This document shows, piece by piece, positions 1-64,000 of a stretch of 64,000 nt of DNA; position 1 is the stretch's first letter, and the number at the start of each line of letters is the position of its first letter. The stretch lies in contig NZ_FNWW01000001.1 in NCBI RefSeq assembly GCF_900108515.1, forward strand, positions 434,001 through 498,000. Direction: 5' to 3'. The translations under genes were made by a program, and so were the position numbers. Origin of the DNA: Halobacillus karajensis. Its GTDB lineage: Bacteria; Bacillota; Bacilli; Bacillales; Halobacillaceae. Under the pieces are notes generated by a model. It had not been told where the DNA came from. It saw only the letters and a list, made by a program, of their open reading frames with translations, and ran no database searches.

Positions 1-1
1 G

Positions 2-607
2 TTCTACCTGGCGATTTATAATTTCAGCTGGTTCCACGATATCTCCCTCGTGGCCGGGTTAAGAGATTACTATAAACTGCCGTTTCTTGGCTGGATTTTC
101 TATTTTACGGTCGCCTACTATGCAGGGAAGAACATTGACGTCTTTTTAAGCTTTCTGCAAAAGTATAAATATTATTTGATTGCAGGGGCTGTCTTGACCG
201 GAATGATTCCACTTTTGATGCGCTTCAACCGGATTTATTCTGTTGTTTCATCTAAACGATTTGATATTGTTCTCTACACCTTCTTCATTTTCTGTATTCT
301 CTATCTGATTGCCAGACGCTTGAAGAAGACGCCGACCATTGTGATGTGGATCAGCAGTAGTTCCTATGGCATCTACCTGCTGCATCCTCTCTTCCAATTC
401 AATACAAGAGACTTGATGCAAAGCCTGCCTTTTTATACAAACTTTGGGGTGCACATCATCCTCTTGTTTGTTATTGGTATGGGCGGACCCATTCTATTAA
501 CTTATCTATTCAATAAGGTACCTTATGGAGCATTGATTGTTGGGAAATTCAACACTCCAAAGAAGAAGGAGAAGAAAGTGGCCAAAGAACCAGCCAAAGC
601 CAGTTGA
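2..607 (+). CDS. Acyltransferase family 3 membrane protein, 3' part only
   Basis: The frame is open from the left edge of the window, so the true start lies outside. The visible part (about 200 residues) has four or five hydrophobic membrane segments and the SYGIYLLHPLF motif typical of the last helices of acyltransferase-3 (OatA/NodX-like) proteins, followed by a Lys-rich cytoplasmic tail (KKKEKKVAKEPAKAS). Members of this family move acyl groups onto sugars or wall polymers at the membrane. The catalytic N-terminal His region is not in the window, so the substrate cannot be judged. A strong terminator follows directly. The location next to S-layer genes fits a role in wall polymer modification, but this is inference. 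Confidence 0.75.
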   Translation, partial: FYLAIYNFSWFHDISLVAGLRDYYKLPFLGWIFYFTVAYYAGKNIDVFLSFLQKYKYYLIAGAVLTGMIPLLMRFNRIYSVVSSKRFDIVLYTFFIFCILYLIARRLKKTPTIVMWISSSSYGIYLLHPLFQFNTRDLMQSLPFYTNFGVHIILLFVIGMGGPILLTYLFNKVPYGALIVGKFNTPKKKEKKVAKEPAKAS

Positions 608-610
608 TTC

Positions 611-645
611 AAAACGCCTGCGAGGATTCGCAGGCGTTTTTCTAT
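611..645 (+). terminator. Rho-independent terminator after the acyltransferase
   Basis: A near-perfect stem pairs AAAACGCCTGCGA with TCGCAGGCGTTTT around a GGAT loop and runs into a T tract. Confidence 0.9.
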
Positions 646-704
646 GTATCTATCCAATTAATCCATTCCCCTTCTATCATGCAGTAAAACCTATGAAACT
701 TAAT

Positions 705-721
705 TGTTACACAAATGTAAA
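705..721 (+). promoter_or_regulatory. Candidate WalR (YycF) binding box
   Basis: TGTTAC, five bases, then TGTAAA is an exact match to the WalR consensus TGTWAH-N5-TGTWAH. A second TGTTAC (741-746) followed by TGTAAA three bases later is off-spacing. The box lies about 80 bases upstream of an NlpC/P60 wall hydrolase gene, the class of gene that WalR controls in Bacillus and Staphylococcus. Function here is inferred. Confidence 0.55.
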
Positions 722-796
722 ACTATGGCGAAAATTGGTGTGTTACGCTTGTAAAGGATTACAAATGAGATATCACACAAGGGGAGTATTACTAGA

Positions 797-1783
797 ATGA
801 GAAAATTCTTGACGTCAATGGTCGCTTTTGCCACGGTCTTTCTACTATTTACACCTAATGCTTTTGCAGGACAAAGTGTTCGGGACCAAGTAGTAGATAT
901 CGCCTATCAGTATTCTGATTCACCTTATGTCTATGGAGGATCATCACCAAGCGGTTTTGACTGCTCTGGTTACACATCCTATGTTTATGGCAAAGCGGGG
1001 ATTAGCTTGAAAAGAACTTCCCGTGATCAATATACACAAGGCGAATATGTTAAACGTTCAGATTTGAAACCAGGGGACTTGGTCTTTTTCGGCAGTCCGA
1101 TCTGGCACGTTGGGATTTACATAGGAAATAACAAAATGATTTCTGCAGAAAATTCCACCGATGATATCGAAGTTGCATCTCTGACTGGTTACTGGGACCG
1201 TAACTATGCTGGTGCTAAACGTGTGATTAAAGACGAACCAGTCGAATCGGCCGAACAAAAGCCGGAAACACTGGATGACTACGATGATGTGGCGGTTAAT
1301 TACTGGGCCGCCGATCAAATCGAATACATGAGTGACAAAGGAATTATCGAAGGATACAATGGTTCATTCATGCCGAAAGATGACATTACACGTGGATCTG
1401 TCGCAAAAATGATGGCTGTCGCTCTTGGCATCAGCCCATCCAACAATCAACAATTCTCTGATGTATCTTCTTCTCACTGGGCGTCCGGTTACATCAACGC
1501 CATGGCTGAGAAAGGCTATATCACAGGTTATGAAAACGGAACCTTTGATCCAGATGCCGACATCACACGTGAAGAAATCGCGGCGATCTTCCACAAGACA
1601 TTTAACTTGAGTGGTTCAACATCTGATTTCAAAGATGTGGACAGTAACTACTGGGCTTACGAAGAAATTCAAAGTATGGCTGCTTCCTCTATCACTACGG
1701 GGTATACAGATAATACGTTCAGACCAACAAACGATGCATCCAGAAGTGAATTCACTGTATTCTTATATCGTGCCATTAAATAA
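797..1783 (+). CDS. Secreted NlpC/P60 endopeptidase with three SLH domains
   Basis: A 328-residue secreted peptidoglycan hydrolase. The signal peptide is residues 1-24 (cleavage AFA/G). The NlpC/P60 domain (about 28-145) has the catalytic Cys56 in GFDCSGY and His104 in WHVGIYIG; the third catalytic position, often His in an I-H-A motif, is Ser here (MISAEN), a variation known in the family. Three SLH domains (about 160-328) should bind pyruvylated wall polysaccharide and hold the enzyme under or in the S-layer. The family cuts D-Glu-diaminopimelate bonds of stem peptides. The start is set by AAGGGGAG 11 bases upstream. The gene stands alone between terminators and has a WalR-like box upstream. 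Confidence 0.9.
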   Translation: MRKFLTSMVAFATVFLLFTPNAFAGQSVRDQVVDIAYQYSDSPYVYGGSSPSGFDCSGYTSYVYGKAGISLKRTSRDQYTQGEYVKRSDLKPGDLVFFGSPIWHVGIYIGNNKMISAENSTDDIEVASLTGYWDRNYAGAKRVIKDEPVESAEQKPETLDDYDDVAVNYWAADQIEYMSDKGIIEGYNGSFMPKDDITRGSVAKMMAVALGISPSNNQQFSDVSSSHWASGYINAMAEKGYITGYENGTFDPDADITREEIAAIFHKTFNLSGSTSDFKDVDSNYWAYEEIQSMAASSITTGYTDNTFRPTNDASRSEFTVFLYRAIK

Positions 1784-1787
1784 ACAG

Positions 1788-1826
1788 AAAGAGGGAGGAT
1801 CTTCAAAAGATCCCCCCTCTTTTTTA
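1788..1826 (+). terminator. Terminator after the NlpC/P60-SLH gene
   Basis: A stem of AGAGGGAGGATCTT with AAGATCCCCCCTCT (two mismatches) is followed by six T. Confidence 0.88.
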
Positions 1827-1904
1827 TCCTTTTCTTATTAGATTAAACGTCTGCGTGTCAATCTATGAAATTACGAGCGATGTTTCTCATGCTCAATAAT
1901 TGAT

Positions 1905-1949
1905 AAAGAAAAAAGGGAAAGCCTCGCTCATAGCGCTGCTTTCCCTTTT
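1905..1949 (-). terminator. Terminator of the first SLH-amidase gene
   Basis: AAAAGGGAAAGC (1911-1922) pairs exactly with GCTTTCCCTTTT (1938-1949); on the minus strand it ends in a T-rich run. Confidence 0.9.
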
Positions 1950-1952
1950 AGT

Positions 1953-3326
1953 TTATTTGCCTTTCCATTCATAATAATCAAGGATACCTTGAGAGATCCC
2001 TTTAGCAGCTTTGTCCCTCCAGTAGCTGGAGCCAAGCTTAGAGGCATCTGAATCATTTGTCATAAACCCTAATTCAACAAGGGTCGAAGGTATCGTAGTC
2101 TCTTTAATGACACGGTAAGGTACATCTTTCACTCCGCGGTCTGACGTACCCAGAGCTTCTACTAAACGCTTCTGAATGAAGGTCGCCAATTGCTTACTAT
2201 CCGTTACTCTCAAGCTTTGAGAAGAATAATAGGTTTCAGTTCCATTGGCACTCGGGTCACTGAACGCATTCGCATGAATACTTACGAACGTATCCGCGCC
2301 TTGGCTTACAGCATAACTGTTACGATCATCGAGTGGAATGAAGGTATCATCCGTTCGTGTCATAATGACTTCTACTCCACTGTTCTCTAAATAGTCACGT
2401 AAACGTTTGGATACATTCAAGTTAATTTCTTTTTCTACTAAACCATTGAACTCTGCGCCGCCGTCTTTTCCACCATGGCCGGGATCAATCGCGATCACAC
2501 GTGATCCGGAAGTCTTGCGGACTGTATAATCTTTATGTACATAACCTTTGAGACTTCCTGCCGTCATTTTCAACCAGTCGCCTTGTACCTCATGGACTTG
2601 GAGCACGGCTCCTTTGGCAAGTTGCCCAATCCGTGTATAAGAAGTGCTTGGGCCAGAACGGACATTCAGTACATCAGTCGTGACTCTCTCCTCAATGACA
2701 CCTTCTTCCTGTGACACTTTAAAAGAATCATTCATCCCACGAGCCAGCAGTAAAGAAAATTCCGTTCGGGTAATGGATTGTGTTGGACGGAACGTACCGT
2801 CACTATATCCATTGGCAATCCCTGCCGTTGTGATTTTGTTAATCGCTTCATATTGAGAGCCTGAACGGCTTACATCTGAATACCAAACAGAGCTTTGCTC
2901 TTCAAGGGAAAAGGCTTTTGAAATAAGGTACGCCATTCCCCCTCTCGTCATCGCTTTCTTTGGTCGATAGGTACCGTCTGTAAAGCCTGTGATAATTCCT
3001 TCTTCATAAGCCGATTGTATGTATCCCGATGCATAAGAGCTGGCATCTACTTCAGGAAAAACGGTATCGCGTTGACGGCCATCCAGCCCAAGCGCTCTCC
3101 CTACCATAGTCGCGGCCTGCTCTCGGGTAACAGGGTCATTTGGACCGAAATTCCCGTTCGGGTACCCTTTAATAATTCCCCGATCAATTAAATAGTGGAT
3201 TTCGGTTTCATATTTCTCCGGGACATCATGAAAAGCCGATGCCTTCCCTTGTGGAATAAAAACAGCCACTAAAAATATCAAAAATCCAAAACCACCATAT
3301 ATCCACTTTTTTGACATGTTTGACAT
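1953..3326 (-). CDS. N-acetylmuramoyl-L-alanine amidase with SLH and SH3b domains (copy 1)
   Basis: A 457-residue secreted wall hydrolase. Order of parts: signal peptide (to about residue 31, GKASA), three SLH domains (about 32-200), a bacterial SH3 domain (about 213-270), then an Amidase_3 zinc domain (about 276-455). The zinc and catalytic residues are visible in IDPGHGGKDGG, LVEKEINL, VSIHANAF and TLVELGFM. The enzyme cuts between muramic acid and L-Ala. The same domain order recurs in the gene at 24368-25750, so the two are paralogues. AAGGAGG lies only 4 bases from the first ATG, so the in-frame ATG at 3317 (MSKKW) may be the real start. Confidence 0.9.
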   Translation of the reverse strand: MSNMSKKWIYGGFGFLIFLVAVFIPQGKASAFHDVPEKYETEIHYLIDRGIIKGYPNGNFGPNDPVTREQAATMVGRALGLDGRQRDTVFPEVDASSYASGYIQSAYEEGIITGFTDGTYRPKKAMTRGGMAYLISKAFSLEEQSSVWYSDVSRSGSQYEAINKITTAGIANGYSDGTFRPTQSITRTEFSLLLARGMNDSFKVSQEEGVIEERVTTDVLNVRSGPSTSYTRIGQLAKGAVLQVHEVQGDWLKMTAGSLKGYVHKDYTVRKTSGSRVIAIDPGHGGKDGGAEFNGLVEKEINLNVSKRLRDYLENSGVEVIMTRTDDTFIPLDDRNSYAVSQGADTFVSIHANAFSDPSANGTETYYSSQSLRVTDSKQLATFIQKRLVEALGTSDRGVKDVPYRVIKETTIPSTLVELGFMTNDSDASKLGSSYWRDKAAKGISQGILDYYEWKGK

Positions 3327-3643
3327 TCTTCCTCCTTTTAATCTTCGAACTATGTATATACATATCTATTATACTATCTTTTATGTGCTAAAAAAGGGGA
3401 TAAATCGACTCATTTCGTAATCTTTTTGAAAGATTGAGTAAAGAGAGAAGCTATTCCCTGCCTCCTTTTATCGATGGGGAGTCCAGCCAGGAACGGAAGG
3501 ATAACTTCAGACCACCATCGCCAATGTGCAAAGCTTGAGGAAACCTTAAATGCCTATCAAAAAGCCCCCAACCGTAAGAATCTTATCTATTCAGACATAA
3601 AAAAGCTAGAAGAGGAATGCCTCTTCTAGCTTTTGGGTTTCGA
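3327..3643. other. Intergenic region between the SLH-amidase and the large subtilase
   Basis: It holds the amidase ribosome site, an AT-rich stretch with a TATAAT on the minus strand but no good -35 at the normal spacing, and the terminator of the upstream subtilase gene. About 170 bases in the middle (3420-3590) show no convincing reading frame or structure. Confidence 0.5.
3597..3634 (-). terminator. Terminator of the large SLH-subtilase gene
   Basis: AAAAGCTAGAAGAGG (3601-3615) pairs perfectly with CCTCTTCTAGCTTTT (3620-3634) and is followed by a minus-strand T run. Confidence 0.93.
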
Positions 3644-6600
3644 TTACTTTTTAAAACGATCATCTTCAGCTCTTGCTAAGAACATAGCAAACTCTGAACG
3701 TCTCGTTTCATTATTCGGTTGGAACGTTCCATCTGTGTAACCTGTGGTAATTTCATTCGCGTAAAGTGTGTTGATGTACGGAGCTGCCCAATTAGTAAGG
3801 GGTACGTCTTTGAATTTCTTAGATGTACTTCCTTCCAACTCATACGCTTCGACAACGATCTTAGCCATTTCTGCACGGGTGAGTGTCTTATCAGGCATGA
3901 ATTCACCTTTATCTGAACCAACCATGATTCCAGCGTTGGCAATGGCTGCAATTTCTTCATAGGCACGGTCTCCTGACTGTACATCGGCAAGACCCGGATC
4001 TTCCACTTGAGAAGTATCAAGATCGAAGGCACGTACAATCATTTGAGCCGCTTGGCGACGAGTGATTGGATCATCAATCCCAAAGTCGCCGTTCGGGTAT
4101 CCATTGATGACACCCGCTACATTCAATTTCTGGATCGCTTCTTTAGCCCAATAACTATCGCCGACGTCCGTAAAGTCTTTGGGTTCTTCATCACTTTGAT
4201 AAATGGTGATCTGCTTGGAAGTCACAAGACCGGCACCATCTTCGACTTCCAGTTTGAAGCTGTTCTTCCCTTGTTCTAATTGGACGGTATGGGTATAATC
4301 CTTCTCAATCGCTTCCATATTATAAGGAGATTTGGATTCTTGAGCAAAGACTTCACTTCCATCCACATAAAGACGTAAGGAGTCATCATTATCTTTCATG
4401 TTGACGGCTACATCTACTTCATCTTCACTCGACATATGCGGCCCATCAACAGTGACTTCTGGACTTGTCGTGTCTAATAAGAAACGACGAGTGAACGAAA
4501 TGTCGTTTCCGCTGTCATCAACAGCTACAAACTCCAGTTCTTTCATACCATCAGACTTGAAGTTGATCGTTGTGTTGAAGTTGTAACGTTTGTTTTCAGA
4601 ATCCCAAGTCAACTTCACTTCTTCGCCATTAATGGCAAGACTCTCAACTTCCGAATCATCCTGTACATAACCGACGACTTGAACAGCTCGATCGGTATAG
4701 TATTCCAGCGCTTCAGGAGTTAAGGCTGTCACGTATGGGATTGTTCCGTCCTCTCCCTCAAGGGCACTGTCTGTTGTCGTGTTCCCTGCATAGTCGTGAG
4801 CAACAACTCTTACACTTTCCACTTCATCTGTTTCCAGTTCGTAGGAGTTTGCCGCAGCAGCCAAAGGCTGTTCCAACACACTCTTGCCATTCACAAGGAC
4901 ATCAAAATGGGAAAGACCAGATCCTTGGTCATCCGCTTCCCAAGTCACTTCATTGGTTTCTTTATCATAGGTCACATCCAAAGATGGTGTTTGTGTATCA
5001 ACACGAACAGGAATCAGCTTGGACTGCCATTCCGCATCCGGATAATCAACCACAGACTTCACTTCATAGTAGTACAAGCCATCTTCTACCACTTCACCTT
5101 TGACTTTACCATCCCAGGCTGCTTTGTCATAAATGGTATAAGATGGACCTGATCCTCCATCATAGTAGTGTTTTCTAACTTCATCCTGTGAACGCAGAGT
5201 ACGTAGCTTTTCCTTATCCTCATTCAGGATATTGAATTCTACTTCTTTCGCATTTCTTAAGAATGATAGAATCGGCATCACTGTATCAGCCATTTGATCT
5301 CCATCTGGAGAGAAGCCGATATTCCGCTTAGAACCAGCGAGTGCCTCTTCTTCACCTAGTAGTGGATCAACACCTAAATAGTGAAGTTCCGCACCAAGCG
5401 GGGTTAACAAACCTGTTTGACCATAGAAGGATTCTCCCTCCTCCCCATCATAGATCGTATCATCGATGATTGGAGCCTGATCCCATTCGCCGTTGAAGCC
5501 AACATAAGGAACGTTCAGTACTGGATTCACATCATTTGGATCCTCAAGGGTAATAAACCCTTCTACAAAGTACCCATTTTCAAAGATTTCTTCCAAAGGA
5601 ACGTTATAGAACCAATCAATTCCTTCTGAAAGATCAACGGTGACTTCAATATCCACAGAAGATTCCGCTGGAACCAGCACTTGATACTCCCCATCGACTT
5701 CGCTTCCATTGGACGACGTTATCTCGATCGGAAATTCGCCGGCATAAGGTTCTTCTTCGCTAATGGTGCCCTCTTTATAAATTCCTTGTGTTTCGACAAG
5801 GTTTTCGCCATCGGCTACAAGATCCGTTTGAACCGTCCCAGATACGTTATAGACCGTATTCTCATCACTGAAGTTTTCTACCGTAAGTGTGAACGTTTCT
5901 TTTTCATTATCTATTTCTTTCAAGGCTACTTTACCAAGTCCGGATTCTTTCTCTGTTGCGATCACAGGCGTCTGCATGGCTGCATGAAGATCCATCAGCC
6001 CTGCCCCCTGGCGCCGTGGAGAGAACCCTAAACCAGATTGGTAATGATCATTGTATAAGCCTGTATCGATCTGAGGCTCAGATGTGTTCATCAAAATGTT
6101 TTTAGCTAGTTCAACACGATCTTGACCCTCAACATCAAAGTCTTCTTCTATACGCTGCATCACAAGAGCCGAACCGCCGGCTACGTGCGGAGCCGCCATG
6201 GATGTCCCACTCATCAAACCATATTCATCTTCTTGAAGAGTAGAAAGAATATTTCCACCAGGTGCCGTGATCTCAGGTTTGAAATCAAGGTTAGGTGTCA
6301 CACCCCAGGACGTAAAGGAAGACAAGTTCCCGAATTCAGGGTTGATAGATTTCACTTCTTCTCCCTCAAAAGAGATTTCCACGGTATTTCCTGCCTCTAG
6401 TTCGTCTCTCATGTTTTCCCCGAGTTCTTTCAGAATAGACAATTGAGGGATATTGATTTCCCCGCTTGAAGCCATGCTGATATAACCACCGACATTGTTG
6501 AAGATGATGACACCTTTCGCTCCGTGTTCCTGAGCATTCAATGTCTTACTGACGAAGGTGGATTCTCCACGTTGAATCAACACGATTTTATCTTTTACAT

Positions 6601-7996
6601 CAATACCTTCAAAATCGTTAGCCTCTGGGTTCGCATCAGAATCCCCAGGTGTTCTTCCCAGGCCTGCATAGACCACTTCATGGTACCCGTCTTCCAGAGA
6701 TTCAGGATCTACACTGCTCGCAGATAAGAAGGGTACTGGATCACCTTCTTCTCCATTCACTCGCGTAGTAAAACCATCCAGCATTAAGTATTCATTTTCA
6801 AATGAAGCCACCTGAAGGGAATCTGTAGAAAGACCAGGGGCGCCGACAAGTCCAATATCCGGATTGGAAGCTAACGGATTCCCAAATCCTTCCCCGAATT
6901 TAGCAGAGTTACCTGCCGAGATGGCCATCATGACACCATTATCAACCGCTCGTGCGATCGCTTTCTGTTCCGGATCCTCTTCATTTACGAAACTCGCTGT
7001 AGAACCCAGACTCATATTAATGACATCGGCCCCTAAAAGGATGGCATCATCAATAGCTTTAACATAAATATCTCCATAAGTAGAAGGCATTTCAGGGTCA
7101 TTTCCGAATACTTTCAAACCAAGGATTTGAGCTTCCGGAGCCACCCCTTTTATTCCTCCATTCTCTTCATCCCCATTTGCACCAACGGTACCGGAAACGT
7201 GCATGCCGTGCATACTCGCATCAGGTCCGAGATCCAGGACTTGCTCATTTCCATCGGCATAGTTATAACCATACGGGACTTTTTCCGTAAAGTACTTCCC
7301 GTCCAGCTCTCCAGATGATGTCAATGCATCTACATCATCTTGGCTGATTTCAGGTTCTGTTTCATCACTTAGAATCATGTCTTTATGATCAGGATCGATA
7401 CCTGTATCGATGACCCCAACGGTCATTCCCTCACCTTTGTATCCATATTCCTGCCATGTTTGCTGAGCTTTCACGAGCTCTTTACTGTAAAGCATTTCGG
7501 GCTGCTCTGTCGGACGCTTGTATTCGTTTGTGATATGTACGTTACCGACATTCGGTAAGTCTTCAATCACTGCGACAGATTTATAAGGAACGGTTCCGCT
7601 AAATCCATTGACGACGGTGGTGAAGCTTTCTTTATAATCCATCGGAATCGATTGACTTTGAATGGATGATTTCACCTGGTCCTGCGCATCCAAAGCAGTT
7701 TTGCGAAGTTTCTGTTTATTCGAATCAGATAGTTCGCTGTAACTCTTTCCTAAACTTTGGGCAGAGTAAATCGTTGGTTCATCTTCCAATTCAACAATAA
7801 TCCGCACTTCTTCATTTGCATCATACGATTTGTCTTTGTCTTCCCCTTCAGCTTTAAAAACTCTTTCTGTCGTTTTTTCTGCAGATTTTGATGCTTCCTC
7901 TAAGTTTTTATTAGGGACACCAGTGGCTGCAAACACAGAATTAGAAAAAGCCAGAAGGAAAATAAACATTAAAATTAAACTTTTTTTCAGTTTCAA
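3644..7996 (-). CDS. Giant cell-envelope subtilisin-like protease with PA insert and three SLH domains
   Basis: A 1450-residue secreted S8 protease. Signal peptide 1-23; inhibitor-I9 type prodomain about 64-160; catalytic Asp197 (GVIDTGID), His263 (HGMHVSG) and Ser599 (SGTSMAAPH), with oxyanion Asn363; a protease-associated (PA) domain is inserted at about 430-545, as in lactocepin and C5a-peptidase types. A long middle part (about 680-1265) looks like Fn3/Ig-like beta repeats, and three SLH domains close the protein (about 1270-1450). It is expected to sit in the S-layer and cut external proteins or process surface proteins. The start codon is TTG, preceded by GAGGGGGA; no ATG fits the signal peptide. 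The gene stands alone with its own terminator. Confidence 0.92.
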   Translation of the reverse strand: MKLKKSLILMFIFLLAFSNSVFAATGVPNKNLEEASKSAEKTTERVFKAEGEDKDKSYDANEEVRIIVELEDEPTIYSAQSLGKSYSELSDSNKQKLRKTALDAQDQVKSSIQSQSIPMDYKESFTTVVNGFSGTVPYKSVAVIEDLPNVGNVHITNEYKRPTEQPEMLYSKELVKAQQTWQEYGYKGEGMTVGVIDTGIDPDHKDMILSDETEPEISQDDVDALTSSGELDGKYFTEKVPYGYNYADGNEQVLDLGPDASMHGMHVSGTVGANGDEENGGIKGVAPEAQILGLKVFGNDPEMPSTYGDIYVKAIDDAILLGADVINMSLGSTASFVNEEDPEQKAIARAVDNGVMMAISAGNSAKFGEGFGNPLASNPDIGLVGAPGLSTDSLQVASFENEYLMLDGFTTRVNGEEGDPVPFLSASSVDPESLEDGYHEVVYAGLGRTPGDSDANPEANDFEGIDVKDKIVLIQRGESTFVSKTLNAQEHGAKGVIIFNNVGGYISMASSGEINIPQLSILKELGENMRDELEAGNTVEISFEGEEVKSINPEFGNLSSFTSWGVTPNLDFKPEITAPGGNILSTLQEDEYGLMSGTSMAAPHVAGGSALVMQRIEEDFDVEGQDRVELAKNILMNTSEPQIDTGLYNDHYQSGLGFSPRRQGAGLMDLHAAMQTPVIATEKESGLGKVALKEIDNEKETFTLTVENFSDENTVYNVSGTVQTDLVADGENLVETQGIYKEGTISEEEPYAGEFPIEITSSNGSEVDGEYQVLVPAESSVDIEVTVDLSEGIDWFYNVPLEEIFENGYFVEGFITLEDPNDVNPVLNVPYVGFNGEWDQAPIIDDTIYDGEEGESFYGQTGLLTPLGAELHYLGVDPLLGEEEALAGSKRNIGFSPDGDQMADTVMPILSFLRNAKEVEFNILNEDKEKLRTLRSQDEVRKHYYDGGSGPSYTIYDKAAWDGKVKGEVVEDGLYYYEVKSVVDYPDAEWQSKLIPVRVDTQTPSLDVTYDKETNEVTWEADDQGSGLSHFDVLVNGKSVLEQPLAAAANSYELETDEVESVRVVAHDYAGNTTTDSALEGEDGTIPYVTALTPEALEYYTDRAVQVVGYVQDDSEVESLAINGEEVKLTWDSENKRYNFNTTINFKSDGMKELEFVAVDDSGNDISFTRRFLLDTTSPEVTVDGPHMSSEDEVDVAVNMKDNDDSLRLYVDGSEVFAQESKSPYNMEAIEKDYTHTVQLEQGKNSFKLEVEDGAGLVTSKQITIYQSDEEPKDFTDVGDSYWAKEAIQKLNVAGVINGYPNGDFGIDDPITRRQAAQMIVRAFDLDTSQVEDPGLADVQSGDRAYEEIAAIANAGIMVGSDKGEFMPDKTLTRAEMAKIVVEAYELEGSTSKKFKDVPLTNWAAPYINTLYANEITTGYTDGTFQPNNETRRSEFAMFLARAEDDRFKK

Positions 7997-8216
7997 AGAA
8001 TTTCCCCCTCTATCATTTGTTCTGACTAACGAAAGACCCCTCCCCTTTCTATTATTTTACATCTTCAATTATATTCAAATTATTCAAACAAATCAATCGA
8101 ATCGACTGATTATTTCGTCATAAAAAATAGTTTGATAGAGGGATTTGTAGAAAAAAAGTCTCAGAACATGATAAAATATGAAGAAATGACTATGATTTCA
8201 AGGAGCGTCTATATAG

Positions 8217-10601
8217 ATGATTGAATCTATGAAAAAGATTTTACCCCTGAAAAAGGAACACCAATGGGAAAAATATGAGCCATCTGTCCGTGTGATTAAT
8301 GACTTAGAAAATCAAATGAAAATCCTCACAGATGATCAACTTAAAGCGAAAACAACGCAATTTCAAAAGCAATTACATAATGGATCAACGATTTATGATA
8401 TACGAGAAGAAGCTTTTGCGGTCGTGAGAGAAGCGGCCAGCCGAGTCCTTGGCATGCGTCATTTTGATGTCCAGTTAGTCGGTGGGCTTGTACTGACCGA
8501 TGGGAACATTTCAGAAATGGCTACAGGAGAAGGAAAAACCTTGGTCGCCACGCTCCCGAGTTACCTTAAGGCTTTAGAAGGCAAAGGGGTTCATGTCATT
8601 ACAGTCAACGAGTATTTAGCCAGACGTGATTATGAGACCATGGGACCACTCCATGAATTTCTTGGTTTATCCGTCGGACTAAATGTCCCGCAGATCTCTC
8701 AAACAGAAAAAAGAGCCGCCTACAAGGCGGACATCACCTATGGAATCGGAACAGAATTCGGCTTTGATTTTTTAAGGGATCATATGGTCAAAGACCTAAA
8801 TCAAAAGGTCCAGCGTCCCTATCATTTTGCGATCGTGGATGAGATTGACAGTGTCCTCGTGGATGAAGCGAAAACACCTTTAATAATTGCCGGTAAAATG
8901 AAATCCAGTGCCAACCTCCATAAAGTCGGTGCAAAACTTGCTCGTTCCTTCAAAAAAGACCACGATTACGAATATGACGTCGAAACGAAAAGCGTGACTT
9001 TAACCGAAAACGGCATGACAAAAATTGAGCGCGCCTTTGCCATTGATAACTTATTCGACATCGAACATCAAACGTTGTATCACTATATGATTCAGGCCAT
9101 TCGGGCACGGGCCATGTTTGAAAGAGACGTCGATTATATCGTCGAGGACAATGAGCTGAAGCTTGTCGATCTGTTTACAGGACGTTTGATGCAAGGGCGG
9201 ACCATGTCGGACGGTCTCCACCAGGCGCTGGAGGCAAAAGAAGGATTAGCAATCAGCGAGGAAAACAAACCCCAAGCTTCCCTTACCGTACAAAACTATT
9301 TCCGAATGTACCCGACCTTGTCCGGGATGACTGGGACGGCGAAAACAGAAGAAAAGGAATTTCAAACGGTTTATGGCATGGACGTCGTTGAAATCCCGAC
9401 AAATAAACCGGTTTTGCGTGACGATCGGCCAGATAAAGTATTTGTGACAAAGGAACAGAAATACGAAGAGCTCGTCCGGGAAGTAGAAAACGTGCATCAA
9501 ACCGGTCAGCCGATTCTGATCGGAACATCATCCATTCTTCAATCGGATCAGGTCGCCGAATACTTAGACAGGGCCGGATTTTCTTATGAATTATTGAATG
9601 CCAAAAGTATGGAACAGGAAGTACAGCTTATTTCACTAGCTGGACAAAAAGGGAACATCACGATTGCTACAAACATGGCGGGACGCGGAACAGACATTAA
9701 ACTCGGTGAAAAAGCAGCTGACCTTGGAGGACTGCATGTCATAGGAACAGAACGTCATGAATCAAGAAGAATTGATCATCAATTAAAAGGAAGATCCGGA
9801 AGACAAGGAGATCCAGGCTCTTCGCAGTTTATCATCTCATTAGAAGATGATATGATTGAGCGATTTGCTCAGGTGGAACGAGACCGTAAATTAAAATCCA
9901 TCAAAACAGGAGAATATGGCCAGGTACTTAACAAAGACATTCATAAATTTATAGATACCGTGCAAAAAATCAGTGAAGGCAGCCATTACAATATAAGAGA
10001 ATTAACATTAAAATTGGATGACGTGATCAATGACCAAAGAAAAGTCATTTATGAACTTCGCGATAAGGTGCTACAAGAACCAAAGGTTCTCTCTCTCCTT
10101 TCCCCAATGGTCAATGATTTTGTCACCTATGAAGTCGATCGCCATTGTCCAGAGACCATCGTTCCTGAAAACTGGCCATTGGAGCACCTGGAAGCTGAAC
10201 TCCAGAGAGGGATTCCTCTCATGAAAAAAATGACTCTTTCAGAATATTCATATGAGACGACGGACGATGTAAAACAAACGGTTCGCCCTACTCTAGACGC
10301 TTACCTCCTTCAATTAGAGGAAGCAGTTACTCCCGCCATCGAAAGCAGTTGGAAGCAAGGAGCCGTCATGAAACTGGATCAATTATGGATCCGCCATCTT
10401 GAAATGATGAACCGCCTTAAAGAAGGAATCGGTATTCGCCAATATCAACAGGAAGATCCTATTCGACTCTATCAAAAAGATGGACTGGATATTTTCGACC
10501 ACCACTTTTATCAAATCAAGAGAGAGTTTGTGATTTTAATGGCCGCCTTGTGCAGACCAGCCAAAAAAGGGGAGAACAAGGGAGGGAAAGAGGATGTTTA
10601 A
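8217..10601 (+). CDS. secA2: Accessory Sec translocase ATPase SecA2
   Basis: A 794-residue SecA-family ATPase. It has the Walker A motif in MATGEGKTLVAT (about 101-112), the DEAD-like VDEIDSVLVDEA motif, and the helicase motif NMAGRGTDIKLG. It is shorter than housekeeping SecA (about 840 residues in Bacillus) and lacks the C-terminal Cys-rich zinc tail, ending PAKKGENKGGKEDV; both fit SecA2. In Bacillus anthracis SecA2 with SlaP is needed for efficient secretion of S-layer proteins. Here the next gene is slaP and overlaps by 8 bases, and SLH genes lie on both sides, so the SLH proteins are the likely cargo. Start: ATG with AAGGAG about 13 bases upstream; a second ATG (residue 5) is possible. 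Confidence 0.92.
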   Translation: MIESMKKILPLKKEHQWEKYEPSVRVINDLENQMKILTDDQLKAKTTQFQKQLHNGSTIYDIREEAFAVVREAASRVLGMRHFDVQLVGGLVLTDGNISEMATGEGKTLVATLPSYLKALEGKGVHVITVNEYLARRDYETMGPLHEFLGLSVGLNVPQISQTEKRAAYKADITYGIGTEFGFDFLRDHMVKDLNQKVQRPYHFAIVDEIDSVLVDEAKTPLIIAGKMKSSANLHKVGAKLARSFKKDHDYEYDVETKSVTLTENGMTKIERAFAIDNLFDIEHQTLYHYMIQAIRARAMFERDVDYIVEDNELKLVDLFTGRLMQGRTMSDGLHQALEAKEGLAISEENKPQASLTVQNYFRMYPTLSGMTGTAKTEEKEFQTVYGMDVVEIPTNKPVLRDDRPDKVFVTKEQKYEELVREVENVHQTGQPILIGTSSILQSDQVAEYLDRAGFSYELLNAKSMEQEVQLISLAGQKGNITIATNMAGRGTDIKLGEKAADLGGLHVIGTERHESRRIDHQLKGRSGRQGDPGSSQFIISLEDDMIERFAQVERDRKLKSIKTGEYGQVLNKDIHKFIDTVQKISEGSHYNIRELTLKLDDVINDQRKVIYELRDKVLQEPKVLSLLSPMVNDFVTYEVDRHCPETIVPENWPLEHLEAELQRGIPLMKKMTLSEYSYETTDDVKQTVRPTLDAYLLQLEEAVTPAIESSWKQGAVMKLDQLWIRHLEMMNRLKEGIGIRQYQQEDPIRLYQKDGLDIFDHHFYQIKREFVILMAALCRPAKKGENKGGKEDV

Positions 10602-11493
10602 CTTCAAAAAAAAGAAAGAGTCTCCACAAGAGCAAGGTTTCGATGCGAGCGGTGTAAATGCTGAGGGGTTCGCAGGTGACAGACATTTGTCAGAGGAAGA
10701 TACGGAAATTTACACAGACCTTTCCATCCATCCGGATTGGCACCTTCCTGAGGAAGAAGTGTACGTCTATCGATTTTTAAACCAGGAACTCCCTCCGCTC
10801 CGTCCCAATCAAGTAAGTGTTTACGGAGTGGAAGTGAAAGAAAAGGACGGCGGCCTCATCGTAGATGCTTTTGTAAGAAATTCTTTAAGAAAAGGCATCA
10901 AGATGAAGACGGCCTCTATCTTGATTTTGGACAAACAAGGAGAGACTATAGCCCGGAAAACTTTCGACTTAACAAAGGTGGGGACGATTCCAGGAGGGGC
11001 CAGCCGTCCATGGACCTTTTTGTTTCCCCCCTCCAGTGTCTTCCATGATGCCGGAAATCTCCCTGTCCATGGATGGCGTTTGGCGCTGGAGTTAAAACAG
11101 ACGACGGAGCATACATTGGATCTGGATGAACGTTGGAAAGAGGCGCTCACCATAGAAGACTTCACGAAATTAAAAAAACTAGTCAGCCCATTATCCCCTC
11201 CGAAAAACGGCGAAGTTAATTTCTTCAGTTTATATGCGAGTCAATCAGATCAAGGAGACTTACATGTGAATCTTCTTATCCGAAATGGAAGTAACAAGGA
11301 TTTGACCCTGAGAAACCTTCCCCTCAGAGTAGAAGATGCAACGGAAGAAGTCATCGCTGAAGGCGGGTTCCAACTGAATTCCCTATTAGTCAAGGCCCAT
11401 ACAAGTAAACCTTGGGCTTTCGTATTCCCTGCGGATACACTGGCTAAAACAGAAATTGATTTATCCAAATGGAAAGCTTACCCGGTAAAATAA
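10594..11493 (+). CDS. slaP: Accessory Sec S-layer assembly protein SlaP
   Basis: A 299-residue protein without signal peptide or membrane segment. Two related beta-rich halves are visible: about 45-175 (containing SVYGVEVKEKDGGLIVDAFVRN and SRPWTFLFPPSSV) and about 200-297 (containing NFFSLYASQSDQGDLHVNLLIRN and SKPWAFVFPADTL). This internal duplication is the mark of the SLAP_DUP family of accessory Sec S-layer assembly proteins. In B. anthracis SlaP works with SecA2 in S-layer secretion. The start codon lies inside the end of secA2, behind GGAGGG, so translation is probably coupled. The N-terminus is Lys- and acid-rich. Confidence in family is high; the molecular role is not well known. 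Confidence 0.88.
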   Translation: MFNFKKKKESPQEQGFDASGVNAEGFAGDRHLSEEDTEIYTDLSIHPDWHLPEEEVYVYRFLNQELPPLRPNQVSVYGVEVKEKDGGLIVDAFVRNSLRKGIKMKTASILILDKQGETIARKTFDLTKVGTIPGGASRPWTFLFPPSSVFHDAGNLPVHGWRLALELKQTTEHTLDLDERWKEALTIEDFTKLKKLVSPLSPPKNGEVNFFSLYASQSDQGDLHVNLLIRNGSNKDLTLRNLPLRVEDATEEVIAEGGFQLNSLLVKAHTSKPWAFVFPADTLAKTEIDLSKWKAYPVK

Positions 11494-11565
11494 ATAGAAG
11501 CTCCGTGCACCTTGAGCATTCAAGGATGGTTTAAGGCACGGAATTAGAACACCTCGAAGATCAGA

Positions 11566-11604
11566 AAAAGCCGCGGCCTTTTTTAATGAAAGGCTGCGGC
11601 TTTT
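11566..11604 (+). terminator. Hairpin terminator after secA2-slaP
   Basis: AAAAGCCGCGGCCTTT (11566-11581) pairs with AAAGGCTGCGGCTTTT (11589-11604) with one mismatch. The T run after the stem is short. Confidence 0.78.
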
Positions 11605-11737
11605 GGAGTGATTCATATCTATTATTATACTTACCTTCCAAATATTCGCTAGTATTCTAGTATTTCGTTCAGCTATTATCCATATTATGGTATTCTATGA
11701 GTATTGAATGATTATTTATAAGGGGGAAAAATTACAT

Positions 11738-13195
11738 ATGAAAAAGATATTCTTATATTTGATTGCAGTTTTCAGTGCCCTGGCGTTCACAGGCATTCAG
11801 GCACATGCCGAGAGTACAGTCTCTGAAAAATGCAATCTCAATAACTTACCCGAAGACAACCCAGACTATCAGACTATCAATTGTCTTCTTACTGAAACGG
11901 CACTAAAATATGACATCCCGCCCGAAATCGTAAAAGCTGTGGCTGAAGAAGAAAATGGCGGCTGGAAACACTTTGATGAGGACGGAGAACCGGTTATCTC
12001 TCCAGACGGTGGGATTGGTCTTATGCAAATAACCAACAAACCTTTGTTAGATGAAAAACGGTTAAAATATGACCTTCCCTACAACATAGAAGCAGGTGTT
12101 CAAGTCCTTGACGACATGTTCTCCCGTAACGACTTACCAACAATTAATGGTGAAGAGCGTGATATTATCGAACATTGGTACTTCGCGGTCATGGCCTACA
12201 ACGGCATTAAACCGGTGAACAGTCCAGTCACCCGTGATGGGGAAGAAAACGATGAGGCCTATCAGGAGCGCGTGTTTCATAAAATAAGCCAGCTTAATGA
12301 TCTGGACCTTGTTCCTCTTCCATTCGAGAGAGATCATTTTGATTATGATCGTGACAGCAGTGCAAATATTACTTTTAATAAGATGAAATACACGGTCGAT
12401 GCCCCTTTAACTAAGACCAGACACCTATTAGAAAAAGGGTACCAAGCCGAAGTCACAACAGACACACGCCTTCGGAAATCACCCACTACAAACAGTGAGC
12501 TACTCACGAAGATGAAAAAAGGGGAAAAAGTAGAAGTTACAGGGCCCTTTGTTTATGAAAAGGCAAAAGATAAAGCCAACCACTTTGTGTGGTACCCTGT
12601 ACGCACAGAAGATGGAAAAACAGGATTTATCACCTCCATGTACCTGACTTTCTCCTTTAGTGATTTTTCTGATGATTATTACGCCAGTGAAGAAATTGAC
12701 TACTTGTATGACCGCAAAATCATTAATGGAATTCCAGGTGGTACATTCGGTGTTGGCGATCCTTTGACACGCTGGCAGGCGGTACTTTTAATTACAAGAG
12801 CCAATCATACCGAGATTGGAGACCGCCCGGATCCAGGTTTCACGGATATCTCCAAGGATTATAAATATTATGAGGAAATTGCCGCCGCTGTCGATGAAGG
12901 ATTATTTAAAGGGACAGGAGATCATGAATTCCGCCCGGATGCAACGATGACTAGAGCTGAAATGGCTGTTGTCCTGCAGCGTCTGTATGACTTTCCGGCT
13001 GCCAACAAACCTACACCTTTCACTGATGTCCCAAGCAATACCTGGTACACCGATCATGTCAATCGTTTGTACCATGCTGGAATTACAAATGGATATGCGA
13101 CACCGGAAACATTCGCACCGAAGACTACTGTCTCCCGTGACCAATTTGCTGTATTTATGACTCGTTCGATTGACGAAGAATATCGATTACAATGA
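11738..13195 (+). CDS. Lytic transglycosylase-like wall hydrolase with SH3b and three SLH domains
   Basis: A 485-residue secreted protein. The ATG at 11738 is chosen because AAGGGGGA lies upstream and a clean signal peptide follows (residues 1-24, QAHA/EST); an ATT-rich upstream extension is unlikely. Residues about 35-170 resemble an SLT-type transglycosylase: IPPEIVKAVAEEENGG with a candidate catalytic Glu, GIGLMQIT, and FAVMAYNG. An SH3b domain follows (about 235-305), then three SLH domains (about 315-485). It would cut glycan strands. The gene is monocistronic with its own terminator. The SLT assignment rests on short motifs, so the fold is likely but not certain. Confidence 0.8.
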   Translation: MKKIFLYLIAVFSALAFTGIQAHAESTVSEKCNLNNLPEDNPDYQTINCLLTETALKYDIPPEIVKAVAEEENGGWKHFDEDGEPVISPDGGIGLMQITNKPLLDEKRLKYDLPYNIEAGVQVLDDMFSRNDLPTINGEERDIIEHWYFAVMAYNGIKPVNSPVTRDGEENDEAYQERVFHKISQLNDLDLVPLPFERDHFDYDRDSSANITFNKMKYTVDAPLTKTRHLLEKGYQAEVTTDTRLRKSPTTNSELLTKMKKGEKVEVTGPFVYEKAKDKANHFVWYPVRTEDGKTGFITSMYLTFSFSDFSDDYYASEEIDYLYDRKIINGIPGGTFGVGDPLTRWQAVLLITRANHTEIGDRPDPGFTDISKDYKYYEEIAAAVDEGLFKGTGDHEFRPDATMTRAEMAVVLQRLYDFPAANKPTPFTDVPSNTWYTDHVNRLYHAGITNGYATPETFAPKTTVSRDQFAVFMTRSIDEEYRLQ

Positions 13196-13213
13196 AAAAC
13201 AACGACACCAAGC

Positions 13214-13255
13214 AAAAGGCGCCCCTCTCCACAAAGGAGGTGCGCCTTTTCCTGT
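13214..13255 (+). terminator. Terminator after the transglycosylase-SLH gene
   Basis: AAAAGGCGC (13214-13222) pairs with GCGCCTTTT (13242-13250), with further imperfect pairing inside. It may also serve the converging 5'-nucleotidase gene. Confidence 0.8.
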
Positions 13256-13258
13256 TAC

Positions 13259-15469
13259 TTATTCACCTGCTACATCTTGAATTCGATCTTCGATTACAGG
13301 TTCAACTGTTCCTTTTTCCGCTACGTAATCACGGAAAACCTCCCAATCGGAAAGTCCAAGATCTGTGACTCTACCCTCCTCATACGCCTGAGCAAAGACC
13401 TCATACCCGTCTCCACCTTTAGCCGTAAAGGCATTCGTAGCAATGGTGTAAGTCTCATCTTCCGCTAACGTCACCCATTCACCGTCTTGTTGGATGGTGA
13501 CACCCTTAACACGCTCTCCTACAGCTTCTGAGCTGTCATACGTATAATTCAGACCAGCCACTTGCAAGAAGCCTCCACTTTCATCGGGAGCATTACTTAC
13601 GCTATGCTCAAGGGCCTGTTTTACTTCAGCGCCAGACAATTCGATCGTGGCTAACGTATTACCGAAAGGCATAACCTGAAGGATTTCTCCAATGGTAATG
13701 GGTCCTTCATCAATCGATGTCCGAATACCCCCAGCGTTTTGGAAAGCAGCTACCGTTTCGCTGTTGAATTCTTGAGCTTTCGCCAGCATTCCATCTGTAA
13801 TCAAATTCCCAAGAGCTGTTTCACTGTTTCTTACACTTGACGGGTCTTCCTCCGAACCCCGTGGGTTAGGGAAAGCTTCGGCGGCCACTCCACCACTTTC
13901 TTCTTCTCTCACTTCCTCTACTTGCTTGGCGTAACCTTCCAGGATTTCAGCTGTTTCTGGGTCTTCTTCTTTTTCAGAGACATCAATTAATTCTCCCGCA
14001 TACCCAACTACAACGCCATCCTCATCAAATTCAACATCCAGGGTGCCTAAGTAATTTCCATATTGATCCGCTTGGACTACGATGGTTGGATCTTTAGGGT
14101 CACCGTTTTCATCTGTTGTAATTTCCACAGGTTCATCCAGTGCGGTATGACTATGTCCGCCTACAATAATATCAATGCCATCCACTTCAGCAAGCATCTG
14201 GTCATTATCATAGGCAGGGTTATCGTCATAACCGATGTGAGTAAGGGCGACAATTTTGTCTACCCCCAGTTCTTCAAGCGCCGCTACGCGGTCCTCTGCT
14301 GTTTCAATATAATTTTCAAACGTTATATCTTCAGGGCTGGAAATATCCGCCGTTTCTTCTGTCGTCAAACCAAAGAAGCCGACTTCTTCTCCATCCACTT
14401 TCTTAATGATGCTGTTGTAGGCCATACCGTCTGATGGCAGTTTACTTACATACTTTTTATACAGGCCAGCCATGTTTTCATCTTGGCTGAAGTCCACATT
14501 GGAACTGACAAACGGGAATTCCGCATGGTTGACAAAATCAGCTAAAGCCTTGTGACCTTCCGGGCTGGAGCCAAGGTCAAATTCGTGGTTTCCGAAGGTC
14601 ATCAAGTCATATTCCATCCTATTCATGAATTCGAGATCTGCCTGTCCTTTAAATTCATTGAAATATAGAGTTCCTGAGAATACATCCCCGGCATCAAGCA
14701 ATAACGCTTCCGGATTCTCCTCTCTCACTTCTTCCACCGCCGTCACTCTACGGGCAATGTCATCTAAATGACCATGTGTGTCATTCGTGTGCATCAGAGA
14801 AAGTTCAAAGTGGTCTTCGTCCGGTTTAGGCAGCTTGTTTCCAAACTTATAATCCGTCGTTGCCAACAACCAGGCAAAATCTCCACGTTTGATTTTATGC
14901 TTGGAGCCGAACTCCGTTTCTGAAAGTCCAGAAATCAAACCATGCCCATACAATGTTTCCACCGCAGATTCATACCAAGAACCTTCTTCCACATCTTCAA
15001 ACGGGTGGTCCACTTCTTTTCTCTCTATCTCATAAGCATCAACAATCAATTCGGCAAACTCAGCACGAGTGATTTCTTTATCCGGGGCGAATTTCCCATT
15101 CCCTACACCATCAATATATCCAGCCTCATGCAAGGCATAGACAGATCCTGCATACCATGCTTCTTCAGGTACGTCAGAAAAATAAGAACCGGAGGGAGCA
15201 GTGTCCAAATCAAGTATCTTTGCCATCATTTTCGCTGCCTGAGCCCTTGTTACAGGATCCGCTGGACTAAAGGTGCCATCGTCGTAACCGTTTACAACCC
15301 CCGCCTCGTATAAATCATGAATGGTTTCATGATACATATGGTCTTCCGGTATATCCGGGAAAGTATGATCTGCCGACACAGTGGCCGCAGGTGTCAGGGA
15401 AGCTGCCAGCATAGCTGCCCCCGCTGCCGTTAGGGATATTTTCCCCTTATGTTTTTTCAAGTTCTTCAT
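13259..15469 (-). CDS. SLH-anchored 5'-nucleotidase / metallophosphoesterase (UshA-like)
   Basis: A 736-residue secreted enzyme. The ATG at 15469 is preferred because GGGAGG precedes it and a signal peptide follows (to about residue 33, ATVSA/DHTF). Three SLH domains stand at the N-terminus (about 34-205). The calcineurin-like metal-binding motifs follow: NDTHGHLDD, LDAGDVFSG, FGNHEFDLG, THIGYD and GGHSHT. A 5'-nucleotidase C-terminal substrate domain (about 480-700) contains FQNAGGIRTS and ATNAFTAKGGDGY. The enzyme likely releases phosphate from external nucleotides at the cell surface, giving nucleoside and phosphate for uptake. The protein is strongly acidic, as expected for a halophile. 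It is transcribed alone. Confidence 0.92.
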   Translation of the reverse strand: MKNLKKHKGKISLTAAGAAMLAASLTPAATVSADHTFPDIPEDHMYHETIHDLYEAGVVNGYDDGTFSPADPVTRAQAAKMMAKILDLDTAPSGSYFSDVPEEAWYAGSVYALHEAGYIDGVGNGKFAPDKEITRAEFAELIVDAYEIERKEVDHPFEDVEEGSWYESAVETLYGHGLISGLSETEFGSKHKIKRGDFAWLLATTDYKFGNKLPKPDEDHFELSLMHTNDTHGHLDDIARRVTAVEEVREENPEALLLDAGDVFSGTLYFNEFKGQADLEFMNRMEYDLMTFGNHEFDLGSSPEGHKALADFVNHAEFPFVSSNVDFSQDENMAGLYKKYVSKLPSDGMAYNSIIKKVDGEEVGFFGLTTEETADISSPEDITFENYIETAEDRVAALEELGVDKIVALTHIGYDDNPAYDNDQMLAEVDGIDIIVGGHSHTALDEPVEITTDENGDPKDPTIVVQADQYGNYLGTLDVEFDEDGVVVGYAGELIDVSEKEEDPETAEILEGYAKQVEEVREEESGGVAAEAFPNPRGSEEDPSSVRNSETALGNLITDGMLAKAQEFNSETVAAFQNAGGIRTSIDEGPITIGEILQVMPFGNTLATIELSGAEVKQALEHSVSNAPDESGGFLQVAGLNYTYDSSEAVGERVKGVTIQQDGEWVTLAEDETYTIATNAFTAKGGDGYEVFAQAYEEGRVTDLGLSDWEVFRDYVAEKGTVEPVIEDRIQDVAGE

Positions 15470-15738
15470 AGTAATGATTCCTCCCTGAATAAAATAGAAA
15501 GTTGACATGAATTTCTACGAAAGAGAGCCTAAACTAACCAATACCCCCCATACCGCTCACAGACTATGTAACTACATGTCTTATATTACAAGAATTTTCA
15601 TAGAATTCCTATCTATTTTTCTGATTTCATAGAGCTTTTACAATTTTACAATCGGTCTAATCAAAGAGCGTTTTCTTCTCTCGTAAACTATTGTTATAGA
15701 GGCCTTTTCTTCCATTGATTATCTTCAATAAAACAAAA

Positions 15739-15767
15739 AAAGAAGGCTTTTCTCATGTGCCTTCTTT
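15739..15767 (-). terminator. Terminator of the uncharacterised gene downstream of the S-layer gene
   Basis: AAAGAAGGC (15739-15747) pairs with GCCTTCTTT (15759-15767) and is followed on the minus strand by a T-rich run. Confidence 0.85.
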
Positions 15768-15769
15768 AC

Positions 15770-16510
15770 TCATCCCTGCTTATAAAACTGTTCAAATGTC
15801 TCTCCTTCAAAAGTACTGTCTACTATCCCTTTTTCTTTAATATCAGCGATTATTTTGTCAATCCAATTTTTCAACTGAGAAAGTGTGATCCAATTCGTTT
15901 GATTTTCCTCAAGAAAACGTTCAGCTACTCTTGCTGCTATACCATCACTTTTGAAAGTGATCCCTAATTCGGAAAGCTGATTCACCCAGCCCTCTTTTGT
16001 TTGCTGTTGAATTAAAAGCGAAAGGTGTTCCTTTAATACCTGGATGTGGTGCTGCAATTCCGTCTCTATTTCATGGTCAGGAGTTTTATAAATTTTCTCT
16101 TCGTTCAATCGGTTGACCACCCATTTTCTCCCTAGTGCGCCTATATTATTAAATTCGGCTATTTCCTTATCTATAAGGTAGTCTTCCAGATTCTCTATCT
16201 GCTTTTCAGGTTGTTTGGGAATTTGTTGTTTCCTGTAGCGACTCTTTACCTTTCGCCATTTAAAAAGCCCTTCTTCATATTCACCTGATTCAATGCTTAA
16301 AAATTCAATAAGACGCTGAAATTCTTCCACTTCCTCTTTTGAGAGAACCTCCTTGTTTCGTAGAGTCTTGTATTGATTATTCACGGATTCCTTTACTTGT
16401 TGAGGGTGGATATAGGGGGTGGCTGTGAATTTAATGTTGGTTAATGATAAATCTATGGGTTGTGCAGGGCCCGAAACTTTGGTGGCCATCTCAGCTGTCC
16501 TGACATTCAT
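15770..16510 (-). CDS. Uncharacterised protein encoded downstream of the S-layer gene
   Basis: A 246-residue protein I do not recognise. The ATG at 16510 (MNVRTAEMATK) is chosen because GAGGAG lies 9 bases upstream; a longer frame starting at 16573 would begin inside a hairpin. No signal peptide or membrane segment is seen. It is charged, with predicted helices (KEEVEEFQRLIEFLSIE, the middle LEDYLIDKEIAEFN, and ETELQHHIQVLKEHLSLL), so probably cytoplasmic. It follows the main SLH gene on the same strand after a short hairpin (16540-16564), so read-through could give low co-expression. An accessory or regulatory role in S-layer production is only a guess from position. Confidence 0.7.
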   Translation of the reverse strand: MNVRTAEMATKVSGPAQPIDLSLTNIKFTATPYIHPQQVKESVNNQYKTLRNKEVLSKEEVEEFQRLIEFLSIESGEYEEGLFKWRKVKSRYRKQQIPKQPEKQIENLEDYLIDKEIAEFNNIGALGRKWVVNRLNEEKIYKTPDHEIETELQHHIQVLKEHLSLLIQQQTKEGWVNQLSELGITFKSDGIAARVAERFLEENQTNWITLSQLKNWIDKIIADIKEKGIVDSTFEGETFEQFYKQG

Positions 16511-16539
16511 CGTGATCCGCTCCTCTATGATGTAAGAAA

Positions 16540-16564
16540 GAAGCCAGCCAGAAGGCCGGCTTCT
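16540..16564 (-). terminator. Hairpin between the S-layer gene and the next gene (attenuator or terminator)
   Basis: GAAGCCAGCC pairs with GGCCGGCTTC with one mismatch around AGAA. Only three T follow on the minus strand, so partial read-through into the downstream gene is likely. Confidence 0.65.
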
Positions 16565-16578
16565 CATATACATGTAGA

Positions 16579-19353
16579 TTAGAAGTTTGCAACGATAGAA
16601 GCGATAGAAGTATATTCATCTTCTGGCTTATCGTTCAAAACATTTTCAGCTACTGCAAGTTGCTCAGCAGCAGAAAGTGCTTCATACTCTTCCATTTCAA
16701 GTGCTTCAAGTGCTTGATCCATCTCTGTAATAGAAGCCGCAGCATTTACTTTCGCAATCTTCTCTTGATAATCTGTGATTTCTGCATCAAGTTCTACGGA
16801 AATGACTTCGCTCTCCTCAAACGCTGGATCCTGATCGGCTACTGTAGCCAAGAACCATTCGGCTACTTCTAGACGCTGGACACTTGAAAGGTTGTTATAC
16901 GTACCATTTTCCAAGTTTACTAGAGCCGTTTCAAGTTCTTCTGCTGTTTCCGCATCATTTACATCGTTAACTAGAACAAGTTCAGCTGTTGCATCTTTAA
17001 GTTCTTTTGCAGCTGTTTCGATATCTGCTTTTACTGGAGTATCCGCATCAAGCGCTTCTGTTACGGCCACATAAAGGGCATCTTCTTCTTCACCACCAGC
17101 AGCCACGTATGCTTCTTGTGCTGCTTCTGCTTCTGTTACGGCTGCAGCCAAGTCTTCCTTAGCTTTTGTAGAAGCTTCAAGCGCATTTGTAGCTTCAACT
17201 AGAGAATCAGTGGCTGCAACAAGTGCACCTGTGCTATCAACGTCCACTTCATCTGCAGCTGTCAACGCTTCTTCTACAGCTTTATATAGATCATCATCTT
17301 CTGATCCGCCAGCAGTCAAGTACGCTTCCTGTGCTGCTTCAGCTGCTGTTACAGCTTCAGCAAGCTCTTCTGTAGCCTCTTTAAGGTTATCAAACTCTGT
17401 TTGAAGACCATTCACTAGATGAAGAAGGTTTTGTTCTTCATCTGTTGCCGTTGGATTGCCCTCTTCATCTTCTTCACCTGTCAGTGGCACAAGTGCTTCT
17501 AAGGCGTCTATGTCCTCTTGTGTAGTTTCTGCCTTCACAGAGAATGCCTGGATCGCATTCTCAGCATTAACAAAGTCCACCGCATATTGAACATCTTCTA
17601 CGGTTACTGAACCAATAAGCGCATCCTTATAATCTGAAATGTTATCTTCCTTTACATTTTCAAAATCTGCAGCTAAAAGGTTATAAAGCTTCACTTGTGT
17701 GTTTGCCGTTAGGATAGGATTAACTACATGGACGTAGTTTTCTACTACTTCTACAGAACTGTCAAGGCGCTCTTGAAGAGACTCTGCTACTGTCTTATCA
17801 GCGTCTTTGTTTTCTTTATAATCTTCTGGAAGCTGATGGATAGCCTCTTGTGCAGCTTCCACTTTTTGCGTGAATTCCTCTGCATCAAAATGATCTGTAA
17901 AACCTTCCGTCTCTACATCTGCTTCTACAGATTCAACGGATGCCACAGCAGCCTCTGCTGCTTCAAGGTCATTTTGCAATTCAGCGGCAAGCTGAGCTTC
18001 GTTTACTTGATCAATCAAACCTTGAATCTCAGTTACTGTTTCGAAGTCTTTCCCTTCTTCACCCGTTGTTGCTTCCTCAATGGCTGTAACATAAGCATTA
18101 ATGTAATCCTCCTTTACATTTTCGAAAGGTTTCACATCTAGGGCACGGAATGTTTCCAGCTCACCTTCTGCCGCATTCACAGTATCAACAATGCTGTCTA
18201 ATTGCTCTTGAACATTTACTAGACGAGCGTTTAATAGAACTTTATCATCAGATTCCTTCAGCTCATTCACAAGCTTTTGAGCTGCTTGAACATCCTCTTG
18301 CAATAGAGAATCTTCTGCTGCTTCTACAGCTTCCGTGGCTTCTGCTACGGCAGCAGCCTCTGCTTCAAGCTGAGCGATTGTTTCTTCAGCCGTTACTAGA
18401 GTATCAAGACCCGCGATTTCAGCATCTTCGTCAAGTTCCAAAGCCGCATCCACAAGAACACGCGCTTCTTCAACAGCTTCCGCATCTTCAAGCGTTACCT
18501 CTTCAGGAAGCTCTGCAATGGCTTCTTCAGCAGCTTCCACAGCAGGGGTGACAGCGTCGTAATCTACAGTTACGGTATACTCCTCCCCTTCAACTTCGAA
18601 AGTCACTTCGTTTTCACCGTTCACAAGAGCTTCTTCCAGCTCAACCGTAACGGTGTCTCCATTGCTTAAAGTAACTTCAAGAGTAGTAGCGTCAACAACC
18701 GTTGTACTGTCTACAGTGATATCGGAACCTTCAGAATCCTCTCCTTGCATGGCACGGTAAACCATAACGGCGAAGTCTTTGCGAGTGACATCATCCTTAG
18801 GCATGAATTCGCCGTTTTCGTTACCTTCAATGATTCCATTCTCTGCAGCGATTGCAATCGCTTCTTCTGCCCAGCTGCCTTCTTCAACGTCCGGGAAATC
18901 GTGATTGCTTTCACCAGCTAGTTGGTAAGCGCGGACAATGATCGCTGCTGCTTGTTCACGAGTAAGACGGTCGGCTGGATTGAAATCTCCATTTTCGTCC
19001 CCTTCGAAAATGACTGGTGATGTAGCACGGATCGCGTTATAGAACCAGTCCGTTTCCTCTACATCAGAGAAATCCTCTGTTCCACCAGGCGTAAGGTCTT
19101 TAGCTTTCATAAGTACTTCAGCGGCAGAAGCACGATCAATAACGCCATTTGGGTTAAATGTGCCATCTCCAGGCCCTTGCAGGATTCCCTGGTCTGCCAG
19201 GTGTTGAACCGCTTCTGAATAATATTGGCCATCCTCCACATCACTGAAAACATGGTCGGCAGATACAGCCACTGGTGCTACTGCGGATGCTACAACAGCA
19301 GTTGTCAGTGCAGTTGCAAAAAATTTACGGTTAGACTTCGGTTGGTAAGACAT
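16579..19353 (-). CDS. Long acidic SLH protein, candidate major S-layer subunit
   Basis: A 924-residue secreted protein. ATG at 19353 follows AGGAGG; the signal peptide is residues 1-32 (VAVSA/DHVF). Three SLH domains (about 33-215) are followed by about 700 residues of Glu/Ala/Val-rich, mostly helical sequence without an enzyme motif. Internal repeats are visible: AEAAQEAYLTAGG and AEAAQEAYVAAGG, PFENVKEDYINAY and DFENVKEDNISDY, and many TVEEA-like helices. The very low Lys/Arg and high Asp/Glu content fit a surface lattice in high salt. The strong ribosome site, good sigma-A promoter with long leader, and lack of catalytic domain make it the best candidate for the main S-layer protein; this is inference. 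Confidence 0.85.
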   Translation of the reverse strand: MSYQPKSNRKFFATALTTAVVASAVAPVAVSADHVFSDVEDGQYYSEAVQHLADQGILQGPGDGTFNPNGVIDRASAAEVLMKAKDLTPGGTEDFSDVEETDWFYNAIRATSPVIFEGDENGDFNPADRLTREQAAAIIVRAYQLAGESNHDFPDVEEGSWAEEAIAIAAENGIIEGNENGEFMPKDDVTRKDFAVMVYRAMQGEDSEGSDITVDSTTVVDATTLEVTLSNGDTVTVELEEALVNGENEVTFEVEGEEYTVTVDYDAVTPAVEAAEEAIAELPEEVTLEDAEAVEEARVLVDAALELDEDAEIAGLDTLVTAEETIAQLEAEAAAVAEATEAVEAAEDSLLQEDVQAAQKLVNELKESDDKVLLNARLVNVQEQLDSIVDTVNAAEGELETFRALDVKPFENVKEDYINAYVTAIEEATTGEEGKDFETVTEIQGLIDQVNEAQLAAELQNDLEAAEAAVASVESVEADVETEGFTDHFDAEEFTQKVEAAQEAIHQLPEDYKENKDADKTVAESLQERLDSSVEVVENYVHVVNPILTANTQVKLYNLLAADFENVKEDNISDYKDALIGSVTVEDVQYAVDFVNAENAIQAFSVKAETTQEDIDALEALVPLTGEEDEEGNPTATDEEQNLLHLVNGLQTEFDNLKEATEELAEAVTAAEAAQEAYLTAGGSEDDDLYKAVEEALTAADEVDVDSTGALVAATDSLVEATNALEASTKAKEDLAAAVTEAEAAQEAYVAAGGEEEDALYVAVTEALDADTPVKADIETAAKELKDATAELVLVNDVNDAETAEELETALVNLENGTYNNLSSVQRLEVAEWFLATVADQDPAFEESEVISVELDAEITDYQEKIAKVNAAASITEMDQALEALEMEEYEALSAAEQLAVAENVLNDKPEDEYTSIASIVANF

Positions 19354-19875
19354 AATGATGATCCTCCTAGAAAGATATTTTTCAACCGATCGGCAATCCT
19401 CTGAATCAAGGGTTTCCAATCAGCAGATTTACTCAAGACATTTAACCCATTACCTCCAATATGTATAAATCCAAGGTGGCCTATGAGTCTATTTAATTAC
19501 AAAAATAGTTTCAAATTCTTGTAATGGGTAAATTTGCTTACTCATTAATCATACAAGATTTGATTTTTATTTCAACAGAAAGATTGTATTTTTTTGAAAA
19601 AACCTGAATATTTTCCCTCCATAACCCTCTCCATTCCCTTATATCGGTCATACAAGTGAAATTTTTAGTGTTTTCATAAGAAAATTACTATTATTTTTTA
19701 AAAAATCATTTATAATAGTTCTGAATTCACCGACTTTATAAGGGGGTATTAAAGCACCGGTCTGTGGTCCTGTTATAGAATTGTTAAATCAATCATTCCT
19801 TCAAACATCTACAAAAAGTGATAAAATATAGAATGGCATTGATATGTTCCTATCGTAATTAAAAGGTGGTCCACC
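19354..19875. other. Divergent regulatory region between the S-layer gene and the MBOAT gene
   Basis: About 520 AT-rich bases. The minus side carries a promoter (19548-19575) and a leader of roughly 190 bases. The plus side has TATAAT at 19711-19716 without a clear -35. No reading frame of note was found; two tiny frames behind GGAGG in the S-layer leader (ATG GGT TAA near 19440) may be chance. Confidence 0.55.
19548..19575 (-). promoter_or_regulatory. Candidate sigma-A promoter of the S-layer gene
   Basis: On the minus strand TTGAAA (-35, 5 of 6), a 16-base spacer and TATGAT (-10, 5 of 6). It predicts a leader of about 185-190 bases before the ATG, a layout often seen for S-layer genes with stable mRNA. 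Confidence 0.6.
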
Positions 19876-21288
19876 ATGGTATTTAGTCATTTAGTCTTTC
19901 TTTTTTGTTTCTTACCGATTGTCTTAATTTCTTACTTTCTAGCACCAAAATTTTTCAAGAATATCATTCTACTGATCGCTAGTTTGTTTTTTTATGCCTG
20001 GGGCGAACCGATCTATATTTTCCTGATGTTGTTTTCCATCCAAATGAATTACTTCTTAGGCCGTTTGATTGGCAAAGATCCTTCAAAAAAACGTGGATAT
20101 CTGATCCTTGCGATCGTCGGAAATGTTTTTATACTTGGGTTTTTCAAATATGCGGATTTCTTCATTACCAATGTGAACCGTTTTTTTGGCACATCTTTGG
20201 AGTTACTGGAGCTGCCGTTACCGATTGGTATTTCCTTCTTTACGTTTCAAGCGATGAGTTATGTGATTGATGTATATAGAAAAGAAGTGGAACCACAGAG
20301 GAACCTTATAGCATTAGCCCTTTATATTTCGTTCTTTCCTCAATTAGTGGCCGGCCCGATTGTCCGCTACCATTCGATTAACGAACAGCTGAAAAGACGT
20401 CACGTTACGCTTGAGAAGTTTTCTGATGGAGTGAGACGGTTTATTACAGGGCTTGCTAAGAAAGTTCTCCTTGCGAATGGACTCGGAGAAGTCGCTGATG
20501 CTGTATTTAACAGTTCAGTGGATGAGATGAGTCTCGCTACAGCGTGGGTAGGGATTGCTGCTTATACATTACAAATCTATTTTGACTTTTCCGGGTACAG
20601 CGATATGGCTATTGGGCTTGGGAAGATGTTCGGCTTTGATTTCCTTGAAAACTTCCGTTATCCCTATATTTCTACGAGTGTTTCAGAATTCTGGAAACGC
20701 TGGCACATTTCCTTAGGATCCTGGTTCAGAGATTATGTCTATATTCCTTTAGGGGGAAACCGCGGAGGATGGTTTAAAACGATTCGAAATCTATTAATCG
20801 TATGGACAATTACAGGTTTTTGGCATGGATCCAGCTGGACGTTTATGGCCTGGGGGTTTTATTATGGTGTCTTAATTACATTGGAACGTCTTGGTATGGC
20901 TCGAGTATTGACTCGCCTATGGAAGCCTGTGCAACACCTCTACTTATTATGGATAGTCATGATTGGCTGGGTTTTCTTCCGAGCGGATGACTTTTCTTAC
21001 TCTCTTTCCTACATACAGCGGATGTTCGGCATCGGAGTGAAAACGCTGGTAGACAGTGAAAGTTATCTTTATATGAATGATTATTGGTATCTCTTCCTTT
21101 TCGGAATCGCCTTCAGCCTGCCCGTTTGGCCTTATATGAAAGGAAAACTTACGGCTGTTTTTCAGTGGAAGCCAACGAAAGTCCTTACGCCTATTATTTC
21201 GACAGTCTTTTATATGCTGTTAATGGTCGGTGTAATGATCCAGCTTGTGAACTCAACCTATAATCCATTTATTTATTTCAGATTTTAG
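19876..21288 (+). CDS. MBOAT-family O-acyltransferase (AlgI/PatA-like)
   Basis: A 470-residue polytopic membrane protein (about ten segments). It has the MBOAT signature: LPLPIGISFFTFQAMSY, SFFPQLVAGPI, then EFWKRWHISLGSWF and the catalytic His in TGFWHGSSWTFMAWG. Such proteins pass acetyl groups across the membrane to a partner that acetylates an extracellular polymer. The next gene, 15 bases downstream, is a DHHW/AlgJ-like partner. In the B. cereus group, PatA/PatB pairs acetylate the wall polysaccharide that holds SLH proteins. The position directly opposite the S-layer gene suggests the same role here. Start: ATG behind AAGGTGG. Confidence 0.9.
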   Translation: MVFSHLVFLFCFLPIVLISYFLAPKFFKNIILLIASLFFYAWGEPIYIFLMLFSIQMNYFLGRLIGKDPSKKRGYLILAIVGNVFILGFFKYADFFITNVNRFFGTSLELLELPLPIGISFFTFQAMSYVIDVYRKEVEPQRNLIALALYISFFPQLVAGPIVRYHSINEQLKRRHVTLEKFSDGVRRFITGLAKKVLLANGLGEVADAVFNSSVDEMSLATAWVGIAAYTLQIYFDFSGYSDMAIGLGKMFGFDFLENFRYPYISTSVSEFWKRWHISLGSWFRDYVYIPLGGNRGGWFKTIRNLLIVWTITGFWHGSSWTFMAWGFYYGVLITLERLGMARVLTRLWKPVQHLYLLWIVMIGWVFFRADDFSYSLSYIQRMFGIGVKTLVDSESYLYMNDYWYLFLFGIAFSLPVWPYMKGKLTAVFQWKPTKVLTPIISTVFYMLLMVGVMIQLVNSTYNPFIYFRF

Positions 21289-21303
21289 AAGGGGAAGGTA
21301 TGG

Positions 21304-22512
21304 ATGAAGAAATTGACCAATCTATTCATTTCTATTTCTTTCATTGGTTTCATTATCGGAATAGGGATTTTCGCAGGAGTTACTCCGGCAAAGGAAACGT
21401 CCTATATCGAAAATCGCTCGCTTGCTCCTCCTCCCTCTCTAGAAAAGGGCAAATTTGTGAATGGAGGGTTCATGGAGGATTTTGAATCTTTTTTTACAGA
21501 CCAATTCCCTCTAAGGGATACATGGTTGAAAGCTTACCTGAATACTCAGGAAGCCTTAGGAAAAACATTTCTGCTAGGGTATTATGTATCCGAAGAGAAT
21601 TGGATAACGAAAGAACCAGATCATTCCTTTCCCGCTGATGCCTTGACCGATGGAGCAGAAAAAGTCACCAGTCTCCATCATACTTTAAAAGAGAAAGGGA
21701 TCGAATTGTATTATATAAATACCCCGCATAAAGTCAGCAATATGCAGTTCCTGCTCCCCGACTATATAGAACGGGGCTCTTATGACCGGGTACGCCATCA
21801 CTTCCTAACTTCTTTGAATAAGAACATCCCAAAGCTCGATATGGTAGACCTATTCAACGAGACTTTTACTCATAAGGAGATGAAGGAACTATTCTACAAA
21901 ACGGATCACCACTGGAACGCCCAGGGGGCTTTTCATGGCTATACATGGATCAGTGAGTGGCTGGATTCGGAAAGGGATTCCTTTACTCTTCAACCGGACA
22001 GGTTGAATAAGGATCACTTTCAAAAACAATGTCTTCCGGGGAAAGATTTCGTCGGAAGCTACAATCGTCAGCTTTACTTATCGGTAGAGACAAAAGAGAA
22101 GAAATGTGCCTACTTTCCGACTAACCATTCTTATGAAGACTTTGTGGTAGAAGCTAATGGAAAAGTGGTAGATTATGAATCCGTGTTTGGGAGAGCTTTT
22201 CATACTAACGAGAAAAGAGTTTATTACAGCACCCTTTATACCAAAGATCTCAGGGAGTTGAAGATCACGAATCCAGCCCTCAAAGGTCAAGGAGAGAAAG
22301 CCCTTGTCATTAAAGATTCATACGCGAACGCTTTATCTTTTCTTCTAGCGGAGCAGTTCTATGAAACGACTTATTATGACCCACGGTACAATAAAGATCG
22401 GGCCTTGATCGATTACATCGAAAATCACGACTTTGACCTGGTAATCTTGATGTATAATGACCCGGCAAGTGATGGAGCTATTTATGAATTTGGAAAACCT
22501 ATAGAACCTTAG
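21304..22512 (+). CDS. DHHW-family (AlgJ/AlgX-like) acetyltransferase partner
   Basis: A 402-residue protein with one N-terminal membrane anchor (about 5-25) and an external SGNH-hydrolase-like domain. The family motif DHHWNAQGAF (about residues 200-209) supplies the Asp-x-His pair, and KDSYANALSF (about 339-348) supplies the candidate catalytic Ser. AlgJ/AlgX-type proteins take acetyl groups from an MBOAT partner and move them to a polysaccharide. It lies 15 bases after the MBOAT gene, so the two form an operon. The ATG at 21304 (MKKLTN) follows GGGAAGG; an overlapping out-of-frame ATG at 21301 is ignored. Confidence 0.85.
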   Translation: MKKLTNLFISISFIGFIIGIGIFAGVTPAKETSYIENRSLAPPPSLEKGKFVNGGFMEDFESFFTDQFPLRDTWLKAYLNTQEALGKTFLLGYYVSEENWITKEPDHSFPADALTDGAEKVTSLHHTLKEKGIELYYINTPHKVSNMQFLLPDYIERGSYDRVRHHFLTSLNKNIPKLDMVDLFNETFTHKEMKELFYKTDHHWNAQGAFHGYTWISEWLDSERDSFTLQPDRLNKDHFQKQCLPGKDFVGSYNRQLYLSVETKEKKCAYFPTNHSYEDFVVEANGKVVDYESVFGRAFHTNEKRVYYSTLYTKDLRELKITNPALKGQGEKALVIKDSYANALSFLLAEQFYETTYYDPRYNKDRALIDYIENHDFDLVILMYNDPASDGAIYEFGKPIEP

Positions 22513-22633
22513 GATGAAGCCAGTACTTTTTAAGGAAGGTGGCTTTTTAAAAGGGATAGAGGGGAATGGCTAATGAACGCATTTCGGTATCCGTGGCAGT
22601 GTGCACGTATTCATCCCCGAGCCAAAAGAGCCT

Positions 22634-22671
22634 AAAACAGGCGGTCGGGACTTTTTCCGACCGCCTGTTTT
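22634..22671. terminator. Bidirectional terminator between converging genes
   Basis: AAAACAGGCGGTCGG (22634-22648) pairs perfectly with CCGACCGCCTGTTTT (22657-22671). It can serve both the acetylation operon and the converging SLH-subtilase gene. Confidence 0.92.
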
Positions 22672-22673
22672 GC

Positions 22674-24308
22674 TTACATGGAACGAGCAAGCACAGCGGC
22701 AAGCTCTGAACGTGTAATATTCTTCTCGGGACCAAACGTTCCATCTGGGAATCCAGTAACCACCCCAGCATTCCCTACCGCCATGACAGCGTCATAACAA
22801 TAGCAATCTTCCGATACATCCGGGAATGAGACCTGTTTTTCTGAAGGGAGATCAAATACACGATGAATCATGACAGCGACCTCTGCCCTCGTAATTTTCT
22901 GTTTCGGTGCAAACGTCCCATCAGGAAGGCCTTTGATCCACCCCTCTTCTACTGCTGAGGCAATGTAGCCTGAGCCAAAGGAGGAAGCAGGAACATCAGG
23001 GAATGATGTTTCTCTTTTCGTTCCGTCAAGACCCAAACTTCTCCCGATCATCGTTACAACTTCTTCACGTGTGATTTCCCCAAGTGGAGCAAACGTTCCA
23101 TCTTTGGTTCCTTTCACAATTTCATCCTTATATAGTTGTTGAATATAAGGATAATACCAGTTTTTCTTCGTGATATCGGCAAAAGGTTTGGACAATGACT
23201 GTACTAATCCATGTCCATAATCATAGTCTTTTCCTTCTTCTCCTAAATCAACGGTGTGTTGTTCAAGAAGCTCGTGCCATTTGTCCTTGCTTGTATTCGG
23301 ATAGGCTTCCATCGTCAATGCGAGCACCCCGCTCACATAAGGGGCTGCCATCGAGGTTCCATTCATACTTCTATATCCATCCGGATCATTCTCCGTCGTA
23401 ATATAGGTGCTGTATATGTTTGTGCCTGGTGCGACAAAATCCAGGGACTTCCCACCATAGGAGAATAACGCTCTTGTATTCTTCTCGTCTACGGCGCCTA
23501 CACTGATGACACTTTCATAACGTGCCGGATACATGACATCATTTAAGTACTCTCCACTGCAAAGCACTCCATTTCCTGATGCTGCAACAACAGAGATCCC
23601 TGCCTCTTCCGCCTCTTTTAATGTGTTTTTCATACCTGTGGAAGGCTGACAGGAGGTCAAGCTTAAATTAATGATGTCTACCTTTTCTTTGATGGCCCAC
23701 TCGATCCCTGCAATGATTTCACTTTCCCAGCCATCTCCTTCTTTATTTAAAGCTTTGACCGCATAGATGTCTGCATCTGGGGCTACTCCCACTACTCCAA
23801 TATCATTATCTTCTGCAGCGATGACGCCTGCCACGTGCGTGCCATGACCATTATCATCGCTCCAGCTTTCGGTTTCATCTAAAACACTGACGCCTTTTGT
23901 AATGTCCAAGTCAGGGTGATCAGGATCAATCCCCGTATCAATGATAGCGATTTTCACACCATCACCACGCAAGCCCCATTCTCTGGATTGGGGAGTCTTT
24001 GTCGATTCATATCCCCATGTTTCTTTCTGGGCACTTGTTTTGATTTTTTGGTCATCTTCCACCCACTCAATTCCGGGGATGGCTTTTAACCATTTTTCTT
24101 CCTCTTTACTAATAGAGGCTGATACGGCTGGGATTTCATCATATGTATAGTGAATGTCAACAGATTCTAAGATTTCGTGATTCATAGATTCATCAAAACC
24201 GATGATCACCCTTGTTAAGTCCTCTTTCTCCTCTGCCGATACACCACCTGCCGCGATTATTAAAAAAGCGGTTACCCCTAAAGTAAGCGTTTTGATTGCC
24301 TGTTTCAT
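22674..24308 (-). CDS. SLH-anchored subtilisin-like protease
   Basis: A 544-residue secreted S8 protease. Signal peptide 1-25; I9-like prodomain about 30-90; catalytic Asp124 (AIIDTGIDPDH), His155 (NGHGTHVAG) and Ser319 (NGTSMAAPYVSG), with SGN at about 244-246 for the oxyanion. Cys220 and Cys250 in the catalytic domain could form a disulfide, unusual for Bacillus subtilisins. Three SLH domains (about 365-544) anchor it; the third linker carries two further Cys (DCYCYDA). It is compact compared with the giant SLH-subtilase at 3644 and has no PA insert. A likely role is surface protein turnover or nutrient proteolysis. AAGGAGGGG precedes the ATG. Confidence 0.92.
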   Translation of the reverse strand: MKQAIKTLTLGVTAFLIIAAGGVSAEEKEDLTRVIIGFDESMNHEILESVDIHYTYDEIPAVSASISKEEEKWLKAIPGIEWVEDDQKIKTSAQKETWGYESTKTPQSREWGLRGDGVKIAIIDTGIDPDHPDLDITKGVSVLDETESWSDDNGHGTHVAGVIAAEDNDIGVVGVAPDADIYAVKALNKEGDGWESEIIAGIEWAIKEKVDIINLSLTSCQPSTGMKNTLKEAEEAGISVVAASGNGVLCSGEYLNDVMYPARYESVISVGAVDEKNTRALFSYGGKSLDFVAPGTNIYSTYITTENDPDGYRSMNGTSMAAPYVSGVLALTMEAYPNTSKDKWHELLEQHTVDLGEEGKDYDYGHGLVQSLSKPFADITKKNWYYPYIQQLYKDEIVKGTKDGTFAPLGEITREEVVTMIGRSLGLDGTKRETSFPDVPASSFGSGYIASAVEEGWIKGLPDGTFAPKQKITRAEVAVMIHRVFDLPSEKQVSFPDVSEDCYCYDAVMAVGNAGVVTGFPDGTFGPEKNITRSELAAVLARSM

Positions 24309-24326
24309 AATTCCCCTCCTTGATGA

Positions 24327-24364
24327 TAAAAAAAATAGAAGCGAACAAAACGTCCGCTTCTATT
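24327..24364 (-). terminator. Terminator of the second SLH-amidase gene
   Basis: AATAGAAGCG (24334-24343) pairs with CGCTTCTATT (24355-24364), followed by eight T on the minus strand. It sits just inside the leader of the subtilase gene. Confidence 0.88.
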
Positions 24365-24367
24365 ACC

Positions 24368-25750
24368 TTATTCTTTCCAATTATAATAGTCAACAACCCC
24401 CATAGCAATGGCTCTTGCAGCCGCTTCTCTATAATGATCGGTTTTTAATTTAGAAGCGTCCGTTTCATTTGTTAAAAAGCCAATTTCTGTGAGGACAGCT
24501 GGGAGAGGATTGTGCTTAACGACTCGATATCCTACATTCTTCACCCCTCTGTTACTCATATCCATCTCTTTATAGAGGCGATTATTAATGAAAGTTGCCA
24601 GTTTGACACTTGCATACTCACGATTTGATAACCCCGCTGCATAATAGAAGGTCTCCACCCCTGTCGCACTACTTGCAAATGCGTTTGCATGAATACTGAC
24701 AAAGGCATCGGCATCATTCTTTGTGGCCAGGGCTACACGTCCATCCAAAGATGGATACCAGTCTGTCTGGCGTGTCATCACGACATCTACCCCCGTATTT
24801 TCCATATATTCGCTGGCTTTCAAACTCACATCCAGGACGAGTTCTTTTTCTACTAAACCGTTCGCACTTGCCCCAGGGTCCCTTCCCCCATGCCCCGGAT
24901 CCAGAGCTATCGTCCAATTTCCTTGGGGCTTATCTAGTAAATAGTAAGAGTGAACATACCCTTTAAGATTCCCCGAATGGATAAATCTCCAGTCTCCCTC
25001 TTTCTTATAAACCGACACCGTTTCACCAGTCATTAACCTGCCTACCGTTTCGTACTGAGTCCCAGGTCCTTGACGAACATTCAAAAAGTCCGCATCGACC
25101 ACTTTTTTACTGAGCACCTCAAGGTCTTCTTCCTGCGAAACTTTAAAAGCCGAGTTTAGCCCGCGGGCAACGAACAGGGAAAACTCTGTTCGGGTAATGG
25201 TCTTACCAGGAAGGAAGTATCCTCCGGGAGTCCCTTCAGAAATACCAGCTGTAGTCAGTAGGTTTACAGACTGATACACAGGACTCTTTTGGTTTACATC
25301 TTTATAGGAAATATCACTGGTATCTTCCAGATCGAGAGCATGGGAAATAAGATAAGCCATTTCCCCACGTGTCATCATAGACTTCGGTTTGTATGTACCA
25401 TCTGGATACCCTTTGATGATCCCTGCTTCCACAGCCGATTGAATATATCCAGAGGCATATGAACGTTCGTTAACATCAGGGAACGCTGATTTTCTTACTT
25501 GACCATTTAGACCGAGCGCACGGCCAACCATTGTAGCTGCCTGCTCTCTTGTTACTTCATCTGTCCCATGAAAGTGACCATCCGGATAACCCTTTACGAC
25601 GGATTTTCCAACCAAATACGTGATTTCACTGGTATACTTTGCAGGAATTCCTTCCATTGATGACGCGGATACCTTTATAACAGGCAGTTGACCTATGACT
25701 AAACTTAGCAAAAACAAACTTATCAACATACGTAAAACTTTCATGATCAT
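24368..25750 (-). CDS. N-acetylmuramoyl-L-alanine amidase with SLH and SH3b domains (copy 2)
   Basis: A secreted amidase of about 460 residues, a paralogue of the gene at 1953-3326 with the same order: signal peptide (to about 30, IKVSA/SS), three SLH domains, SH3b (about 205-265), Amidase_3. Active-site motifs are LDPGHGGRDPG, LVEKELVLD, VSIHANAF and LTEIGFL. ATG at 25750 (MIMKVLR) begins a good signal peptide; AAGGAG lies 12-13 bases upstream, a rather long gap, so the frame could also start at 25783 (MIYIKKEYG). Two near-identical SLH-amidases may be expressed in different conditions. It is followed by its own terminator. Confidence 0.9.
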   Translation of the reverse strand: MIMKVLRMLISLFLLSLVIGQLPVIKVSASSMEGIPAKYTSEITYLVGKSVVKGYPDGHFHGTDEVTREQAATMVGRALGLNGQVRKSAFPDVNERSYASGYIQSAVEAGIIKGYPDGTYKPKSMMTRGEMAYLISHALDLEDTSDISYKDVNQKSPVYQSVNLLTTAGISEGTPGGYFLPGKTITRTEFSLFVARGLNSAFKVSQEEDLEVLSKKVVDADFLNVRQGPGTQYETVGRLMTGETVSVYKKEGDWRFIHSGNLKGYVHSYYLLDKPQGNWTIALDPGHGGRDPGASANGLVEKELVLDVSLKASEYMENTGVDVVMTRQTDWYPSLDGRVALATKNDADAFVSIHANAFASSATGVETFYYAAGLSNREYASVKLATFINNRLYKEMDMSNRGVKNVGYRVVKHNPLPAVLTEIGFLTNETDASKLKTDHYREAAARAIAMGVVDYYNWKE

Positions 25751-26045
25751 TTTATAACCGTACTCCTTTTTAATATAAATCACAGGAGCAGCTAAGACGA
25801 CACTTCAACGGTCCTACTCCCTCCTCTGATTTTCGTATGATGCAGCAAAAACTAGCTGTTCATTATATCGGAAAAATCCGACATCTTTTTCACCCTGCTC
25901 CAACTCTTTTTTCTTTTTTTCTATCGTTTTATGGGGAGATCTAACGCTTTTATAAAAATTTGGAAGAATCAGTGCTATTCAGAAATCAATGTATCTGTTA
26001 AATTATTATTTGAATCTATTATTTAATGGGGAGGAATATTTTTTA

Positions 26046-27977
26046 ATGAAGAAATTACTTCTAATGGGCCTTAGTATCGTCTTTCTTACTGGACTTGTAT
26101 CGCCAATGTCCATAGCTGCGGAAGATGATATTACAGGAACACTGTTTGAAGAAGATATGAGGGCACTGATTGATGCCGGAATAATGGAAGGATATGGGGA
26201 CGGTACTTACGGTCCAAAAGACAAAGTTACACGTGCTCAATTCACTACGTTTATCGTTCGTGCGCTTGATATTGAATATGGCGAAGAGGAAATTGGAGAA
26301 GTCGGCTCCTCTGAGGATTATCATTACGGGGATGTAAACCCTGATAAATGGTACTACCCATACATACTTGCTGCTACTGAAGAAGGGTTGATTCAAGGGT
26401 ATCCCAATGGTAATTTCGGACCGACGGATTATATCACACGTCAGGATATGGCCATGATCATGATTAGTGCAGCAAAAATGAAAGGTGTCGTCAGTGAGGC
26501 TGAAGAAATTAACTTTGAAGATAATGATAAGATTATGGACTACGCCTTTGAAGCTGTTCAGCGATTGAAGAACCTTGGGATCATTAACGGAAAAGAAGAG
26601 GATGGGAAACTTTACTATGCCCCTTATGACCACACATCCCGTGGGGAAACAGCAGCGGTTATCAACCGTTTGTTGAAGGTGCTAGAACCTCCGAAAGAGT
26701 TAGATTACCGTGTAGCTACTCTTACACCAGATGAGGATCCGCAGATTCATAGATCATTTGAAACTTATGATGAGGCGGTTGCCTACGCACAAGGGAACCA
26801 GGTCGTTTTGAATGGAAATAATATTGTCTGGATTAATGATGGTCAAGCTACAACCAATGCGTTCACTATTCTTTACACATCCGAAGCTTTAACTACGGAT
26901 ACCACTTATGTCACGAGTGGTGTGGATGTGGAGGTCATCGACATCGATCAAGACTGGGTAAAAATCCGCCTCGCTGACACCGAAGGTTATGTCGATCCAG
27001 ATAAGGTGAACTTAACACCTGATCACATGGTAAAAGATCGTTCTTACTATGAGGTGAAAGACGGATGGCTTTATCACCGTTTGTACAATGCCATTAATGA
27101 AAGAACATCCCGCTACCTATACGGGGAAGCACCGGACTTTATGAAAGAGGATGGAACGTATTACAGCCATAATGGAAATACCTTTTACAAGGAAGACGGT
27201 ACCCTGGCAGGAGAAGCTTACCAATACTTTAACCGCATGCCGCTTTATACAGAAACATCCTATACAGGAGAACAACTGGATGAATATATTGCTCACGCCT
27301 CCCCAGATAGTCCATTGATTGGCACAGGAGAAGCGTTTAAGAAAGCTGAAGAGCAGTTCGGCACCAATGCTCTTTACCTGCTTGCTCACGCTATTCATGA
27401 AAGCAACTGGGGAAAGAGTGACATCGCAAGGGATAAAAATAACTTGTTCGGAATTGGCGCCAATGACGGAAACCCATACGAAGATGCATGGGAATATGAA
27501 AGTTACGAAGAAGGAATTCTGGAAGCCGCCGAAGATTTCATTATTCCACGCTACTTCGATTCTGAGTCCTACCTTAATTATGGGGCCCACCTCGGAAATA
27601 AGAGCACAGGAATGAATGTTAAGTATGCTTCTGATGCTTATTGGGGGCAAAAAATCGCCGGTCACATGTTCCGTGCAGATCAATATTTAAGCCAGAAATA
27701 CGGCCAACCATCAGAAAGCGGTGCATACGAACTAGCACAAACAATCACTCCTTATGTGAATGTACGGTCGAGTGCCGCCGTTGGAGACAACAAGCTCTAC
27801 CAGATTCCAAAATCCGGAGTCACCCTTCAGATTTTAGATGAAATGGAAGCTCGCGGAACCTGGTATGAAGTAACACCAGAAAATTTTGCAGGAAATGAAT
27901 ATGAGAAGGCCTTTGTTTATAGTGATGGCTATCCATCCTATGGCACAAGCCTAATGAAATTGCCGATTGCTAGATGA
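26046..27977 (+). CDS. Endo-beta-N-acetylglucosaminidase with three SLH domains
   Basis: A 643-residue secreted wall hydrolase. ATG at 26046 (MKKLLLMG) follows GGGGAGG; the signal peptide ends near residue 25 (SIAA/EDD). Three SLH domains (about 27-220) are followed by an SH3-like segment (about 285-325, ending TEGYVDPDKVNL), then a glucosaminidase domain (about 430-565) with ALYLLAHAIHESNWGKSDIA, where the Glu is the likely catalytic residue, and NNLFGIGA. A C-terminal SH3b part (about 575-643) holds VNVRSSAAV. It resembles LytD/LytG-type enzymes. The order differs from the amidases because SH3 parts flank the enzyme domain. Confidence 0.88.
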   Translation: MKKLLLMGLSIVFLTGLVSPMSIAAEDDITGTLFEEDMRALIDAGIMEGYGDGTYGPKDKVTRAQFTTFIVRALDIEYGEEEIGEVGSSEDYHYGDVNPDKWYYPYILAATEEGLIQGYPNGNFGPTDYITRQDMAMIMISAAKMKGVVSEAEEINFEDNDKIMDYAFEAVQRLKNLGIINGKEEDGKLYYAPYDHTSRGETAAVINRLLKVLEPPKELDYRVATLTPDEDPQIHRSFETYDEAVAYAQGNQVVLNGNNIVWINDGQATTNAFTILYTSEALTTDTTYVTSGVDVEVIDIDQDWVKIRLADTEGYVDPDKVNLTPDHMVKDRSYYEVKDGWLYHRLYNAINERTSRYLYGEAPDFMKEDGTYYSHNGNTFYKEDGTLAGEAYQYFNRMPLYTETSYTGEQLDEYIAHASPDSPLIGTGEAFKKAEEQFGTNALYLLAHAIHESNWGKSDIARDKNNLFGIGANDGNPYEDAWEYESYEEGILEAAEDFIIPRYFDSESYLNYGAHLGNKSTGMNVKYASDAYWGQKIAGHMFRADQYLSQKYGQPSESGAYELAQTITPYVNVRSSAAVGDNKLYQIPKSGVTLQILDEMEARGTWYEVTPENFAGNEYEKAFVYSDGYPSYGTSLMKLPIAR

Positions 27978-27998
27978 CCGGAATCGACAGACAGTATC

Positions 27999-28031
27999 AA
28001 GGAGCAACAACTATATGGTTGCTCCTTTTTT
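27999..28031 (+). terminator. Terminator after the glucosaminidase gene
   Basis: AAGGAGCAAC (27999-28008) pairs with GTTGCTCCTT (28018-28027) and is followed by a T run. Confidence 0.9.
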
Positions 28032-28082
28032 ATGTTATATTATTGGGAGTAGGATTGTGTATTTAAAGGAGTCTCATCACAA

Positions 28083-28814
28083 ATGAAGCAGGTAAATATA
28101 TTAGGAATTCCATTTACAAATATAGACCATGTCACGTTAGTCCAACAATTACAACAACATATAGAACAAAGAGAGAAATCTTTTGTGGCTACCGCTAACC
28201 CTGAGATTGTGATGCGTGCGCATGATGATTCCTATTATATGAATTGTTTGCAAGCCGCTTCGTACATAACAGCTGATGGGGTAGGGATTGTAAAAGCCTC
28301 CCAGCTGCTTAAAAACCCCCTTCCTGAACGGGTGACGGGTTATGACATCATGATGGAATTCCTTAAAAAAGCAAACGAAAACAAGTATCGCATCTATTTA
28401 CTTGGTGCCAAAGAAGATACATTAGAAAGAGCCGTAAAGACGATTAATCATGATTATCCAGATATAGAAGTGGCCGGTTATCGAAACGGTTATTTCCACT
28501 GGGATGATCCTACAATCGCTGAAGATATTGAACGGACAAAACCAGATATCATTTTTGTTGCTCTTGGTGCACCTAAACAAGAGCGTTGGATTGCAGAAAA
28601 CTTCCAGACATTTGGACAAGGTGTCTTCATTTGTGTAGGCGGAAGCATAGATGTCATCGCTGGGGATGTGAAGCGTGCCCCAATCAAGTGGCAGAACATG
28701 AATTTAGAATGGCTGTACAGACTGATGAGACAGCCAAGTCGTTGGAGAAGAATGCATGCTCTCCCCAGGTTTGCCTGCCGGGTGATTCGCCAAAGGTTCG
28801 GTCGTTCATCATGA
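28083..28814 (+). CDS. tagA: WecG/TagA/CpsF family glycosyltransferase (copy 1)
   Basis: A 243-residue glycosyltransferase of the TagA/WecG family, which adds N-acetylmannosamine or its uronic acid to a lipid-linked GlcNAc during wall polymer synthesis. Family motifs are visible: the TANPEIVMRA segment, ITADGVGIVKAS with the conserved Asp, and FVALGAPKQERW. AAAGGAG precedes the ATG. The stop overlaps the start of the next gene (ATGA), so tagA-csaA-csaB form one unit. It most likely builds the polysaccharide that CsaB later pyruvylates. A second family member is at 31645-32358. The exact sugar added is not known. Confidence 0.88.
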   Translation: MKQVNILGIPFTNIDHVTLVQQLQQHIEQREKSFVATANPEIVMRAHDDSYYMNCLQAASYITADGVGIVKASQLLKNPLPERVTGYDIMMEFLKKANENKYRIYLLGAKEDTLERAVKTINHDYPDIEVAGYRNGYFHWDDPTIAEDIERTKPDIIFVALGAPKQERWIAENFQTFGQGVFICVGGSIDVIAGDVKRAPIKWQNMNLEWLYRLMRQPSRWRRMHALPRFACRVIRQRFGRSS

Positions 28815-30358
28815 AAGCTTCCACCTTTCTTAAGAGTACTGTCATTCTAACCGTTGCTACACTAACTTCTAAAATATTGGGAAGTCTATTTCGCATCCCT
28901 CTTCAAAATATGGCAGGGGATGAAGTCCTGGGGATTTTCAGTCTCGTTTATCCTGTCTATATGGTCGCGCTAATCCTTTCTGTTGCTGGAATACCGATCG
29001 CTATATCCAAGCTGATCGCAGAGGCTCGGACATCTGGGTCTTCCGAGGATATTTACTATATACAAAAAACAGCCAGAATCCTTGCTCTGATCCTTGGTGC
29101 CATAACTCTCGGCGGCCTGATCACATTTTCCGGGCCACTCGCTCATGCCATTGGAGGGCTGTCAACGGAACCTGCTCTGATTGCTGTTTCTTTCACATTG
29201 CTGGCAGCTCCGTATATGGCTGTAGATCGTGGGTATTTCCAGGGTTTTGAGGATATGAAACCGACAGCCATATCCCAGGTCATCGAACAATTCATCAGAG
29301 TTTTGATCATCCTGACAGCTGCTTATGTGATGACTGCCCTGCAATTTAGTGATGCAATGATTGCGGCAGGCGTTATGTTAAGTTCGTTATTTGGTGTGAT
29401 GGGCTCAATGATTTACTTAAAAAAACGTTTGAGTCACTCTTCATTCAAGGTAACTCAAACGTATACGTATCAGCTGCGCCATTTCAAAATCTGGGGGAAG
29501 AAAATTCTTTCTGTATCTGTTCCCATTGCCATAGGTACGGTAACTATGGCTCTTTTTAACGTGGTTGATTCTTTAACCATTCCCCATTTCTTAACCAATG
29601 CAGCTGAAGGGCAAACCACTTATTTATACGGAATCTATGGTCGCGGACTCGCTTTAGTTCAAATCGCAACGGTCTTCGCTACATCTGTCGTCCTACCTTT
29701 GATTCCGTCGCTTACTACACACGTTGAATCAGGGCACAGCCAGGAAGCAAAGAAACTCATTGAAACAACCAGATGGCTGACCCATCTGTTATCATGGCCC
29801 ATTGCTGCCCTTTTGATAGGATTAGCCGTTCCTCTCAATATCGCGCTTTTCACAAACACGGAAGGTAGTCTAATGATCGCCATTACGGGATTTTCATCTA
29901 TTTTTATCTCCTTGACTTTAGTAGGAACCGCTATCTTACAAGGAATGAATGCTCCCCGTTTAGCTGCTGGTATCATTCTAATCGGTGCTCTAATGAAAGC
30001 AGGCAGTAACGCACTGCTCGTGCCGCACTATGGGATTGAAGGAGCTGCGGCCGCTTCAGGACTCACCTATTTTGTCATCATGGTCCTCAATAGTTTCGTT
30101 ATCATGAAGTTTGTTCCAATCCAGGTCCTCCCCCTTCATCTTTCTAAGATTATTTGGACCACGTTGCTATTAGGAGGACCGCTGGGCGCTGTGTTTGTCA
30201 TGACCCAGCCTTTTGAATGGTCACGAACCGTCTCTTTTCTAGTGTGCGTGATCACGGCCTTGTTATTTGTCTTTCTCTACGCCTTTGTCTTAATTAAATG
30301 GAGGGCTTACGATTACGAAGCAGTCAAAAATGTCCCGATTCTCTCCAGGTTTATTTAA
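28811..30358 (+). CDS. csaA: Polysaccharide flippase of the csaAB locus (SpoVB/MurJ-like)
   Basis: A 515-residue membrane protein with about 14 segments from the MOP/MVF flippase superfamily (SpoVB, YtgP, MurJ type), beginning MKASTFLKSTVILTVATL. The true start is the ATG at 28811 inside the tagA stop; the longer open frame upstream only overlaps tagA. In Bacillus anthracis csaA, upstream of csaB, encodes an oligosaccharide transporter. The same order here supports the name. It should flip the lipid-linked wall polysaccharide repeat to the outside. Function by family and position; no residue proves the substrate. Confidence 0.85.
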   Translation: MKASTFLKSTVILTVATLTSKILGSLFRIPLQNMAGDEVLGIFSLVYPVYMVALILSVAGIPIAISKLIAEARTSGSSEDIYYIQKTARILALILGAITLGGLITFSGPLAHAIGGLSTEPALIAVSFTLLAAPYMAVDRGYFQGFEDMKPTAISQVIEQFIRVLIILTAAYVMTALQFSDAMIAAGVMLSSLFGVMGSMIYLKKRLSHSSFKVTQTYTYQLRHFKIWGKKILSVSVPIAIGTVTMALFNVVDSLTIPHFLTNAAEGQTTYLYGIYGRGLALVQIATVFATSVVLPLIPSLTTHVESGHSQEAKKLIETTRWLTHLLSWPIAALLIGLAVPLNIALFTNTEGSLMIAITGFSSIFISLTLVGTAILQGMNAPRLAAGIILIGALMKAGSNALLVPHYGIEGAAAASGLTYFVIMVLNSFVIMKFVPIQVLPLHLSKIIWTTLLLGGPLGAVFVMTQPFEWSRTVSFLVCVITALLFVFLYAFVLIKWRAYDYEAVKNVPILSRFI

Positions 30359-30426
30359 GACGGAAATTGTTTTCATCCATCATTCCATTCATAAGGAGAA
30401 CGGTGGTAAAAATTGAGGTGAAAGTT

Positions 30427-31512
30427 ATGAAGCTCGTCATTTCCGGATACTATGGATTTCAAAACACAGGAGACGAAGCCATATTAAAGTCTATCATTCA
30501 ACATTTCAGAACGACGGATCCTTCTATTGAGCTTATTGTACTGTCGCAACAACCGGAACATACGATGGAGGATTATGGAGTGAAGGCCGTCAATCGGTGG
30601 AATATCAAGGAAATAATAAAAGCTCTTAAGTCTTCCGACGGTCTCATTAGTGGCGGCGGCAGTTTGTTACAGGATACCACTGGTCCCAAATCCGTTCTCT
30701 ACTACACAGGGGTCATGCACATGGCCCGTCTGTTAAATAGACCCGTTTACATTTATGCTCAAGGAATGGGGCCGCTTACTAAACCGTTCAGTCGATTCCT
30801 CGTCCGATATGCCTTAAATAAAGTGGATGGCCTCACTGTGCGCGATGAAACTTCTGAACAATTGCTTAAACAAATCGGGATCAAAAAAGAAATTCAAGTC
30901 TATTCTGATCCCGTTTTTGGTTATTCATTTAAGGAAAAGCCCCTCTCGCGCAAGTCTCGCTTAAACGATAAGCCGCTCATCGCTGTGAGTGTGCGCGAAT
31001 GGGGAGATTCCCTAGCATTAGCGGACAAACTTGCCGAATCATTGGACCAGTGTGCGGCACGTGGATATGCCATCTCCTTTTTACCTATGCACGGAAAGGC
31101 AGATGAACAATTCTCGAAAAAAATTGCCCGGAAGATGAAAAAAGAAGCAGAGGTGCACTCAGGGGATTTATCGATTGATGAAAAATTGATGATCTTATCA
31201 ACATGTGATTTACTCATCGGAATGCGGCTTCACTCTTTAATTTTCGCCAGTATTTGCTCTACCCCATTTGCAGCCCTCTCTTATGATCCTAAAATAGAGG
31301 CCTTAACCAAACAATTAGGCTATCCAGTCACTGCAAATGTAAACCATTCAGATTGGGATCCATCCTCCATTCCTGAAGAAATAGAACGTTTATATCAAAA
31401 CCTGGCGCTCTCTAAAGAACAATTAGAAGAGGCTGCCACTCCGCATGCTCGAAATGCTCAACAGGCAGCGAAAGCCGCTTTGGAAATTTTCAGAACCAAG
31501 AAAAAGTACTAG
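30427..31512 (+). CDS. csaB: Polysaccharide pyruvyl transferase CsaB
   Basis: A 361-residue enzyme with the polysaccharide pyruvyltransferase fold: MKLVISGYYGFQNTGDEAIL at the N-terminus, GLISGGGSLLQD (about 78-89), IYAQGMGPL, and the C-terminal LIGMRLHSLIFA. CsaB adds ketal-pyruvate from phosphoenolpyruvate to the peptidoglycan-linked polysaccharide, making the ligand of SLH domains. With nine SLH proteins upstream, this gene is central for the island. GAGGTGA precedes the ATG at 30427; a GTG three codons upstream (30418) is an alternative. A strong terminator follows. Confidence 0.95.
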   Translation: MKLVISGYYGFQNTGDEAILKSIIQHFRTTDPSIELIVLSQQPEHTMEDYGVKAVNRWNIKEIIKALKSSDGLISGGGSLLQDTTGPKSVLYYTGVMHMARLLNRPVYIYAQGMGPLTKPFSRFLVRYALNKVDGLTVRDETSEQLLKQIGIKKEIQVYSDPVFGYSFKEKPLSRKSRLNDKPLIAVSVREWGDSLALADKLAESLDQCAARGYAISFLPMHGKADEQFSKKIARKMKKEAEVHSGDLSIDEKLMILSTCDLLIGMRLHSLIFASICSTPFAALSYDPKIEALTKQLGYPVTANVNHSDWDPSSIPEEIERLYQNLALSKEQLEEAATPHARNAQQAAKAALEIFRTKKKY

Positions 31513-31521
31513 TAGGATCTT

Positions 31522-31571
31522 ATAAAAGAAGTGGACCTTCTGCCGTACGGCAAGAGGTCCACTTCTTTTAT
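31522..31571. terminator. Strong terminator after csaB
   Basis: ATAAAAGAAGTGGACC (31522-31537) pairs perfectly with GGTCCACTTCTTTTAT (31556-31571), with GCCGTACGGC forming the tip. Confidence 0.88.
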
Positions 31572-31614
31572 GGTATTTCACGTGAATTTGGCAAGCTCTT
31601 CATGATATGGAAGA

Positions 31615-31652
31615 AAAAATAGCGCGTACCTAAAAAGGCACCCGCTATTTTT
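31615..31652 (-). terminator. Terminator of the wecC-tagA2 operon
   Basis: AAAATAGCGCGTACCT pairs with AGGCACCCGCTATTTT with two mismatches. It overlaps the stop codon of the minus-strand gene and is followed by a T run on that strand. Confidence 0.8.
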
Positions 31653-32358
31653 TATCCTTCCAGACTTTCAAAAGAAAAGTCGGCAATTTTATTTGACGTT
31701 TAATTCTCCAAGGTTCCTTAATCAATCTGTACAGCCATTCAAGGCCCACTTTTTGAAAGGAGTCAGGAGCGCGCTTAACCTTGCCTGATAAAACATCAAA
31801 GGATCCGCCTACTCCTTGAAAGACTTGAACATCCAATTCATGCATATGATCAACAATCCAATACTCTTGCCGCGGACTTCCTAAAGCGACGAAAAGAATA
31901 TCAGGTTGAGCATGGTTAATCGTCTCTTTAACCTTCTCCTGATCCTTTTCATATCCATCCAGCACGCCGGCGATCTGAAGGTCGGGATACATACTCTTCA
32001 AACGGTCTTTCGCCTGCTCTGCAACACCAGGCTTAGCTCCATATAAAAATATGGATTTAGCATGAAGGGACGCTTGTTCACACAAGGCAAGCAACATATC
32101 AATTCCAGTCACTCTTTCCCGGATCGAACCCCCTGTCATTTTTGAAGCGACAAGTATTCCAACACCGTCAGGGATCTGATATGTCGCGCGGTTTAACAAG
32201 TGTAATAAATCGGCATCCTTTTGGGCATGTAGAATTTTTTCAGGGTTGATAGCCACAATAAAGGACTTACGTCTTTCATTAATATCCGACATTATATTTT
32301 CTTTGAGCTGAGCGTACGTATAATTGCTGACGTCAACCCCTAAAAACTTTTCCTTCAT
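31645..32358 (-). CDS. WecG/TagA/CpsF family glycosyltransferase (copy 2)
   Basis: A 237-residue paralogue of the enzyme at 28083-28814. Motifs: VAINPEKILHA, QIPDGVGILVASK, and FVALGSPRQEYWIV. It lies 16 bases downstream of a nucleotide-sugar dehydrogenase of WecC type, so it probably uses the UDP-ManNAc uronic acid made by that enzyme, as WecG does in enterobacterial common antigen synthesis. This would separate its job from that of the tagA in the csaAB operon. Substrate assignment is inference from the pairing. The stop is within the terminator hairpin. Confidence 0.85.
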   Translation of the reverse strand: MKEKFLGVDVSNYTYAQLKENIMSDINERRKSFIVAINPEKILHAQKDADLLHLLNRATYQIPDGVGILVASKMTGGSIRERVTGIDMLLALCEQASLHAKSIFLYGAKPGVAEQAKDRLKSMYPDLQIAGVLDGYEKDQEKVKETINHAQPDILFVALGSPRQEYWIVDHMHELDVQVFQGVGGSFDVLSGKVKRAPDSFQKVGLEWLYRLIKEPWRIKRQIKLPTFLLKVWKDKK

Positions 32359-32374
32359 GTTTTCACCTAAACCC

Positions 32375-33652
32375 TTATCCGTTTTTTGAATCTCCTAATC
32401 GTTTAGCTACGAAGCCTGCATTCTTCCATTCATCTAGGGATAACGCATTCTTCGTATCAAAGACAACTCTATTTCTCATTTTACCTTTAATAAACTCAGG
32501 GTCAAGTTGTTTGAATTCGTCATGATCCGTGAGAATAACTAATATATCCGCTTCATTCAAGGCTTCTTCCATATCCTGTGTCTGGTTCGAAGCCACATTT
32601 TCTTTAATATGAGGATCAAATGTCGTAAAGCTGATTCCTTTTTCGACCAACTCCATAATCACTTTCAATGATGGACTTTCCCGTTGGTCATCGATATTCG
32701 CTTTGAATGATAAACCGAACAAAGCAACCTTTGGATCATTGATAAACTGTTCTTTCGTAATCTCTTGAATTTGTTCTGCTGTATAAACCGGCATATGGTC
32801 ATTCGTATTCCTTGATAATTGAATGATTTTCGATAGATCAGGTTCAATCTCTGCCAAGAACCATGGATCTACAGCAATACAGTGGCCGCCTACGCCAGGA
32901 CCTGGTGTATGAATATTGACACGCGGGTGGTAATTCGCCAACTTGATAGCTTCCCAGGAATTCACACCGATTTTATCACTGATCAAGGCAAGTTCATTGG
33001 CAAAAGCGATGTTGACATCCCGGTACGTATTTTCGATGACTTTTGCCATCTCTGCTGTTGTCGCATCGGTTAAATGGATGTTGCCTTTTACAAAGGATTG
33101 ATACAACTCTTTTGTCATTTCAGAGGATTGCTCATTGATACCTCCGACAATTCGGTCGTTGTCCACTAACTCCTGAAATACTTTACCTGGAATTACTCGT
33201 TCAGGGGAGTGGGAAACAAATAATTCTTCGCCGATTTGCAAGCCCGTTTGCTCCAGCACTGGAAGCATGACATCTTCCACCGTTCTAGGGGGAACCGTTG
33301 ATTCCAATATAACCAGATTCCCCTTCTTAACGAACGGTACGATCGCTTCTGTCGCTTTTCTCACATAGTCTAAGTTAGCCGTTTTATCTTCCCGGATAGG
33401 CGATGGAACAGCAATAACGAATACATCGGCTTCTGTCGGCTCCACGGATGCTTCAAATAAACCGGCATCTACAGCTTCTTCAAGACGCTCTTGCAATCCA
33501 TTTTCTTCAATGTGAAGCTGTTTATTGTTTATCATTTCTACTGCTTTATGATTAATGTCTACGCCATGAACCTTATGACCATGAATAGCAAACATAACTG
33601 ATGTTGGCAGGCCGATATATCCTAAACCGACCACACACAATGACTTCTTCAT
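32375..33652 (-). CDS. wecC: UDP-N-acetyl-D-mannosamine dehydrogenase-like enzyme (WecC type)
   Basis: A 425-residue NAD-dependent nucleotide-sugar dehydrogenase. The N-terminus has the Rossmann motif VVGLGYIGLPTS; ILESTVPPRTVEDV and the active-site Cys in GPGVGGHCIAVDPWF follow; the C-terminal NAD/UDP domain starts at about 315 (VALFGLSFKANIDDQRES). Length and motifs match UDP-ManNAc dehydrogenases (WecC/MnaB) better than UDP-glucose dehydrogenases. It oxidises C6 of the sugar to the uronic acid for wall polymer. GAAAGGGAG precedes the ATG. No UDP-GlcNAc 2-epimerase gene is in the window, so that step must be encoded elsewhere. Confidence 0.88.
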   Translation of the reverse strand: MKKSLCVVGLGYIGLPTSVMFAIHGHKVHGVDINHKAVEMINNKQLHIEENGLQERLEEAVDAGLFEASVEPTEADVFVIAVPSPIREDKTANLDYVRKATEAIVPFVKKGNLVILESTVPPRTVEDVMLPVLEQTGLQIGEELFVSHSPERVIPGKVFQELVDNDRIVGGINEQSSEMTKELYQSFVKGNIHLTDATTAEMAKVIENTYRDVNIAFANELALISDKIGVNSWEAIKLANYHPRVNIHTPGPGVGGHCIAVDPWFLAEIEPDLSKIIQLSRNTNDHMPVYTAEQIQEITKEQFINDPKVALFGLSFKANIDDQRESPSLKVIMELVEKGISFTTFDPHIKENVASNQTQDMEEALNEADILVILTDHDEFKQLDPEFIKGKMRNRVVFDTKNALSLDEWKNAGFVAKRLGDSKNG

Positions 33653-34131
33653 TCCAATACTCCCTTTCTCATTCCAATTGACACATCTAATGATTCCTTA
33701 GTGGGTGAGCTGCTTTATTTAAATCATTCTATAAAAAATTACATACTTCCATATGTAGAGAATTCTTTTTACCTTATCAACCTTATTATACAGACTAGCC
33801 GTTTCATGACCATTCGCTTTATAGTATTCGAAAAATCATTTGCTTTGTGACGTTTTGTTAAGAAATTATATGGACATGGTTGAAAATCCCAACATTCATG
33901 CTGTATTTGGATTATTATCTGTCTGGAACAGGGTTTCTATCCCCAGATCCCGGGGAAATTCAGATTATTGATCATCTATTCACATACCATAATTATACGT
34001 GTTTTTCATCCATCCCTTCAACAAAAATTTGTATGAAGTCATATTATTAGACAAGTTCGATCATTTATAGACAGTCTTCTTGGAATAGTTTATACTCATT
34101 GTGGCTAATCCCATATATAGAGGTGTTATAA
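33653..34131. other. Divergent intergenic region between wecC and the ligase-like gene
   Basis: About 480 AT-rich bases. It contains the promoter at 34068-34096 for the plus-strand gene. On the minus side, TATAAT and TTGATA sequences are present but not at normal spacing. A 31-codon frame near 33880 has no ribosome site and is not reported as a gene. Confidence 0.45.
34068..34096 (+). promoter_or_regulatory. Candidate sigma-A promoter of the ligase-like gene
   Basis: TAGACA (5 of 6), 17-base spacer, TATACT (5 of 6), about 30 bases upstream of the ATG. Confidence 0.6.
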
Positions 34132-35577
34132 ATGTCTAAACGTATAAACAGGGAACTGTTTGAAAAACTCTTACTTATTTTTATCATGATTCAGCCAATA
34201 CTCGATATTTTAACATACTTTTCGATGCAGACCCTTAACACAAGCATAACCATCGGAATTATCGTTCGAGTTCTCTTCATGATCGTTTCCCTATGGTTTA
34301 TCTTCTTCGGTAACCATAGTCGTTTGAAGAAATATGTGATTACTTACCTAGTGGCTTTGGCTGCTGTACTCTCCATTGGTTTAGTTTATAATTTCTTTAC
34401 TAAACCCATTTTTGACCCATTTCTAGAACTTCAGTTCCTAGCAAAAACGGTGTATTTCCCCATCATGCTCGGGGCATATCTCTTATTGTTTACCACCCTG
34501 GATAAAACCCTAGTCGTTCGTATGCGTATCATGAAAGCTATTACCATCGCCATGCTTATCATTGCTGTTACGATGTTTATGGCCATCTTAACCGGTACAT
34601 CATCAGAGACCTACGAGTGGAATAAATTCGGGTTCAAGGGCTGGTTCAATTCAGGGAATGAGATTGGCTCCATCATTGCCATCGCCTTCCCATTGGTTTA
34701 TATCTACACTCTCCAGAAAGTGGATCAATTAAAAAAGCTGTATTATTTTATTCCAATGGTATTGATCGCACTCGTCTCCATTCTTCTTGGAACCAAAGTC
34801 GGATTTTTTGCCGTATTGGGTGCTGCCATTATCGTATTTGTAAGTTATGTTATTTACTGGCTTATTTCCAAATTGAAAAAAACGACCCAAAAAGAAGAAC
34901 ATGTGCCTTTAAAACTGCTCACTTCATTCATTTTTCTAGTCCTGTTTTTAATCGCTACTCCTTTTTCTCCAACCTTTTCTAACGTATCCGGAGATGTGGG
35001 ACAGATTAATGAACAAAGAGATTCGGCTCAAGAAGAATCAGGTGATGGTTCATCAGAAGTTCCTGAGGATGAAGAAGGAGAAGGGAATACAAAGGGAGGG
35101 GATGATGCGGCTGCTGAACTTGGAGAGCAGGCTCTCATTGAATCTCCCATCTTAAAAATTATTTTGAGTTCCCGGAACATCTATTTTGCTCATATCTATG
35201 ACATGTATGAGGAAGCCGATTTGATCCAAAAGACCTTTGGAATGGGTTATGCAGGAAATTATGAGGATATAAGGAAATTAATCGAGATGGATTTCTTTGA
35301 CCTATTTTTCTATTTCGGTATTTTAGGAATCATCCTAATCTCCTTGCCATTTCTATTGATTGCCGGACTATTCCTGAAACTGCTTTTCCAAGCTCCAGGA
35401 GATATCTTGCATCCTCAAAATATATTAATTCTATTATCCATCGGTTTTGGTGCAGGCATTGCTTTCTTAGCTGGACATGTCCTTTATGCCCCTGCTGTAA
35501 GTATATATCTTGCCATAAGTATTGTGCTGCTCTTGGCAAATATGCTGAACTTAAATAAACGCTTGCGTAACAATTAA
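34132..35577 (+). CDS. O-antigen ligase/polymerase-like membrane protein
   Basis: A 481-residue membrane protein with about 11-12 segments. The layout (many helices, then one large external loop, then two or three final helices) and segments such as GWFNSGNEIGSIIAIAFPL and GTKVGFFAVLGA match the O-antigen ligase/Wzy-like family, whose members polymerise or attach lipid-linked glycans outside the membrane. The large loop (about 300-350) contains a strikingly acidic stretch (PEDEEGEGNTKGGDD), in keeping with a halophile. Its partner polymer is unknown; linked glycan genes suggest the wall polysaccharide. GAGGTG precedes the ATG. Confidence 0.75.
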   Translation: MSKRINRELFEKLLLIFIMIQPILDILTYFSMQTLNTSITIGIIVRVLFMIVSLWFIFFGNHSRLKKYVITYLVALAAVLSIGLVYNFFTKPIFDPFLELQFLAKTVYFPIMLGAYLLLFTTLDKTLVVRMRIMKAITIAMLIIAVTMFMAILTGTSSETYEWNKFGFKGWFNSGNEIGSIIAIAFPLVYIYTLQKVDQLKKLYYFIPMVLIALVSILLGTKVGFFAVLGAAIIVFVSYVIYWLISKLKKTTQKEEHVPLKLLTSFIFLVLFLIATPFSPTFSNVSGDVGQINEQRDSAQEESGDGSSEVPEDEEGEGNTKGGDDAAAELGEQALIESPILKIILSSRNIYFAHIYDMYEEADLIQKTFGMGYAGNYEDIRKLIEMDFFDLFFYFGILGIILISLPFLLIAGLFLKLLFQAPGDILHPQNILILLSIGFGAGIAFLAGHVLYAPAVSIYLAISIVLLLANMLNLNKRLRNN

Positions 35578-35674
35578 AAGTGCTATAAAAATAAGGGGGC
35601 TCCCATTATGGGGCTCCCTTACATGTTTATTGGCAGAAGATTTTTGCAATCCAAACCTGAAAGGAAAGAATCCA

Positions 35675-36691
35675 ATGACTGTCAGACACTACCAACCTGG
35701 AGATGAAAATCAAATCCAGGAACTTTTCAAAAAAACGTTTGGTCAGGATCGCCCTCTCCAATCGTGGAAATGGAAGTTTACAGACAACCCTAAATCCAGT
35801 CATCCATTTATCCTATTGTACGACGAAGAGGATGTGATTCTCGGGCATATCAGCCTTTGGGTCACAGAAGCGTATATAAACGGGAAAGTATCAAAAATTG
35901 GTTTACGAGCTGATACCATGGTCGATCCTGATGCTCGAGGCAAAGGGATTTATAAGAAGTTAAATGATGCTCTTCTGGAAGAAGCAAAGAAAGCAAATAT
36001 CGATTATCTGTATGGGTTCCCTGCCCCCAAAGCTAAAGAATTGTTCCTACGGTATACAGGCGCCCATCACATGACCGATATGCCACGGTGGCTGTTTGTT
36101 CAACAACCGCTCTCCCTTTTGTCTGCTAAGCTCAAGCCTTTAGCGTTCTTCAAACCCCTCGATAAGCTTTATAAGTATTTTCGTGGGCCGAAGGAAACCG
36201 AAGGGGATTACACATTTAAAGAAATCCATGAATGCGACGAGGCTTTTGATGAGCTTGCTGCAAAAACGAAAAATCAAGCCTCTGCCATGGTCGTAAGAGA
36301 TGCTGCCTATCTGAACTGGAGGTATCACCAACACCCAGACTATACCTATCAGATGTATGGGTTATATAAAGAAAATCAATTAAAGGGATATGTCGTAACA
36401 AGGAAAGAGGAAGGCAAATTTACCAATGGCTTTATTGTCGATTGGTTAACCACTAGTGCCGATTTGTGGGCTCCTCTCCTTACACGTGCCATGAAAAGCC
36501 TTCACGATGCAGACCTTATTCAAACTTGGTGTTTAGAGCATTCTCCACCAGTAGAAAGTTTAAAGAAACAAGGTTTCTTCCATAAAGACAGTCCGATGCC
36601 CCTTGTGGGGAAAGAAGTGGATGAACGTACGATTGGTTTTGAAAATCCTGAGAAGTGGTTTATTACCCCAGGCGATGTCGATTCGTTTTAA
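35675..36691 (+). CDS. GNAT family N-acetyltransferase
   Basis: A 338-residue protein with an N-terminal GNAT domain (about 1-150). The acetyl-CoA binding motif is seen in MVDPDARGKGIYKKLNDALL, and YLYGFPAPKA follows. The second half (about 180-338) is a related GNAT-like half common in sugar or lipid biosynthesis acetyltransferases. ATG at 35675 (MTVRHYQPG) follows AAAGGAAAG; the open frame reaches to 35630 but lacks a ribosome site there. It is likely an accessory modifier in the glycan cluster. The acceptor is not predictable. Confidence 0.8.
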   Translation: MTVRHYQPGDENQIQELFKKTFGQDRPLQSWKWKFTDNPKSSHPFILLYDEEDVILGHISLWVTEAYINGKVSKIGLRADTMVDPDARGKGIYKKLNDALLEEAKKANIDYLYGFPAPKAKELFLRYTGAHHMTDMPRWLFVQQPLSLLSAKLKPLAFFKPLDKLYKYFRGPKETEGDYTFKEIHECDEAFDELAAKTKNQASAMVVRDAAYLNWRYHQHPDYTYQMYGLYKENQLKGYVVTRKEEGKFTNGFIVDWLTTSADLWAPLLTRAMKSLHDADLIQTWCLEHSPPVESLKKQGFFHKDSPMPLVGKEVDERTIGFENPEKWFITPGDVDSF

Positions 36692-36785
36692 ACTTAGGGT
36701 TAACTAAAAGAGAGAAGTGACTGCTTTATCATCTGTCTCTCGGTTCATGAATGATCATACGCCCACGACATTTAATATAAACACC

Positions 36786-36824
36786 AAAAAAGTCCTGCTG
36801 GTTTAAAACCAGCAGGACTTTTTT
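36786..36824. terminator. Bidirectional terminator between the GNAT gene and the TagO-type gene
   Basis: AAAAAAGTCCTGCTGGT (36786-36802) pairs perfectly with ACCAGCAGGACTTTTTT (36808-36824). Confidence 0.95.
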
Positions 36825-37905
36825 AATGTTCTTCTTGTTTCTTTTTATCATCTTTAGTAAACAGATCGATTAACGGGCGTTTTCCTTTATAAACAACACC
36901 TGTCATTTCAGCAAACAAATGCAGCAATAAGAGAAGAACGAAAGTAATAATTAATGAAATTCCGAAAGAGGTTAAAGAAAATAATAAGGCTAAGAATCCA
37001 AAAACAGCACTAAATGCATAAATAACCAGGACTGTTGCACGGTGACTGAATCCTGCAGCTAGGATTTGATAGTGGATATGCTTATTATCGGGCATCATAA
37101 TTTTCTGTTTATTGATCAATCTTCTCAGAATAGAGAAAACCGTATCAAAGACAGGGATCGCTAAAACAATAATTGGAATGACAAAGCTGAATAAAGTCAC
37201 ATTCTTGAACAAACCGACCATGGAGATAACCGCCATGGAATAACCAAGAAATAGAGAACCCGTGTCCCCCATGTAGATTCTTGCCGGGTAAAAGTTATGG
37301 AACAAAAATCCAATATTACTTCCAATTAAGACCACACATAAATACACGATGGCGACCTGCGGTTCAATCGCAAGAGCCATGACAGCTATACTAATGAGGG
37401 AAATCGTTGATACTCCTGCTGCCAGTCCATCAAGGCCGTCAATTAAATTAATGGCGTTTGTAATCCCGATAATCCAAAAGAATGTGAATAGGATACTGAT
37501 GGGATCGTTTAATGCCACCATTCCGATAAACGGAATACTCAGTACATCTACTTTTAACCCGGATAGTATTAAAATCGCTGCCGCTAATACCTGGCCACCG
37601 AGTTTCATAATCGGGCGGATCTGAAAGCGATCATCAAACAGACCTGTCAACACTATAATGATTGCCCCGATACATATCGGAACAATATACGGAAGTTCAG
37701 GGCGGATAAAGAGAATCCCTGCCGCTGCTCCTCCAAAGATAGCCAATCCCCCCATACGAGGCGTTACTTCTTTATGTATTTTTCTAAGTTCAGGATAGTC
37801 CATCATCTTCCACTTTACTGCTAATTTCATCACAGGGAAAACAAGTAGGTAACTGACTGTCATGGATAATACAATTGCTATTAACATTTCTACATATATA
37901 TTCAT
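36823..37905 (-). CDS. tagO: Undecaprenyl-phosphate N-acetylglucosaminyl-1-phosphate transferase (TagO/WecA-like)
   Basis: A 360-residue MraY/WecA family membrane enzyme with about 11 segments. Conserved cytoplasmic motifs are visible: KVTPRMGGLAIF, LTGLFDDRFQI (Asp pair), NLIDGLDGLAAG, YMGDTGSLFLGY and PDNKHIHYQIL (His motif). It transfers GlcNAc-1-phosphate to undecaprenyl phosphate and starts synthesis of wall teichoic or secondary wall polysaccharides, so it feeds the TagA enzymes in this window. ATG at 37905 follows GTGAGG; the extra four codons upstream use GTG inside that ribosome site. The C-terminus carries a Lys-rich tail (DDKKKQEEH). Confidence 0.92.
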   Translation of the reverse strand: MNIYVEMLIAIVLSMTVSYLLVFPVMKLAVKWKMMDYPELRKIHKEVTPRMGGLAIFGGAAAGILFIRPELPYIVPICIGAIIIVLTGLFDDRFQIRPIMKLGGQVLAAAILILSGLKVDVLSIPFIGMVALNDPISILFTFFWIIGITNAINLIDGLDGLAAGVSTISLISIAVMALAIEPQVAIVYLCVVLIGSNIGFLFHNFYPARIYMGDTGSLFLGYSMAVISMVGLFKNVTLFSFVIPIIVLAIPVFDTVFSILRRLINKQKIMMPDNKHIHYQILAAGFSHRATVLVIYAFSAVFGFLALLFSLTSFGISLIITFVLLLLLHLFAEMTGVVYKGKRPLIDLFTKDDKKKQEEH

Positions 37906-38188
37906 AATAATCCTCACTTATTTTTTAAATCTTATCAATACATTCAATTATAACATAGGAAAACGGCACCCTGAGAAGGAATTTCGTAAACCTAAAGCTC
38001 TATTTAGCGTACCCTTTATATCCACTCCCATTATCATATCATCACAATTAAAAAAGGAAAAAGGTGGATGTTTTTTACCACATTTGATGGATTTTACGTA
38101 TGAAAAGGGTTTGTAAATGATACCCATTTTTTGTATGATTAAAAATGCCTGCTTTAAAACTATTAATATATTAAGGGATTTGATTAAT

Positions 38189-39196
38189 GTGAAACTTATT
38201 ACAATTCTAGTCCCCGCCTTTAATGAAGAAGATGTACTTCATCACTTACATAAAAGGCTGGAACAAGTCCTCTCATCCATTCATGATTATAGATTTGAGA
38301 TTCTATTCGTCAATGATGGAAGTAATGATCAGACAATTTCTATAATTAAAGAACTAAGAGAAAAGGACCCTAGTATTTCATTTGTCGACCTCTCCAGAAA
38401 CTTCGGAAAAGAAACAGCCATGATTGCAGGGTTAGATCATGCCCAAGGGGACGCCCTCATTATTCTGGATGCTGACTTGCAAGATCCCCCTGAACTGATT
38501 CCCGAAATGATTTATTACTGGGAACAGGGGTATGACGATGTTTATGCTAAACGGAAAAGCCGTTCTGGAGAAACCTGGTTCAAAAAGACCACTTCCCATC
38601 TATTTTATCGTGTCTTAAAACAAATGAGCCAGGTGCCCATTCAGGAAGATACAGGCGATTTCCGATTACTTGACAGACGATGCATTGAAGCAATCAAACA
38701 ATTAAGAGAATCCCAACGGTACACCAAAGGGATGTTCAGCTGGGTTGGCTTTAACAAAAAGGAAATTCTTTTCGACAGAGATCCCCGTGTATCCGGGGAA
38801 ACAAAATGGAATTATGGAAAATTAGTAGATTTAGCGATCGAAGGAGTAACCTCATTTACCACGGCTCCCTTACGTTTCTCCTCTTTAATTGGGATGGCTG
38901 TTTCTATGTTTGCATTTATTTATATGATTTGGATCATTTCCAAAACGCTTATCTTTGGAGAACCTGTGGCAGGTTATCCATCTCTTATGACAGCCATCTT
39001 GTTCATTGGAGGCATTCAGCTGATTGTTCTCGGCATCATTGGAGAATATTTAGGCCGAGTTTTCAATGAAACAAAACGCCGCCCATTATATTTTGTAAAT
39101 GAATATAATGGAGACAAGTCTAGCATTTACCCAGCTACTGCTCCTCATAAGAATGAGTATAAAGTGGCGAAAGAAATGAGTCTCCATGAAAAATAA
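38189..39196 (+). CDS. Polyprenyl-phosphate glycosyltransferase, GT2 family (GtrB-like)
   Basis: A 335-residue GT2 enzyme. The catalytic part has ILVPAFNEED, LFVNDGSNDQT, ILDADLQDPPEL (DXD-type) and EDTGDFRLLDRR; two C-terminal membrane helices follow (about 250-305). Such proteins load a sugar on undecaprenyl phosphate. GTG at 38189 (VKLITILVPAF) is chosen as the family normally starts there and AAGGGA precedes it; an ATG at 38117 behind AAGGG is possible and would add 24 residues. The downstream gtrA-like gene overlaps its end, making a three-gene cassette. Confidence 0.87.
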   Translation: MKLITILVPAFNEEDVLHHLHKRLEQVLSSIHDYRFEILFVNDGSNDQTISIIKELREKDPSISFVDLSRNFGKETAMIAGLDHAQGDALIILDADLQDPPELIPEMIYYWEQGYDDVYAKRKSRSGETWFKKTTSHLFYRVLKQMSQVPIQEDTGDFRLLDRRCIEAIKQLRESQRYTKGMFSWVGFNKKEILFDRDPRVSGETKWNYGKLVDLAIEGVTSFTTAPLRFSSLIGMAVSMFAFIYMIWIISKTLIFGEPVAGYPSLMTAILFIGGIQLIVLGIIGEYLGRVFNETKRRPLYFVNEYNGDKSSIYPATAPHKNEYKVAKEMSLHEK

Positions 39197-39596
39197 ACAG
39201 CAACTGACTAAAGAAATCTTTCTTTACTTACTCTTCGGTGGTTTAACAACTCTTGTGAACATCGTTTCGTACTATGGGAGTTCCCTTTTTACTGATTATC
39301 GGGTTGCTACAATCTTAGCATGGGTAGTATCCGTATTATTTGCTTTTATTACAAATAAGCTTTATGTCTTTCGTAGTGAAAACGCAAGCACGAAAGAATT
39401 TCTCCCTTTCCTAGGAGCAAGAGTTCTATCTCTATTCATGGATTTAGGGGTGATGATTGTATTCGTGGACCTTTTTAAACAGGATGACCTGTTGGCCAAA
39501 ATTATCGCTAATGTGCTTGTTGTAATTTTCAACTATATCGCTAGTAAATTTTTCATATTCAAGGACTCTGTGCAAGAAAGGGAAAATGCTTCATGA
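39186..39596 (+). CDS. GtrA family membrane protein (putative lipid-sugar flippase)
   Basis: A 136-residue protein with four membrane segments, beginning MKNKQQLTKEIFLYLLFGGLTTLVN and containing FITNKLYVFRSE and NYIASKFFIFKD, the typical pair of GtrA motifs. GtrA proteins are thought to flip polyprenyl-phosphate sugars. Its start overlaps the GT2 gene by 11 bases and its end overlaps the next gene by 4 bases, so the three products are likely made together. Confidence 0.9.
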   Translation: MKNKQQLTKEIFLYLLFGGLTTLVNIVSYYGSSLFTDYRVATILAWVVSVLFAFITNKLYVFRSENASTKEFLPFLGARVLSLFMDLGVMIVFVDLFKQDDLLAKIIANVLVVIFNYIASKFFIFKDSVQERENAS

Positions 39597-41044
39597 ACCA
39601 AACCCTAACATTCTTACAAATCTTTTGTGTGCTTGTCATCTTCATTTTCGGTTTATTTTATTTTGGAAGTGGTGCTTACTTTAACATCATCAAGCTTGGA
39701 AACATGTTCAGCGTATCAGAGCTCCTGGGCATGCTGTTACTCGTTCTCCTTGCTTTAGGTCTCCTGTACATTTTCAGCAGCCTGCCGATTCAAAAGCGCT
39801 ATTTCTTGGTCCTGCTATTACCTACAGCGTTTATTATAAGACTCTTTTGGATCATTTACGCACCAACAGAACCGACGTCCGATTTTTTAATGCTCTATAA
39901 TGCAGCCGTGTCAGCGGCTTCCGGAGATTTAAGCTTCGCCGATAATACATATTTCACCAAATGGGTGTACCAACTAGGTTTTGTTATGTATGAAGCATTT
40001 GCTATAGCCATATTTGGTAATGAGACATTCATTTTGAAAATATTAAACGCTCTCTATAGTACTGGAATCGTATGGATTGTTTATGAATGTGCCCGTCATA
40101 TATTCAATGAAAAGGCAGGAAGGTTAGCAGGAGCTACCTATACGCTCTATGTCCCAGCGATTATTATGACATCTGTCCTAACCAATCAGGTTTTAGCCAC
40201 CTTACTCTTTTATGCCGGAGTTCTCCTATTGATAAAACGGTTTGAAAAAAGTCGGTATTCCTGGATTTATATTGGACTCCTGTTCGCTTTCGGTCATATT
40301 ATACGACCTGTCGGATCACTTGTATTGCTGGCTTCCGGATTCTTTTTGCTAGTGGTTTATCTTTTAAATCACAAGAAATCAGGGAAATTGTTGGCATCCT
40401 TAAAGTTTGCAGGTATGATCGCTGTTTACTTCCTCACTCTTACTGCCTCAAGTCAGGCGTTAATGATTTCCGGAGTATCTGATCATCCTCTGGAAAACAG
40501 AGATCCTAAATGGAAATTCGTCTTAGGGTTAAATCAAGAAACAACTGGCCAATATTCCAAGAAGGATTCCCTTGCGCTGAGGGGGCTTTCTCTTGAAGAA
40601 AGACAAGCAAAAGAAGATGAAATGATTCAAGAAAGGCTTTCAGATAAATCTGCTCTCCTCCCTCTTTTCCGGGACAAATTTGGTATCATGTGGAGCAATA
40701 AGGATGCATCCATCCTCTGGAGTTACCAGGGAGGGGATAAAGAAACGAAAGACCTTTTGTACAAATCAGAAAAGATCATGTTCACCACCTTCTTTTTTCT
40801 AGGTTTTATCAGTCTGATCTTATTGAGCTGGTCGTACCTGTCTAAAAGAGACGAAGTTGACTTCCAACGTTTCCATAGTTTATGGTTTATCCTCTTTCTC
40901 ATAGGATATGCCCTGATCCATTTAGTGATTGAAATACAAACCCGCTATCGTTTCGTTAGTATACCAAGTATCATAATTTTACAAAGTTATAGTCACTATC
41001 TATTGTTTAAACGATGGCGAAAGAAAAAGTCCCTTTCACCATAA
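39593..41044 (+). CDS. Multi-membrane-spanning glycosyltransferase (GT39/GT-C-like)
   Basis: A 483-residue protein with about 11 membrane segments, one external loop near residues 290-380, and a Lys/Arg-rich end (KRWRKKKSLSP). The first external loop has APTEPTSDFLMLYNAA, resembling the acidic catalytic loop of GT-C glycosyltransferases of the PMT/ArnT group, and RPVGSLVLLASG follows. With GtrB- and GtrA-like genes it completes a three-component glycosylation system that should add a single sugar to an external polymer or protein. The acceptor is unknown. The ATGA overlap supports coupling; the terminator overlaps its stop. Confidence 0.78.
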   Translation: MNQTLTFLQIFCVLVIFIFGLFYFGSGAYFNIIKLGNMFSVSELLGMLLLVLLALGLLYIFSSLPIQKRYFLVLLLPTAFIIRLFWIIYAPTEPTSDFLMLYNAAVSAASGDLSFADNTYFTKWVYQLGFVMYEAFAIAIFGNETFILKILNALYSTGIVWIVYECARHIFNEKAGRLAGATYTLYVPAIIMTSVLTNQVLATLLFYAGVLLLIKRFEKSRYSWIYIGLLFAFGHIIRPVGSLVLLASGFFLLVVYLLNHKKSGKLLASLKFAGMIAVYFLTLTASSQALMISGVSDHPLENRDPKWKFVLGLNQETTGQYSKKDSLALRGLSLEERQAKEDEMIQERLSDKSALLPLFRDKFGIMWSNKDASILWSYQGGDKETKDLLYKSEKIMFTTFFFLGFISLILLSWSYLSKRDEVDFQRFHSLWFILFLIGYALIHLVIEIQTRYRFVSIPSIIILQSYSHYLLFKRWRKKKSLSP

Positions 41045-41064
41045 TTGGTGGAGGGACTTTCCTT
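41026..41064 (+). terminator. Terminator of the GT2-GtrA-GT-C cassette
   Basis: AAAGTCCCTTTCACC (41026-41040) pairs with GGTGGAGGGACTTT (41047-41060) with one mismatch and a T-rich end. Confidence 0.85.
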
Positions 41065-41090
41065 TTATACAATTTTATATTCAAATCCCT

Positions 41091-41201
41091 TCACTGCTGC
41101 AACTGTTCAATCAATTGATTAATGACGTCTTTAGATGAAAGCAATTCAGAGTCTTCCGTTTGCTGGATAATGTTTTGCAACACTTCTTTTAAATTTTCCA
41201 T
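41091..41201 (-). CDS. Small unrecognised 36-residue protein
   Basis: A short frame (starting MENLKEVLQNIIQQTED and ending INQLIEQLQQ) with an AAGGTGGG ribosome site 6 bases before the ATG. It is all helix in appearance: two helices joined by LLSSKD. The helix-turn-helix layout loosely recalls SinI-type antirepressor peptides, but the conserved Trp and Gly of SinI are missing, so this is weak. It lies downstream of the SinR-like gene on the same strand. It is too short for many gene finders. Codon pattern and ribosome site make translation likely; function is unknown. Confidence 0.55.
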   Translation of the reverse strand: MENLKEVLQNIIQQTEDSELLSSKDVINQLIEQLQQ

Positions 41202-41450
41202 ACTGCCCACCTTTTCTTAATCATTTCTCTTAATCTTCTATTTACTTAAATATTCGTTATTAAACGACTTTTTTTGACGGCCACTTCTTATTCATTAGAC
41301 GATTTAAACCAAGAGAAAGTTTCATAAAATAATTATTTCCGAGGAAATATGTCAAAATTTTTCAAACTACTTCTATATCATAGACTATTTACTTTATTTA
41401 GGAAAGCTATTTTATTTCTAGCATAATAGATGGGGAGAAGAACTGTATAA

Positions 41451-41494
41451 AAAGCCCTTAAAAAGCCTAACAAAAGACTAGGCTCTTCAAGGGC
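41451..41494 (-). terminator. Double-stem hairpin, probable minus-strand terminator
   Basis: GCCCTT (41454-41459) pairs with AAGGGC (41489-41494) and inside it AGCCTA pairs with TAGGCT. A T-rich run follows on the minus strand. It would end transcripts that cross the decayed gene. Confidence 0.65.
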
Positions 41495-41532
41495 ACGAGA
41501 AAACAGCTCACTTTCGCTGAAGTGTTATCTAT

Positions 41533-41667
41533 TTAGAGTGACTCACGCATATGCTTCCGGATGACTGTGACTGCATCTAGTTTAGGTGAAAAATATAACC
41601 GAGCGTACATAAAAGAATCATAGAAGAAAATCGGTTGATAACTTCATCTGCCTTTTCCGAATTCCAT
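41533..41667 (-). pseudogene. Possible decayed small gene with two frameshifts
   Basis: Joining three frames on the minus strand gives a plausible peptide of about 43 residues: MEFGK, then ADEVINRF, then FYDSFMYARLYFSPKLDAV and a further 11 residues ending in RESL and TAA. Each piece reads like real protein, but the frame changes near GGAAAAGG and near the TTTT of CGATTTTC. It is either a dead gene or a chance result; I do not recognise the family. Confidence 0.3.
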
Positions 41668-41671
41668 TGTT

Positions 41672-41702
41672 AAAAGCCCCCTGTTTTCCCATTGGAGGCT
41701 TT
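41672..41702 (-). terminator. Terminator of the SinR-like gene
   Basis: AAAGCCCCC pairs with GGAGGCTTT (one mismatch) with a short minus-strand T run. Confidence 0.65.
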
Positions 41703-41711
41703 CGTCGGTTT

Positions 41712-41948
41712 TCACTTTGAATTTTTGAGGTTATCATTCGCATATTTATAGGTTAATAATTCTTCAAGAGATACTTCTAATGTCTTCGCAAGTTTTCCCA
41801 TGATAATCAACGAAGGGTTTTTTTGTACGCCTCTTTCAATATTACTAATATATGATTTCGATACTCCGGATTTATTTGCAAACTCATTCACAGATAACCG
41901 TCTTTCTATACGCAACAAACGAATTCTCTCTCCAATGGGTGTCAACAC
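41712..41948 (-). CDS. SinR-like XRE-family transcriptional regulator
   Basis: A 78-residue DNA-binding protein with one HTH_3/Cro-CI domain: IGERIRLLRIERRLSVNEFA, then KSGVSKSYISNIERGVQKNP. The last part closely resembles the SinR segment around SYLSSIERNLQTNP. Unlike SinR it stops soon after the HTH (VSLEELLTYKYAND...) and lacks a clear C-terminal SinI-binding domain. GTG at 41948 is preferred because GAGGGGAGAT lies just upstream; the open frame from 41975 would have no ribosome site. Inverted GTTCTT sequences lie upstream and could be its operator. A SinI-like gene is 1.6 kb upstream on the same strand, so the two may work together. Confidence 0.82.
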   Translation of the reverse strand: MLTPIGERIRLLRIERRLSVNEFANKSGVSKSYISNIERGVQKNPSLIIMGKLAKTLEVSLEELLTYKYANDNLKNSK

Positions 41949-42311
41949 GATCTCCCCTCGCCCTCTCCTGCCCATAAAGGCATTCTATTTTTATACATGT
42001 TCTTAATTAAGAATATTATAAACCTTTTCCTTTATAAAATAAACAGTTTCATTTCTTTATTAAGAACAAATACTGAAAAATCTTTTACCTACTTAATCCT
42101 CAGATAATCATAAAAGCATCTAGCTTATTTTCGTTAAAAAGGACCAGGGAGTATTCTCAACGGGAGACAACGCTTTCGCTAATTTACTTATAAGGAAAAG
42201 GTGGTTGAGAAAAGAGCAAGTGCCGATTCACAGGATACTTTTCTTAGTAAAGAAAGAGTGATACCTTTTGATAACAAAGACCAAAAAAAACAACCAGCTA
42301 TCAGCCAGTTG
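41949..42311. other. Leader and promoter region of the SinR-like gene
   Basis: It contains the candidate operator block (41999-42067), a minus-strand TATAAT (42015-42020), and the terminator of the AraC-type gene at the far end. No reading frame with a ribosome site was found. Confidence 0.45.
41999..42067 (-). promoter_or_regulatory. Inverted GTTCTT repeats: candidate SinR-type operator over the promoter
   Basis: GTTCTTAATTAAGAA (41999-42013, an exact 14-base palindrome plus G) and TTAAGAAC (42060-42067) match the GTTCTYT core known for SinR boxes in Bacillus subtilis. A minus-strand TATAAT lies between them, so binding could block transcription of the SinR-like gene itself. Confidence 0.45.
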
Positions 42312-42313
42312 TT
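42284..42313 (-). terminator. Terminator of the AraC-type gene
   Basis: AACAAC and GTTGTT form the base, with AGC/GCC inside; eight T follow on the minus strand. Confidence 0.8.
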
Positions 42314-43505
42314 ATTCTTCTTTACTTCTATACTTTTGGCGAAATTCTTTAGGTCCTATTCCTTCTATACTTTTAAATACTCGTGTGAAATAGCTTTGAC
42401 TATTGTATCCAAGCAGCAAACTAATATCCATCAAGGAATGTTGAGTAATACAAAGAAGCTCTTTGGCTTCTTTAATTCGCTGCTGATTAATGAACTGGGT
42501 GATCGATACTCCTCTTTCTTTCGTAAAAACACCTGACAAATAGTTAGGGTTGACGTTAAGAATTTCAGCGATGCCTTTTAATGTGAGATTGGTCGTTAAG
42601 TTTTGAAATATGTAGCGCTGCGCTCTTTCGACAAGTGGAGAATTGTGTGGAAAATCCCCTACCTTATTCAAACGATCCAGAAAGGATTGCAGAATATTCA
42701 ATTCCAGTGATTTTAAGTCATCCAGGGTTTCTTTTGTTTCCAGGAAAGTGATGTAGAAATCACAGAGCGAATCGACCTCATCTTGTACTGCACCTTGGCC
42801 GACACATATATATCCTAGTTCGGAGACAAGGCGAATCATCTGGTTTTTCCAAGAACGGATATTTGAGTCTTTGACTACCTTTTCCCTATAGAGTTGATAC
42901 TCTTCGATTGTTTTTATATCTCCCTTTTTAAATAGATCGATAAACTTCTGCCTCGAAGCTACTAACTCAGGATAAGAGTTCAGCGACTGAGTAAATTTTT
43001 GATAATGTTTCCGAATCTTTTCATTTTCAAAAGCAGCTACCGTATCTTCGATCTCTTTTTGGGGTAATAGTTGGTTGATTAACCGTTTCATCGAATTTAC
43101 TTGAACCAGGTTAAAAACAGGGAGTTGTTCAAGGTATTGAGTAACTTGGCTTTCAAGTTCTGTACTGATTTCATTCATGACTAAATTCATTCGTACATGC
43201 TTTGTACTCACCTTCTGTTGAAGAAAGGGCCCGATCCCTATAACATATTCCTTCCCCTGATCACCCTCCCACGGATAAAGGAATAGGTACTGGTCATATG
43301 GATCTTTATATAATTGAATCACGAATGGATGTTTTCTGCTCTCTGATAAATAAGTTTTATGTAAGTTTCTTAATCCATGGGGCGGTTTTTGGAAGCTGTC
43401 CGGGAAATAATAGGCTAATTCATTCTGCTCATTGAATAGTAAAACAGGGGTTTGTAACGCAATGGAACAATCTTTCAATAGATTGATAAGCTCGTATTTC
43501 GTCAT
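42312..43505 (-). CDS. AraC/XylS-family transcriptional regulator
   Basis: A 397-residue regulator with a long N-terminal sensing region (about 1-285) and a C-terminal double helix-turn-helix (about 290-392): LTLKGIAEILNVNPNYLSGVF, then MDISLLLGYNSQSYFTRVFKSIEGIGPKEFRQKYR. No phosphoacceptor domain is evident, so it is not a response regulator. The N-terminal part starts with a PAS-like segment (MTKYELINLLKDCSIALQTP). Large regulators of this shape control surface protein genes in other Firmicutes. It lies between a SinI-like and a SinR-like gene. The inducer and targets are unknown. A GAAAGAGGAG ribosome site precedes the ATG. Confidence 0.85.
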   Translation of the reverse strand: MTKYELINLLKDCSIALQTPVLLFNEQNELAYYFPDSFQKPPHGLRNLHKTYLSESRKHPFVIQLYKDPYDQYLFLYPWEGDQGKEYVIGIGPFLQQKVSTKHVRMNLVMNEISTELESQVTQYLEQLPVFNLVQVNSMKRLINQLLPQKEIEDTVAAFENEKIRKHYQKFTQSLNSYPELVASRQKFIDLFKKGDIKTIEEYQLYREKVVKDSNIRSWKNQMIRLVSELGYICVGQGAVQDEVDSLCDFYITFLETKETLDDLKSLELNILQSFLDRLNKVGDFPHNSPLVERAQRYIFQNLTTNLTLKGIAEILNVNPNYLSGVFTKERGVSITQFINQQRIKEAKELLCITQHSLMDISLLLGYNSQSYFTRVFKSIEGIGPKEFRQKYRSKEE

Positions 43506-43556
43506 AAAGACTCCTCTTTCTAATCCATCTTTATACTCATTACCTCTATCATGTCA

Positions 43557-43587
43557 AAAAAAGAACACCCTTTCAAGTAAAGGATGT
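43557..43587 (-). terminator. Terminator of the SinI-like gene
   Basis: ACACCCTTT pairs with AAAGGATGT (one mismatch) and is followed on the minus strand by TCTTTTTTT. Confidence 0.82.
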
Positions 43588-43724
43588 CAGACCATCTTTT
43601 TTTGTTTAGTATGGCTTCCCAAAAATTTTTTTATCTCTTCCCTCGTTAACCCCATCGCTTTTGCTTCCTTCAAAAGTGAAACCCATTCCTCATCAACCCT
43701 ACGCTCCCTAGACAGATGATCCAT
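43587..43724 (-). CDS. SinI-like antirepressor peptide
   Basis: A 45-residue protein, too short for common gene-finding cut-offs. Residues 11-35 (DEEWVSLLKEAKAMG then LTREEIKKFL) fit the SinI dimerisation motif E-W-x-x-L-x-x-E-A-x-x-x-G-[LI]-[ST]-x-E-E-I-x-x-F-L almost perfectly. SinI proteins pair with SinR-type repressors and take them off DNA, relieving repression of biofilm or surface genes. GGGGAGG lies 8 bases before the ATG, and a terminator follows at the stop. A 42-residue frame ends 17 bases upstream. The SinR-like gene of the locus (41712-41948) is the obvious but unproven target. Confidence 0.85.
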   Translation of the reverse strand: MDHLSRERRVDEEWVSLLKEAKAMGLTREEIKKFLGSHTKQKKMV

Positions 43725-43741
43725 CCAGTTTACCTCCCCGA

Positions 43742-43870
43742 CTAATCCTCGATGAGTGGATCTTTATAAACGGTCCAGCTCATATCCCAATGAAATTTTA
43801 TGTATTTTATCATTGCGATTCTATCTATATTATAACGGATGGAATAAGGTGGGAATTGAACTTTATTCAT
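43742..43870 (-). CDS. Unrecognised 42-residue protein upstream of the SinI-like gene
   Basis: The frame starts MNKVQFPPYSIRYNIDRIAM and ends WTVYKDPLIED. The composition (aromatic and charged, no low-complexity bias) reads as real protein, and the frame stays open further upstream for 13 more codons to a TAG. No good ribosome site is seen before the ATG (AAAGGA is 35 bases away), so the start is uncertain. It ends 17 bases before the SinI-like gene and probably shares its transcript. It could be a leader peptide or an independent small regulator. Family unknown. Confidence 0.45.
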   Translation of the reverse strand: MNKVQFPPYSIRYNIDRIAMIKYIKFHWDMSWTVYKDPLIED

Positions 43871-43953
43871 TATTTTTTCACATTTTTCATATAGTTTTTT
43901 AATTCCTTTCTATACTTATTGCCACTTTTTGTAGAATAAAGGGTTACCACAAA

Positions 43954-43984
43954 ATACCCGGGCATGACGAGGTCACACCCGGCC
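43954..43984 (-). terminator. Weak terminator of the IDEAL-domain gene
   Basis: CCGGG and CCCGG with GTCA/TGAC-like pairing form an imperfect stem; TATTTT follows on the minus strand. Confidence 0.5.
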
Positions 43985-43987
43985 GTT

Positions 43988-44443
43988 TCAATCGTACATT
44001 TGATTCCATTTTTCAGTAAGATGCCGGAAAGTCTCTTCGTCTTTTTGATCGATCGCCTTGTCGATGAGGCGTCGAAGGTTGTTTTTTTCTAATTCACGGA
44101 TGATTTCTTTCACTTCATTAGATGATTGCTGACTAATTTCGATCCCCTCTTCATAATACGGCGACACAATCGTATGAAGGTGCGTCAAGAACTCAGGCAA
44201 TTGCAGCAAGTCGGAGACAGAAACATAGACCATTTTCTTGCCTCGTTGGAAGACGAATAGATCAAAGACATTGTGCACCCGCTGACGATTGCGGTCGATT
44301 ATAATTTCTCGTGATTCCATTGGAATAAATTGATACAACTCATTATCGATGAATAGCGAAAAGTATTGGTAGGCTAAAACGACTCGAATGAAGCGTTTAT
44401 CTTCTTTAACATAATATGGCTTAAGCGTCTTTATGTTCAACAT
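43988..44443 (-). CDS. IDEAL-domain protein
   Basis: A 151-residue cytoplasmic protein. Its last 40 residues contain LRRLIDKAIDQKDEETFRHLTEKWN, a good match to the IDEAL domain (about 37 residues) found at the ends of small Bacillus proteins such as YpiB and ComK-linked proteins. The N-terminal part (LNIKTLKPYYVKEDKRFIRVVLAYQYFSLFIDN) looks like a beta-rich domain of the YpiB type. IDEAL proteins are thought to mediate protein contacts; the exact role is unknown. GGGGTGG precedes the ATG. Confidence 0.75.
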   Translation of the reverse strand: MLNIKTLKPYYVKEDKRFIRVVLAYQYFSLFIDNELYQFIPMESREIIIDRNRQRVHNVFDLFVFQRGKKMVYVSVSDLLQLPEFLTHLHTIVSPYYEEGIEISQQSSNEVKEIIRELEKNNLRRLIDKAIDQKDEETFRHLTEKWNQMYD

Positions 44444-44586
44444 GGGCCCACCCCTTTTTTGGACTAAATCTGAATTTTCAGTATTTTATTCTATTATTAC
44501 GTATTTGTCAACAAATTGAAAGCGATTTACACAGAAGTGGAGGAGGATTGGGGGAATGATGGATAAAAGGATTTGATGTTAAAAAA

Positions 44587-44613
44587 CCCGCTTCCGTAGA
44601 TGTGGAAGCGGGG
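44587..44613 (-). terminator. Terminator of the phosphohexomutase gene
   Basis: CCCGCTTCC (44587-44595) pairs perfectly with GGAAGCGGG (44604-44612); six T follow on the minus strand. Confidence 0.9.
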
Positions 44614-44622
44614 ATGCTTTTT

Positions 44623-46329
44623 CTAAATTAAGGCATGCAATCGTTCATTGACGGCAGCTTTTACAGCCGCAAGCAAGGCTTGACTGTCAGTTTTGGATTC
44701 TGACTTCACGCCATAGTAGAATTTGATTTTCGGTTCTGTGCCGGATGGGCGCAGACAGAACCAGCAGTCATCTTCAAGAATGAACTTCACGACATTGGAT
44801 GTTGGGAGATCCATTTCCTCTTCTTTTCCTTCTTGCACGAACTTGCGAACCGTTGTGGAGTAGTCTTCAACCGCTACAACTTTTTTACCGCCCGCTTCTT
44901 TAATATCTGCGTTACGGAAATCATCCATGATCGCTTTGATTTGCTCGGCTCCTGCTTTTCCTTCCAGTTTCATGGACTGAAGATCTTCCAGGAAGTATCC
45001 GTGCTTTTCGTAAAGTTCATCAAGGGCATCAAGCAATGTCTTTCCTTGATTTTTCCAGTAGGCCCCGACTTCTGCTGCCAGCAAAGCTGCCTGTACTGCA
45101 TCCTTGTCACGAGCGAAGTCTTTAACAAGATACCCGTAGCTTTCTTCATAACCGAACACAAATTGGTGTTCGCCGGTCTGTTCATATTCCCGAATCTTTT
45201 CTCCGATGAATTTGAAGCCTGTCAGTGTATCAAGAGAATCGATTCCGTAGGCATTTGCAATCACACGTCCGAATTCGGATGTAACAATCGTTTTAATCAT
45301 TACCCCGTTTTTCGGAAGTTGTTGAGATTGCCCCAGAATGTAATCAAGTAGAAGTGCTCCTGTTTGATTACCAGTAAGGACCACATATTCTCCTTTTTCA
45401 TTCGGTACGGCAATACCTAAACGGTCGGCATCAGGGTCTGTCGCCATCAATAGATCGGCACCAATGGATTCCCCTTGCTCAATCGCCATTTCAAATGCTT
45501 GATGTTCTTCAGGGTTCGGTGAAGCTACTGTTGAGAATTCAGGGTCAGGTTTGGCTTGTTCTTCTACGATATGAATCGAAGTGAACCCACTTTGCTGCAG
45601 CCCTTTTTCTACTAGATCGCGAGCCGTACCGTGCAATGGTGTGAACACAAGGGACAGGTCTTTTTTAATATCCGATTGGACCGTGACCCCTTTCAATGCT
45701 TCTAGATAGGCTTCGTCGACCTCTTCATCCACCCAGCGCAGGAGTCCTTGTTCTTCCAATTCTTTTTGATCTGCTGCTTCCACATTCAGTTCATTTTCCA
45801 CTTTGTTGACAAAGTCGATCATAATTTCTGCCTGTTCAGGGGGCAGCTGACCACCGTCTTCGTTGTAGGCTTTGAAACCATTGTATTCCGGTGGGTTATG
45901 GCTCGCCGTAACGACGACACCGGCTGCTGCGTTCAAGTGACGAACAGCGAAAGACAGCTCAGGTGTCGGTCTTAATGACGTGAATACATAAGAAGGAATC
46001 CCGTGGTGGCCAAGAACCCGTGCGGTCTCCACGGCAAACTCTTTCGACATGTAACGCGAATCGTACGCAATCGCCACACCACGATTAGAGAGTCCCTGAT
46101 CGTTGACGTATGCTGCAAGCCCCTCTGCCGCTTTTCTGACGGTGTAGATGTTCATGCGGTTTGTACCTGGTCCGAGTTTTCCGCGCATCCCGCCTGTCCC
46201 GAATTCCAGGTTCTTGTAGAAAGCATCTTCCAGAGATTGCTCATCTGATGTAATTTCATCTAGTTTTGATGCAAGGTCTGCATCAAGTCCGGTAAATTCT
46301 TTCCAACGGTTGTAGTCATTTTTCCACAT
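44623..46329 (-). CDS. pgcA: Alpha-phosphoglucomutase / phosphohexomutase
   Basis: A 568-residue alpha-D-phosphohexomutase. The active-site Ser is in GVVVTASHNPPEYNGFKAY; the metal loop is MATDPDADRLGIA; the sugar-binding GYEESYGYLV and the phosphate-binding loop FCLRPSGTEPKIKFY follow. Length matches Bacillus PgcA (about 580). It interconverts glucose-6- and glucose-1-phosphate, feeding UDP-glucose for wall polymers and glycolipids. ATG at 46329 (MWKNDYNRWKEF) follows GAAGGAG; three codons further upstream are open but lie in the ribosome site. Confidence 0.93.
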   Translation of the reverse strand: MWKNDYNRWKEFTGLDADLASKLDEITSDEQSLEDAFYKNLEFGTGGMRGKLGPGTNRMNIYTVRKAAEGLAAYVNDQGLSNRGVAIAYDSRYMSKEFAVETARVLGHHGIPSYVFTSLRPTPELSFAVRHLNAAAGVVVTASHNPPEYNGFKAYNEDGGQLPPEQAEIMIDFVNKVENELNVEAADQKELEEQGLLRWVDEEVDEAYLEALKGVTVQSDIKKDLSLVFTPLHGTARDLVEKGLQQSGFTSIHIVEEQAKPDPEFSTVASPNPEEHQAFEMAIEQGESIGADLLMATDPDADRLGIAVPNEKGEYVVLTGNQTGALLLDYILGQSQQLPKNGVMIKTIVTSEFGRVIANAYGIDSLDTLTGFKFIGEKIREYEQTGEHQFVFGYEESYGYLVKDFARDKDAVQAALLAAEVGAYWKNQGKTLLDALDELYEKHGYFLEDLQSMKLEGKAGAEQIKAIMDDFRNADIKEAGGKKVVAVEDYSTTVRKFVQEGKEEEMDLPTSNVVKFILEDDCWFCLRPSGTEPKIKFYYGVKSESKTDSQALLAAVKAAVNERLHALI

Positions 46330-46560
46330 GCACAACACTCCTTCACTGTTATTTATCTTTTCATTGGAAGCTATGAGTTAGAGTGGCCATCCGTATGTAA
46401 GTGGGATCCAACAAGTCCTAAACTCGATCTTCTCTAGTTCTATTCATTCGTCATGATATCACTGATTTCCTGTTTTTTCGTTGATATAACAGGAAATATT
46501 TCATAGTTATATCTCCATCCTACGAATATTGTATCACCTGATTTGTTTGCGGGTGGAGGA

Positions 46561-46603
46561 TGGTAAAAATTGTATGACCTGGTACACCTCATATTTCCAG
46601 ACG
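46561..46603 (+). repeat. REP-like sequence related to the transposase left flank
   Basis: The first 25 bases match 54881-54905, upstream of the REP-associated transposase, at 23 positions; both share TTGTATGACCTGGT. This copy has no transposase next to it, so it may be a scattered non-autonomous element or its relic. Confidence 0.6.
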
Positions 46604-46702
46604 TTATATGATGAAGAAACGTGTAGATTAGAGGTCCTGCGTATATATCCATTGTAATTTAGCGATCTCGTTCCTTTTAAAGTTCTATAAGCGACCATAA
46701 AA

Positions 46703-46753
46703 AAGGCATAATCATGAATAGTCCCCGGGAGGGAACGGCTTTGATTATGCCTT
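46703..46753 (-). terminator. Probable terminator of the 85-residue protein gene
   Basis: AAGGCATAATCA (46703-46714) pairs perfectly with TGATTATGCCTT (46742-46753), followed on the minus strand by six T; the loop is long (27 bases) and GC-rich. Confidence 0.7.
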
Positions 46754-46968
46754 ACTTCATCCTTATACTCTTTATTCGTTTAAGAAGAATGAGCCAATTA
46801 CTATAGAAGGAAGTTAACCAATCATCACTCCTGTAAATGATGAGCTAGAATCGTCGTTCTATCTTTTTATCAGTCCTTTTTTAAGACTAAACCCCATACT
46901 CCCCTTAAATATGGAATTATGTATGCCCAGGTGATTTGTTCTCTATTCGTTCACTAGAAATTCAACGA

Positions 46969-47226
46969 TCATATTGGTTCATCATTCTTTCTTTTATTAG
47001 TGATCATCATCAGAAGCTGCTCTCTTATTTTTTCACTAACATCTAATTCTGTTACCTCTTTGCTATCTTTCTCATTGATTTCCTTGTGTACTCGATATAC
47101 AGTGGCCTTACCTTCTCGAACAAATTCATCCTCTTTCCCTATCACGCCCAATTCCTGGATAATTTCCTGGATGATTCTTTCATACTTCTTGAGTGGACCC
47201 AGTAGTGAACAGCATCCATAAGTCAT
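46969..47226 (-). CDS. Uncharacterised small charged protein
   Basis: An 85-residue protein I do not recognise. ATG follows TAGGAGG at good spacing. It starts MTYGCCSLLGPLKKYERI with a vicinal Cys pair, then is helical and charged (IIQEIIQELGVIGKEDEFV, SEKIREQLLMMI). No membrane segment or signal peptide is seen. The CC pair near the start could bind metal or sense redox state, but nothing proves this. It stands alone, divergent from the threonine operon, with a likely terminator 215 bases downstream. Confidence 0.65.
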   Translation of the reverse strand: MTYGCCSLLGPLKKYERIIQEIIQELGVIGKEDEFVREGKATVYRVHKEINEKDSKEVTELDVSEKIREQLLMMITNKRKNDEPI

Positions 47227-47491
47227 AGTTCTAACCTCCTATTTTTTATTTCATAATTAGTTATATGCTATCTTCCATTATTCGTCAAGATTCCCTATTA
47301 TCCCCAAATTAGATTTTTTTAGAAATTTTTACATCCCTACTATTTAAAAACCCATTTCCTCCTTAGTTTTATAGGTGAAAAAGCCATTTCATTTAAATTA
47401 CCTAAAAAATTTTTATTTTTCATTTTTTTATCTGAATTTCCTTTTTCCTCGATGTGACGCCTTTAGGTTGAGCCCTTCCTATTTCTTCCGT

Positions 47492-47504
47492 ACCAGGTCA
47501 CCCA
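47492..47504 (+). repeat. REP half-site
   Basis: ACCAGGTCACCCA differs at one position from ACCTGGTCACCCA in the palindrome at the transposase 3' end (55556-55568). Confidence 0.45.
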
Positions 47505-47542
47505 TTATTTGGTAAATGGATAAATCGTCGGAGAATTCGCTC

Positions 47543-47571
47543 TTGTACTTCAATTTCCTTTCCGTTACAAT
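47543..47571 (+). promoter_or_regulatory. Candidate promoter of hom-thrC-thrB
   Basis: TTGTAC (-35, weak), 17-base spacer, TACAAT (-10, 5 of 6), about 50 bases before the hom ATG. Confidence 0.45.
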
Positions 47572-47623
47572 GTCCTTTATATAAAGAATAATGTTTATTT
47601 CAAGTAGACAAGGAGTGTGAGCG

Positions 47624-48916
47624 ATGAATAATACCATTACCGTTGGACTTTTAGGACTAGGAACGGTCGGGAGCGGGGTTATTGAGATTCTCCGTGATCA
47701 TAAAGAACGCATTGAACATAAGACAGGGTGTCATGTCACGATCAAGTCTGTGCTTGTCAGTGACATGAAGAAACCCCGTGAGGTTCCGGCTGAAACCCAG
47801 TTGACGGATCAATATCAAGATATTACGAGGGATCCGGAAATTGATGTCATCGTTGAGGTGATGGGTGGTATCGATCACACCCTTACTATATTATTAGAAG
47901 CGATTGAACACGGAAAACATATTGTCACAGCCAATAAAGACCTTGTTGCCCAGCATGGGGAGCAACTATTCGAAGCGTGTCAGAAGCATCAGTGTGACTT
48001 ATATTACGAAGCGAGTGTCGCTGGAGGAATTCCGATTATCCGCACAATCATGGACGGTCTCTCTTCCGACCGTATCCATAAGATGATGGGAATCGTTAAT
48101 GGAACAACAAACTATATCATGACAAAAATGGCTCAGGATGGCGTCGACTTTGACAGTGTGCTGAAAGAAGCACAGGAGCTCGGATTTGCAGAAGCAGACC
48201 CGACCGCCGATGTTGATGGCTTAGATGCGGCAAGGAAAATGACGATTTTATCAATCTTAGGATTTTCCATGCCTTATCGTTTAGAAGACGTCGATTTAAA
48301 AGGGATACGTGGAATTTCTTCCGCTGATATTATGTACGCCGAAGAAATGGGGTACAGGATCAAATTAATTGGCATTGCAGAGAACGATCATAATGGCGTT
48401 TCGGTCAGTGTAGAACCGACGATGCTGCCTATTCAGCATCCCCTTTCCTCCGTCAATGATGAATATAACGCGGTTTACGTATATGGGGACGCCGTAGGGG
48501 AAACGATGTTCTACGGTCCTGGAGCTGGTAAGCTCCCAACAGCAACTGCAGTGGTTTCAGACTTGATCGCTATCTTGAAAAACATTCGTCTTGGGACCAC
48601 TGGTACAGCTTATGTCCAGCCCCAGTTCCCTAAACAGGTGAAAACAAAAGATGAAAAAATATCGAAGAAATACATTCGCCTCCATGTTGATGACAAAGCA
48701 GGGATGTTGAGTGAACTGACCAATATCTTTGCTCAATACGATATTTCCTTTGATCAGTTTATCCAGCGTTCAACGGACGAAGAGGGTGAGCGGGAATTGA
48801 TGCTGGTTACCCATCAGGTTAGTGAGTCAGACTTTGAAAAAGCGGCACAGGACCTGGATTCCTTAGCAGCCGTACGTAATATCGACAGCATTTACCGTGT
48901 AGAAGGAGGAAACTGA
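47624..48916 (+). CDS. hom: Homoserine dehydrogenase
   Basis: A 430-residue enzyme that reduces aspartate semialdehyde to homoserine. NAD(P)-binding motif [16 protein letters not shown] at the N-terminus; [26 protein letters not shown] and the catalytic region [16 protein letters not shown] follow; a C-terminal ACT domain (about 350-428, [18 protein letters not shown]) should bind threonine for feedback control. ACAAGGAG precedes the ATG. The next gene, thrC, starts one base after the stop, so it leads the threonine operon hom-thrC-thrB, as in Bacillus subtilis. Confidence 0.97.
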
Positions 48917-48917
48917 C

Positions 48918-49973
48918 ATGTGGCGCGGATTAATTCATGAATATGGAGAGTTTTTACCAGTAAATGAACATACTCCGAAACTCACTTTACATGAGGGGAA
49001 CACCCCCCTCCTCCCGATTCCGACCATTTCACAGGACCTTGGAATCGAAGGCTATGTAAAAATTGAAGGGGCCAACCCGACAGGTTCTTTTAAAGACCGC
49101 GGGATGGTTATGGCGATGGCTAAAGCAATAGAAGAAGGCTCAGAAGCGGTGATTTGTGCTTCTACCGGAAATACGTCAGCATCAGCGGCAGCTTTTGCAG
49201 CTCGAGCAGGACTTCGCTGTATCGTTGTTATTCCAGACGGCAAAATCGCAGAAGGAAAACTAGCGCAAGCTGTCATGTATGGCGCAGAGATTTTTGCGAT
49301 TAAAGGAAACTTTGATGATGCCCTCCGTATGGTCCGAAAAATGGCAGAAAGTGAGCCGGTGACACTTGTTAATTCTGTAAACCCCTACCGTATTGAAGGA
49401 CAGAAAACGGCTGCCTTTGAAGTTTGTGATGCTCTTAGTACCGCACCAGATATCCTGAGCATCCCTGTCGGCAACGCAGGAAATATCACTGCTTATTGGA
49501 GAGGATTCCAAGAGTATCATGAGCGTCACAGCTCCGGACTTCCGAAAATGATGGGATTTGAAGCCAGCGGTTCTGCCGCAATTGTCCGTAACCAGGTCAT
49601 TGAAGATCCAGAAACATTGGCGACAGCCATCCGTATCGGAAATCCAGCCAGCTGGGACAAAGCCCTGAGGGCTCGGGAGGAATCTAACGGATTGATCGAT
49701 GAAGTAACCGATGAGGAGATCGTAGAAGCTTATCAATATTTAGCGGAAAAAGAAGGGGTTTTTGCTGAGCCTGCTTCCTGTGCATCAATTGCCGGTATGA
49801 TCAAAAAGGTAAAAGATGGCACGATCCCACAAGGGTCGAAAGTGGTCCATGTGCTAACAGGTAACGGCCTGAAAGATCCGACCACCGCTATTGACAAGAG
49901 TCCAGTCAAGCCGACACGCATTGACAATGATTATGAGATGTTCGCATCGGCTGTTATAGGTGTTCAATCATGA
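48918..49973 (+). CDS. thrC: Threonine synthase
   Basis: A 351-residue PLP enzyme that makes threonine from O-phosphohomoserine. The PLP lysine is Lys59 in [33 protein letters not shown] and the phosphate-binding [13 protein letters not shown] follow. The length fits the short thrC class of Bacillus. The ATG is directly after the hom stop with AGAAGGAGG as ribosome site inside the hom end. The stop overlaps the thrB start by 4 bases. Confidence 0.97.
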
Positions 49974-50881
49974 GCCGGTTTCAAATCACGGTTCCTGCAA
50001 CATCGGCGAATCTAGGTCCAGGTTTTGATTCCGTTGGTATCGCTCTATCAAAATTTGTCACCCTGGACTGTCAGCCTGCGGATGAGTGGTATTTCGCGGT
50101 GCCTGAAGAGGATCAGCCCTACATTCCATCTGGAAAAAGTAATTTAATCTATAAAACGGCGCTATATACAGCAGAAGCGCTGGGATTCTCTGAGCTTCCC
50201 CCCACCTATGTAGAACTTACCAATGATGTGCCGATCGCCCGAGGACTGGGAAGTTCTTCCACAGCAGTAGTGGGAGGGATTGAGCTGGCTGATCATCTGC
50301 TTCAACTCGAGCTCAGCTGCTATGAAAAATTCAAGATCGCCTGTGAAATTGAAGGTCATCCGGATAATGTTGGGCCTGCCATTTTCGGTGGCATTATGGT
50401 CTCTAACTACGATGGAGAGCAATTGGATTATGTCCATTTAACAGAAGGCATGAAAAACTTGACTTGGCTTGCGATCATTCCTGATTATCACTTGGAAACA
50501 GAGAAAGCACGCGGGCTTCTCCCCATTGAGATTGAATACAAACAGGCGGTCAACAATAGCGGAAGTGCCAACGTCCTCGTGGCCGCTTTAGCTACGAAGA
50601 ACTGGGCACTTGCCGGCAAGATGATGCAGAGCGACCAATGGCACCAGCCTTATCGTCAAACCCTCATCCCCGGCTTTGCGTCTTTTCAGGAGATTCTCAG
50701 GAAAGAGAACTCCCTCGGCCATTACATCAGTGGAGCTGGACCGACGACGATCGCTTTATTCGATGAATGGGATGAAGGAAAGCACACCCGGCTTACCACA
50801 ATCTTGAAAGACTTTCATATAGAGCCGCTCCATGTGAATTTGAATGGTGCAAAAACACTTGTTTTAGCTTCTGAAAAATAA
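49970..50881 (+). CDS. thrB: Homoserine kinase
   Basis: A 303-residue GHMP kinase that phosphorylates homoserine. Motifs: [16 protein letters not shown] at the start, the ATP loop [17 protein letters not shown] (about 85-101), [13 protein letters not shown], and [14 protein letters not shown] near the end. It overlaps thrC (ATGA) and closes the operon. A bidirectional terminator follows about 50 bases downstream. Confidence 0.97.
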
Positions 50882-50931
50882 AAAAGGAAAAGAAATTTCT
50901 ATCACTCGCAATATAGAATGTATATCACTAG

Positions 50932-50968
50932 AAAACGACCCTGCGGAACAAATCCACAGGGTCGTTTT
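50932..50968. terminator. Bidirectional terminator between thrB and the VanZ-like gene
   Basis: AAAACGACCCTG pairs with CAGGGTCGTTTT; it can end the threonine operon and the converging gene. Confidence 0.92.
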
Positions 50969-51470
50969 ATGTTGCATGTTGCTGTCTTTTCTTTTTTCGC
51001 CAATAGACGAACCCAATAAAGAGTAAGGCGATCACACCTCCAAAACTGTCCAATACCACATCACCTGCGTAAGGGGTCCGGTTCGGGGTGAGAGATTGAT
51101 GATATTCATCAAAACACGCATACAAAACCGTTCCTATATAGGAAACAGTCAAAACTCTCGCAAACGACCAGGTCGTATTGTAGACCAATGCAAGAAACAT
51201 CGAGGCCATAAGCAGAAAAAACACAGTTAGATGAGCGGCTTTTCTAATTAAGAAATCAAGCATGCCAGCGACTCCACGATTTTCGACATTGACCGTTTCT
51301 CCATGGTAAGTAAATTCGATGGGCTCTAATAGCGGTTTTAATAAATCCAAGGGGATATATATCTTCATCGTTGGACGTAAGTCCTGTTGTTCATAGGGCT
51401 GGGAAGAAAAGAAAAATATCAATCCCATCACCCCTATAGGGAGCAAAGCAAAGAAGATTCTTTTCAACAT
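50967..51470 (-). CDS. VanZ family membrane protein
   Basis: A 167-residue protein with four membrane segments. The family pattern is visible: FFFSSQPYE near the first helix, RKAAHLTVFFLL, then CFDEYHQSLTPNRTPYAGDVVLDSFGG. VanZ proteins give low-level teicoplanin resistance in enterococci, but most relatives are chromosomal genes of unknown role in envelope biology. An extra loop (about 35-68) stands between the first two helices. It is monocistronic. Confidence 0.85.
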   Translation of the reverse strand: MLKRIFFALLPIGVMGLIFFFSSQPYEQQDLRPTMKIYIPLDLLKPLLEPIEFTYHGETVNVENRGVAGMLDFLIRKAAHLTVFFLLMASMFLALVYNTTWSFARVLTVSYIGTVLYACFDEYHQSLTPNRTPYAGDVVLDSFGGVIALLFIGFVYWRKKKRQQHAT

Positions 51471-51580
51471 ATGAACTCACACTTTCCAAAACATTGCTTT
51501 TACATATGTCATAGTTTACAACAAATGTAAGTGTTTTTAAAAGATTTTAAGAATTATTAACTTCTACTATTAAATTAAGT

Positions 51581-51600
51581 TATAATTGTATACAATTATA
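51581..51600. promoter_or_regulatory. Perfect 20-bp palindrome, candidate operator
   Basis: TATAATTGTATACAATTATA is its own reverse complement over all 20 bases. It lies 25 bases before the ATG of the following gene and could cover its -10 region, so repressor binding would block transcription. Confidence 0.5.
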
Positions 51601-51625
51601 CTATAAATGAAAAGGGGGATTCACA

Positions 51626-52006
51626 ATGGCGAAGAAGAGTAAACAATACGACTACGACCTCAGCGAAGTAAAGCGCCTGATCGGTGAAACAGAAAAAAAC
51701 TACCGTGAAATCGCTGCTGAGACTGGGTGCCCGTATGCGAGCGTTGTCTACCATGGTCGTAAAATCCGTGGTCGCGTAAATCGTATGCGTCAGGAAGAAA
51801 TCGCCCAAGAGCAACCGCAATCATTTTTATCCATTAAAGATGACAACCATACATCAGAGGAAGCTACGTTGTTGTCTGGCGGGACAACACTGAGCATTTC
51901 CAGAAATGACGTTCATATCCAGGATGCTGAGCAAGAGGCTGCCAAAATGATTAAAGCTGCTCGTGCGTTGGGATTGCAAAAAATAAACATAACGATTAAT
52001 AAATAA
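51626..52006 (+). CDS. Uncharacterised protein with HTH-like N-terminus
   Basis: A 126-residue protein. The first 55 residues are basic and contain a helix-turn-helix-like stretch (SEVKRLIGETEKNYREIAAETGCPYASVVYHGRK); the second half is acidic, ending AEQEAAKMIKAARALGLQKINITINK. No signal peptide. The family is not one I recognise. AAAGGGGG precedes the ATG, and a perfect 20-bp palindrome lies at the promoter, which suggests tight or auto-regulation. It is followed by a terminator and stands next to two sigma-like genes, so a gene-control role is plausible but unproven. Confidence 0.7.
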   Translation: MAKKSKQYDYDLSEVKRLIGETEKNYREIAAETGCPYASVVYHGRKIRGRVNRMRQEEIAQEQPQSFLSIKDDNHTSEEATLLSGGTTLSISRNDVHIQDAEQEAAKMIKAARALGLQKINITINK

Positions 52007-52011
52007 CCGAG

Positions 52012-52040
52012 AAGCCCTGGAATTTTCCCAGGGCTTTTCA
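52012..52040 (+). terminator. Terminator after the HTH-like gene
   Basis: AAGCCCTGG (52012-52020) pairs with CCAGGGCTT (52028-52036), then TTC. Confidence 0.85.
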
Positions 52041-52532
52041 AATCGTTCCTGCTAATTCTTTCAACTTTCTCCTGGCATGACGTCCCCAATTCTTAACCGC
52101 ATCATGGGTAACTTTCTCCAAATAGGCTGTCTTTGCAACCGACCGGTCCATGATGATGGTATGATACACCCATTTCCATTGATTGGGGGTTAGACTGGCC
52201 TTCACCTGTTTCCACATATAAGTATCTGTAATCCCATCCTCCCATTGACCTAACCCTTCTTTGGCCATCCGTTCAGCTAATCCTTCTTCCTGCATAGTTA
52301 TCCTAGAGTCTTTTCGTATTTTATCGATTAAAGCATTTCTAACCTTCCAGTGGAGGTATGTCACAAAAGCACCCGCTTCAGGATTGTATGTACGATAGGC
52401 GTTCCATAAGGCAAAAAGTCCCTCAGCGTAGAAATCTCCGTTTCTATCAATAATGTGTAACTTATGAATATGGTGATAAATCAAACCTTCTGTTTCTTCA
52501 ACAATCCTTTCAAACTTCTCATCTGTGACCAC
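52038..52532 (-). CDS. Sigma-70 family RNA polymerase sigma factor-like protein (1)
   Basis: A 164-residue protein. The N-terminal half looks like sigma region 2: LIYHHIHKLHIIDRNGDFYAEG, then WNAYRTYNPEAGAFVTYLHWKVRNALID, where the last part matches the region 2.3-2.4 helix. The C-terminal half (SLTPNQWKWVYHTIIMDRSVAK and EKVTHDAVKNWGRHARRKL) could be a degenerate region 4. The size and the missing spacer fit a small alternative sigma factor. No anti-sigma gene is next to it. It is divergent from a second sigma-like gene, an unusual arrangement. Confidence 0.72.
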   Translation of the reverse strand: MVTDEKFERIVEETEGLIYHHIHKLHIIDRNGDFYAEGLFALWNAYRTYNPEAGAFVTYLHWKVRNALIDKIRKDSRITMQEEGLAERMAKEGLGQWEDGITDTYMWKQVKASLTPNQWKWVYHTIIMDRSVAKTAYLEKVTHDAVKNWGRHARRKLKELAGTI

Positions 52533-52695
52533 ATGACACCCTCCCCTAAATTATCCTTCATACTATAATCGATAGAAAAAGGTTTTTTGGTGTCAAAAAT
52601 ATACAAAATCCCCATTTTCATATAAGAAAAATCGAATTTTCACTTTCTAATAGATGGGAAATATAGGATAATAGACTTATAGAAAGGAGTCTATG

Positions 52696-53178
52696 ATGAA
52701 AAATCCTATCCCCCCTTTCCACGAATGTAAAAGCCTTATTCATTCCACTTTACGCCACTGGAACGTCCCTGAACCCTATGATGATCATCTCCAAGAAAGC
52801 TACTTTGTGTATACCCGCTGTGCAGAAAGGCATGACCCTAAGCGAAGTAAGTTCTCCACCTATTTCACCTATGCTTTACTGTGGCATTTCCAGACGATGG
52901 AACGGAAAGAATATAAAGAACGAAAAGCCGCTCACCTTTTCTCCCTCCAACATCCACTCCGTGAGAAGGATCCTCAACACGAAAATCTGCTTCTTTTCGA
53001 TATTTACCATCATGCTTCCCTCACAAACAGGGAACGGTTTATTTTTCAATATTGTTACAATGGTCATACCGTTGAAGAAATCGCTTCAGCCACAGGAAAA
53101 AGTCCATCTACTATTAAGCGGGCGCGCAAACAGATCAAATTAAAAGTAATGAGATGGAACCGTTTAACTGAATATTGA
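52696..53178 (+). CDS. Sigma-70 family RNA polymerase sigma factor-like protein (2)
   Basis: A 160-residue protein. Region 2-like part: YDDHLQESYFVYTRCAERHDPKRSKFSTYFTYALLWHFQTMERKE. Region 4-like HTH: SLTNRERFIFQYCYNGHTVEEIASATGKSPSTIKRARKQI, which is a clear sigma/LuxR-type HTH. It is therefore a better sigma candidate than its divergent neighbour. The second ATG (52696) is preferred, because GGAG lies only 3 bases from the first (52693). Two small genes follow on the same strand within 400 bases and may share its transcript. Confidence 0.75.
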   Translation: MKNPIPPFHECKSLIHSTLRHWNVPEPYDDHLQESYFVYTRCAERHDPKRSKFSTYFTYALLWHFQTMERKEYKERKAAHLFSLQHPLREKDPQHENLLLFDIYHHASLTNRERFIFQYCYNGHTVEEIASATGKSPSTIKRARKQIKLKVMRWNRLTEY

Positions 53179-53221
53179 AAAGGGAATGTAATATTTATCC
53201 TAAGAAAACGGAGGAATTCCC

Positions 53222-53506
53222 TTGGAGCAAACATCTCGATCCTTGTTCCCTCTTTCGAACATCTGGCTGGATGAATTGCCGACAACGTTTACTCATGCTT
53301 TCCTAGAGTGTCTTGCCTATGAATGGATGGTAGAGATCGTTCATCCTTATCCACTCCCTTTATTAGAAGAAAAAGAAATCGTTCTAACCATTTCCATGGA
53401 ACAAACCGATGGTACGACAATTGCCAAACTGCCGATTGAGTCCTATAGCATTGAAGCTGGACATGAATTCACGGTATACCGGTTTTATATGTATCCACCT
53501 AAGTAA
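53222..53506 (+). CDS. Uncharacterised 94-residue protein
   Basis: The frame starts with TTG, with GGAGG 7-8 bases upstream, and encodes 94 residues starting MEQTSRSLFPLSNIWLDELP. It is acidic with a beta-like C-terminal half (EIVLTISMEQTDGTTIAKLP, TVYRFYMYPPK). No membrane part is seen. It begins 43 bases after the sigma-like gene. Family unknown to me. Confidence 0.6.
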   Translation: MEQTSRSLFPLSNIWLDELPTTFTHAFLECLAYEWMVEIVHPYPLPLLEEKEIVLTISMEQTDGTTIAKLPIESYSIEAGHEFTVYRFYMYPPK

Positions 53507-53568
53507 TTTTCCTCCTCGTTCCATAGAATGTTATAATGAAGGCGATGTTTTATGGAAAGGAAGAGACG

Positions 53569-53733
53569 ATGGTCTATCTCGGATTTGCCGGATTTTTTCT
53601 CATTTATTTAATTTTGGGATGGTTTACGAATGTGATTGAAATGTCTACGTTCAGTGCCATCTTCAGTGTTGCATTTCTGTGTTTGAATGTTTATATGTTC
53701 TGGAAGGATAAGAAGAAGCAAAGTTCTTCATAA
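53569..53733 (+). CDS. Small membrane protein
   Basis: A 54-residue protein starting MVYLGFAGFFLIYLILGW with two hydrophobic segments and a basic end (WKDKKKQSSS). ATG at 53569 follows AAAGGAAGAG; a longer frame from 53536 lacks a ribosome site. It has a strong terminator right after it, so it closes the sigma-linked group. Function unknown. Confidence 0.6.
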   Translation: MVYLGFAGFFLIYLILGWFTNVIEMSTFSAIFSVAFLCLNVYMFWKDKKKQSSS

Positions 53734-53772
53734 AGAAGATCCGCCATTGTATAAAGGCGGATCTTCTTTTTA
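53732..53772 (+). terminator. Terminator after the small membrane protein gene
   Basis: AAAGAAGATCCGCC (53732-53745) pairs perfectly with GGCGGATCTTCTTT (53757-53770), then T run. Confidence 0.93.
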
Positions 53773-53869
53773 TATGTGGAATTTGATAAATTATTGGAGC
53801 CTTCCATTATGATAATAGAGAATGGATGGTATCCATGGAGGCCTTTTTACCGTTCTTCCTACTTACGCA

Positions 53870-54766
53870 TCAGGTCAGAATGTTGAGCGTGATTGGAATG
53901 CTGACAATGCTTAATACTGTAGTGATTAAAGTAATACTTGAAACAAGTTCTGGCTTTGAATCAAATTGGACGGCATACATCGTTGTCGTTGCCGCTGACG
54001 GCATAGCTGCGGATATGATCATAACGTTGGCCATCATATCACTCATCGGCAAAATGACCGTTAACGCCCAGGCAATCAATGGTGAGCCGACTAATCGGAG
54101 AGTGGCAGCATAGGATATCTTGTCCCAGGAGAGATTTCTCACTGTTATGTTGGCCAGCTGCATACCAAGAAGGATCATCACCGTTGGAATTGTAGCATTA
54201 CCGACAAGCTGTACGCTCGACATCACATTATCAGAGATGGGCATGGCTGTATATTTAAAAACAAGGGCAATCCAAACCGCATGAGTAGGCGGCATTTTCA
54301 AAACGGTTTTGAGAGCCATCCCAATCCCTGCTGCCCCTTTTGCAGCGTAATACACACCGAAAAAGTTCATAACAATTTGCTGCAGTACCATGAACGAAAC
54401 AGAATAAACAAACCCTTGCTCTCCGAAAGCAAACAGCACAATTGGCGCTCCGTAGTTTCCGGCATTCATGAAGGCGGTTGAAAGAATCAGCCCACTTTCT
54501 GTTGATGTCTCATAGTTTAATAATTTAGCTGCGATTTTGTTAATCAATAGAATACTAAACAATAAGAGTATGGAGAAAACAACCATCATCAGGTAGTCTT
54601 GATCAAATGTCGCTTCATAAAAGGTCTTGAATACAAGACACGGAAGCATGATATAAAGGACAACGGAAGAGATTGATTTAATCTCGAGGTGAAGAAACTT
54701 TTGCAACGCATAGCCTGAAAAAAACACGAGGATCACAGGCAGTACTACTTGGAAGAAAATCGACAT
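53870..54766 (-). CDS. AEC family transporter (auxin efflux carrier / malate permease type)
   Basis: A 298-residue membrane protein with about ten segments in two inverted halves, starting MSIFFQVVLPVILVFFSGYAL. Family markers: LPCLVFKTFYEA, the AFMNAGNYGAPIVLFAFGEQG segment with the conserved N-x-G-x-x-G, and SAAMPSAATTTMYAVQF near the end. Members move organic acids such as malate. ATG at 54766 follows AGGAGGGA; the open frame extends to 54802 without a ribosome site. It is monocistronic, and no clear terminator was seen after it. Confidence 0.88.
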   Translation of the reverse strand: MSIFFQVVLPVILVFFSGYALQKFLHLEIKSISSVVLYIMLPCLVFKTFYEATFDQDYLMMVVFSILLLFSILLINKIAAKLLNYETSTESGLILSTAFMNAGNYGAPIVLFAFGEQGFVYSVSFMVLQQIVMNFFGVYYAAKGAAGIGMALKTVLKMPPTHAVWIALVFKYTAMPISDNVMSSVQLVGNATIPTVMILLGMQLANITVRNLSWDKISYAATLRLVGSPLIAWALTVILPMSDMMANVMIISAAMPSAATTTMYAVQFDSKPELVSSITLITTVLSIVSIPITLNILT

Positions 54767-54866
54767 CGTGAACGTCCCTCCTGTTTCTATATTCCGAAAC
54801 ATAGAATAATAACTCTAACAGTTTATCAAAAATCCCCAAACCTGTCGCCTCAAGTGTCCCAGATAT

Positions 54867-54928
54867 TGGGTGACCAGTTATGGAAAAAATTGTATGACCT
54901 GGTGCGACATATTTTTCCATACCTGGTA
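54867..54928 (+). repeat. REP-like palindromic left flank of the transposase
   Basis: It contains TGGGTGACCAGT (54867-54878), then TATGGAAAAA (54879-54888) pairing with TTTTTCCATA (54912-54921), with TTGTATGACCTGGT in the loop and ACCTGGTA again after it. TGGGTGACCAG is shared with the palindrome at the transposase 3' end. Confidence 0.7.
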
Positions 54929-55019
54929 CAACAAAATTTGTCAATTATGCAGGAGTTTTTGTGCTTTTGTTGAATAAAGGTTAATGTCCAAAAATAATCC
55001 AATAGGGAAGGATGATGTT

Positions 55020-55580
55020 ATGCGAAAGCGTAGGTGGTTTCCAAAAGCTTGGTATCATATCACAGCAAGAGGAAACCGAAAAGCCGAAATATTTTATGAC
55101 GACCGGGATCGATTTAAGTATTTAGAGTTACTAAGGGAAGCAAAGTTTTCCCACCCCTTTCATCTCCATTCTTTCTGCCTCATGTCCAACCACGTCCATC
55201 TTCTGATTGAAACGATTGATATTCCCCCAGGAACATTCATGAAAGATCTCCACTCCCAATACGCGATTTATTTTAATAAGAAATATGGTTTTACAGGCCA
55301 CCTCTTCCAAGGACCTTATAAAGCACAGCTCCAGGGAGATGTGAATGCCATCCTCCAGGTCAGCCGATATATCCATTTAAATCCCTGTCGCGCATTGCTC
55401 ACTTTCAACCCTGAAGACTATAAATGGAGCAGTTACTCCCACTACTTATCTCCATCCCCTTTCTATTCCGACTTGATTACAACCTCTACCATTCTCTCTT
55501 ACTTTAAAGACATCAAACAGTACGAGTTTTTTGTTCAATTGGCAAATAAAGTAAGACCTGGTCACCCAAGTAATGGGTGA
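55020..55580 (+). CDS. REP-associated tyrosine transposase (Y1/IS200-like)
   Basis: A 186-residue protein of the Y1_Tnp superfamily. It has the AWYHITARGNRKAEIFYDDRD start typical of REP-associated transposases (RAYTs), the HUH motif in SNHVHLLIE, and RYIHLNPCRA in the C-terminal helix region. ATG at 55020 follows GGGAAGGA; an ATG at 54984 would add 12 residues. RAYTs cut and move REP/REPIN palindromes and are usually single-copy residents. Here both flanks hold palindromes with the GGTGACC core, and the stop codon lies inside the right palindrome. The gene seems intact. Confidence 0.9.
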   Translation: MRKRRWFPKAWYHITARGNRKAEIFYDDRDRFKYLELLREAKFSHPFHLHSFCLMSNHVHLLIETIDIPPGTFMKDLHSQYAIYFNKKYGFTGHLFQGPYKAQLQGDVNAILQVSRYIHLNPCRALLTFNPEDYKWSSYSHYLSPSPFYSDLITTSTILSYFKDIKQYEFFVQLANKVRPGHPSNG

Positions 55581-55590
55581 CCAGGTCTTA
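55552..55590 (+). repeat. Perfect 16-bp palindrome overlapping the transposase stop
   Basis: TAAGACCTGGTCACCC (55552-55567) pairs perfectly with GGGTGACCAGGTCTTA (55575-55590) around AAGTAAT. It is the right-end REP of the element and encodes the last residues of the transposase; no T run follows. Confidence 0.85.
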
Positions 55591-55614
55591 CAGAAAAATC
55601 CATTTAAAATCCAT

Positions 55615-55878
55615 TTATGGCTGCAGGAAGGTTTCGACTTCTTTGAGGGCTTGGGCTGCATCTGTGCCAATGCAGGTGACTTCAATTTCGTCTCCTTCTT
55701 GCAATCTTAGGTTAATTAATCCTAGAAAGCTTTTCAGATTTGCTTCATGAATATTTCCTTGAACGACCTTCTTCAAAATAATTTCTGAATCATAACGTTG
55801 GATGATTTGCGAAAGCTCCATAATCGTTTGTGTTTCTTTCATGTGCACCTTTACATTTTTGGATACTTGTCCACTCAT
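55615..55878 (-). CDS. HPr-like protein lacking the phosphoacceptor His
   Basis: An 87-residue protein of the HPr fold. ATG at 55878 (MSGQVSKNVKV) follows AAAGGAGG; a longer frame to 55950 lacks support. NLKSFLGLINLRLQEGDEIEV aligns with the HPr segment NLKSIMGVMSLGIAKGAEITI, keeping the regulatory Ser46 site. In the place of the G-[IL]-H-A-R-P-A loop it has HMKETQTIM, with no His at position 15. Like Crh, it cannot act in sugar phosphotransfer but could be phosphorylated by HPr kinase and act with CcpA; unlike Crh it also lost the ARPA motif. Monocistronic. Confidence 0.8.
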   Translation of the reverse strand: MSGQVSKNVKVHMKETQTIMELSQIIQRYDSEIILKKVVQGNIHEANLKSFLGLINLRLQEGDEIEVTCIGTDAAQALKEVETFLQP

Positions 55879-56017
55879 CTTTGTTCCTCCTTTAAATCCT
55901 TTATATAAATAAGTGAAGTAATATTGGAATGAAATGATGCTCTTAAACATTTTATTCCATCGTCCGGTGGAAGTCTCCCCCGAACCATTCTTCTAGAATC
56001 CATCCCCACGTAAAACC

Positions 56018-56052
56018 GAAAAACCCCTTGCCTTAAAGCAAGGGATTTTTCG
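56018..56052. terminator. Terminator of the TRAP transporter operon
   Basis: GAAAAACCCCTTGC pairs with GCAAGGGATTTTTC (one mismatch). T runs on both strands. Confidence 0.88.
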
Positions 56053-56078
56053 TGACAAGGAGGGTCAGTCCTTTTTCA

Positions 56079-57359
56079 TCATTCGGCGAAACTAAGCAGC
56101 CATAGAGACAGCTCTGGAATGAACGTAATCATAAGCAGGGAGAAGATCATCGCGAAAAAGTATGGGATGATCGCCCTGGATAACTGTTCAATGGACAACC
56201 CGGATATACCGGATCCGACAAATAGGTTTACACCCAGCGGTGGTGTAATAAAGCCGATTGCCAAGTTTACCACCATGATGATTCCAAAATGAATCGGATC
56301 ATAGTCAAGATTCACTGCAATTGGGAGCAGAATCGGTGTTAGAATAATAATGGCTGCCAGTGTATCCATGAAACAGCCGACTACCAATAACAATAATGTA
56401 ATCAACAAAATCAGGATGATCTCGTTTTCTGAAATAGACAGAAGGAAATTCGCGACCTGTGTCGGAATCTGTTCAATTGTTAACAGACGTCCGAAAGCCG
56501 TCGCTGAACCGACGATAATCAAGACGGTCGCTGTCGTCAAAGCAGAGTCAGCAAAGATCTTCGGCATATCCTTGATCGATAGCTCCCGATATAGGAACAA
56601 TCCGGCAATTACGCCATATACGACAGCAATAACGGCTGCTTCTGTCGGTGTGAAAATCCCTCCATAAATACCTCCAAGGATAATAATTGGAATGACAAGA
56701 GCCCATTTCGCTTCCCATAATGTTTTTAGGATATTAGAAAAAGACGTTTTTTCAGCCAAACCTTTGTATCCTTGTTTTCTGGAATAGATATAGGCCCACA
56801 TTAGAAGCGCACCACCGACGATCAATCCTGGAATGATGCCGGCAATGAACATATCACCGATGGACGCGCCGCCAACAACTCCATAGATTACCATTGGGAT
56901 ACTTGGTGGGATGATAACTCCAATGGAACCGGCAGCGGCAACTGTTGCGGTCGCGAATTTCTTGTCATACCCTTGTCTAACCATCGCTGGAATCATGATG
57001 CCTCCGATAGCCGCCACGGTCGCTGGTCCTGAACCTGAAATGGCCGCAAAGAACATACATGTGACGATGGTTGCCATCGCAAAGCCACCTGTTTTGTTAC
57101 CTACAAGGGCGTTTGCGAAATTGAAAAGCCGCTCGGAAATGCCGCCTTTCCCCATAATTTCACCGGCAAGGATGAAAAAGGGAACGGCCATTAATGGGAA
57201 TGAATCGACGGATGTAACGAGTTCCTTCATTAAGAACTGAACCGGGATGGCCCCCGTATAGAAAATCGTCGCAAGCGTAGATAATCCGAGTGCGATTCCA
57301 ATCGGTACACTAAGTAAGAGGAAGAGGGCAAATGTCCCGAATAATACGATTGTTGTCAT
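56079..57359 (-). CDS. dctM: TRAP transporter large permease (DctM type)
   Basis: A 426-residue membrane protein with about 12-13 segments. Motifs of the family: SFPLMAVPFFILAGEIMGKGGISERLF, ISGSGPATVAAIGG, GSIGVIIPPSIPMVIYG and FTPTEAAVIAVVYG. It forms the sodium-driven channel of a TRAP uptake system with the small permease (4-base overlap) and the binding protein upstream. Its substrate is probably a sugar acid, because the divergent genes encode an RpiR regulator and a gluconokinase-like enzyme; this is inference. Confidence 0.95.
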   Translation of the reverse strand: MTTIVLFGTFALFLLLSVPIGIALGLSTLATIFYTGAIPVQFLMKELVTSVDSFPLMAVPFFILAGEIMGKGGISERLFNFANALVGNKTGGFAMATIVTCMFFAAISGSGPATVAAIGGIMIPAMVRQGYDKKFATATVAAAGSIGVIIPPSIPMVIYGVVGGASIGDMFIAGIIPGLIVGGALLMWAYIYSRKQGYKGLAEKTSFSNILKTLWEAKWALVIPIIILGGIYGGIFTPTEAAVIAVVYGVIAGLFLYRELSIKDMPKIFADSALTTATVLIIVGSATAFGRLLTIEQIPTQVANFLLSISENEIILILLITLLLLVVGCFMDTLAAIIILTPILLPIAVNLDYDPIHFGIIMVVNLAIGFITPPLGVNLFVGSGISGLSIEQLSRAIIPYFFAMIFSLLMITFIPELSLWLLSFAE

Positions 57360-57904
57360 GATTCATCCTCCCCTTCCTGCTTCTGCATCCGATCGCGTTC
57401 ATCTTCGACATGAAGTTCTTTTTTACCAAATAGCATCCTGAACTGGACAAACAAATTTTGTATCAAACGGATCGCCGTTAAAGCAAAACCTACCGGGGTA
57501 GCCATGTACACCCAGCCCATCGGTATATGTAAAGCCGGTGATTTCTGACCAAATGACAGGAGCTGGGATGCGATATCATAGCCATTGAATACCACGTACA
57601 AACTGAAAACTAAGAATAATAGATTAGAAATGATAGCAAGCATCAATTTTGCTTTTCCTTTAAGTAAGAGAAGCATAACGTCCACTTTGATGTGACGTTG
57701 TTTTTTCACTCCATAACTGATTCCAATATACACAAGCCATATAAAGCAATACCGTCCAAGTTCTTCCGACCAAGACAGTGAATTTCCTGATACACGCATA
57801 GCTACTTGCAGGAAAATGACACTGACCATGGTTGTCGAGAAAATAACGAGCAGCACTTCTTCTAATCTCCGATCGATCGCTCGAATGATGTTCAATTCCC
57901 TCAC
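57356..57904 (-). CDS. dctQ: TRAP transporter small permease (DctQ type)
   Basis: A 182-residue protein with four membrane segments and the DctQ signature around NSLSWSEELGRYCFIWLVYIGISYGVKKQRHIKVD. The C-terminal tail is charged (ELHVEDERDRMQKQEGEDES). It overlaps the large permease gene by 4 bases (ATGA). The ATG follows TGAGGTGAGGG. Confidence 0.93.
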   Translation of the reverse strand: MRELNIIRAIDRRLEEVLLVIFSTTMVSVIFLQVAMRVSGNSLSWSEELGRYCFIWLVYIGISYGVKKQRHIKVDVMLLLLKGKAKLMLAIISNLLFLVFSLYVVFNGYDIASQLLSFGQKSPALHIPMGWVYMATPVGFALTAIRLIQNLFVQFRMLFGKKELHVEDERDRMQKQEGEDES

Positions 57905-57970
57905 CTCAACTGACCCTGAATGGAGAAGAATACGCTGCAGACCCTCTACAGCGTACTCCCCGACATTCTA

Positions 57971-59020
57971 TTATTTTTGCACGTCTTCAATTGCCTGATA
58001 AACTTTATCGACAGTTTCTTCACCGATCTTGCTCTTATAATCTTCAATTACAGGAGCCACAGCATCGACCATTTCCTGACGTGCTTCATCCGTAATTTCT
58101 GTATATTCCATTCCTTCTTCTTGAAGCTTTTCTAAATACTTCTCGTTGGCTTCACGGTTCAACTTACGTTCGTACTCGCCTGCTTCCACCGCAGCATCTT
58201 TCATGATTTTCTGTTGTTCTTCTGTCAAACCATCATAGAAAGATTTACTCATCAAGAAAACGAATGGACTGTAGATGTGGTGCGTGTCAGATACGTGTTT
58301 CTGTACTTCATAGAACTTTTGCAAATAAATCGTTGCATAAGGGTTCTCCTGGCCGTCTACTGTACCCTGCTGCATTGCTGTGAACAATTCTGTAAATGCC
58401 ATTGGCGTCGGGTTTGCACCTAGTGCTTTGAAGGCATCTAAATGAAGGTCGTTTTCCATTGTACGAATTTTAAGGCCATCGAAATCATCTACTGATGCTA
58501 CGGCACGCTCACTGTTTGTCAGGTCACGGAAGCCATTTTCCCAATAAGCGAGGCCGACAAGGTTTTGTTCTTCCAATTTTCCTAGTAACTCTTGGCCTAC
58601 TTCACCGTCAAGCACTTTGTCCGCTACTTCTTCATTCGGGAATAGGAACGGAATATCAAAGACACTGAATTCTGGAACGAAGTTTGCAAGTGGGGCCGTG
58701 GAAGGAATAACCACTTCTTGTGAACCAAGCTGTAGAGCCTCTGTCATGGAACGATCATCACCAAGCTGGCCGCTGTGATAGGTTTCAACTTCAATCGCAC
58801 CATCTGTTTTTTCCTCCACAATTTCTTTAAACTTTAATAGACCTTTATATTGTGGATGATCACTGTTCAGCCCGATTCCGGCTTTAATTGTTTTAGTTTC
58901 ACCGCCGTCCTCTGAAGCGCTTTCATCATTGCCGCTGCTGGACTCTGCATCGCCATTTCCGCATGCGGCAAGAACGGTAATCAAAAGAAGCATGGACAAT
59001 AAGCCAAATAATTTCTTCAT
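57971..59020 (-). CDS. dctP: TRAP transporter substrate-binding lipoprotein (DctP type)
   Basis: A 349-residue lipoprotein. Signal peptide with lipobox VLAACGNGD (Cys about 20), an acidic Ser/Glu linker, then the DctP fold. TRAP markers: GIGLNSDHPQYKGLLKF, SGQLGDDRSMTEALQLGSQE, the ligand-binding Arg region DGLKIRTMENDLHLDAFKALGANPTPM, and QQGTVDGQENPY. It captures the solute outside the cell. It leads the operon dctP-dctQ-dctM. AAGGGGAGAGG precedes the ATG. Two cre-like sites lie in its leader region. Confidence 0.95.
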   Translation of the reverse strand: MKKLFGLLSMLLLITVLAACGNGDAESSSGNDESASEDGGETKTIKAGIGLNSDHPQYKGLLKFKEIVEEKTDGAIEVETYHSGQLGDDRSMTEALQLGSQEVVIPSTAPLANFVPEFSVFDIPFLFPNEEVADKVLDGEVGQELLGKLEEQNLVGLAYWENGFRDLTNSERAVASVDDFDGLKIRTMENDLHLDAFKALGANPTPMAFTELFTAMQQGTVDGQENPYATIYLQKFYEVQKHVSDTHHIYSPFVFLMSKSFYDGLTEEQQKIMKDAAVEAGEYERKLNREANEKYLEKLQEEGMEYTEITDEARQEMVDAVAPVIEDYKSKIGEETVDKVYQAIEDVQK

Positions 59021-59079
59021 GTTAACCTCTCCCCTTGTATGTAAATTTTTTCACCAAACAAATGAACCTTCCCCGAATT

Positions 59080-59093
59080 AGTAACCGCTTTCA
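59080..59093 (-). promoter_or_regulatory. Candidate cre site (CcpA) upstream of dctP
   Basis: TGAAAGCGGTTACT on the minus strand matches TGWNANCGNTNWCA at all but the last base. Catabolite repression of the TRAP operon is inferred. Confidence 0.5.
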
Positions 59094-59165
59094 ATTTACA
59101 GCTAAAAAACAGGAATCGATTCCATAGAAAATACATCCCTCTGTTGCGCGCTGTCGACCCCCTCC

Positions 59166-59179
59166 ATTAAGCGCTTTCA
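59166..59179 (-). promoter_or_regulatory. Second candidate cre-like site upstream of dctP
   Basis: TGAAAGCGCTTAAT on the minus strand has the full GAAAGCGCTT core with mismatches at the last two bases. Confidence 0.4.
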
Positions 59180-59221
59180 TATCACGCCTAAAAAAATGTC
59201 GTCACCATTTGTCACAACTTT

Positions 59222-59327
59222 GAAAATTATTTTCTGTAATTCCGATTATACAATAAATCTTTTTTTGTTCAATAGTTTTTCAGAAAATTTTTTCACTATA
59301 TCCAAACTTTCTTTTGAAATTATTTTC
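59222..59327. promoter_or_regulatory. Three GAAA-type inverted repeats, candidate RpiR operators
   Basis: GAAAATTATTTTC (59222-59234), GAAAATTTTTTC (59283-59294) and GAAATTATTTTC (59316-59327) lie between dctP and the RpiR-type gene. The first is a perfect palindrome around one base. RpiR-type regulators often bind such repeats in the divergent region. Confidence 0.45.
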
Positions 59328-59370
59328 ATATACAATGAAAACTAGTAGGAAATTCGAAGGAGGAGTCCTT

Positions 59371-60228
59371 ATGATTGAACCCCCAACGAAGCATGTCATC
59401 AGCCGAATCCGCTCTTCTTACAACCAGTTCAGTGAGAAAGAGAAGTTAATCGCTGATTACATATTGGAAAACACAGAGGACATCGTCCACTCTACCATTA
59501 ACCAAGTTGCCGATGACCTTATGGTCGCTGATGCAACCGTTTTCAGATTCTGCAAACGAATTGGATTCAAGGGATACCAGGCGATGAAGATTGCCCTTGC
59601 CTCAGAAATCGTGAATCCAATAAAGGATATCCACGAAACCATTTCTGAAAATGATACAGATCTTGAAATTACTGAAAAAGTATTTCAAGCAAATATCCGT
59701 GCATTGGAAACGTCCCGGGATGTTCAAAACCCTTTATCCTTGCAAAAAGCGATGAAGTACCTTATTGAAGCCGATCGTGTCTTCTTTTTTGGAAGTGGGG
59801 GATCGAACATCCTTGCGATGGATGCCCAGCACAAATTCATTCGGACAGGAATGGAAGCCCATGCCTACCCTGATACTCACCTTCAGCTCATGTCTGCTTC
59901 CCAAATGAGAGAAAACGACGTGGCTGTAGTCATTTCCCACACAGGATCCAATCAGGATATCCTGGATATCGTAGACGTGGCGAAAAAGAACCAAGTCAAA
60001 ACCATTGCCATCACGAACTTTGCGAAATCACCGCTAACGAAAGTGGTTGATCTTTCCTTATATACAGTGGCAGAGGAAACGGAATTTCGATCCGAAGCTC
60101 TAGCTTCAAGAATCGCAGGGTTGTCCCTGATTGATTCTCTGTTCGTCAATTATAGTGTGAAAATGAAAGAACAAGCACAAGCGGCTACGCAGAAGATGCG
60201 AGACGCGATATCGAGGAAACGTGTGTAG
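59371..60228 (+). CDS. RpiR family transcriptional regulator
   Basis: A 285-residue regulator: N-terminal HTH (about 1-80, with LMVADATVFRFCKRIGFKGYQAMK) and a SIS sugar-phosphate-binding domain (about 120-260, with RVFFFGSGGSNILAMDAQHKF and VVISHTGSNQDILD). ATG at 59371 follows AAGGAGGAG; an upstream open frame starts in the promoter. It is divergent from the TRAP operon and 14 bases upstream of the gluconokinase-like gene, so it likely responds to a phosphorylated sugar acid and controls both. Confidence 0.92.
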   Translation: MIEPPTKHVISRIRSSYNQFSEKEKLIADYILENTEDIVHSTINQVADDLMVADATVFRFCKRIGFKGYQAMKIALASEIVNPIKDIHETISENDTDLEITEKVFQANIRALETSRDVQNPLSLQKAMKYLIEADRVFFFGSGGSNILAMDAQHKFIRTGMEAHAYPDTHLQLMSASQMRENDVAVVISHTGSNQDILDIVDVAKKNQVKTIAITNFAKSPLTKVVDLSLYTVAEETEFRSEALASRIAGLSLIDSLFVNYSVKMKEQAQAATQKMRDAISRKRV

Positions 60229-60242
60229 AAAGGAAGTCTTAT

Positions 60243-61724
60243 ATGGATTATGTCATTGGATTAGATATTGGAACGACAAGCGCGAAATCCGTCGTTTTTC
60301 ATAAAAACGGAGAGGTGGCAGCTGAATATGAAGTCGCCTACCCTCTCTCTCATCCTGTGGTCGGTTATGCAGAACAGGATCCCCTTCAAATTGAACAAGC
60401 CGCACTTGAAGCTTTGAACATTAGTACACGAACGCTCGAATGCGGGAAAATTGCCGGCGTCGGTATATCTGCGGCTATGCATTCGTTGATTTGCATGGAT
60501 AAAAATGGTGCCTCGTTGTGCCCATCGATGATTTGGGCCGATGCGCGCAGTGCCAGTGAAGCATCCACTTTGAAAGAGGAACAACCCGACGTATATATGC
60601 GAACCGGAACACCACTCCATCCGATGTCTCCTTTATCCAAGTTGATATGGATGAAGAACAATCAATATGAACCTTGGAAACAGGCCGACTATTTTGTTTC
60701 TGTAAAAGAATTTCTATTGTACCGTTGGTTTGGCGAGAAAGTGGTAGATTACTCCATCGCGGCTGCGACAGGGCTCTTCAATATTCATGAGCACCGTTGG
60801 GATGAAGAAACATTGGCCATCGCAGGGATCCATCCGGAACAGCTTTTCACCCCTGTTGCTCCTACCTATGCCATGAGCGGGATGAAGGAAGACTTGATTG
60901 AAAAATCAGGCTTGGCTCCCTCTACCCCTTTTGTTATTGGTGGAAGTGACGGACCGCTGGCCAACCTTGGTATCGGTGCCATTCAGCCTGGCGAAACAGC
61001 GATTACGATCGGCACAAGTGGAGCGATTCGTCAATTCTCAAGTGAGCCACTATTAGATGACAAACAGGAAGTATTCTCTTATAGTTTCACCGATGATTTG
61101 TGGATTACAGGGGGGCCGTCTAATAATGGCGGCCTCGTATTGAAATGGGTACAGCAACTCTTATCAGAAGAGAGAGAGGTCCCTATTGAAGAATTGACAA
61201 AACTTGCTGGAGAAGTGGAAGCGGGTTCGGGAAATTTATTATTCCTTCCATACTTAAATGGTGAACGGGCGCCATTTTGGAATGCAGAAGCCAAAGGATC
61301 CTATATTGGCCTCACCCCCTCCCATAAAAAGGGGCATGTGACACGCGCCGCCATGGAAGGCGTTCTGTTTTCCATTTTTCACATTGGAAAGGCGTTGGAA
61401 CGCCTGGGCAACCATCATGAAACCATTTATGCAAGTGGCGGATTCGCCCGCTCGGAAACGTGGATACAAATGCTCGCGGACATCTTTAACAAAAGAATCG
61501 ATCTTCCGGTCAGTCACCAAAGTTCCGCCTGGGGAGCCGCCTGGGTTGCTCTGTATAGCTTAGGTCATGTCGATGATTTGACCTCTATCAAGTCCTCCAT
61601 CCCAATGAAGGAACATTATGAGCCAAATGCTGATAACCATCAAAAATATCAGGCACTCTTTGAAGTCTATCAATCTGTTTCAGACAAACTACAAATAGAC
61701 TTCGCCAAATTGCATCGTATGTAA
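60243..61724 (+). CDS. gntK: FGGY-family carbohydrate kinase, gluconokinase type
   Basis: A 493-residue kinase. FGGY motifs: YVIGLDIGTTSAKSVVFHKNG at the start, MIWADARSASEA, IGGSDGPLANLGIGAIQPGE (the typical gluconokinase version), and YASGGFARSETWIQMLADIF near the end. It probably phosphorylates gluconate or a close sugar acid brought in by the adjacent TRAP system. The step after it (6-phosphogluconate use) is not in the window. AAAGGAAG precedes the ATG. Xylulokinase is an alternative, but the motifs favour GntK. Confidence 0.87.
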   Translation: MDYVIGLDIGTTSAKSVVFHKNGEVAAEYEVAYPLSHPVVGYAEQDPLQIEQAALEALNISTRTLECGKIAGVGISAAMHSLICMDKNGASLCPSMIWADARSASEASTLKEEQPDVYMRTGTPLHPMSPLSKLIWMKNNQYEPWKQADYFVSVKEFLLYRWFGEKVVDYSIAAATGLFNIHEHRWDEETLAIAGIHPEQLFTPVAPTYAMSGMKEDLIEKSGLAPSTPFVIGGSDGPLANLGIGAIQPGETAITIGTSGAIRQFSSEPLLDDKQEVFSYSFTDDLWITGGPSNNGGLVLKWVQQLLSEEREVPIEELTKLAGEVEAGSGNLLFLPYLNGERAPFWNAEAKGSYIGLTPSHKKGHVTRAAMEGVLFSIFHIGKALERLGNHHETIYASGGFARSETWIQMLADIFNKRIDLPVSHQSSAWGAAWVALYSLGHVDDLTSIKSSIPMKEHYEPNADNHQKYQALFEVYQSVSDKLQIDFAKLHRM

Positions 61725-61737
61725 TATGAAAATATAG

Positions 61738-61783
61738 AAGGCACCAGGACCTCCATTTATTGGATGCCTGGTGCCCCTGTTTT
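61738..61783 (+). terminator. Terminator after the gluconokinase-like gene
   Basis: GGCACCAGG (61740-61748) pairs with CCTGGTGCC (61767-61775), then CCTGTTTT. Confidence 0.85.
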
Positions 61784-61791
61784 ATTCATTT

Positions 61792-63453
61792 TTATTTGGC
61801 GTCTTCTTTGAGCCAGTATTCGCCATCTTTGTATTCGATTTGTTCCGGATAACGGAGATCTGTAACTTCGTCCTGGGTTTGTTTGGATGGTGGTGCAGTC
61901 ATCAACGATACCACGATGTTCGCTAAAATCGCGGCCGCCGCCCCGAAGACCCCGGCTCCTGTATCAATGATCCCAAGTATAGTGAAACCCCCATACTTAG
62001 CAGCGAAAATATACCCGAGTGTCACAGATAAACCAACGAGCATACCTGCGATAACCCCTGGACCATTGGCACGCTTCCACCAGACTCCAAGAAGAAGTGC
62101 AGGAAAGAAGGAACCGGATGCAAGGGCAAATGCCCAGGCTACTATTTGAGTAATGGCACCCGGTGGGTTCAAGGCAATCAGTCCTGCGGCAACTGTAGCA
62201 AGCACAATGGACCAACGACCAACCGCCAATCGCTTTTTCTCACTGGCATTCGGATTGATCGAACGGAAATAAATATCGTGGGACAAGGCAGCAGAGATGG
62301 CAATCATCAGACCGCCTGCCGTGGACAAAGCAGCTGCCATCGCACCGGCTGCCATCAAACCGATGACAAAAATACCAAGGTTGGCAATTTCCGGTGTGGC
62401 CATAACGACAATGTCATTACTAATGACGAGTTCGGACCATTGCAAAACCCCGTCACTATTGCTATCCGCTAGGGAAAGCCGTCCTGTATCCACCCAGGCT
62501 TGTGTCCATGCAGGAAGGTTATTCAATGATGAGCCCGCTACTTCTGTCATTAAGATAAAACGGGAAAAAGCCGCATAAGCTGGAGCGGATAAATAAAGTA
62601 GACCGATGAATAACAGCGCCCATGCCCCACTCCATCGTGCCGCTTTCATCGTTGCCACTGTATAAAAACGGACAATGACGTGCGGCAGACCTGCTGTACC
62701 TGCCATTAAGGTGAACATGAGAGCTATAAACTGCCATTTCGTGCCTTCGGTAAATGGAACGACGTATTCAGAAATTCCAAGTTCTTGGTCAATGGCTCGC
62801 ATTTCTGACACGACATCTCCATAGGAAAGCCATGGAGCTGGGTTTTGAGTCAACTGCATCGACATAAAAATGACCGGGATCAAGTAAGCAATAATCAAAA
62901 CTAAATACTGTGCGACCTGGGTCCAGGTAATTCCTTTCATCCCGCCCATTGCCGAGTAAAAAGCAATCAGTACTACACCAATTAATGTACCAATCACCGT
63001 ATTCACTTCCAGTAAACGCCCGATAACAACGCCTGAACCGGATAACTGCCCAACGGAGTAAGTGAAACTAATAATAATGGTGGCAACTGCCGCAATCAAC
63101 CGAGCCGTGTTGCTGCGGTAACGGTCGCCAATAAATTCCGGCACTGTATACCGGCCATATTTTCTTAACTGAGGAGCTAATAGAAAGGTGAGCAGCAAAT
63201 AGCCGCCGGTCCATCCCATGATATAGGCAAGCCCATCATACCCTAGGATCATGACCGTTCCAGCCATCCCAATGAATGAAGCTGCACTCATCCAATCTGC
63301 ACCGATAGCCATGCCGTTAAAGACAGGTGGTACTCCTCGGCCTGCGACATAAAAATCTGATGTAGCCCTTGCTTTATTGTAGATAGCGATACCTATGTAT
63401 AATGCAAAAGTAGCGACAATTAAAGCAAGGGAGACTATAAACTGTGCGTCCAT
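61792..63453 (-). CDS. Sodium:solute symporter (acetate permease ActP-like)
   Basis: A 553-residue SSS-family membrane protein with about 13-14 segments. Family markers: ATSDFYVAGRGVPPVFNGMAIGADWMSAASFIGMAG, the TVPEFIGDRY motif and AAGAMAAALSTAGGLMIAIS. It resembles the cation/acetate symporter group, which takes up acetate or other short acids with sodium. Directly upstream lies a DUF4212-type small subunit gene, a known partner. An external loop (about 300-350) holds SLADSNSDGVLQWSELV, an EF-hand-like calcium loop (DSNSDGVLQWSE). Confidence 0.9.
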   Translation of the reverse strand: MDAQFIVSLALIVATFALYIGIAIYNKARATSDFYVAGRGVPPVFNGMAIGADWMSAASFIGMAGTVMILGYDGLAYIMGWTGGYLLLTFLLAPQLRKYGRYTVPEFIGDRYRSNTARLIAAVATIIISFTYSVGQLSGSGVVIGRLLEVNTVIGTLIGVVLIAFYSAMGGMKGITWTQVAQYLVLIIAYLIPVIFMSMQLTQNPAPWLSYGDVVSEMRAIDQELGISEYVVPFTEGTKWQFIALMFTLMAGTAGLPHVIVRFYTVATMKAARWSGAWALLFIGLLYLSAPAYAAFSRFILMTEVAGSSLNNLPAWTQAWVDTGRLSLADSNSDGVLQWSELVISNDIVVMATPEIANLGIFVIGLMAAGAMAAALSTAGGLMIAISAALSHDIYFRSINPNASEKKRLAVGRWSIVLATVAAGLIALNPPGAITQIVAWAFALASGSFFPALLLGVWWKRANGPGVIAGMLVGLSVTLGYIFAAKYGGFTILGIIDTGAGVFGAAAAILANIVVSLMTAPPSKQTQDEVTDLRYPEQIEYKDGEYWLKEDAK

Positions 63454-63468
63454 ATTTCTCCCCCTATC

Positions 63469-63765
63469 TTATTCGTTAACAGCTGATTTTTGTTCGGAAT
63501 TTTGTTTAGGAATTAAGCCGAATTTTTTATCTACCATATCGCTGATCATTGCATTAAAGAATAGAAGTACGATAAAAGTAAGGACCGCTCCCTGGGCCCC
63601 CATGTAATATGGAAGTGGAAGTCCCATCACTGTAAAGGACTGAAGACTTTCGGCAGCAAGAACAACGACAAAAGAAACAAGCGCACCTATTCCAAGGTAA
63701 ATGCAGATCATCATCGTTCGCAGGCGGAAATAAGCCCTCGCTTTCTGTGGATCCATCTTTTTCAT
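63469..63765 (-). CDS. Small subunit of sodium/substrate symporter (DUF4212)
   Basis: A 98-residue protein with two membrane segments: MICIYLGIGALVSFVVVLAAE and VLTFIVLLFFNAMI. The start DPQKARAYFRLRTMM and the LPLPYYMGAQGAVLTF motif fit DUF4212, which pairs with ActP-like symporters. It ends 15 bases before the symporter gene, and GGGAGGTG precedes its ATG. Confidence 0.9.
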   Translation of the reverse strand: MKKMDPQKARAYFRLRTMMICIYLGIGALVSFVVVLAAESLQSFTVMGLPLPYYMGAQGAVLTFIVLLFFNAMISDMVDKKFGLIPKQNSEQKSAVNE

Positions 63766-63786
63766 ATGCTTTCACCTCCCTTCCCA

Positions 63787-63972
63787 TTATCCTCTCAGAT
63801 TAAAAATGAATTGAACGGTTTCCCAAAATGGCATGGGAACCATCATGATTTTCACTAATGCCACCCCGAAAAGTGCGACAAAAGGGAGAGCTAATAAAAG
63901 TGGCCGCTTCTTCCTGAGTGCAAAAACAACAGACAATACGGTCACAACGGCAAGAATAATCGTCGTCAGCAA
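63787..63972 (-). CDS. Small membrane protein leading the symporter operon
   Basis: A 61-residue protein with two hydrophobic segments (starting MLTTIILAVVTVLSVVFAL and later LLLALPFVALFGVALVKIMM). It starts with TTG; AAAGGAGG lies 8 bases upstream and no ATG fits. It ends 21 bases before the DUF4212 gene, so it is probably the first gene of the symporter operon and a further accessory subunit, although I know no family for it. Confidence 0.6.
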   Translation of the reverse strand: MLTTIILAVVTVLSVVFALRKKRPLLLALPFVALFGVALVKIMMVPMPFWETVQFIFNLRG

Positions 63973-64000
63973 CGATTTGACCTCCTTTCGTTGAAAGCGT

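Follow-up and report, generated by a model that had tools for sequence, protein, structure and literature searches.

Does the accessory export pair SecA2-SlaP carry the surface proteins whose genes surround it? The window, a stretch of 64,000 nucleotides from Halobacillus karajensis, holds a 31-kb island with genes for nine SLH proteins, a SecA2 of the B. anthracis type, SlaP, a PatA/PatB-like pair and a TagA-CsaA-CsaB block (Table 1). An earlier note on this DNA had taken the island for a co-selected S-layer unit whose SecA2 exports its neighbours. We confirmed the positions that had been assigned to all named island genes. SecA2, SlaP and CsaB score over their cut-offs, the proposed acetylation pair (PF03062 and PF14286) is PatA/PatB-like, and the wall-cleavage enzymes, proteases and nucleotidase are as described, the catalytic domains on the SLH proteins being NlpC/P60, two Amidase_3, two S8, SLT, 5'-nucleotidase and glucosaminidase. 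The island had been said to end in csaAB; both genes are present, with the flippase (PF01943) directly upstream of csaB, but polysaccharide genes run on to 37917. The start of slaP overlaps the end of secA2, and no SecY2 or Asp name was returned for the 19 island proteins scanned with family models. Matches to the signal peptide class described below moved two starts on the minus strand: ORF 13259-15508 now begins at 15469 (nucleotidase, 736 residues) and ORF 16579-19419 at 19353 (S-layer-type protein, 924 residues).

Table 1. Genes of the island and of the adjoining polysaccharide region (positions in the window)
Feature	Position	Strand	Evidence
NlpC/P60 peptidase, C-terminal SLH x3	797..1783	+	domain matches; ordinary signal peptide
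Amidase_3 + SH3, N-terminal SLH x3	1953..3326	-	domain matches; ordinary signal peptide
Large subtilase (S8, PA, Fn3-like), C-terminal SLH x3	3644..7996	-	domain matches; ordinary signal peptide
SecA2, B. anthracis type	8217..10601	+	TIGR04397 1224.9 bits, cut-off 1085
SlaP, accessory Sec S-layer assembly protein	10594..11493	+	TIGR04399 345.8 bits, cut-off 250
SLT transglycosylase-like + SH3, C-terminal SLH x3	11708..13195	+	domain matches; ordinary signal peptide
SLH 5'-nucleotidase, predicted SecA2-SlaP cargo	13259..15469	-	domain matches; start from signal match
246-aa protein, no family, possible cytoplasmic helper	15770..16510	-	directly downstream of S-layer-type gene
S-layer-type protein, SLH, predicted SecA2-SlaP cargo	16579..19353	-	domain + signal match
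MBOAT O-acyltransferase (PatA-like)	19876..21288	+	PF03062 99 bits
DHHW/AlgX-like protein (PatB-like)	21304..22512	+	PF14286 56.9 bits
Small subtilase, C-terminal SLH x3	22674..24308	-	domain matches; ordinary signal peptide
Second Amidase_3 + SH3, N-terminal SLH x3	24368..25783	-	domain matches; ordinary signal peptide
Glucosaminidase + SH3, N-terminal SLH (two over cut-off, third weaker)	25989..27977	+	ordinary signal peptide
TagA/WecG glycosyltransferase	28083..28814	+	PF03808 216 bits
CsaA-like polysaccharide flippase	28808..30358	+	PF01943 92 bits; name CsaA from position + family
CsaB polysaccharide pyruvyl transferase	30427..31512	+	TIGR03609 315.6 bits, cut-off 213.1
Second TagA/WecG transferase + UDP-ManNAc-dehydrogenase-like enzyme	31645..33652	-	profile matches
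O-antigen-ligase-like, GNAT, TagO-like glycosyltransferase 4; further polysaccharide genes	34132..37917

A genome-wide search found 30 SLH domains, of which 26 lie in the island; of the other four, three belong to the ORF C13:367538-370060 and one to an ORF of C6. Eight of the island ORFs carry three domains and one carries two over the Pfam cut-off; the third domain of this last protein, the glucosaminidase, scores below the cut-off and was recovered with our own profile, in agreement with the earlier count of three domains in each of nine proteins. Nine of the 11 SLH ORFs of the genome thus lie within 31 kb of 4.07 Mb (p ~1e-13 against random scatter of the others). In each of the 26 domains extracted, a basic residue, Arg, occupies the position of the ITRAE motif named for SLH domains in PMC3297441. 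The S-layer-type protein has a signal and three N-terminal SLH domains, the architecture of S-layer lattice proteins, and is predicted to play that role.

Gene strands alternate along the island, and genes are set apart by four long hairpins of terminator type (1822-1788, 3634-3601, 22671-22634 and 24364-24334; hairpins in total are as many as in shuffled sequence). The island therefore comprises several transcription units, and a single operon is ruled out. Promoter-like sites show no excess over shuffles, and Rfam models gave 0 matches in the initial 40 kb of the window. The same strands and hairpins would suit SecA2-SlaP and the SLH genes being functionally unconnected neighbours in a wall-turnover region, as would the spacing between slaP and a csaB homologue (129 bits or more): of the 80 SlaP-positive genomes of the order, 50 have the two genes on one contig and only 25 have them no more than 20 kb apart. 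This reading is nevertheless very improbable, given that nine Halobacillus islands and Thalassobacillus have largely retained the same genes in the same order, and that a gene with the signal described below lies no more than 20 kb from slaP in 24 of the 60 genomes positive for both SlaP and signal.

SecA2 and SlaP co-occur, the identical 20 of 41 relatives carrying both; a Bacillus subtilis control gave no TIGR04397 match over the cut-off. In nine of the 11 Halobacillus genomes with SlaP, and in Thalassobacillus G023, secA2-slaP, SLH enzymes and csaB lie together (the comparison covered selected stretches of the SecA2-positive genomes). The gene-order comparison that the earlier note had called for therefore bears out a conserved locus. 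The polysaccharide block at 34132..37917 also follows csaB in G002, G007, G014, G015 and G016, and the MBOAT PatA-like gene is found, among the islands compared, in G000, G014 and G016 only.

Four Halobacillus genomes combine csaB and SLH domains with neither SecA2 nor SlaP over the cut-off, so that the genus offers a natural deletion series. In G003, G006 and G017, which are without the pair by this measure, SLH genes of five kinds adjoin csaB (NlpC, amidase, big S8, small S8 and glucosaminidase), and the retained enzymes have ordinary hydrophobic signal peptides; for G006 the comparison covered its SLH ORFs other than five on contigs 1 and 4. All three genomes have orthologs of the NlpC/P60 peptidase, the amidase at 1953..3326, the small subtilase and the glucosaminidase, and one of the large subtilase (67-69% identity), and relatives of the SLT-like protein occur at other sites in SecA2-negative G006, G017 and G021. 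Because the five enzyme kinds are kept without the pair, SecA2 is not needed for most of the neighbours, and we reject it as a general export route for the island. The close and conserved grouping of genes around secA2-slaP would favour export of all or most of the nine SLH proteins as a co-selected unit, as would the frequent location of SecA2 genes together with those of their substrates (PMC7503281). Ordinary signals on seven of the nine window proteins add to the evidence from the SecA2-negative genomes against such export, which we regard as distinctly unlikely. In B. anthracis, Sap and EA1 depend on secA2 and slaP, whereas S-layer-associated proteins are not known to, which likewise counts against it. 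A real, conserved S-layer locus is therefore supported, the export claim of the earlier proposal is not; of the two observations named there as contrary, clustering is not absent from relatives, and SLH enzymes do exist without SecA2.

The signal peptides of the remaining two proteins belong to a class rich in Ala, Ser and Thr with few large hydrophobics (consensus KSxRKFxAT..AAxVASAVAPxAVSA). A simple composition cut was applied first. In SecA2-positive stretches it retrieved 20 of the 59 ORFs with N-terminal SLH domains, in SecA2-negative ones 0 of 12; for C-terminal SLH ORFs the figures were 1 of 53 and 1 of 27. The cut missed two nucleotidase signals and was replaced by a signal profile, which picks out two precursors in the window's genome, the S-layer-type protein and the SLH 5'-nucleotidase. 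A signal-only profile built from Halobacillus and Thalassobacillus was run on 73 named SlaP loci from other genera. Of the 1716 ORFs there, 15 matched; every one belongs to the 65 proteins with N-terminal SLH domains, and none to the 58 with C-terminal SLH domains. Stretches from five SecA2-negative genomes, with 504 ORFs, gave no match.

Across 199 genomes of the order, SlaP scores over the cut-off in 80, the signal (E<=1e-5) is found in 61 and both in 60. The sole genome with signal and no SlaP, G207, has SecA2 at 1148 bits. Among the 67 genomes with at least nine SLH matches, 56 have both, one the signal only, three SlaP only and seven neither (p 1e-6, Fisher's test, which ignores kinship); SLH and signal counts come from per-genome tables, with SLH domains counted among up to 34 scored candidates per genome. 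The seven have no SecA2 over the cut-off. The three, G117, G171 and G180, combine SlaP and many SLH domains with no signal match at this threshold, and the signal is also absent in 14 of 16 SlaP-positive genomes with fewer than four SLH matches (slaP flanks or signal place were examined in 13, all except G079, G153 and G213); in such genomes SecA2-SlaP presumably has other cargo. Nor is SlaP always paired with a signal-bearing S-layer-type protein, since the profile matches only the nucleotidase in G009.

Is the signal an address, or a label inherited with the S-layer lineage, while SecA2-SlaP picks both proteins by abundance, SLH module or mature part? A tree of 101 SLH triplets needs two label changes for the signal-bearing ones, and a single clade of these is not rejected (AU p 0.60). 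The test lends no support to the signal having arisen more than once, on distinct SLH modules; since these triplets may be one clade, signal and module mostly travel together, as a label would. Two large proteins without SLH domains also carry the signal (G159 and G121, both SlaP-positive with no SLH match), and it is from these two alone that we claim independence of signal from anchor. Every one of the nine Halobacillus islands, and G023 as well, has the signal on the nucleotidase, which is not of lattice type. On this evidence an inherited label is rather unlikely. We infer that both proteins leave through SecA2-SlaP, with the signal peptide as their address. Tentatively, and with somewhat less than even confidence, we extend this code to the whole order: it would direct cargo to SecA2-SlaP irrespective of how that cargo is fixed to the wall, be it an S-layer protein that has or lacks SLH domains or a surface nucleotidase of non-lattice type. 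The literature searched, which lacked the key B. anthracis secA2/slaP/slaQ papers, contained no earlier report of this signal class, and one may exist.

We thus consider it probable that this is an S-layer locus in which SecA2-SlaP exports the S-layer-type protein together with the nucleotidase and ordinary Sec serves the remaining seven SLH proteins. TagO, TagA, CsaA, CsaB and the PatA/PatB-like pair would synthesise the wall polysaccharide gripped by the SLH triplets, and add pyruvyl and probably acetyl groups to it. SecA2 and SlaP would form an export lane reserved for a small cargo set rather than the whole neighbourhood, in this genome the two signal-bearing proteins; the other seven would leave via ordinary SecA and meet the S-layer only at the wall.

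The locus belongs to the known S-layer clusters, with a larger gene set that includes wall enzymes anchored by SLH domains. The B. anthracis/B. cereus cluster (PMC9277125) likewise has secA2, slaP and csaB (here identified by curated models), a flippase adjoining csaB and a large protein with a signal and three N-terminal SLH domains. Of the parts described earlier as spread over several loci in B. anthracis, slaP, slaQ, secA2, csaA, csaB, sap and eag form one cluster, and Sap and EA1 use a dedicated accessory system there (PMC8056022). The Halobacillus locus differs in having nine SLH genes inside, eight with enzyme domains, and the PatA/PatB-like pair; family models identified no slaQ in it. 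Gathering of SLH genes has a precedent in B. pseudofirmus OF4, where 14 of 17 have tags between BpOF4_05815 and 06130 (PMC5938343, Table 1), amidase, glucosaminidase, hydrolase, serine protease and nucleotidase among them, and csaB is required for retention. That paper makes no mention of secA2 or slaP, and the likeness is one of gene content as described. In Clostridioides difficile, SecA2 is essential and goes with SlpA and other Cwps, which have CWB2 anchors in place of the SLH domains of Halobacillus. How SecA2 chooses S-layer precursors was called unclear in a review of 2012 (PMC3297441). The signal class lists expected clients and non-clients for each genome, and substrate choice can therefore be tested by signal exchange.

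The 246-aa protein has no Pfam or NCBIfam match and, folded alone, is predicted as all helices at a mean pLDDT of 48.5, too low to use. It is possibly a cytoplasmic helper. Relatives occupy the same position in G014 (46%), G016 (44%) and, weakly, G004 (21%).

The earlier note's gene set for the S-layer locus was borne out in full: nine SLH proteins, SecA2, SlaP, an MBOAT/DHHW pair and TagA-CsaA-CsaB. A whole-genome SLH search placed 26 of the 30 SLH domains within these 31 kb, in 9 of the 11 SLH ORFs (p about 1e-13 against chance). Wall-polysaccharide genes extend beyond csaB, and this block likewise lies 3' of csaB in five other Halobacillus genomes (G002, G007, G014, G015 and G016). A published account lists slaP, slaQ, secA2, csaA, csaB, sap and eag of Bacillus anthracis as one named S-layer cluster (PMC9277125); another, on B. 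pseudofirmus OF4, describes locus tags 05815-06130 as covering 14 of 17 SLH genes, with enzyme kinds similar to those found here, and reports chains and disturbed peptidoglycan upon csaB deletion (PMC5938343). The Halobacillus island is an enlarged cluster of this known kind.

Coordinates of the island, its genes and features of related genomes
Feature	Location	Strand	Remarks
S-layer island	window 797-31512
SLH 5'-nucleotidase	window 13259-15469	-
246-aa protein	window 15770-16510	-	no signal or family
S-layer-type protein	window 16579-19353	-	924 aa
Polysaccharide block	window 31645-37917		second TagA, UDP-ManNAc-dehydrogenase-like enzyme, O-antigen-ligase-like protein, GNAT, TagO-like transferase
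IS200-like Y1 transposase protein	window 54984-55580	+	outside the island; PF01797, 53.5 bits
G159 signal-bearing protein	L182:6932-9826		964 aa
G121 signal-bearing protein	L183:5955-8618		887 aa
G207 secA2 and signal-bearing gene	L200:8370-16780
G032 SecA2 frame	L060, C1:3059818-3062196		two internal stops
G004 S-layer-type genes	L046-L047, C3:668308-673465		seemingly divided

In the S-layer-type protein and the nucleotidase, which stand apart from the other SLH proteins of the window, the signal core is rich in Ala, Ser and Thr, contains few Leu, Ile or Phe residues and ends just before the first SLH domain. A profile built from 15 such stretches (A3) matches these two proteins in the genome of H. 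karajensis, with no third place at E<=0.1. In the fetched neighbourhoods, it matches 23 ORFs in 14 of 15 SecA2-positive genomes, training rows included. A second profile, covering the signal alone and trained on sequences of Halobacillus and Thalassobacillus, was run against named SlaP loci outside these two genera; 73 of the 80 loci qualified, and the 7 from the training genera were omitted. It matched 15 of 1716 ORFs, and each of the 15 is one of the 65 proteins with N-terminal SLH domains. It matched none of the 58 C-terminal SLH proteins in these loci and had no hit among 504 ORFs from stretches of the five SecA2-negative genomes.

Four Halobacillus genomes, G003, G006, G017 and G021, possess csaB and 22, 28, 33 and 41 SLH matches, respectively, yet neither SecA2 nor SlaP exceeds the cut-off in any of them. 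In the first three, SLH genes of five kinds (NlpC, amidase, big S8, small S8 and glucosaminidase) still adjoin TagA-CsaA-CsaB; the G021 assembly is too fragmented for gene order to be judged. The persistence of these five enzyme kinds next to csaB speaks against the earlier proposal that SecA2 exports its neighbours, and judging from this gene retention, the NlpC, amidase, S8 and glucosaminidase SLH enzymes evidently do without SecA2. The N-terminal-SLH nucleotidase, the S-layer-type protein and its 246-aa neighbour were not found in the stretches fetched of these SecA2-negative genomes, which leave out five weaker SLH places in G006. Instead, G006, G017 and G021 encode a nucleotidase-like protein with C-terminal SLH domains and an ordinary signal.

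Across 199 genomes of the order, SlaP is over cut-off in 80 and the signal is found at E<=1e-5 in 61, with an overlap of 60. The sole signal-positive genome without SlaP over cut-off (G207) has a SecA2 of the B. anthracis type (1148 bits), encoded 2.6 kb from a signal-bearing S-layer-type gene; no SlaP was found within the 19.9 kb fetched there. Among 67 SLH-rich genomes (nine or more SLH matches), 56 have both signal and SlaP, one the signal only, three SlaP only and seven neither (p 1e-6, a value that is too small owing to kinship); leaving out four training-row genomes gives 52, 1, 3 and 7. The seven double negatives (G003, G027, G073, G075, G105, G184 and G192) have no SecA2 over cut-off and are spread over five coded families, three of which also contain a genome with both. 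A signal-bearing gene lies within 20 kb of slaP in 24 of the 60 genomes positive for both. Against the coupling of signal and SlaP stand three genomes (G117, G171 and G180) in which SlaP and numerous SLH domains occur and no strong signal match is seen. Of 16 SlaP-positive genomes whose SLH matches number fewer than four, 14 lack the signal, and SecA2-SlaP must therefore have other cargo there. In one Halobacillus (G009), the nucleotidase alone matches.

A tree of 101 SLH triplets requires two label changes between signal-bearing triplets and the rest, and a tree that keeps every signal-bearing triplet in one group is no worse (log-likelihood 7.7 higher, AU p 0.60); in most cases, signal and triplet thus travel as a single module. 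Two large secreted proteins, from G159 and G121, carry the signal and no SLH domain detectable by Pfam or our own SLH profile; the latter is encoded about 0.5 kb from secA2. Both genomes contain SlaP and no SLH match, and the two proteins are candidate S-layer proteins with another anchor. Since they carry the signal without SLH domains, these two cases favour the signal rather than the SLH anchor as the shared element.

In the most likely mechanism, SecA2-SlaP reserves its lane for precursors that bear the signal, two of them in H. karajensis, and the seven SLH enzymes would leave through ordinary Sec. All nine SLH proteins should then be able to bind the pyruvylated polysaccharide that this locus makes; the Arg of the ITRAE motif is kept in 26 of 26 island domains tested. 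A reserved lane agrees with 2012 work on B. anthracis, in which secA2 and slaP were reportedly needed for Sap and EA1 and not for associated proteins. A dedicated accessory system is described for export of Sap and EA1 (PMC8056022). A structural study (PMC7503281) found that the surface which binds signals varies more among SecA2 proteins than among SecA1 proteins, a result compatible with such a lane. The gene content and clustering observed in the earlier note stand, and its interpretation holds in part; the main interest lies less in the gathering than in a sharp, testable division of its SLH proteins between precursors of the SecA2 type and ordinary ones.

Of 22 Halobacillus genomes (G000-G021), 15 combine csaB over cut-off with 21 or more SLH matches; the other seven (G005, G008, G010-G013 and G018) have no SLH match, and csaB, SecA2 and SlaP all stay below cut-off in them. 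Across the order, a csaB homologue of at least 129 bits is present in 66 of the 67 SLH-rich genomes. SecA2 and SlaP are over cut-off in an identical set of 20 of 41 relatives. secA2-slaP, SLH enzymes and TagA-CsaA-CsaB are kept together in 9 of 11 SlaP-positive Halobacillus genomes (G000, G001, G002, G007, G009, G014, G015, G016 and G019) and in Thalassobacillus G023; csaB and slaP are separated in G004 and G020. Three of the islands fetched, those of G000, G014 and G016, include PatA/PatB-like genes.

The interrupted SecA2 frame in G032 is next to an intact SlaP and reflects either real decay or sequencing error. Several island genes of G015 (L034-L036) are each split into two frames; since its housekeeping SecA is split too, this suggests assembly errors rather than decay. 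In G004, a 381-aa signal-bearing SLH protein is followed by a 902-aa protein, which lacks SLH domains and weakly resembles the tail of the S-layer-type protein, and then by a relative of the 246-aa protein. The gene for the 246-aa protein itself comes directly after the S-layer-type gene, on its downstream side, and relatives occupy the same position in G014, G016 and, weakly, G004. SlaQ is a cytoplasmic helper, and the 246-aa protein could be a SlaQ-like one.
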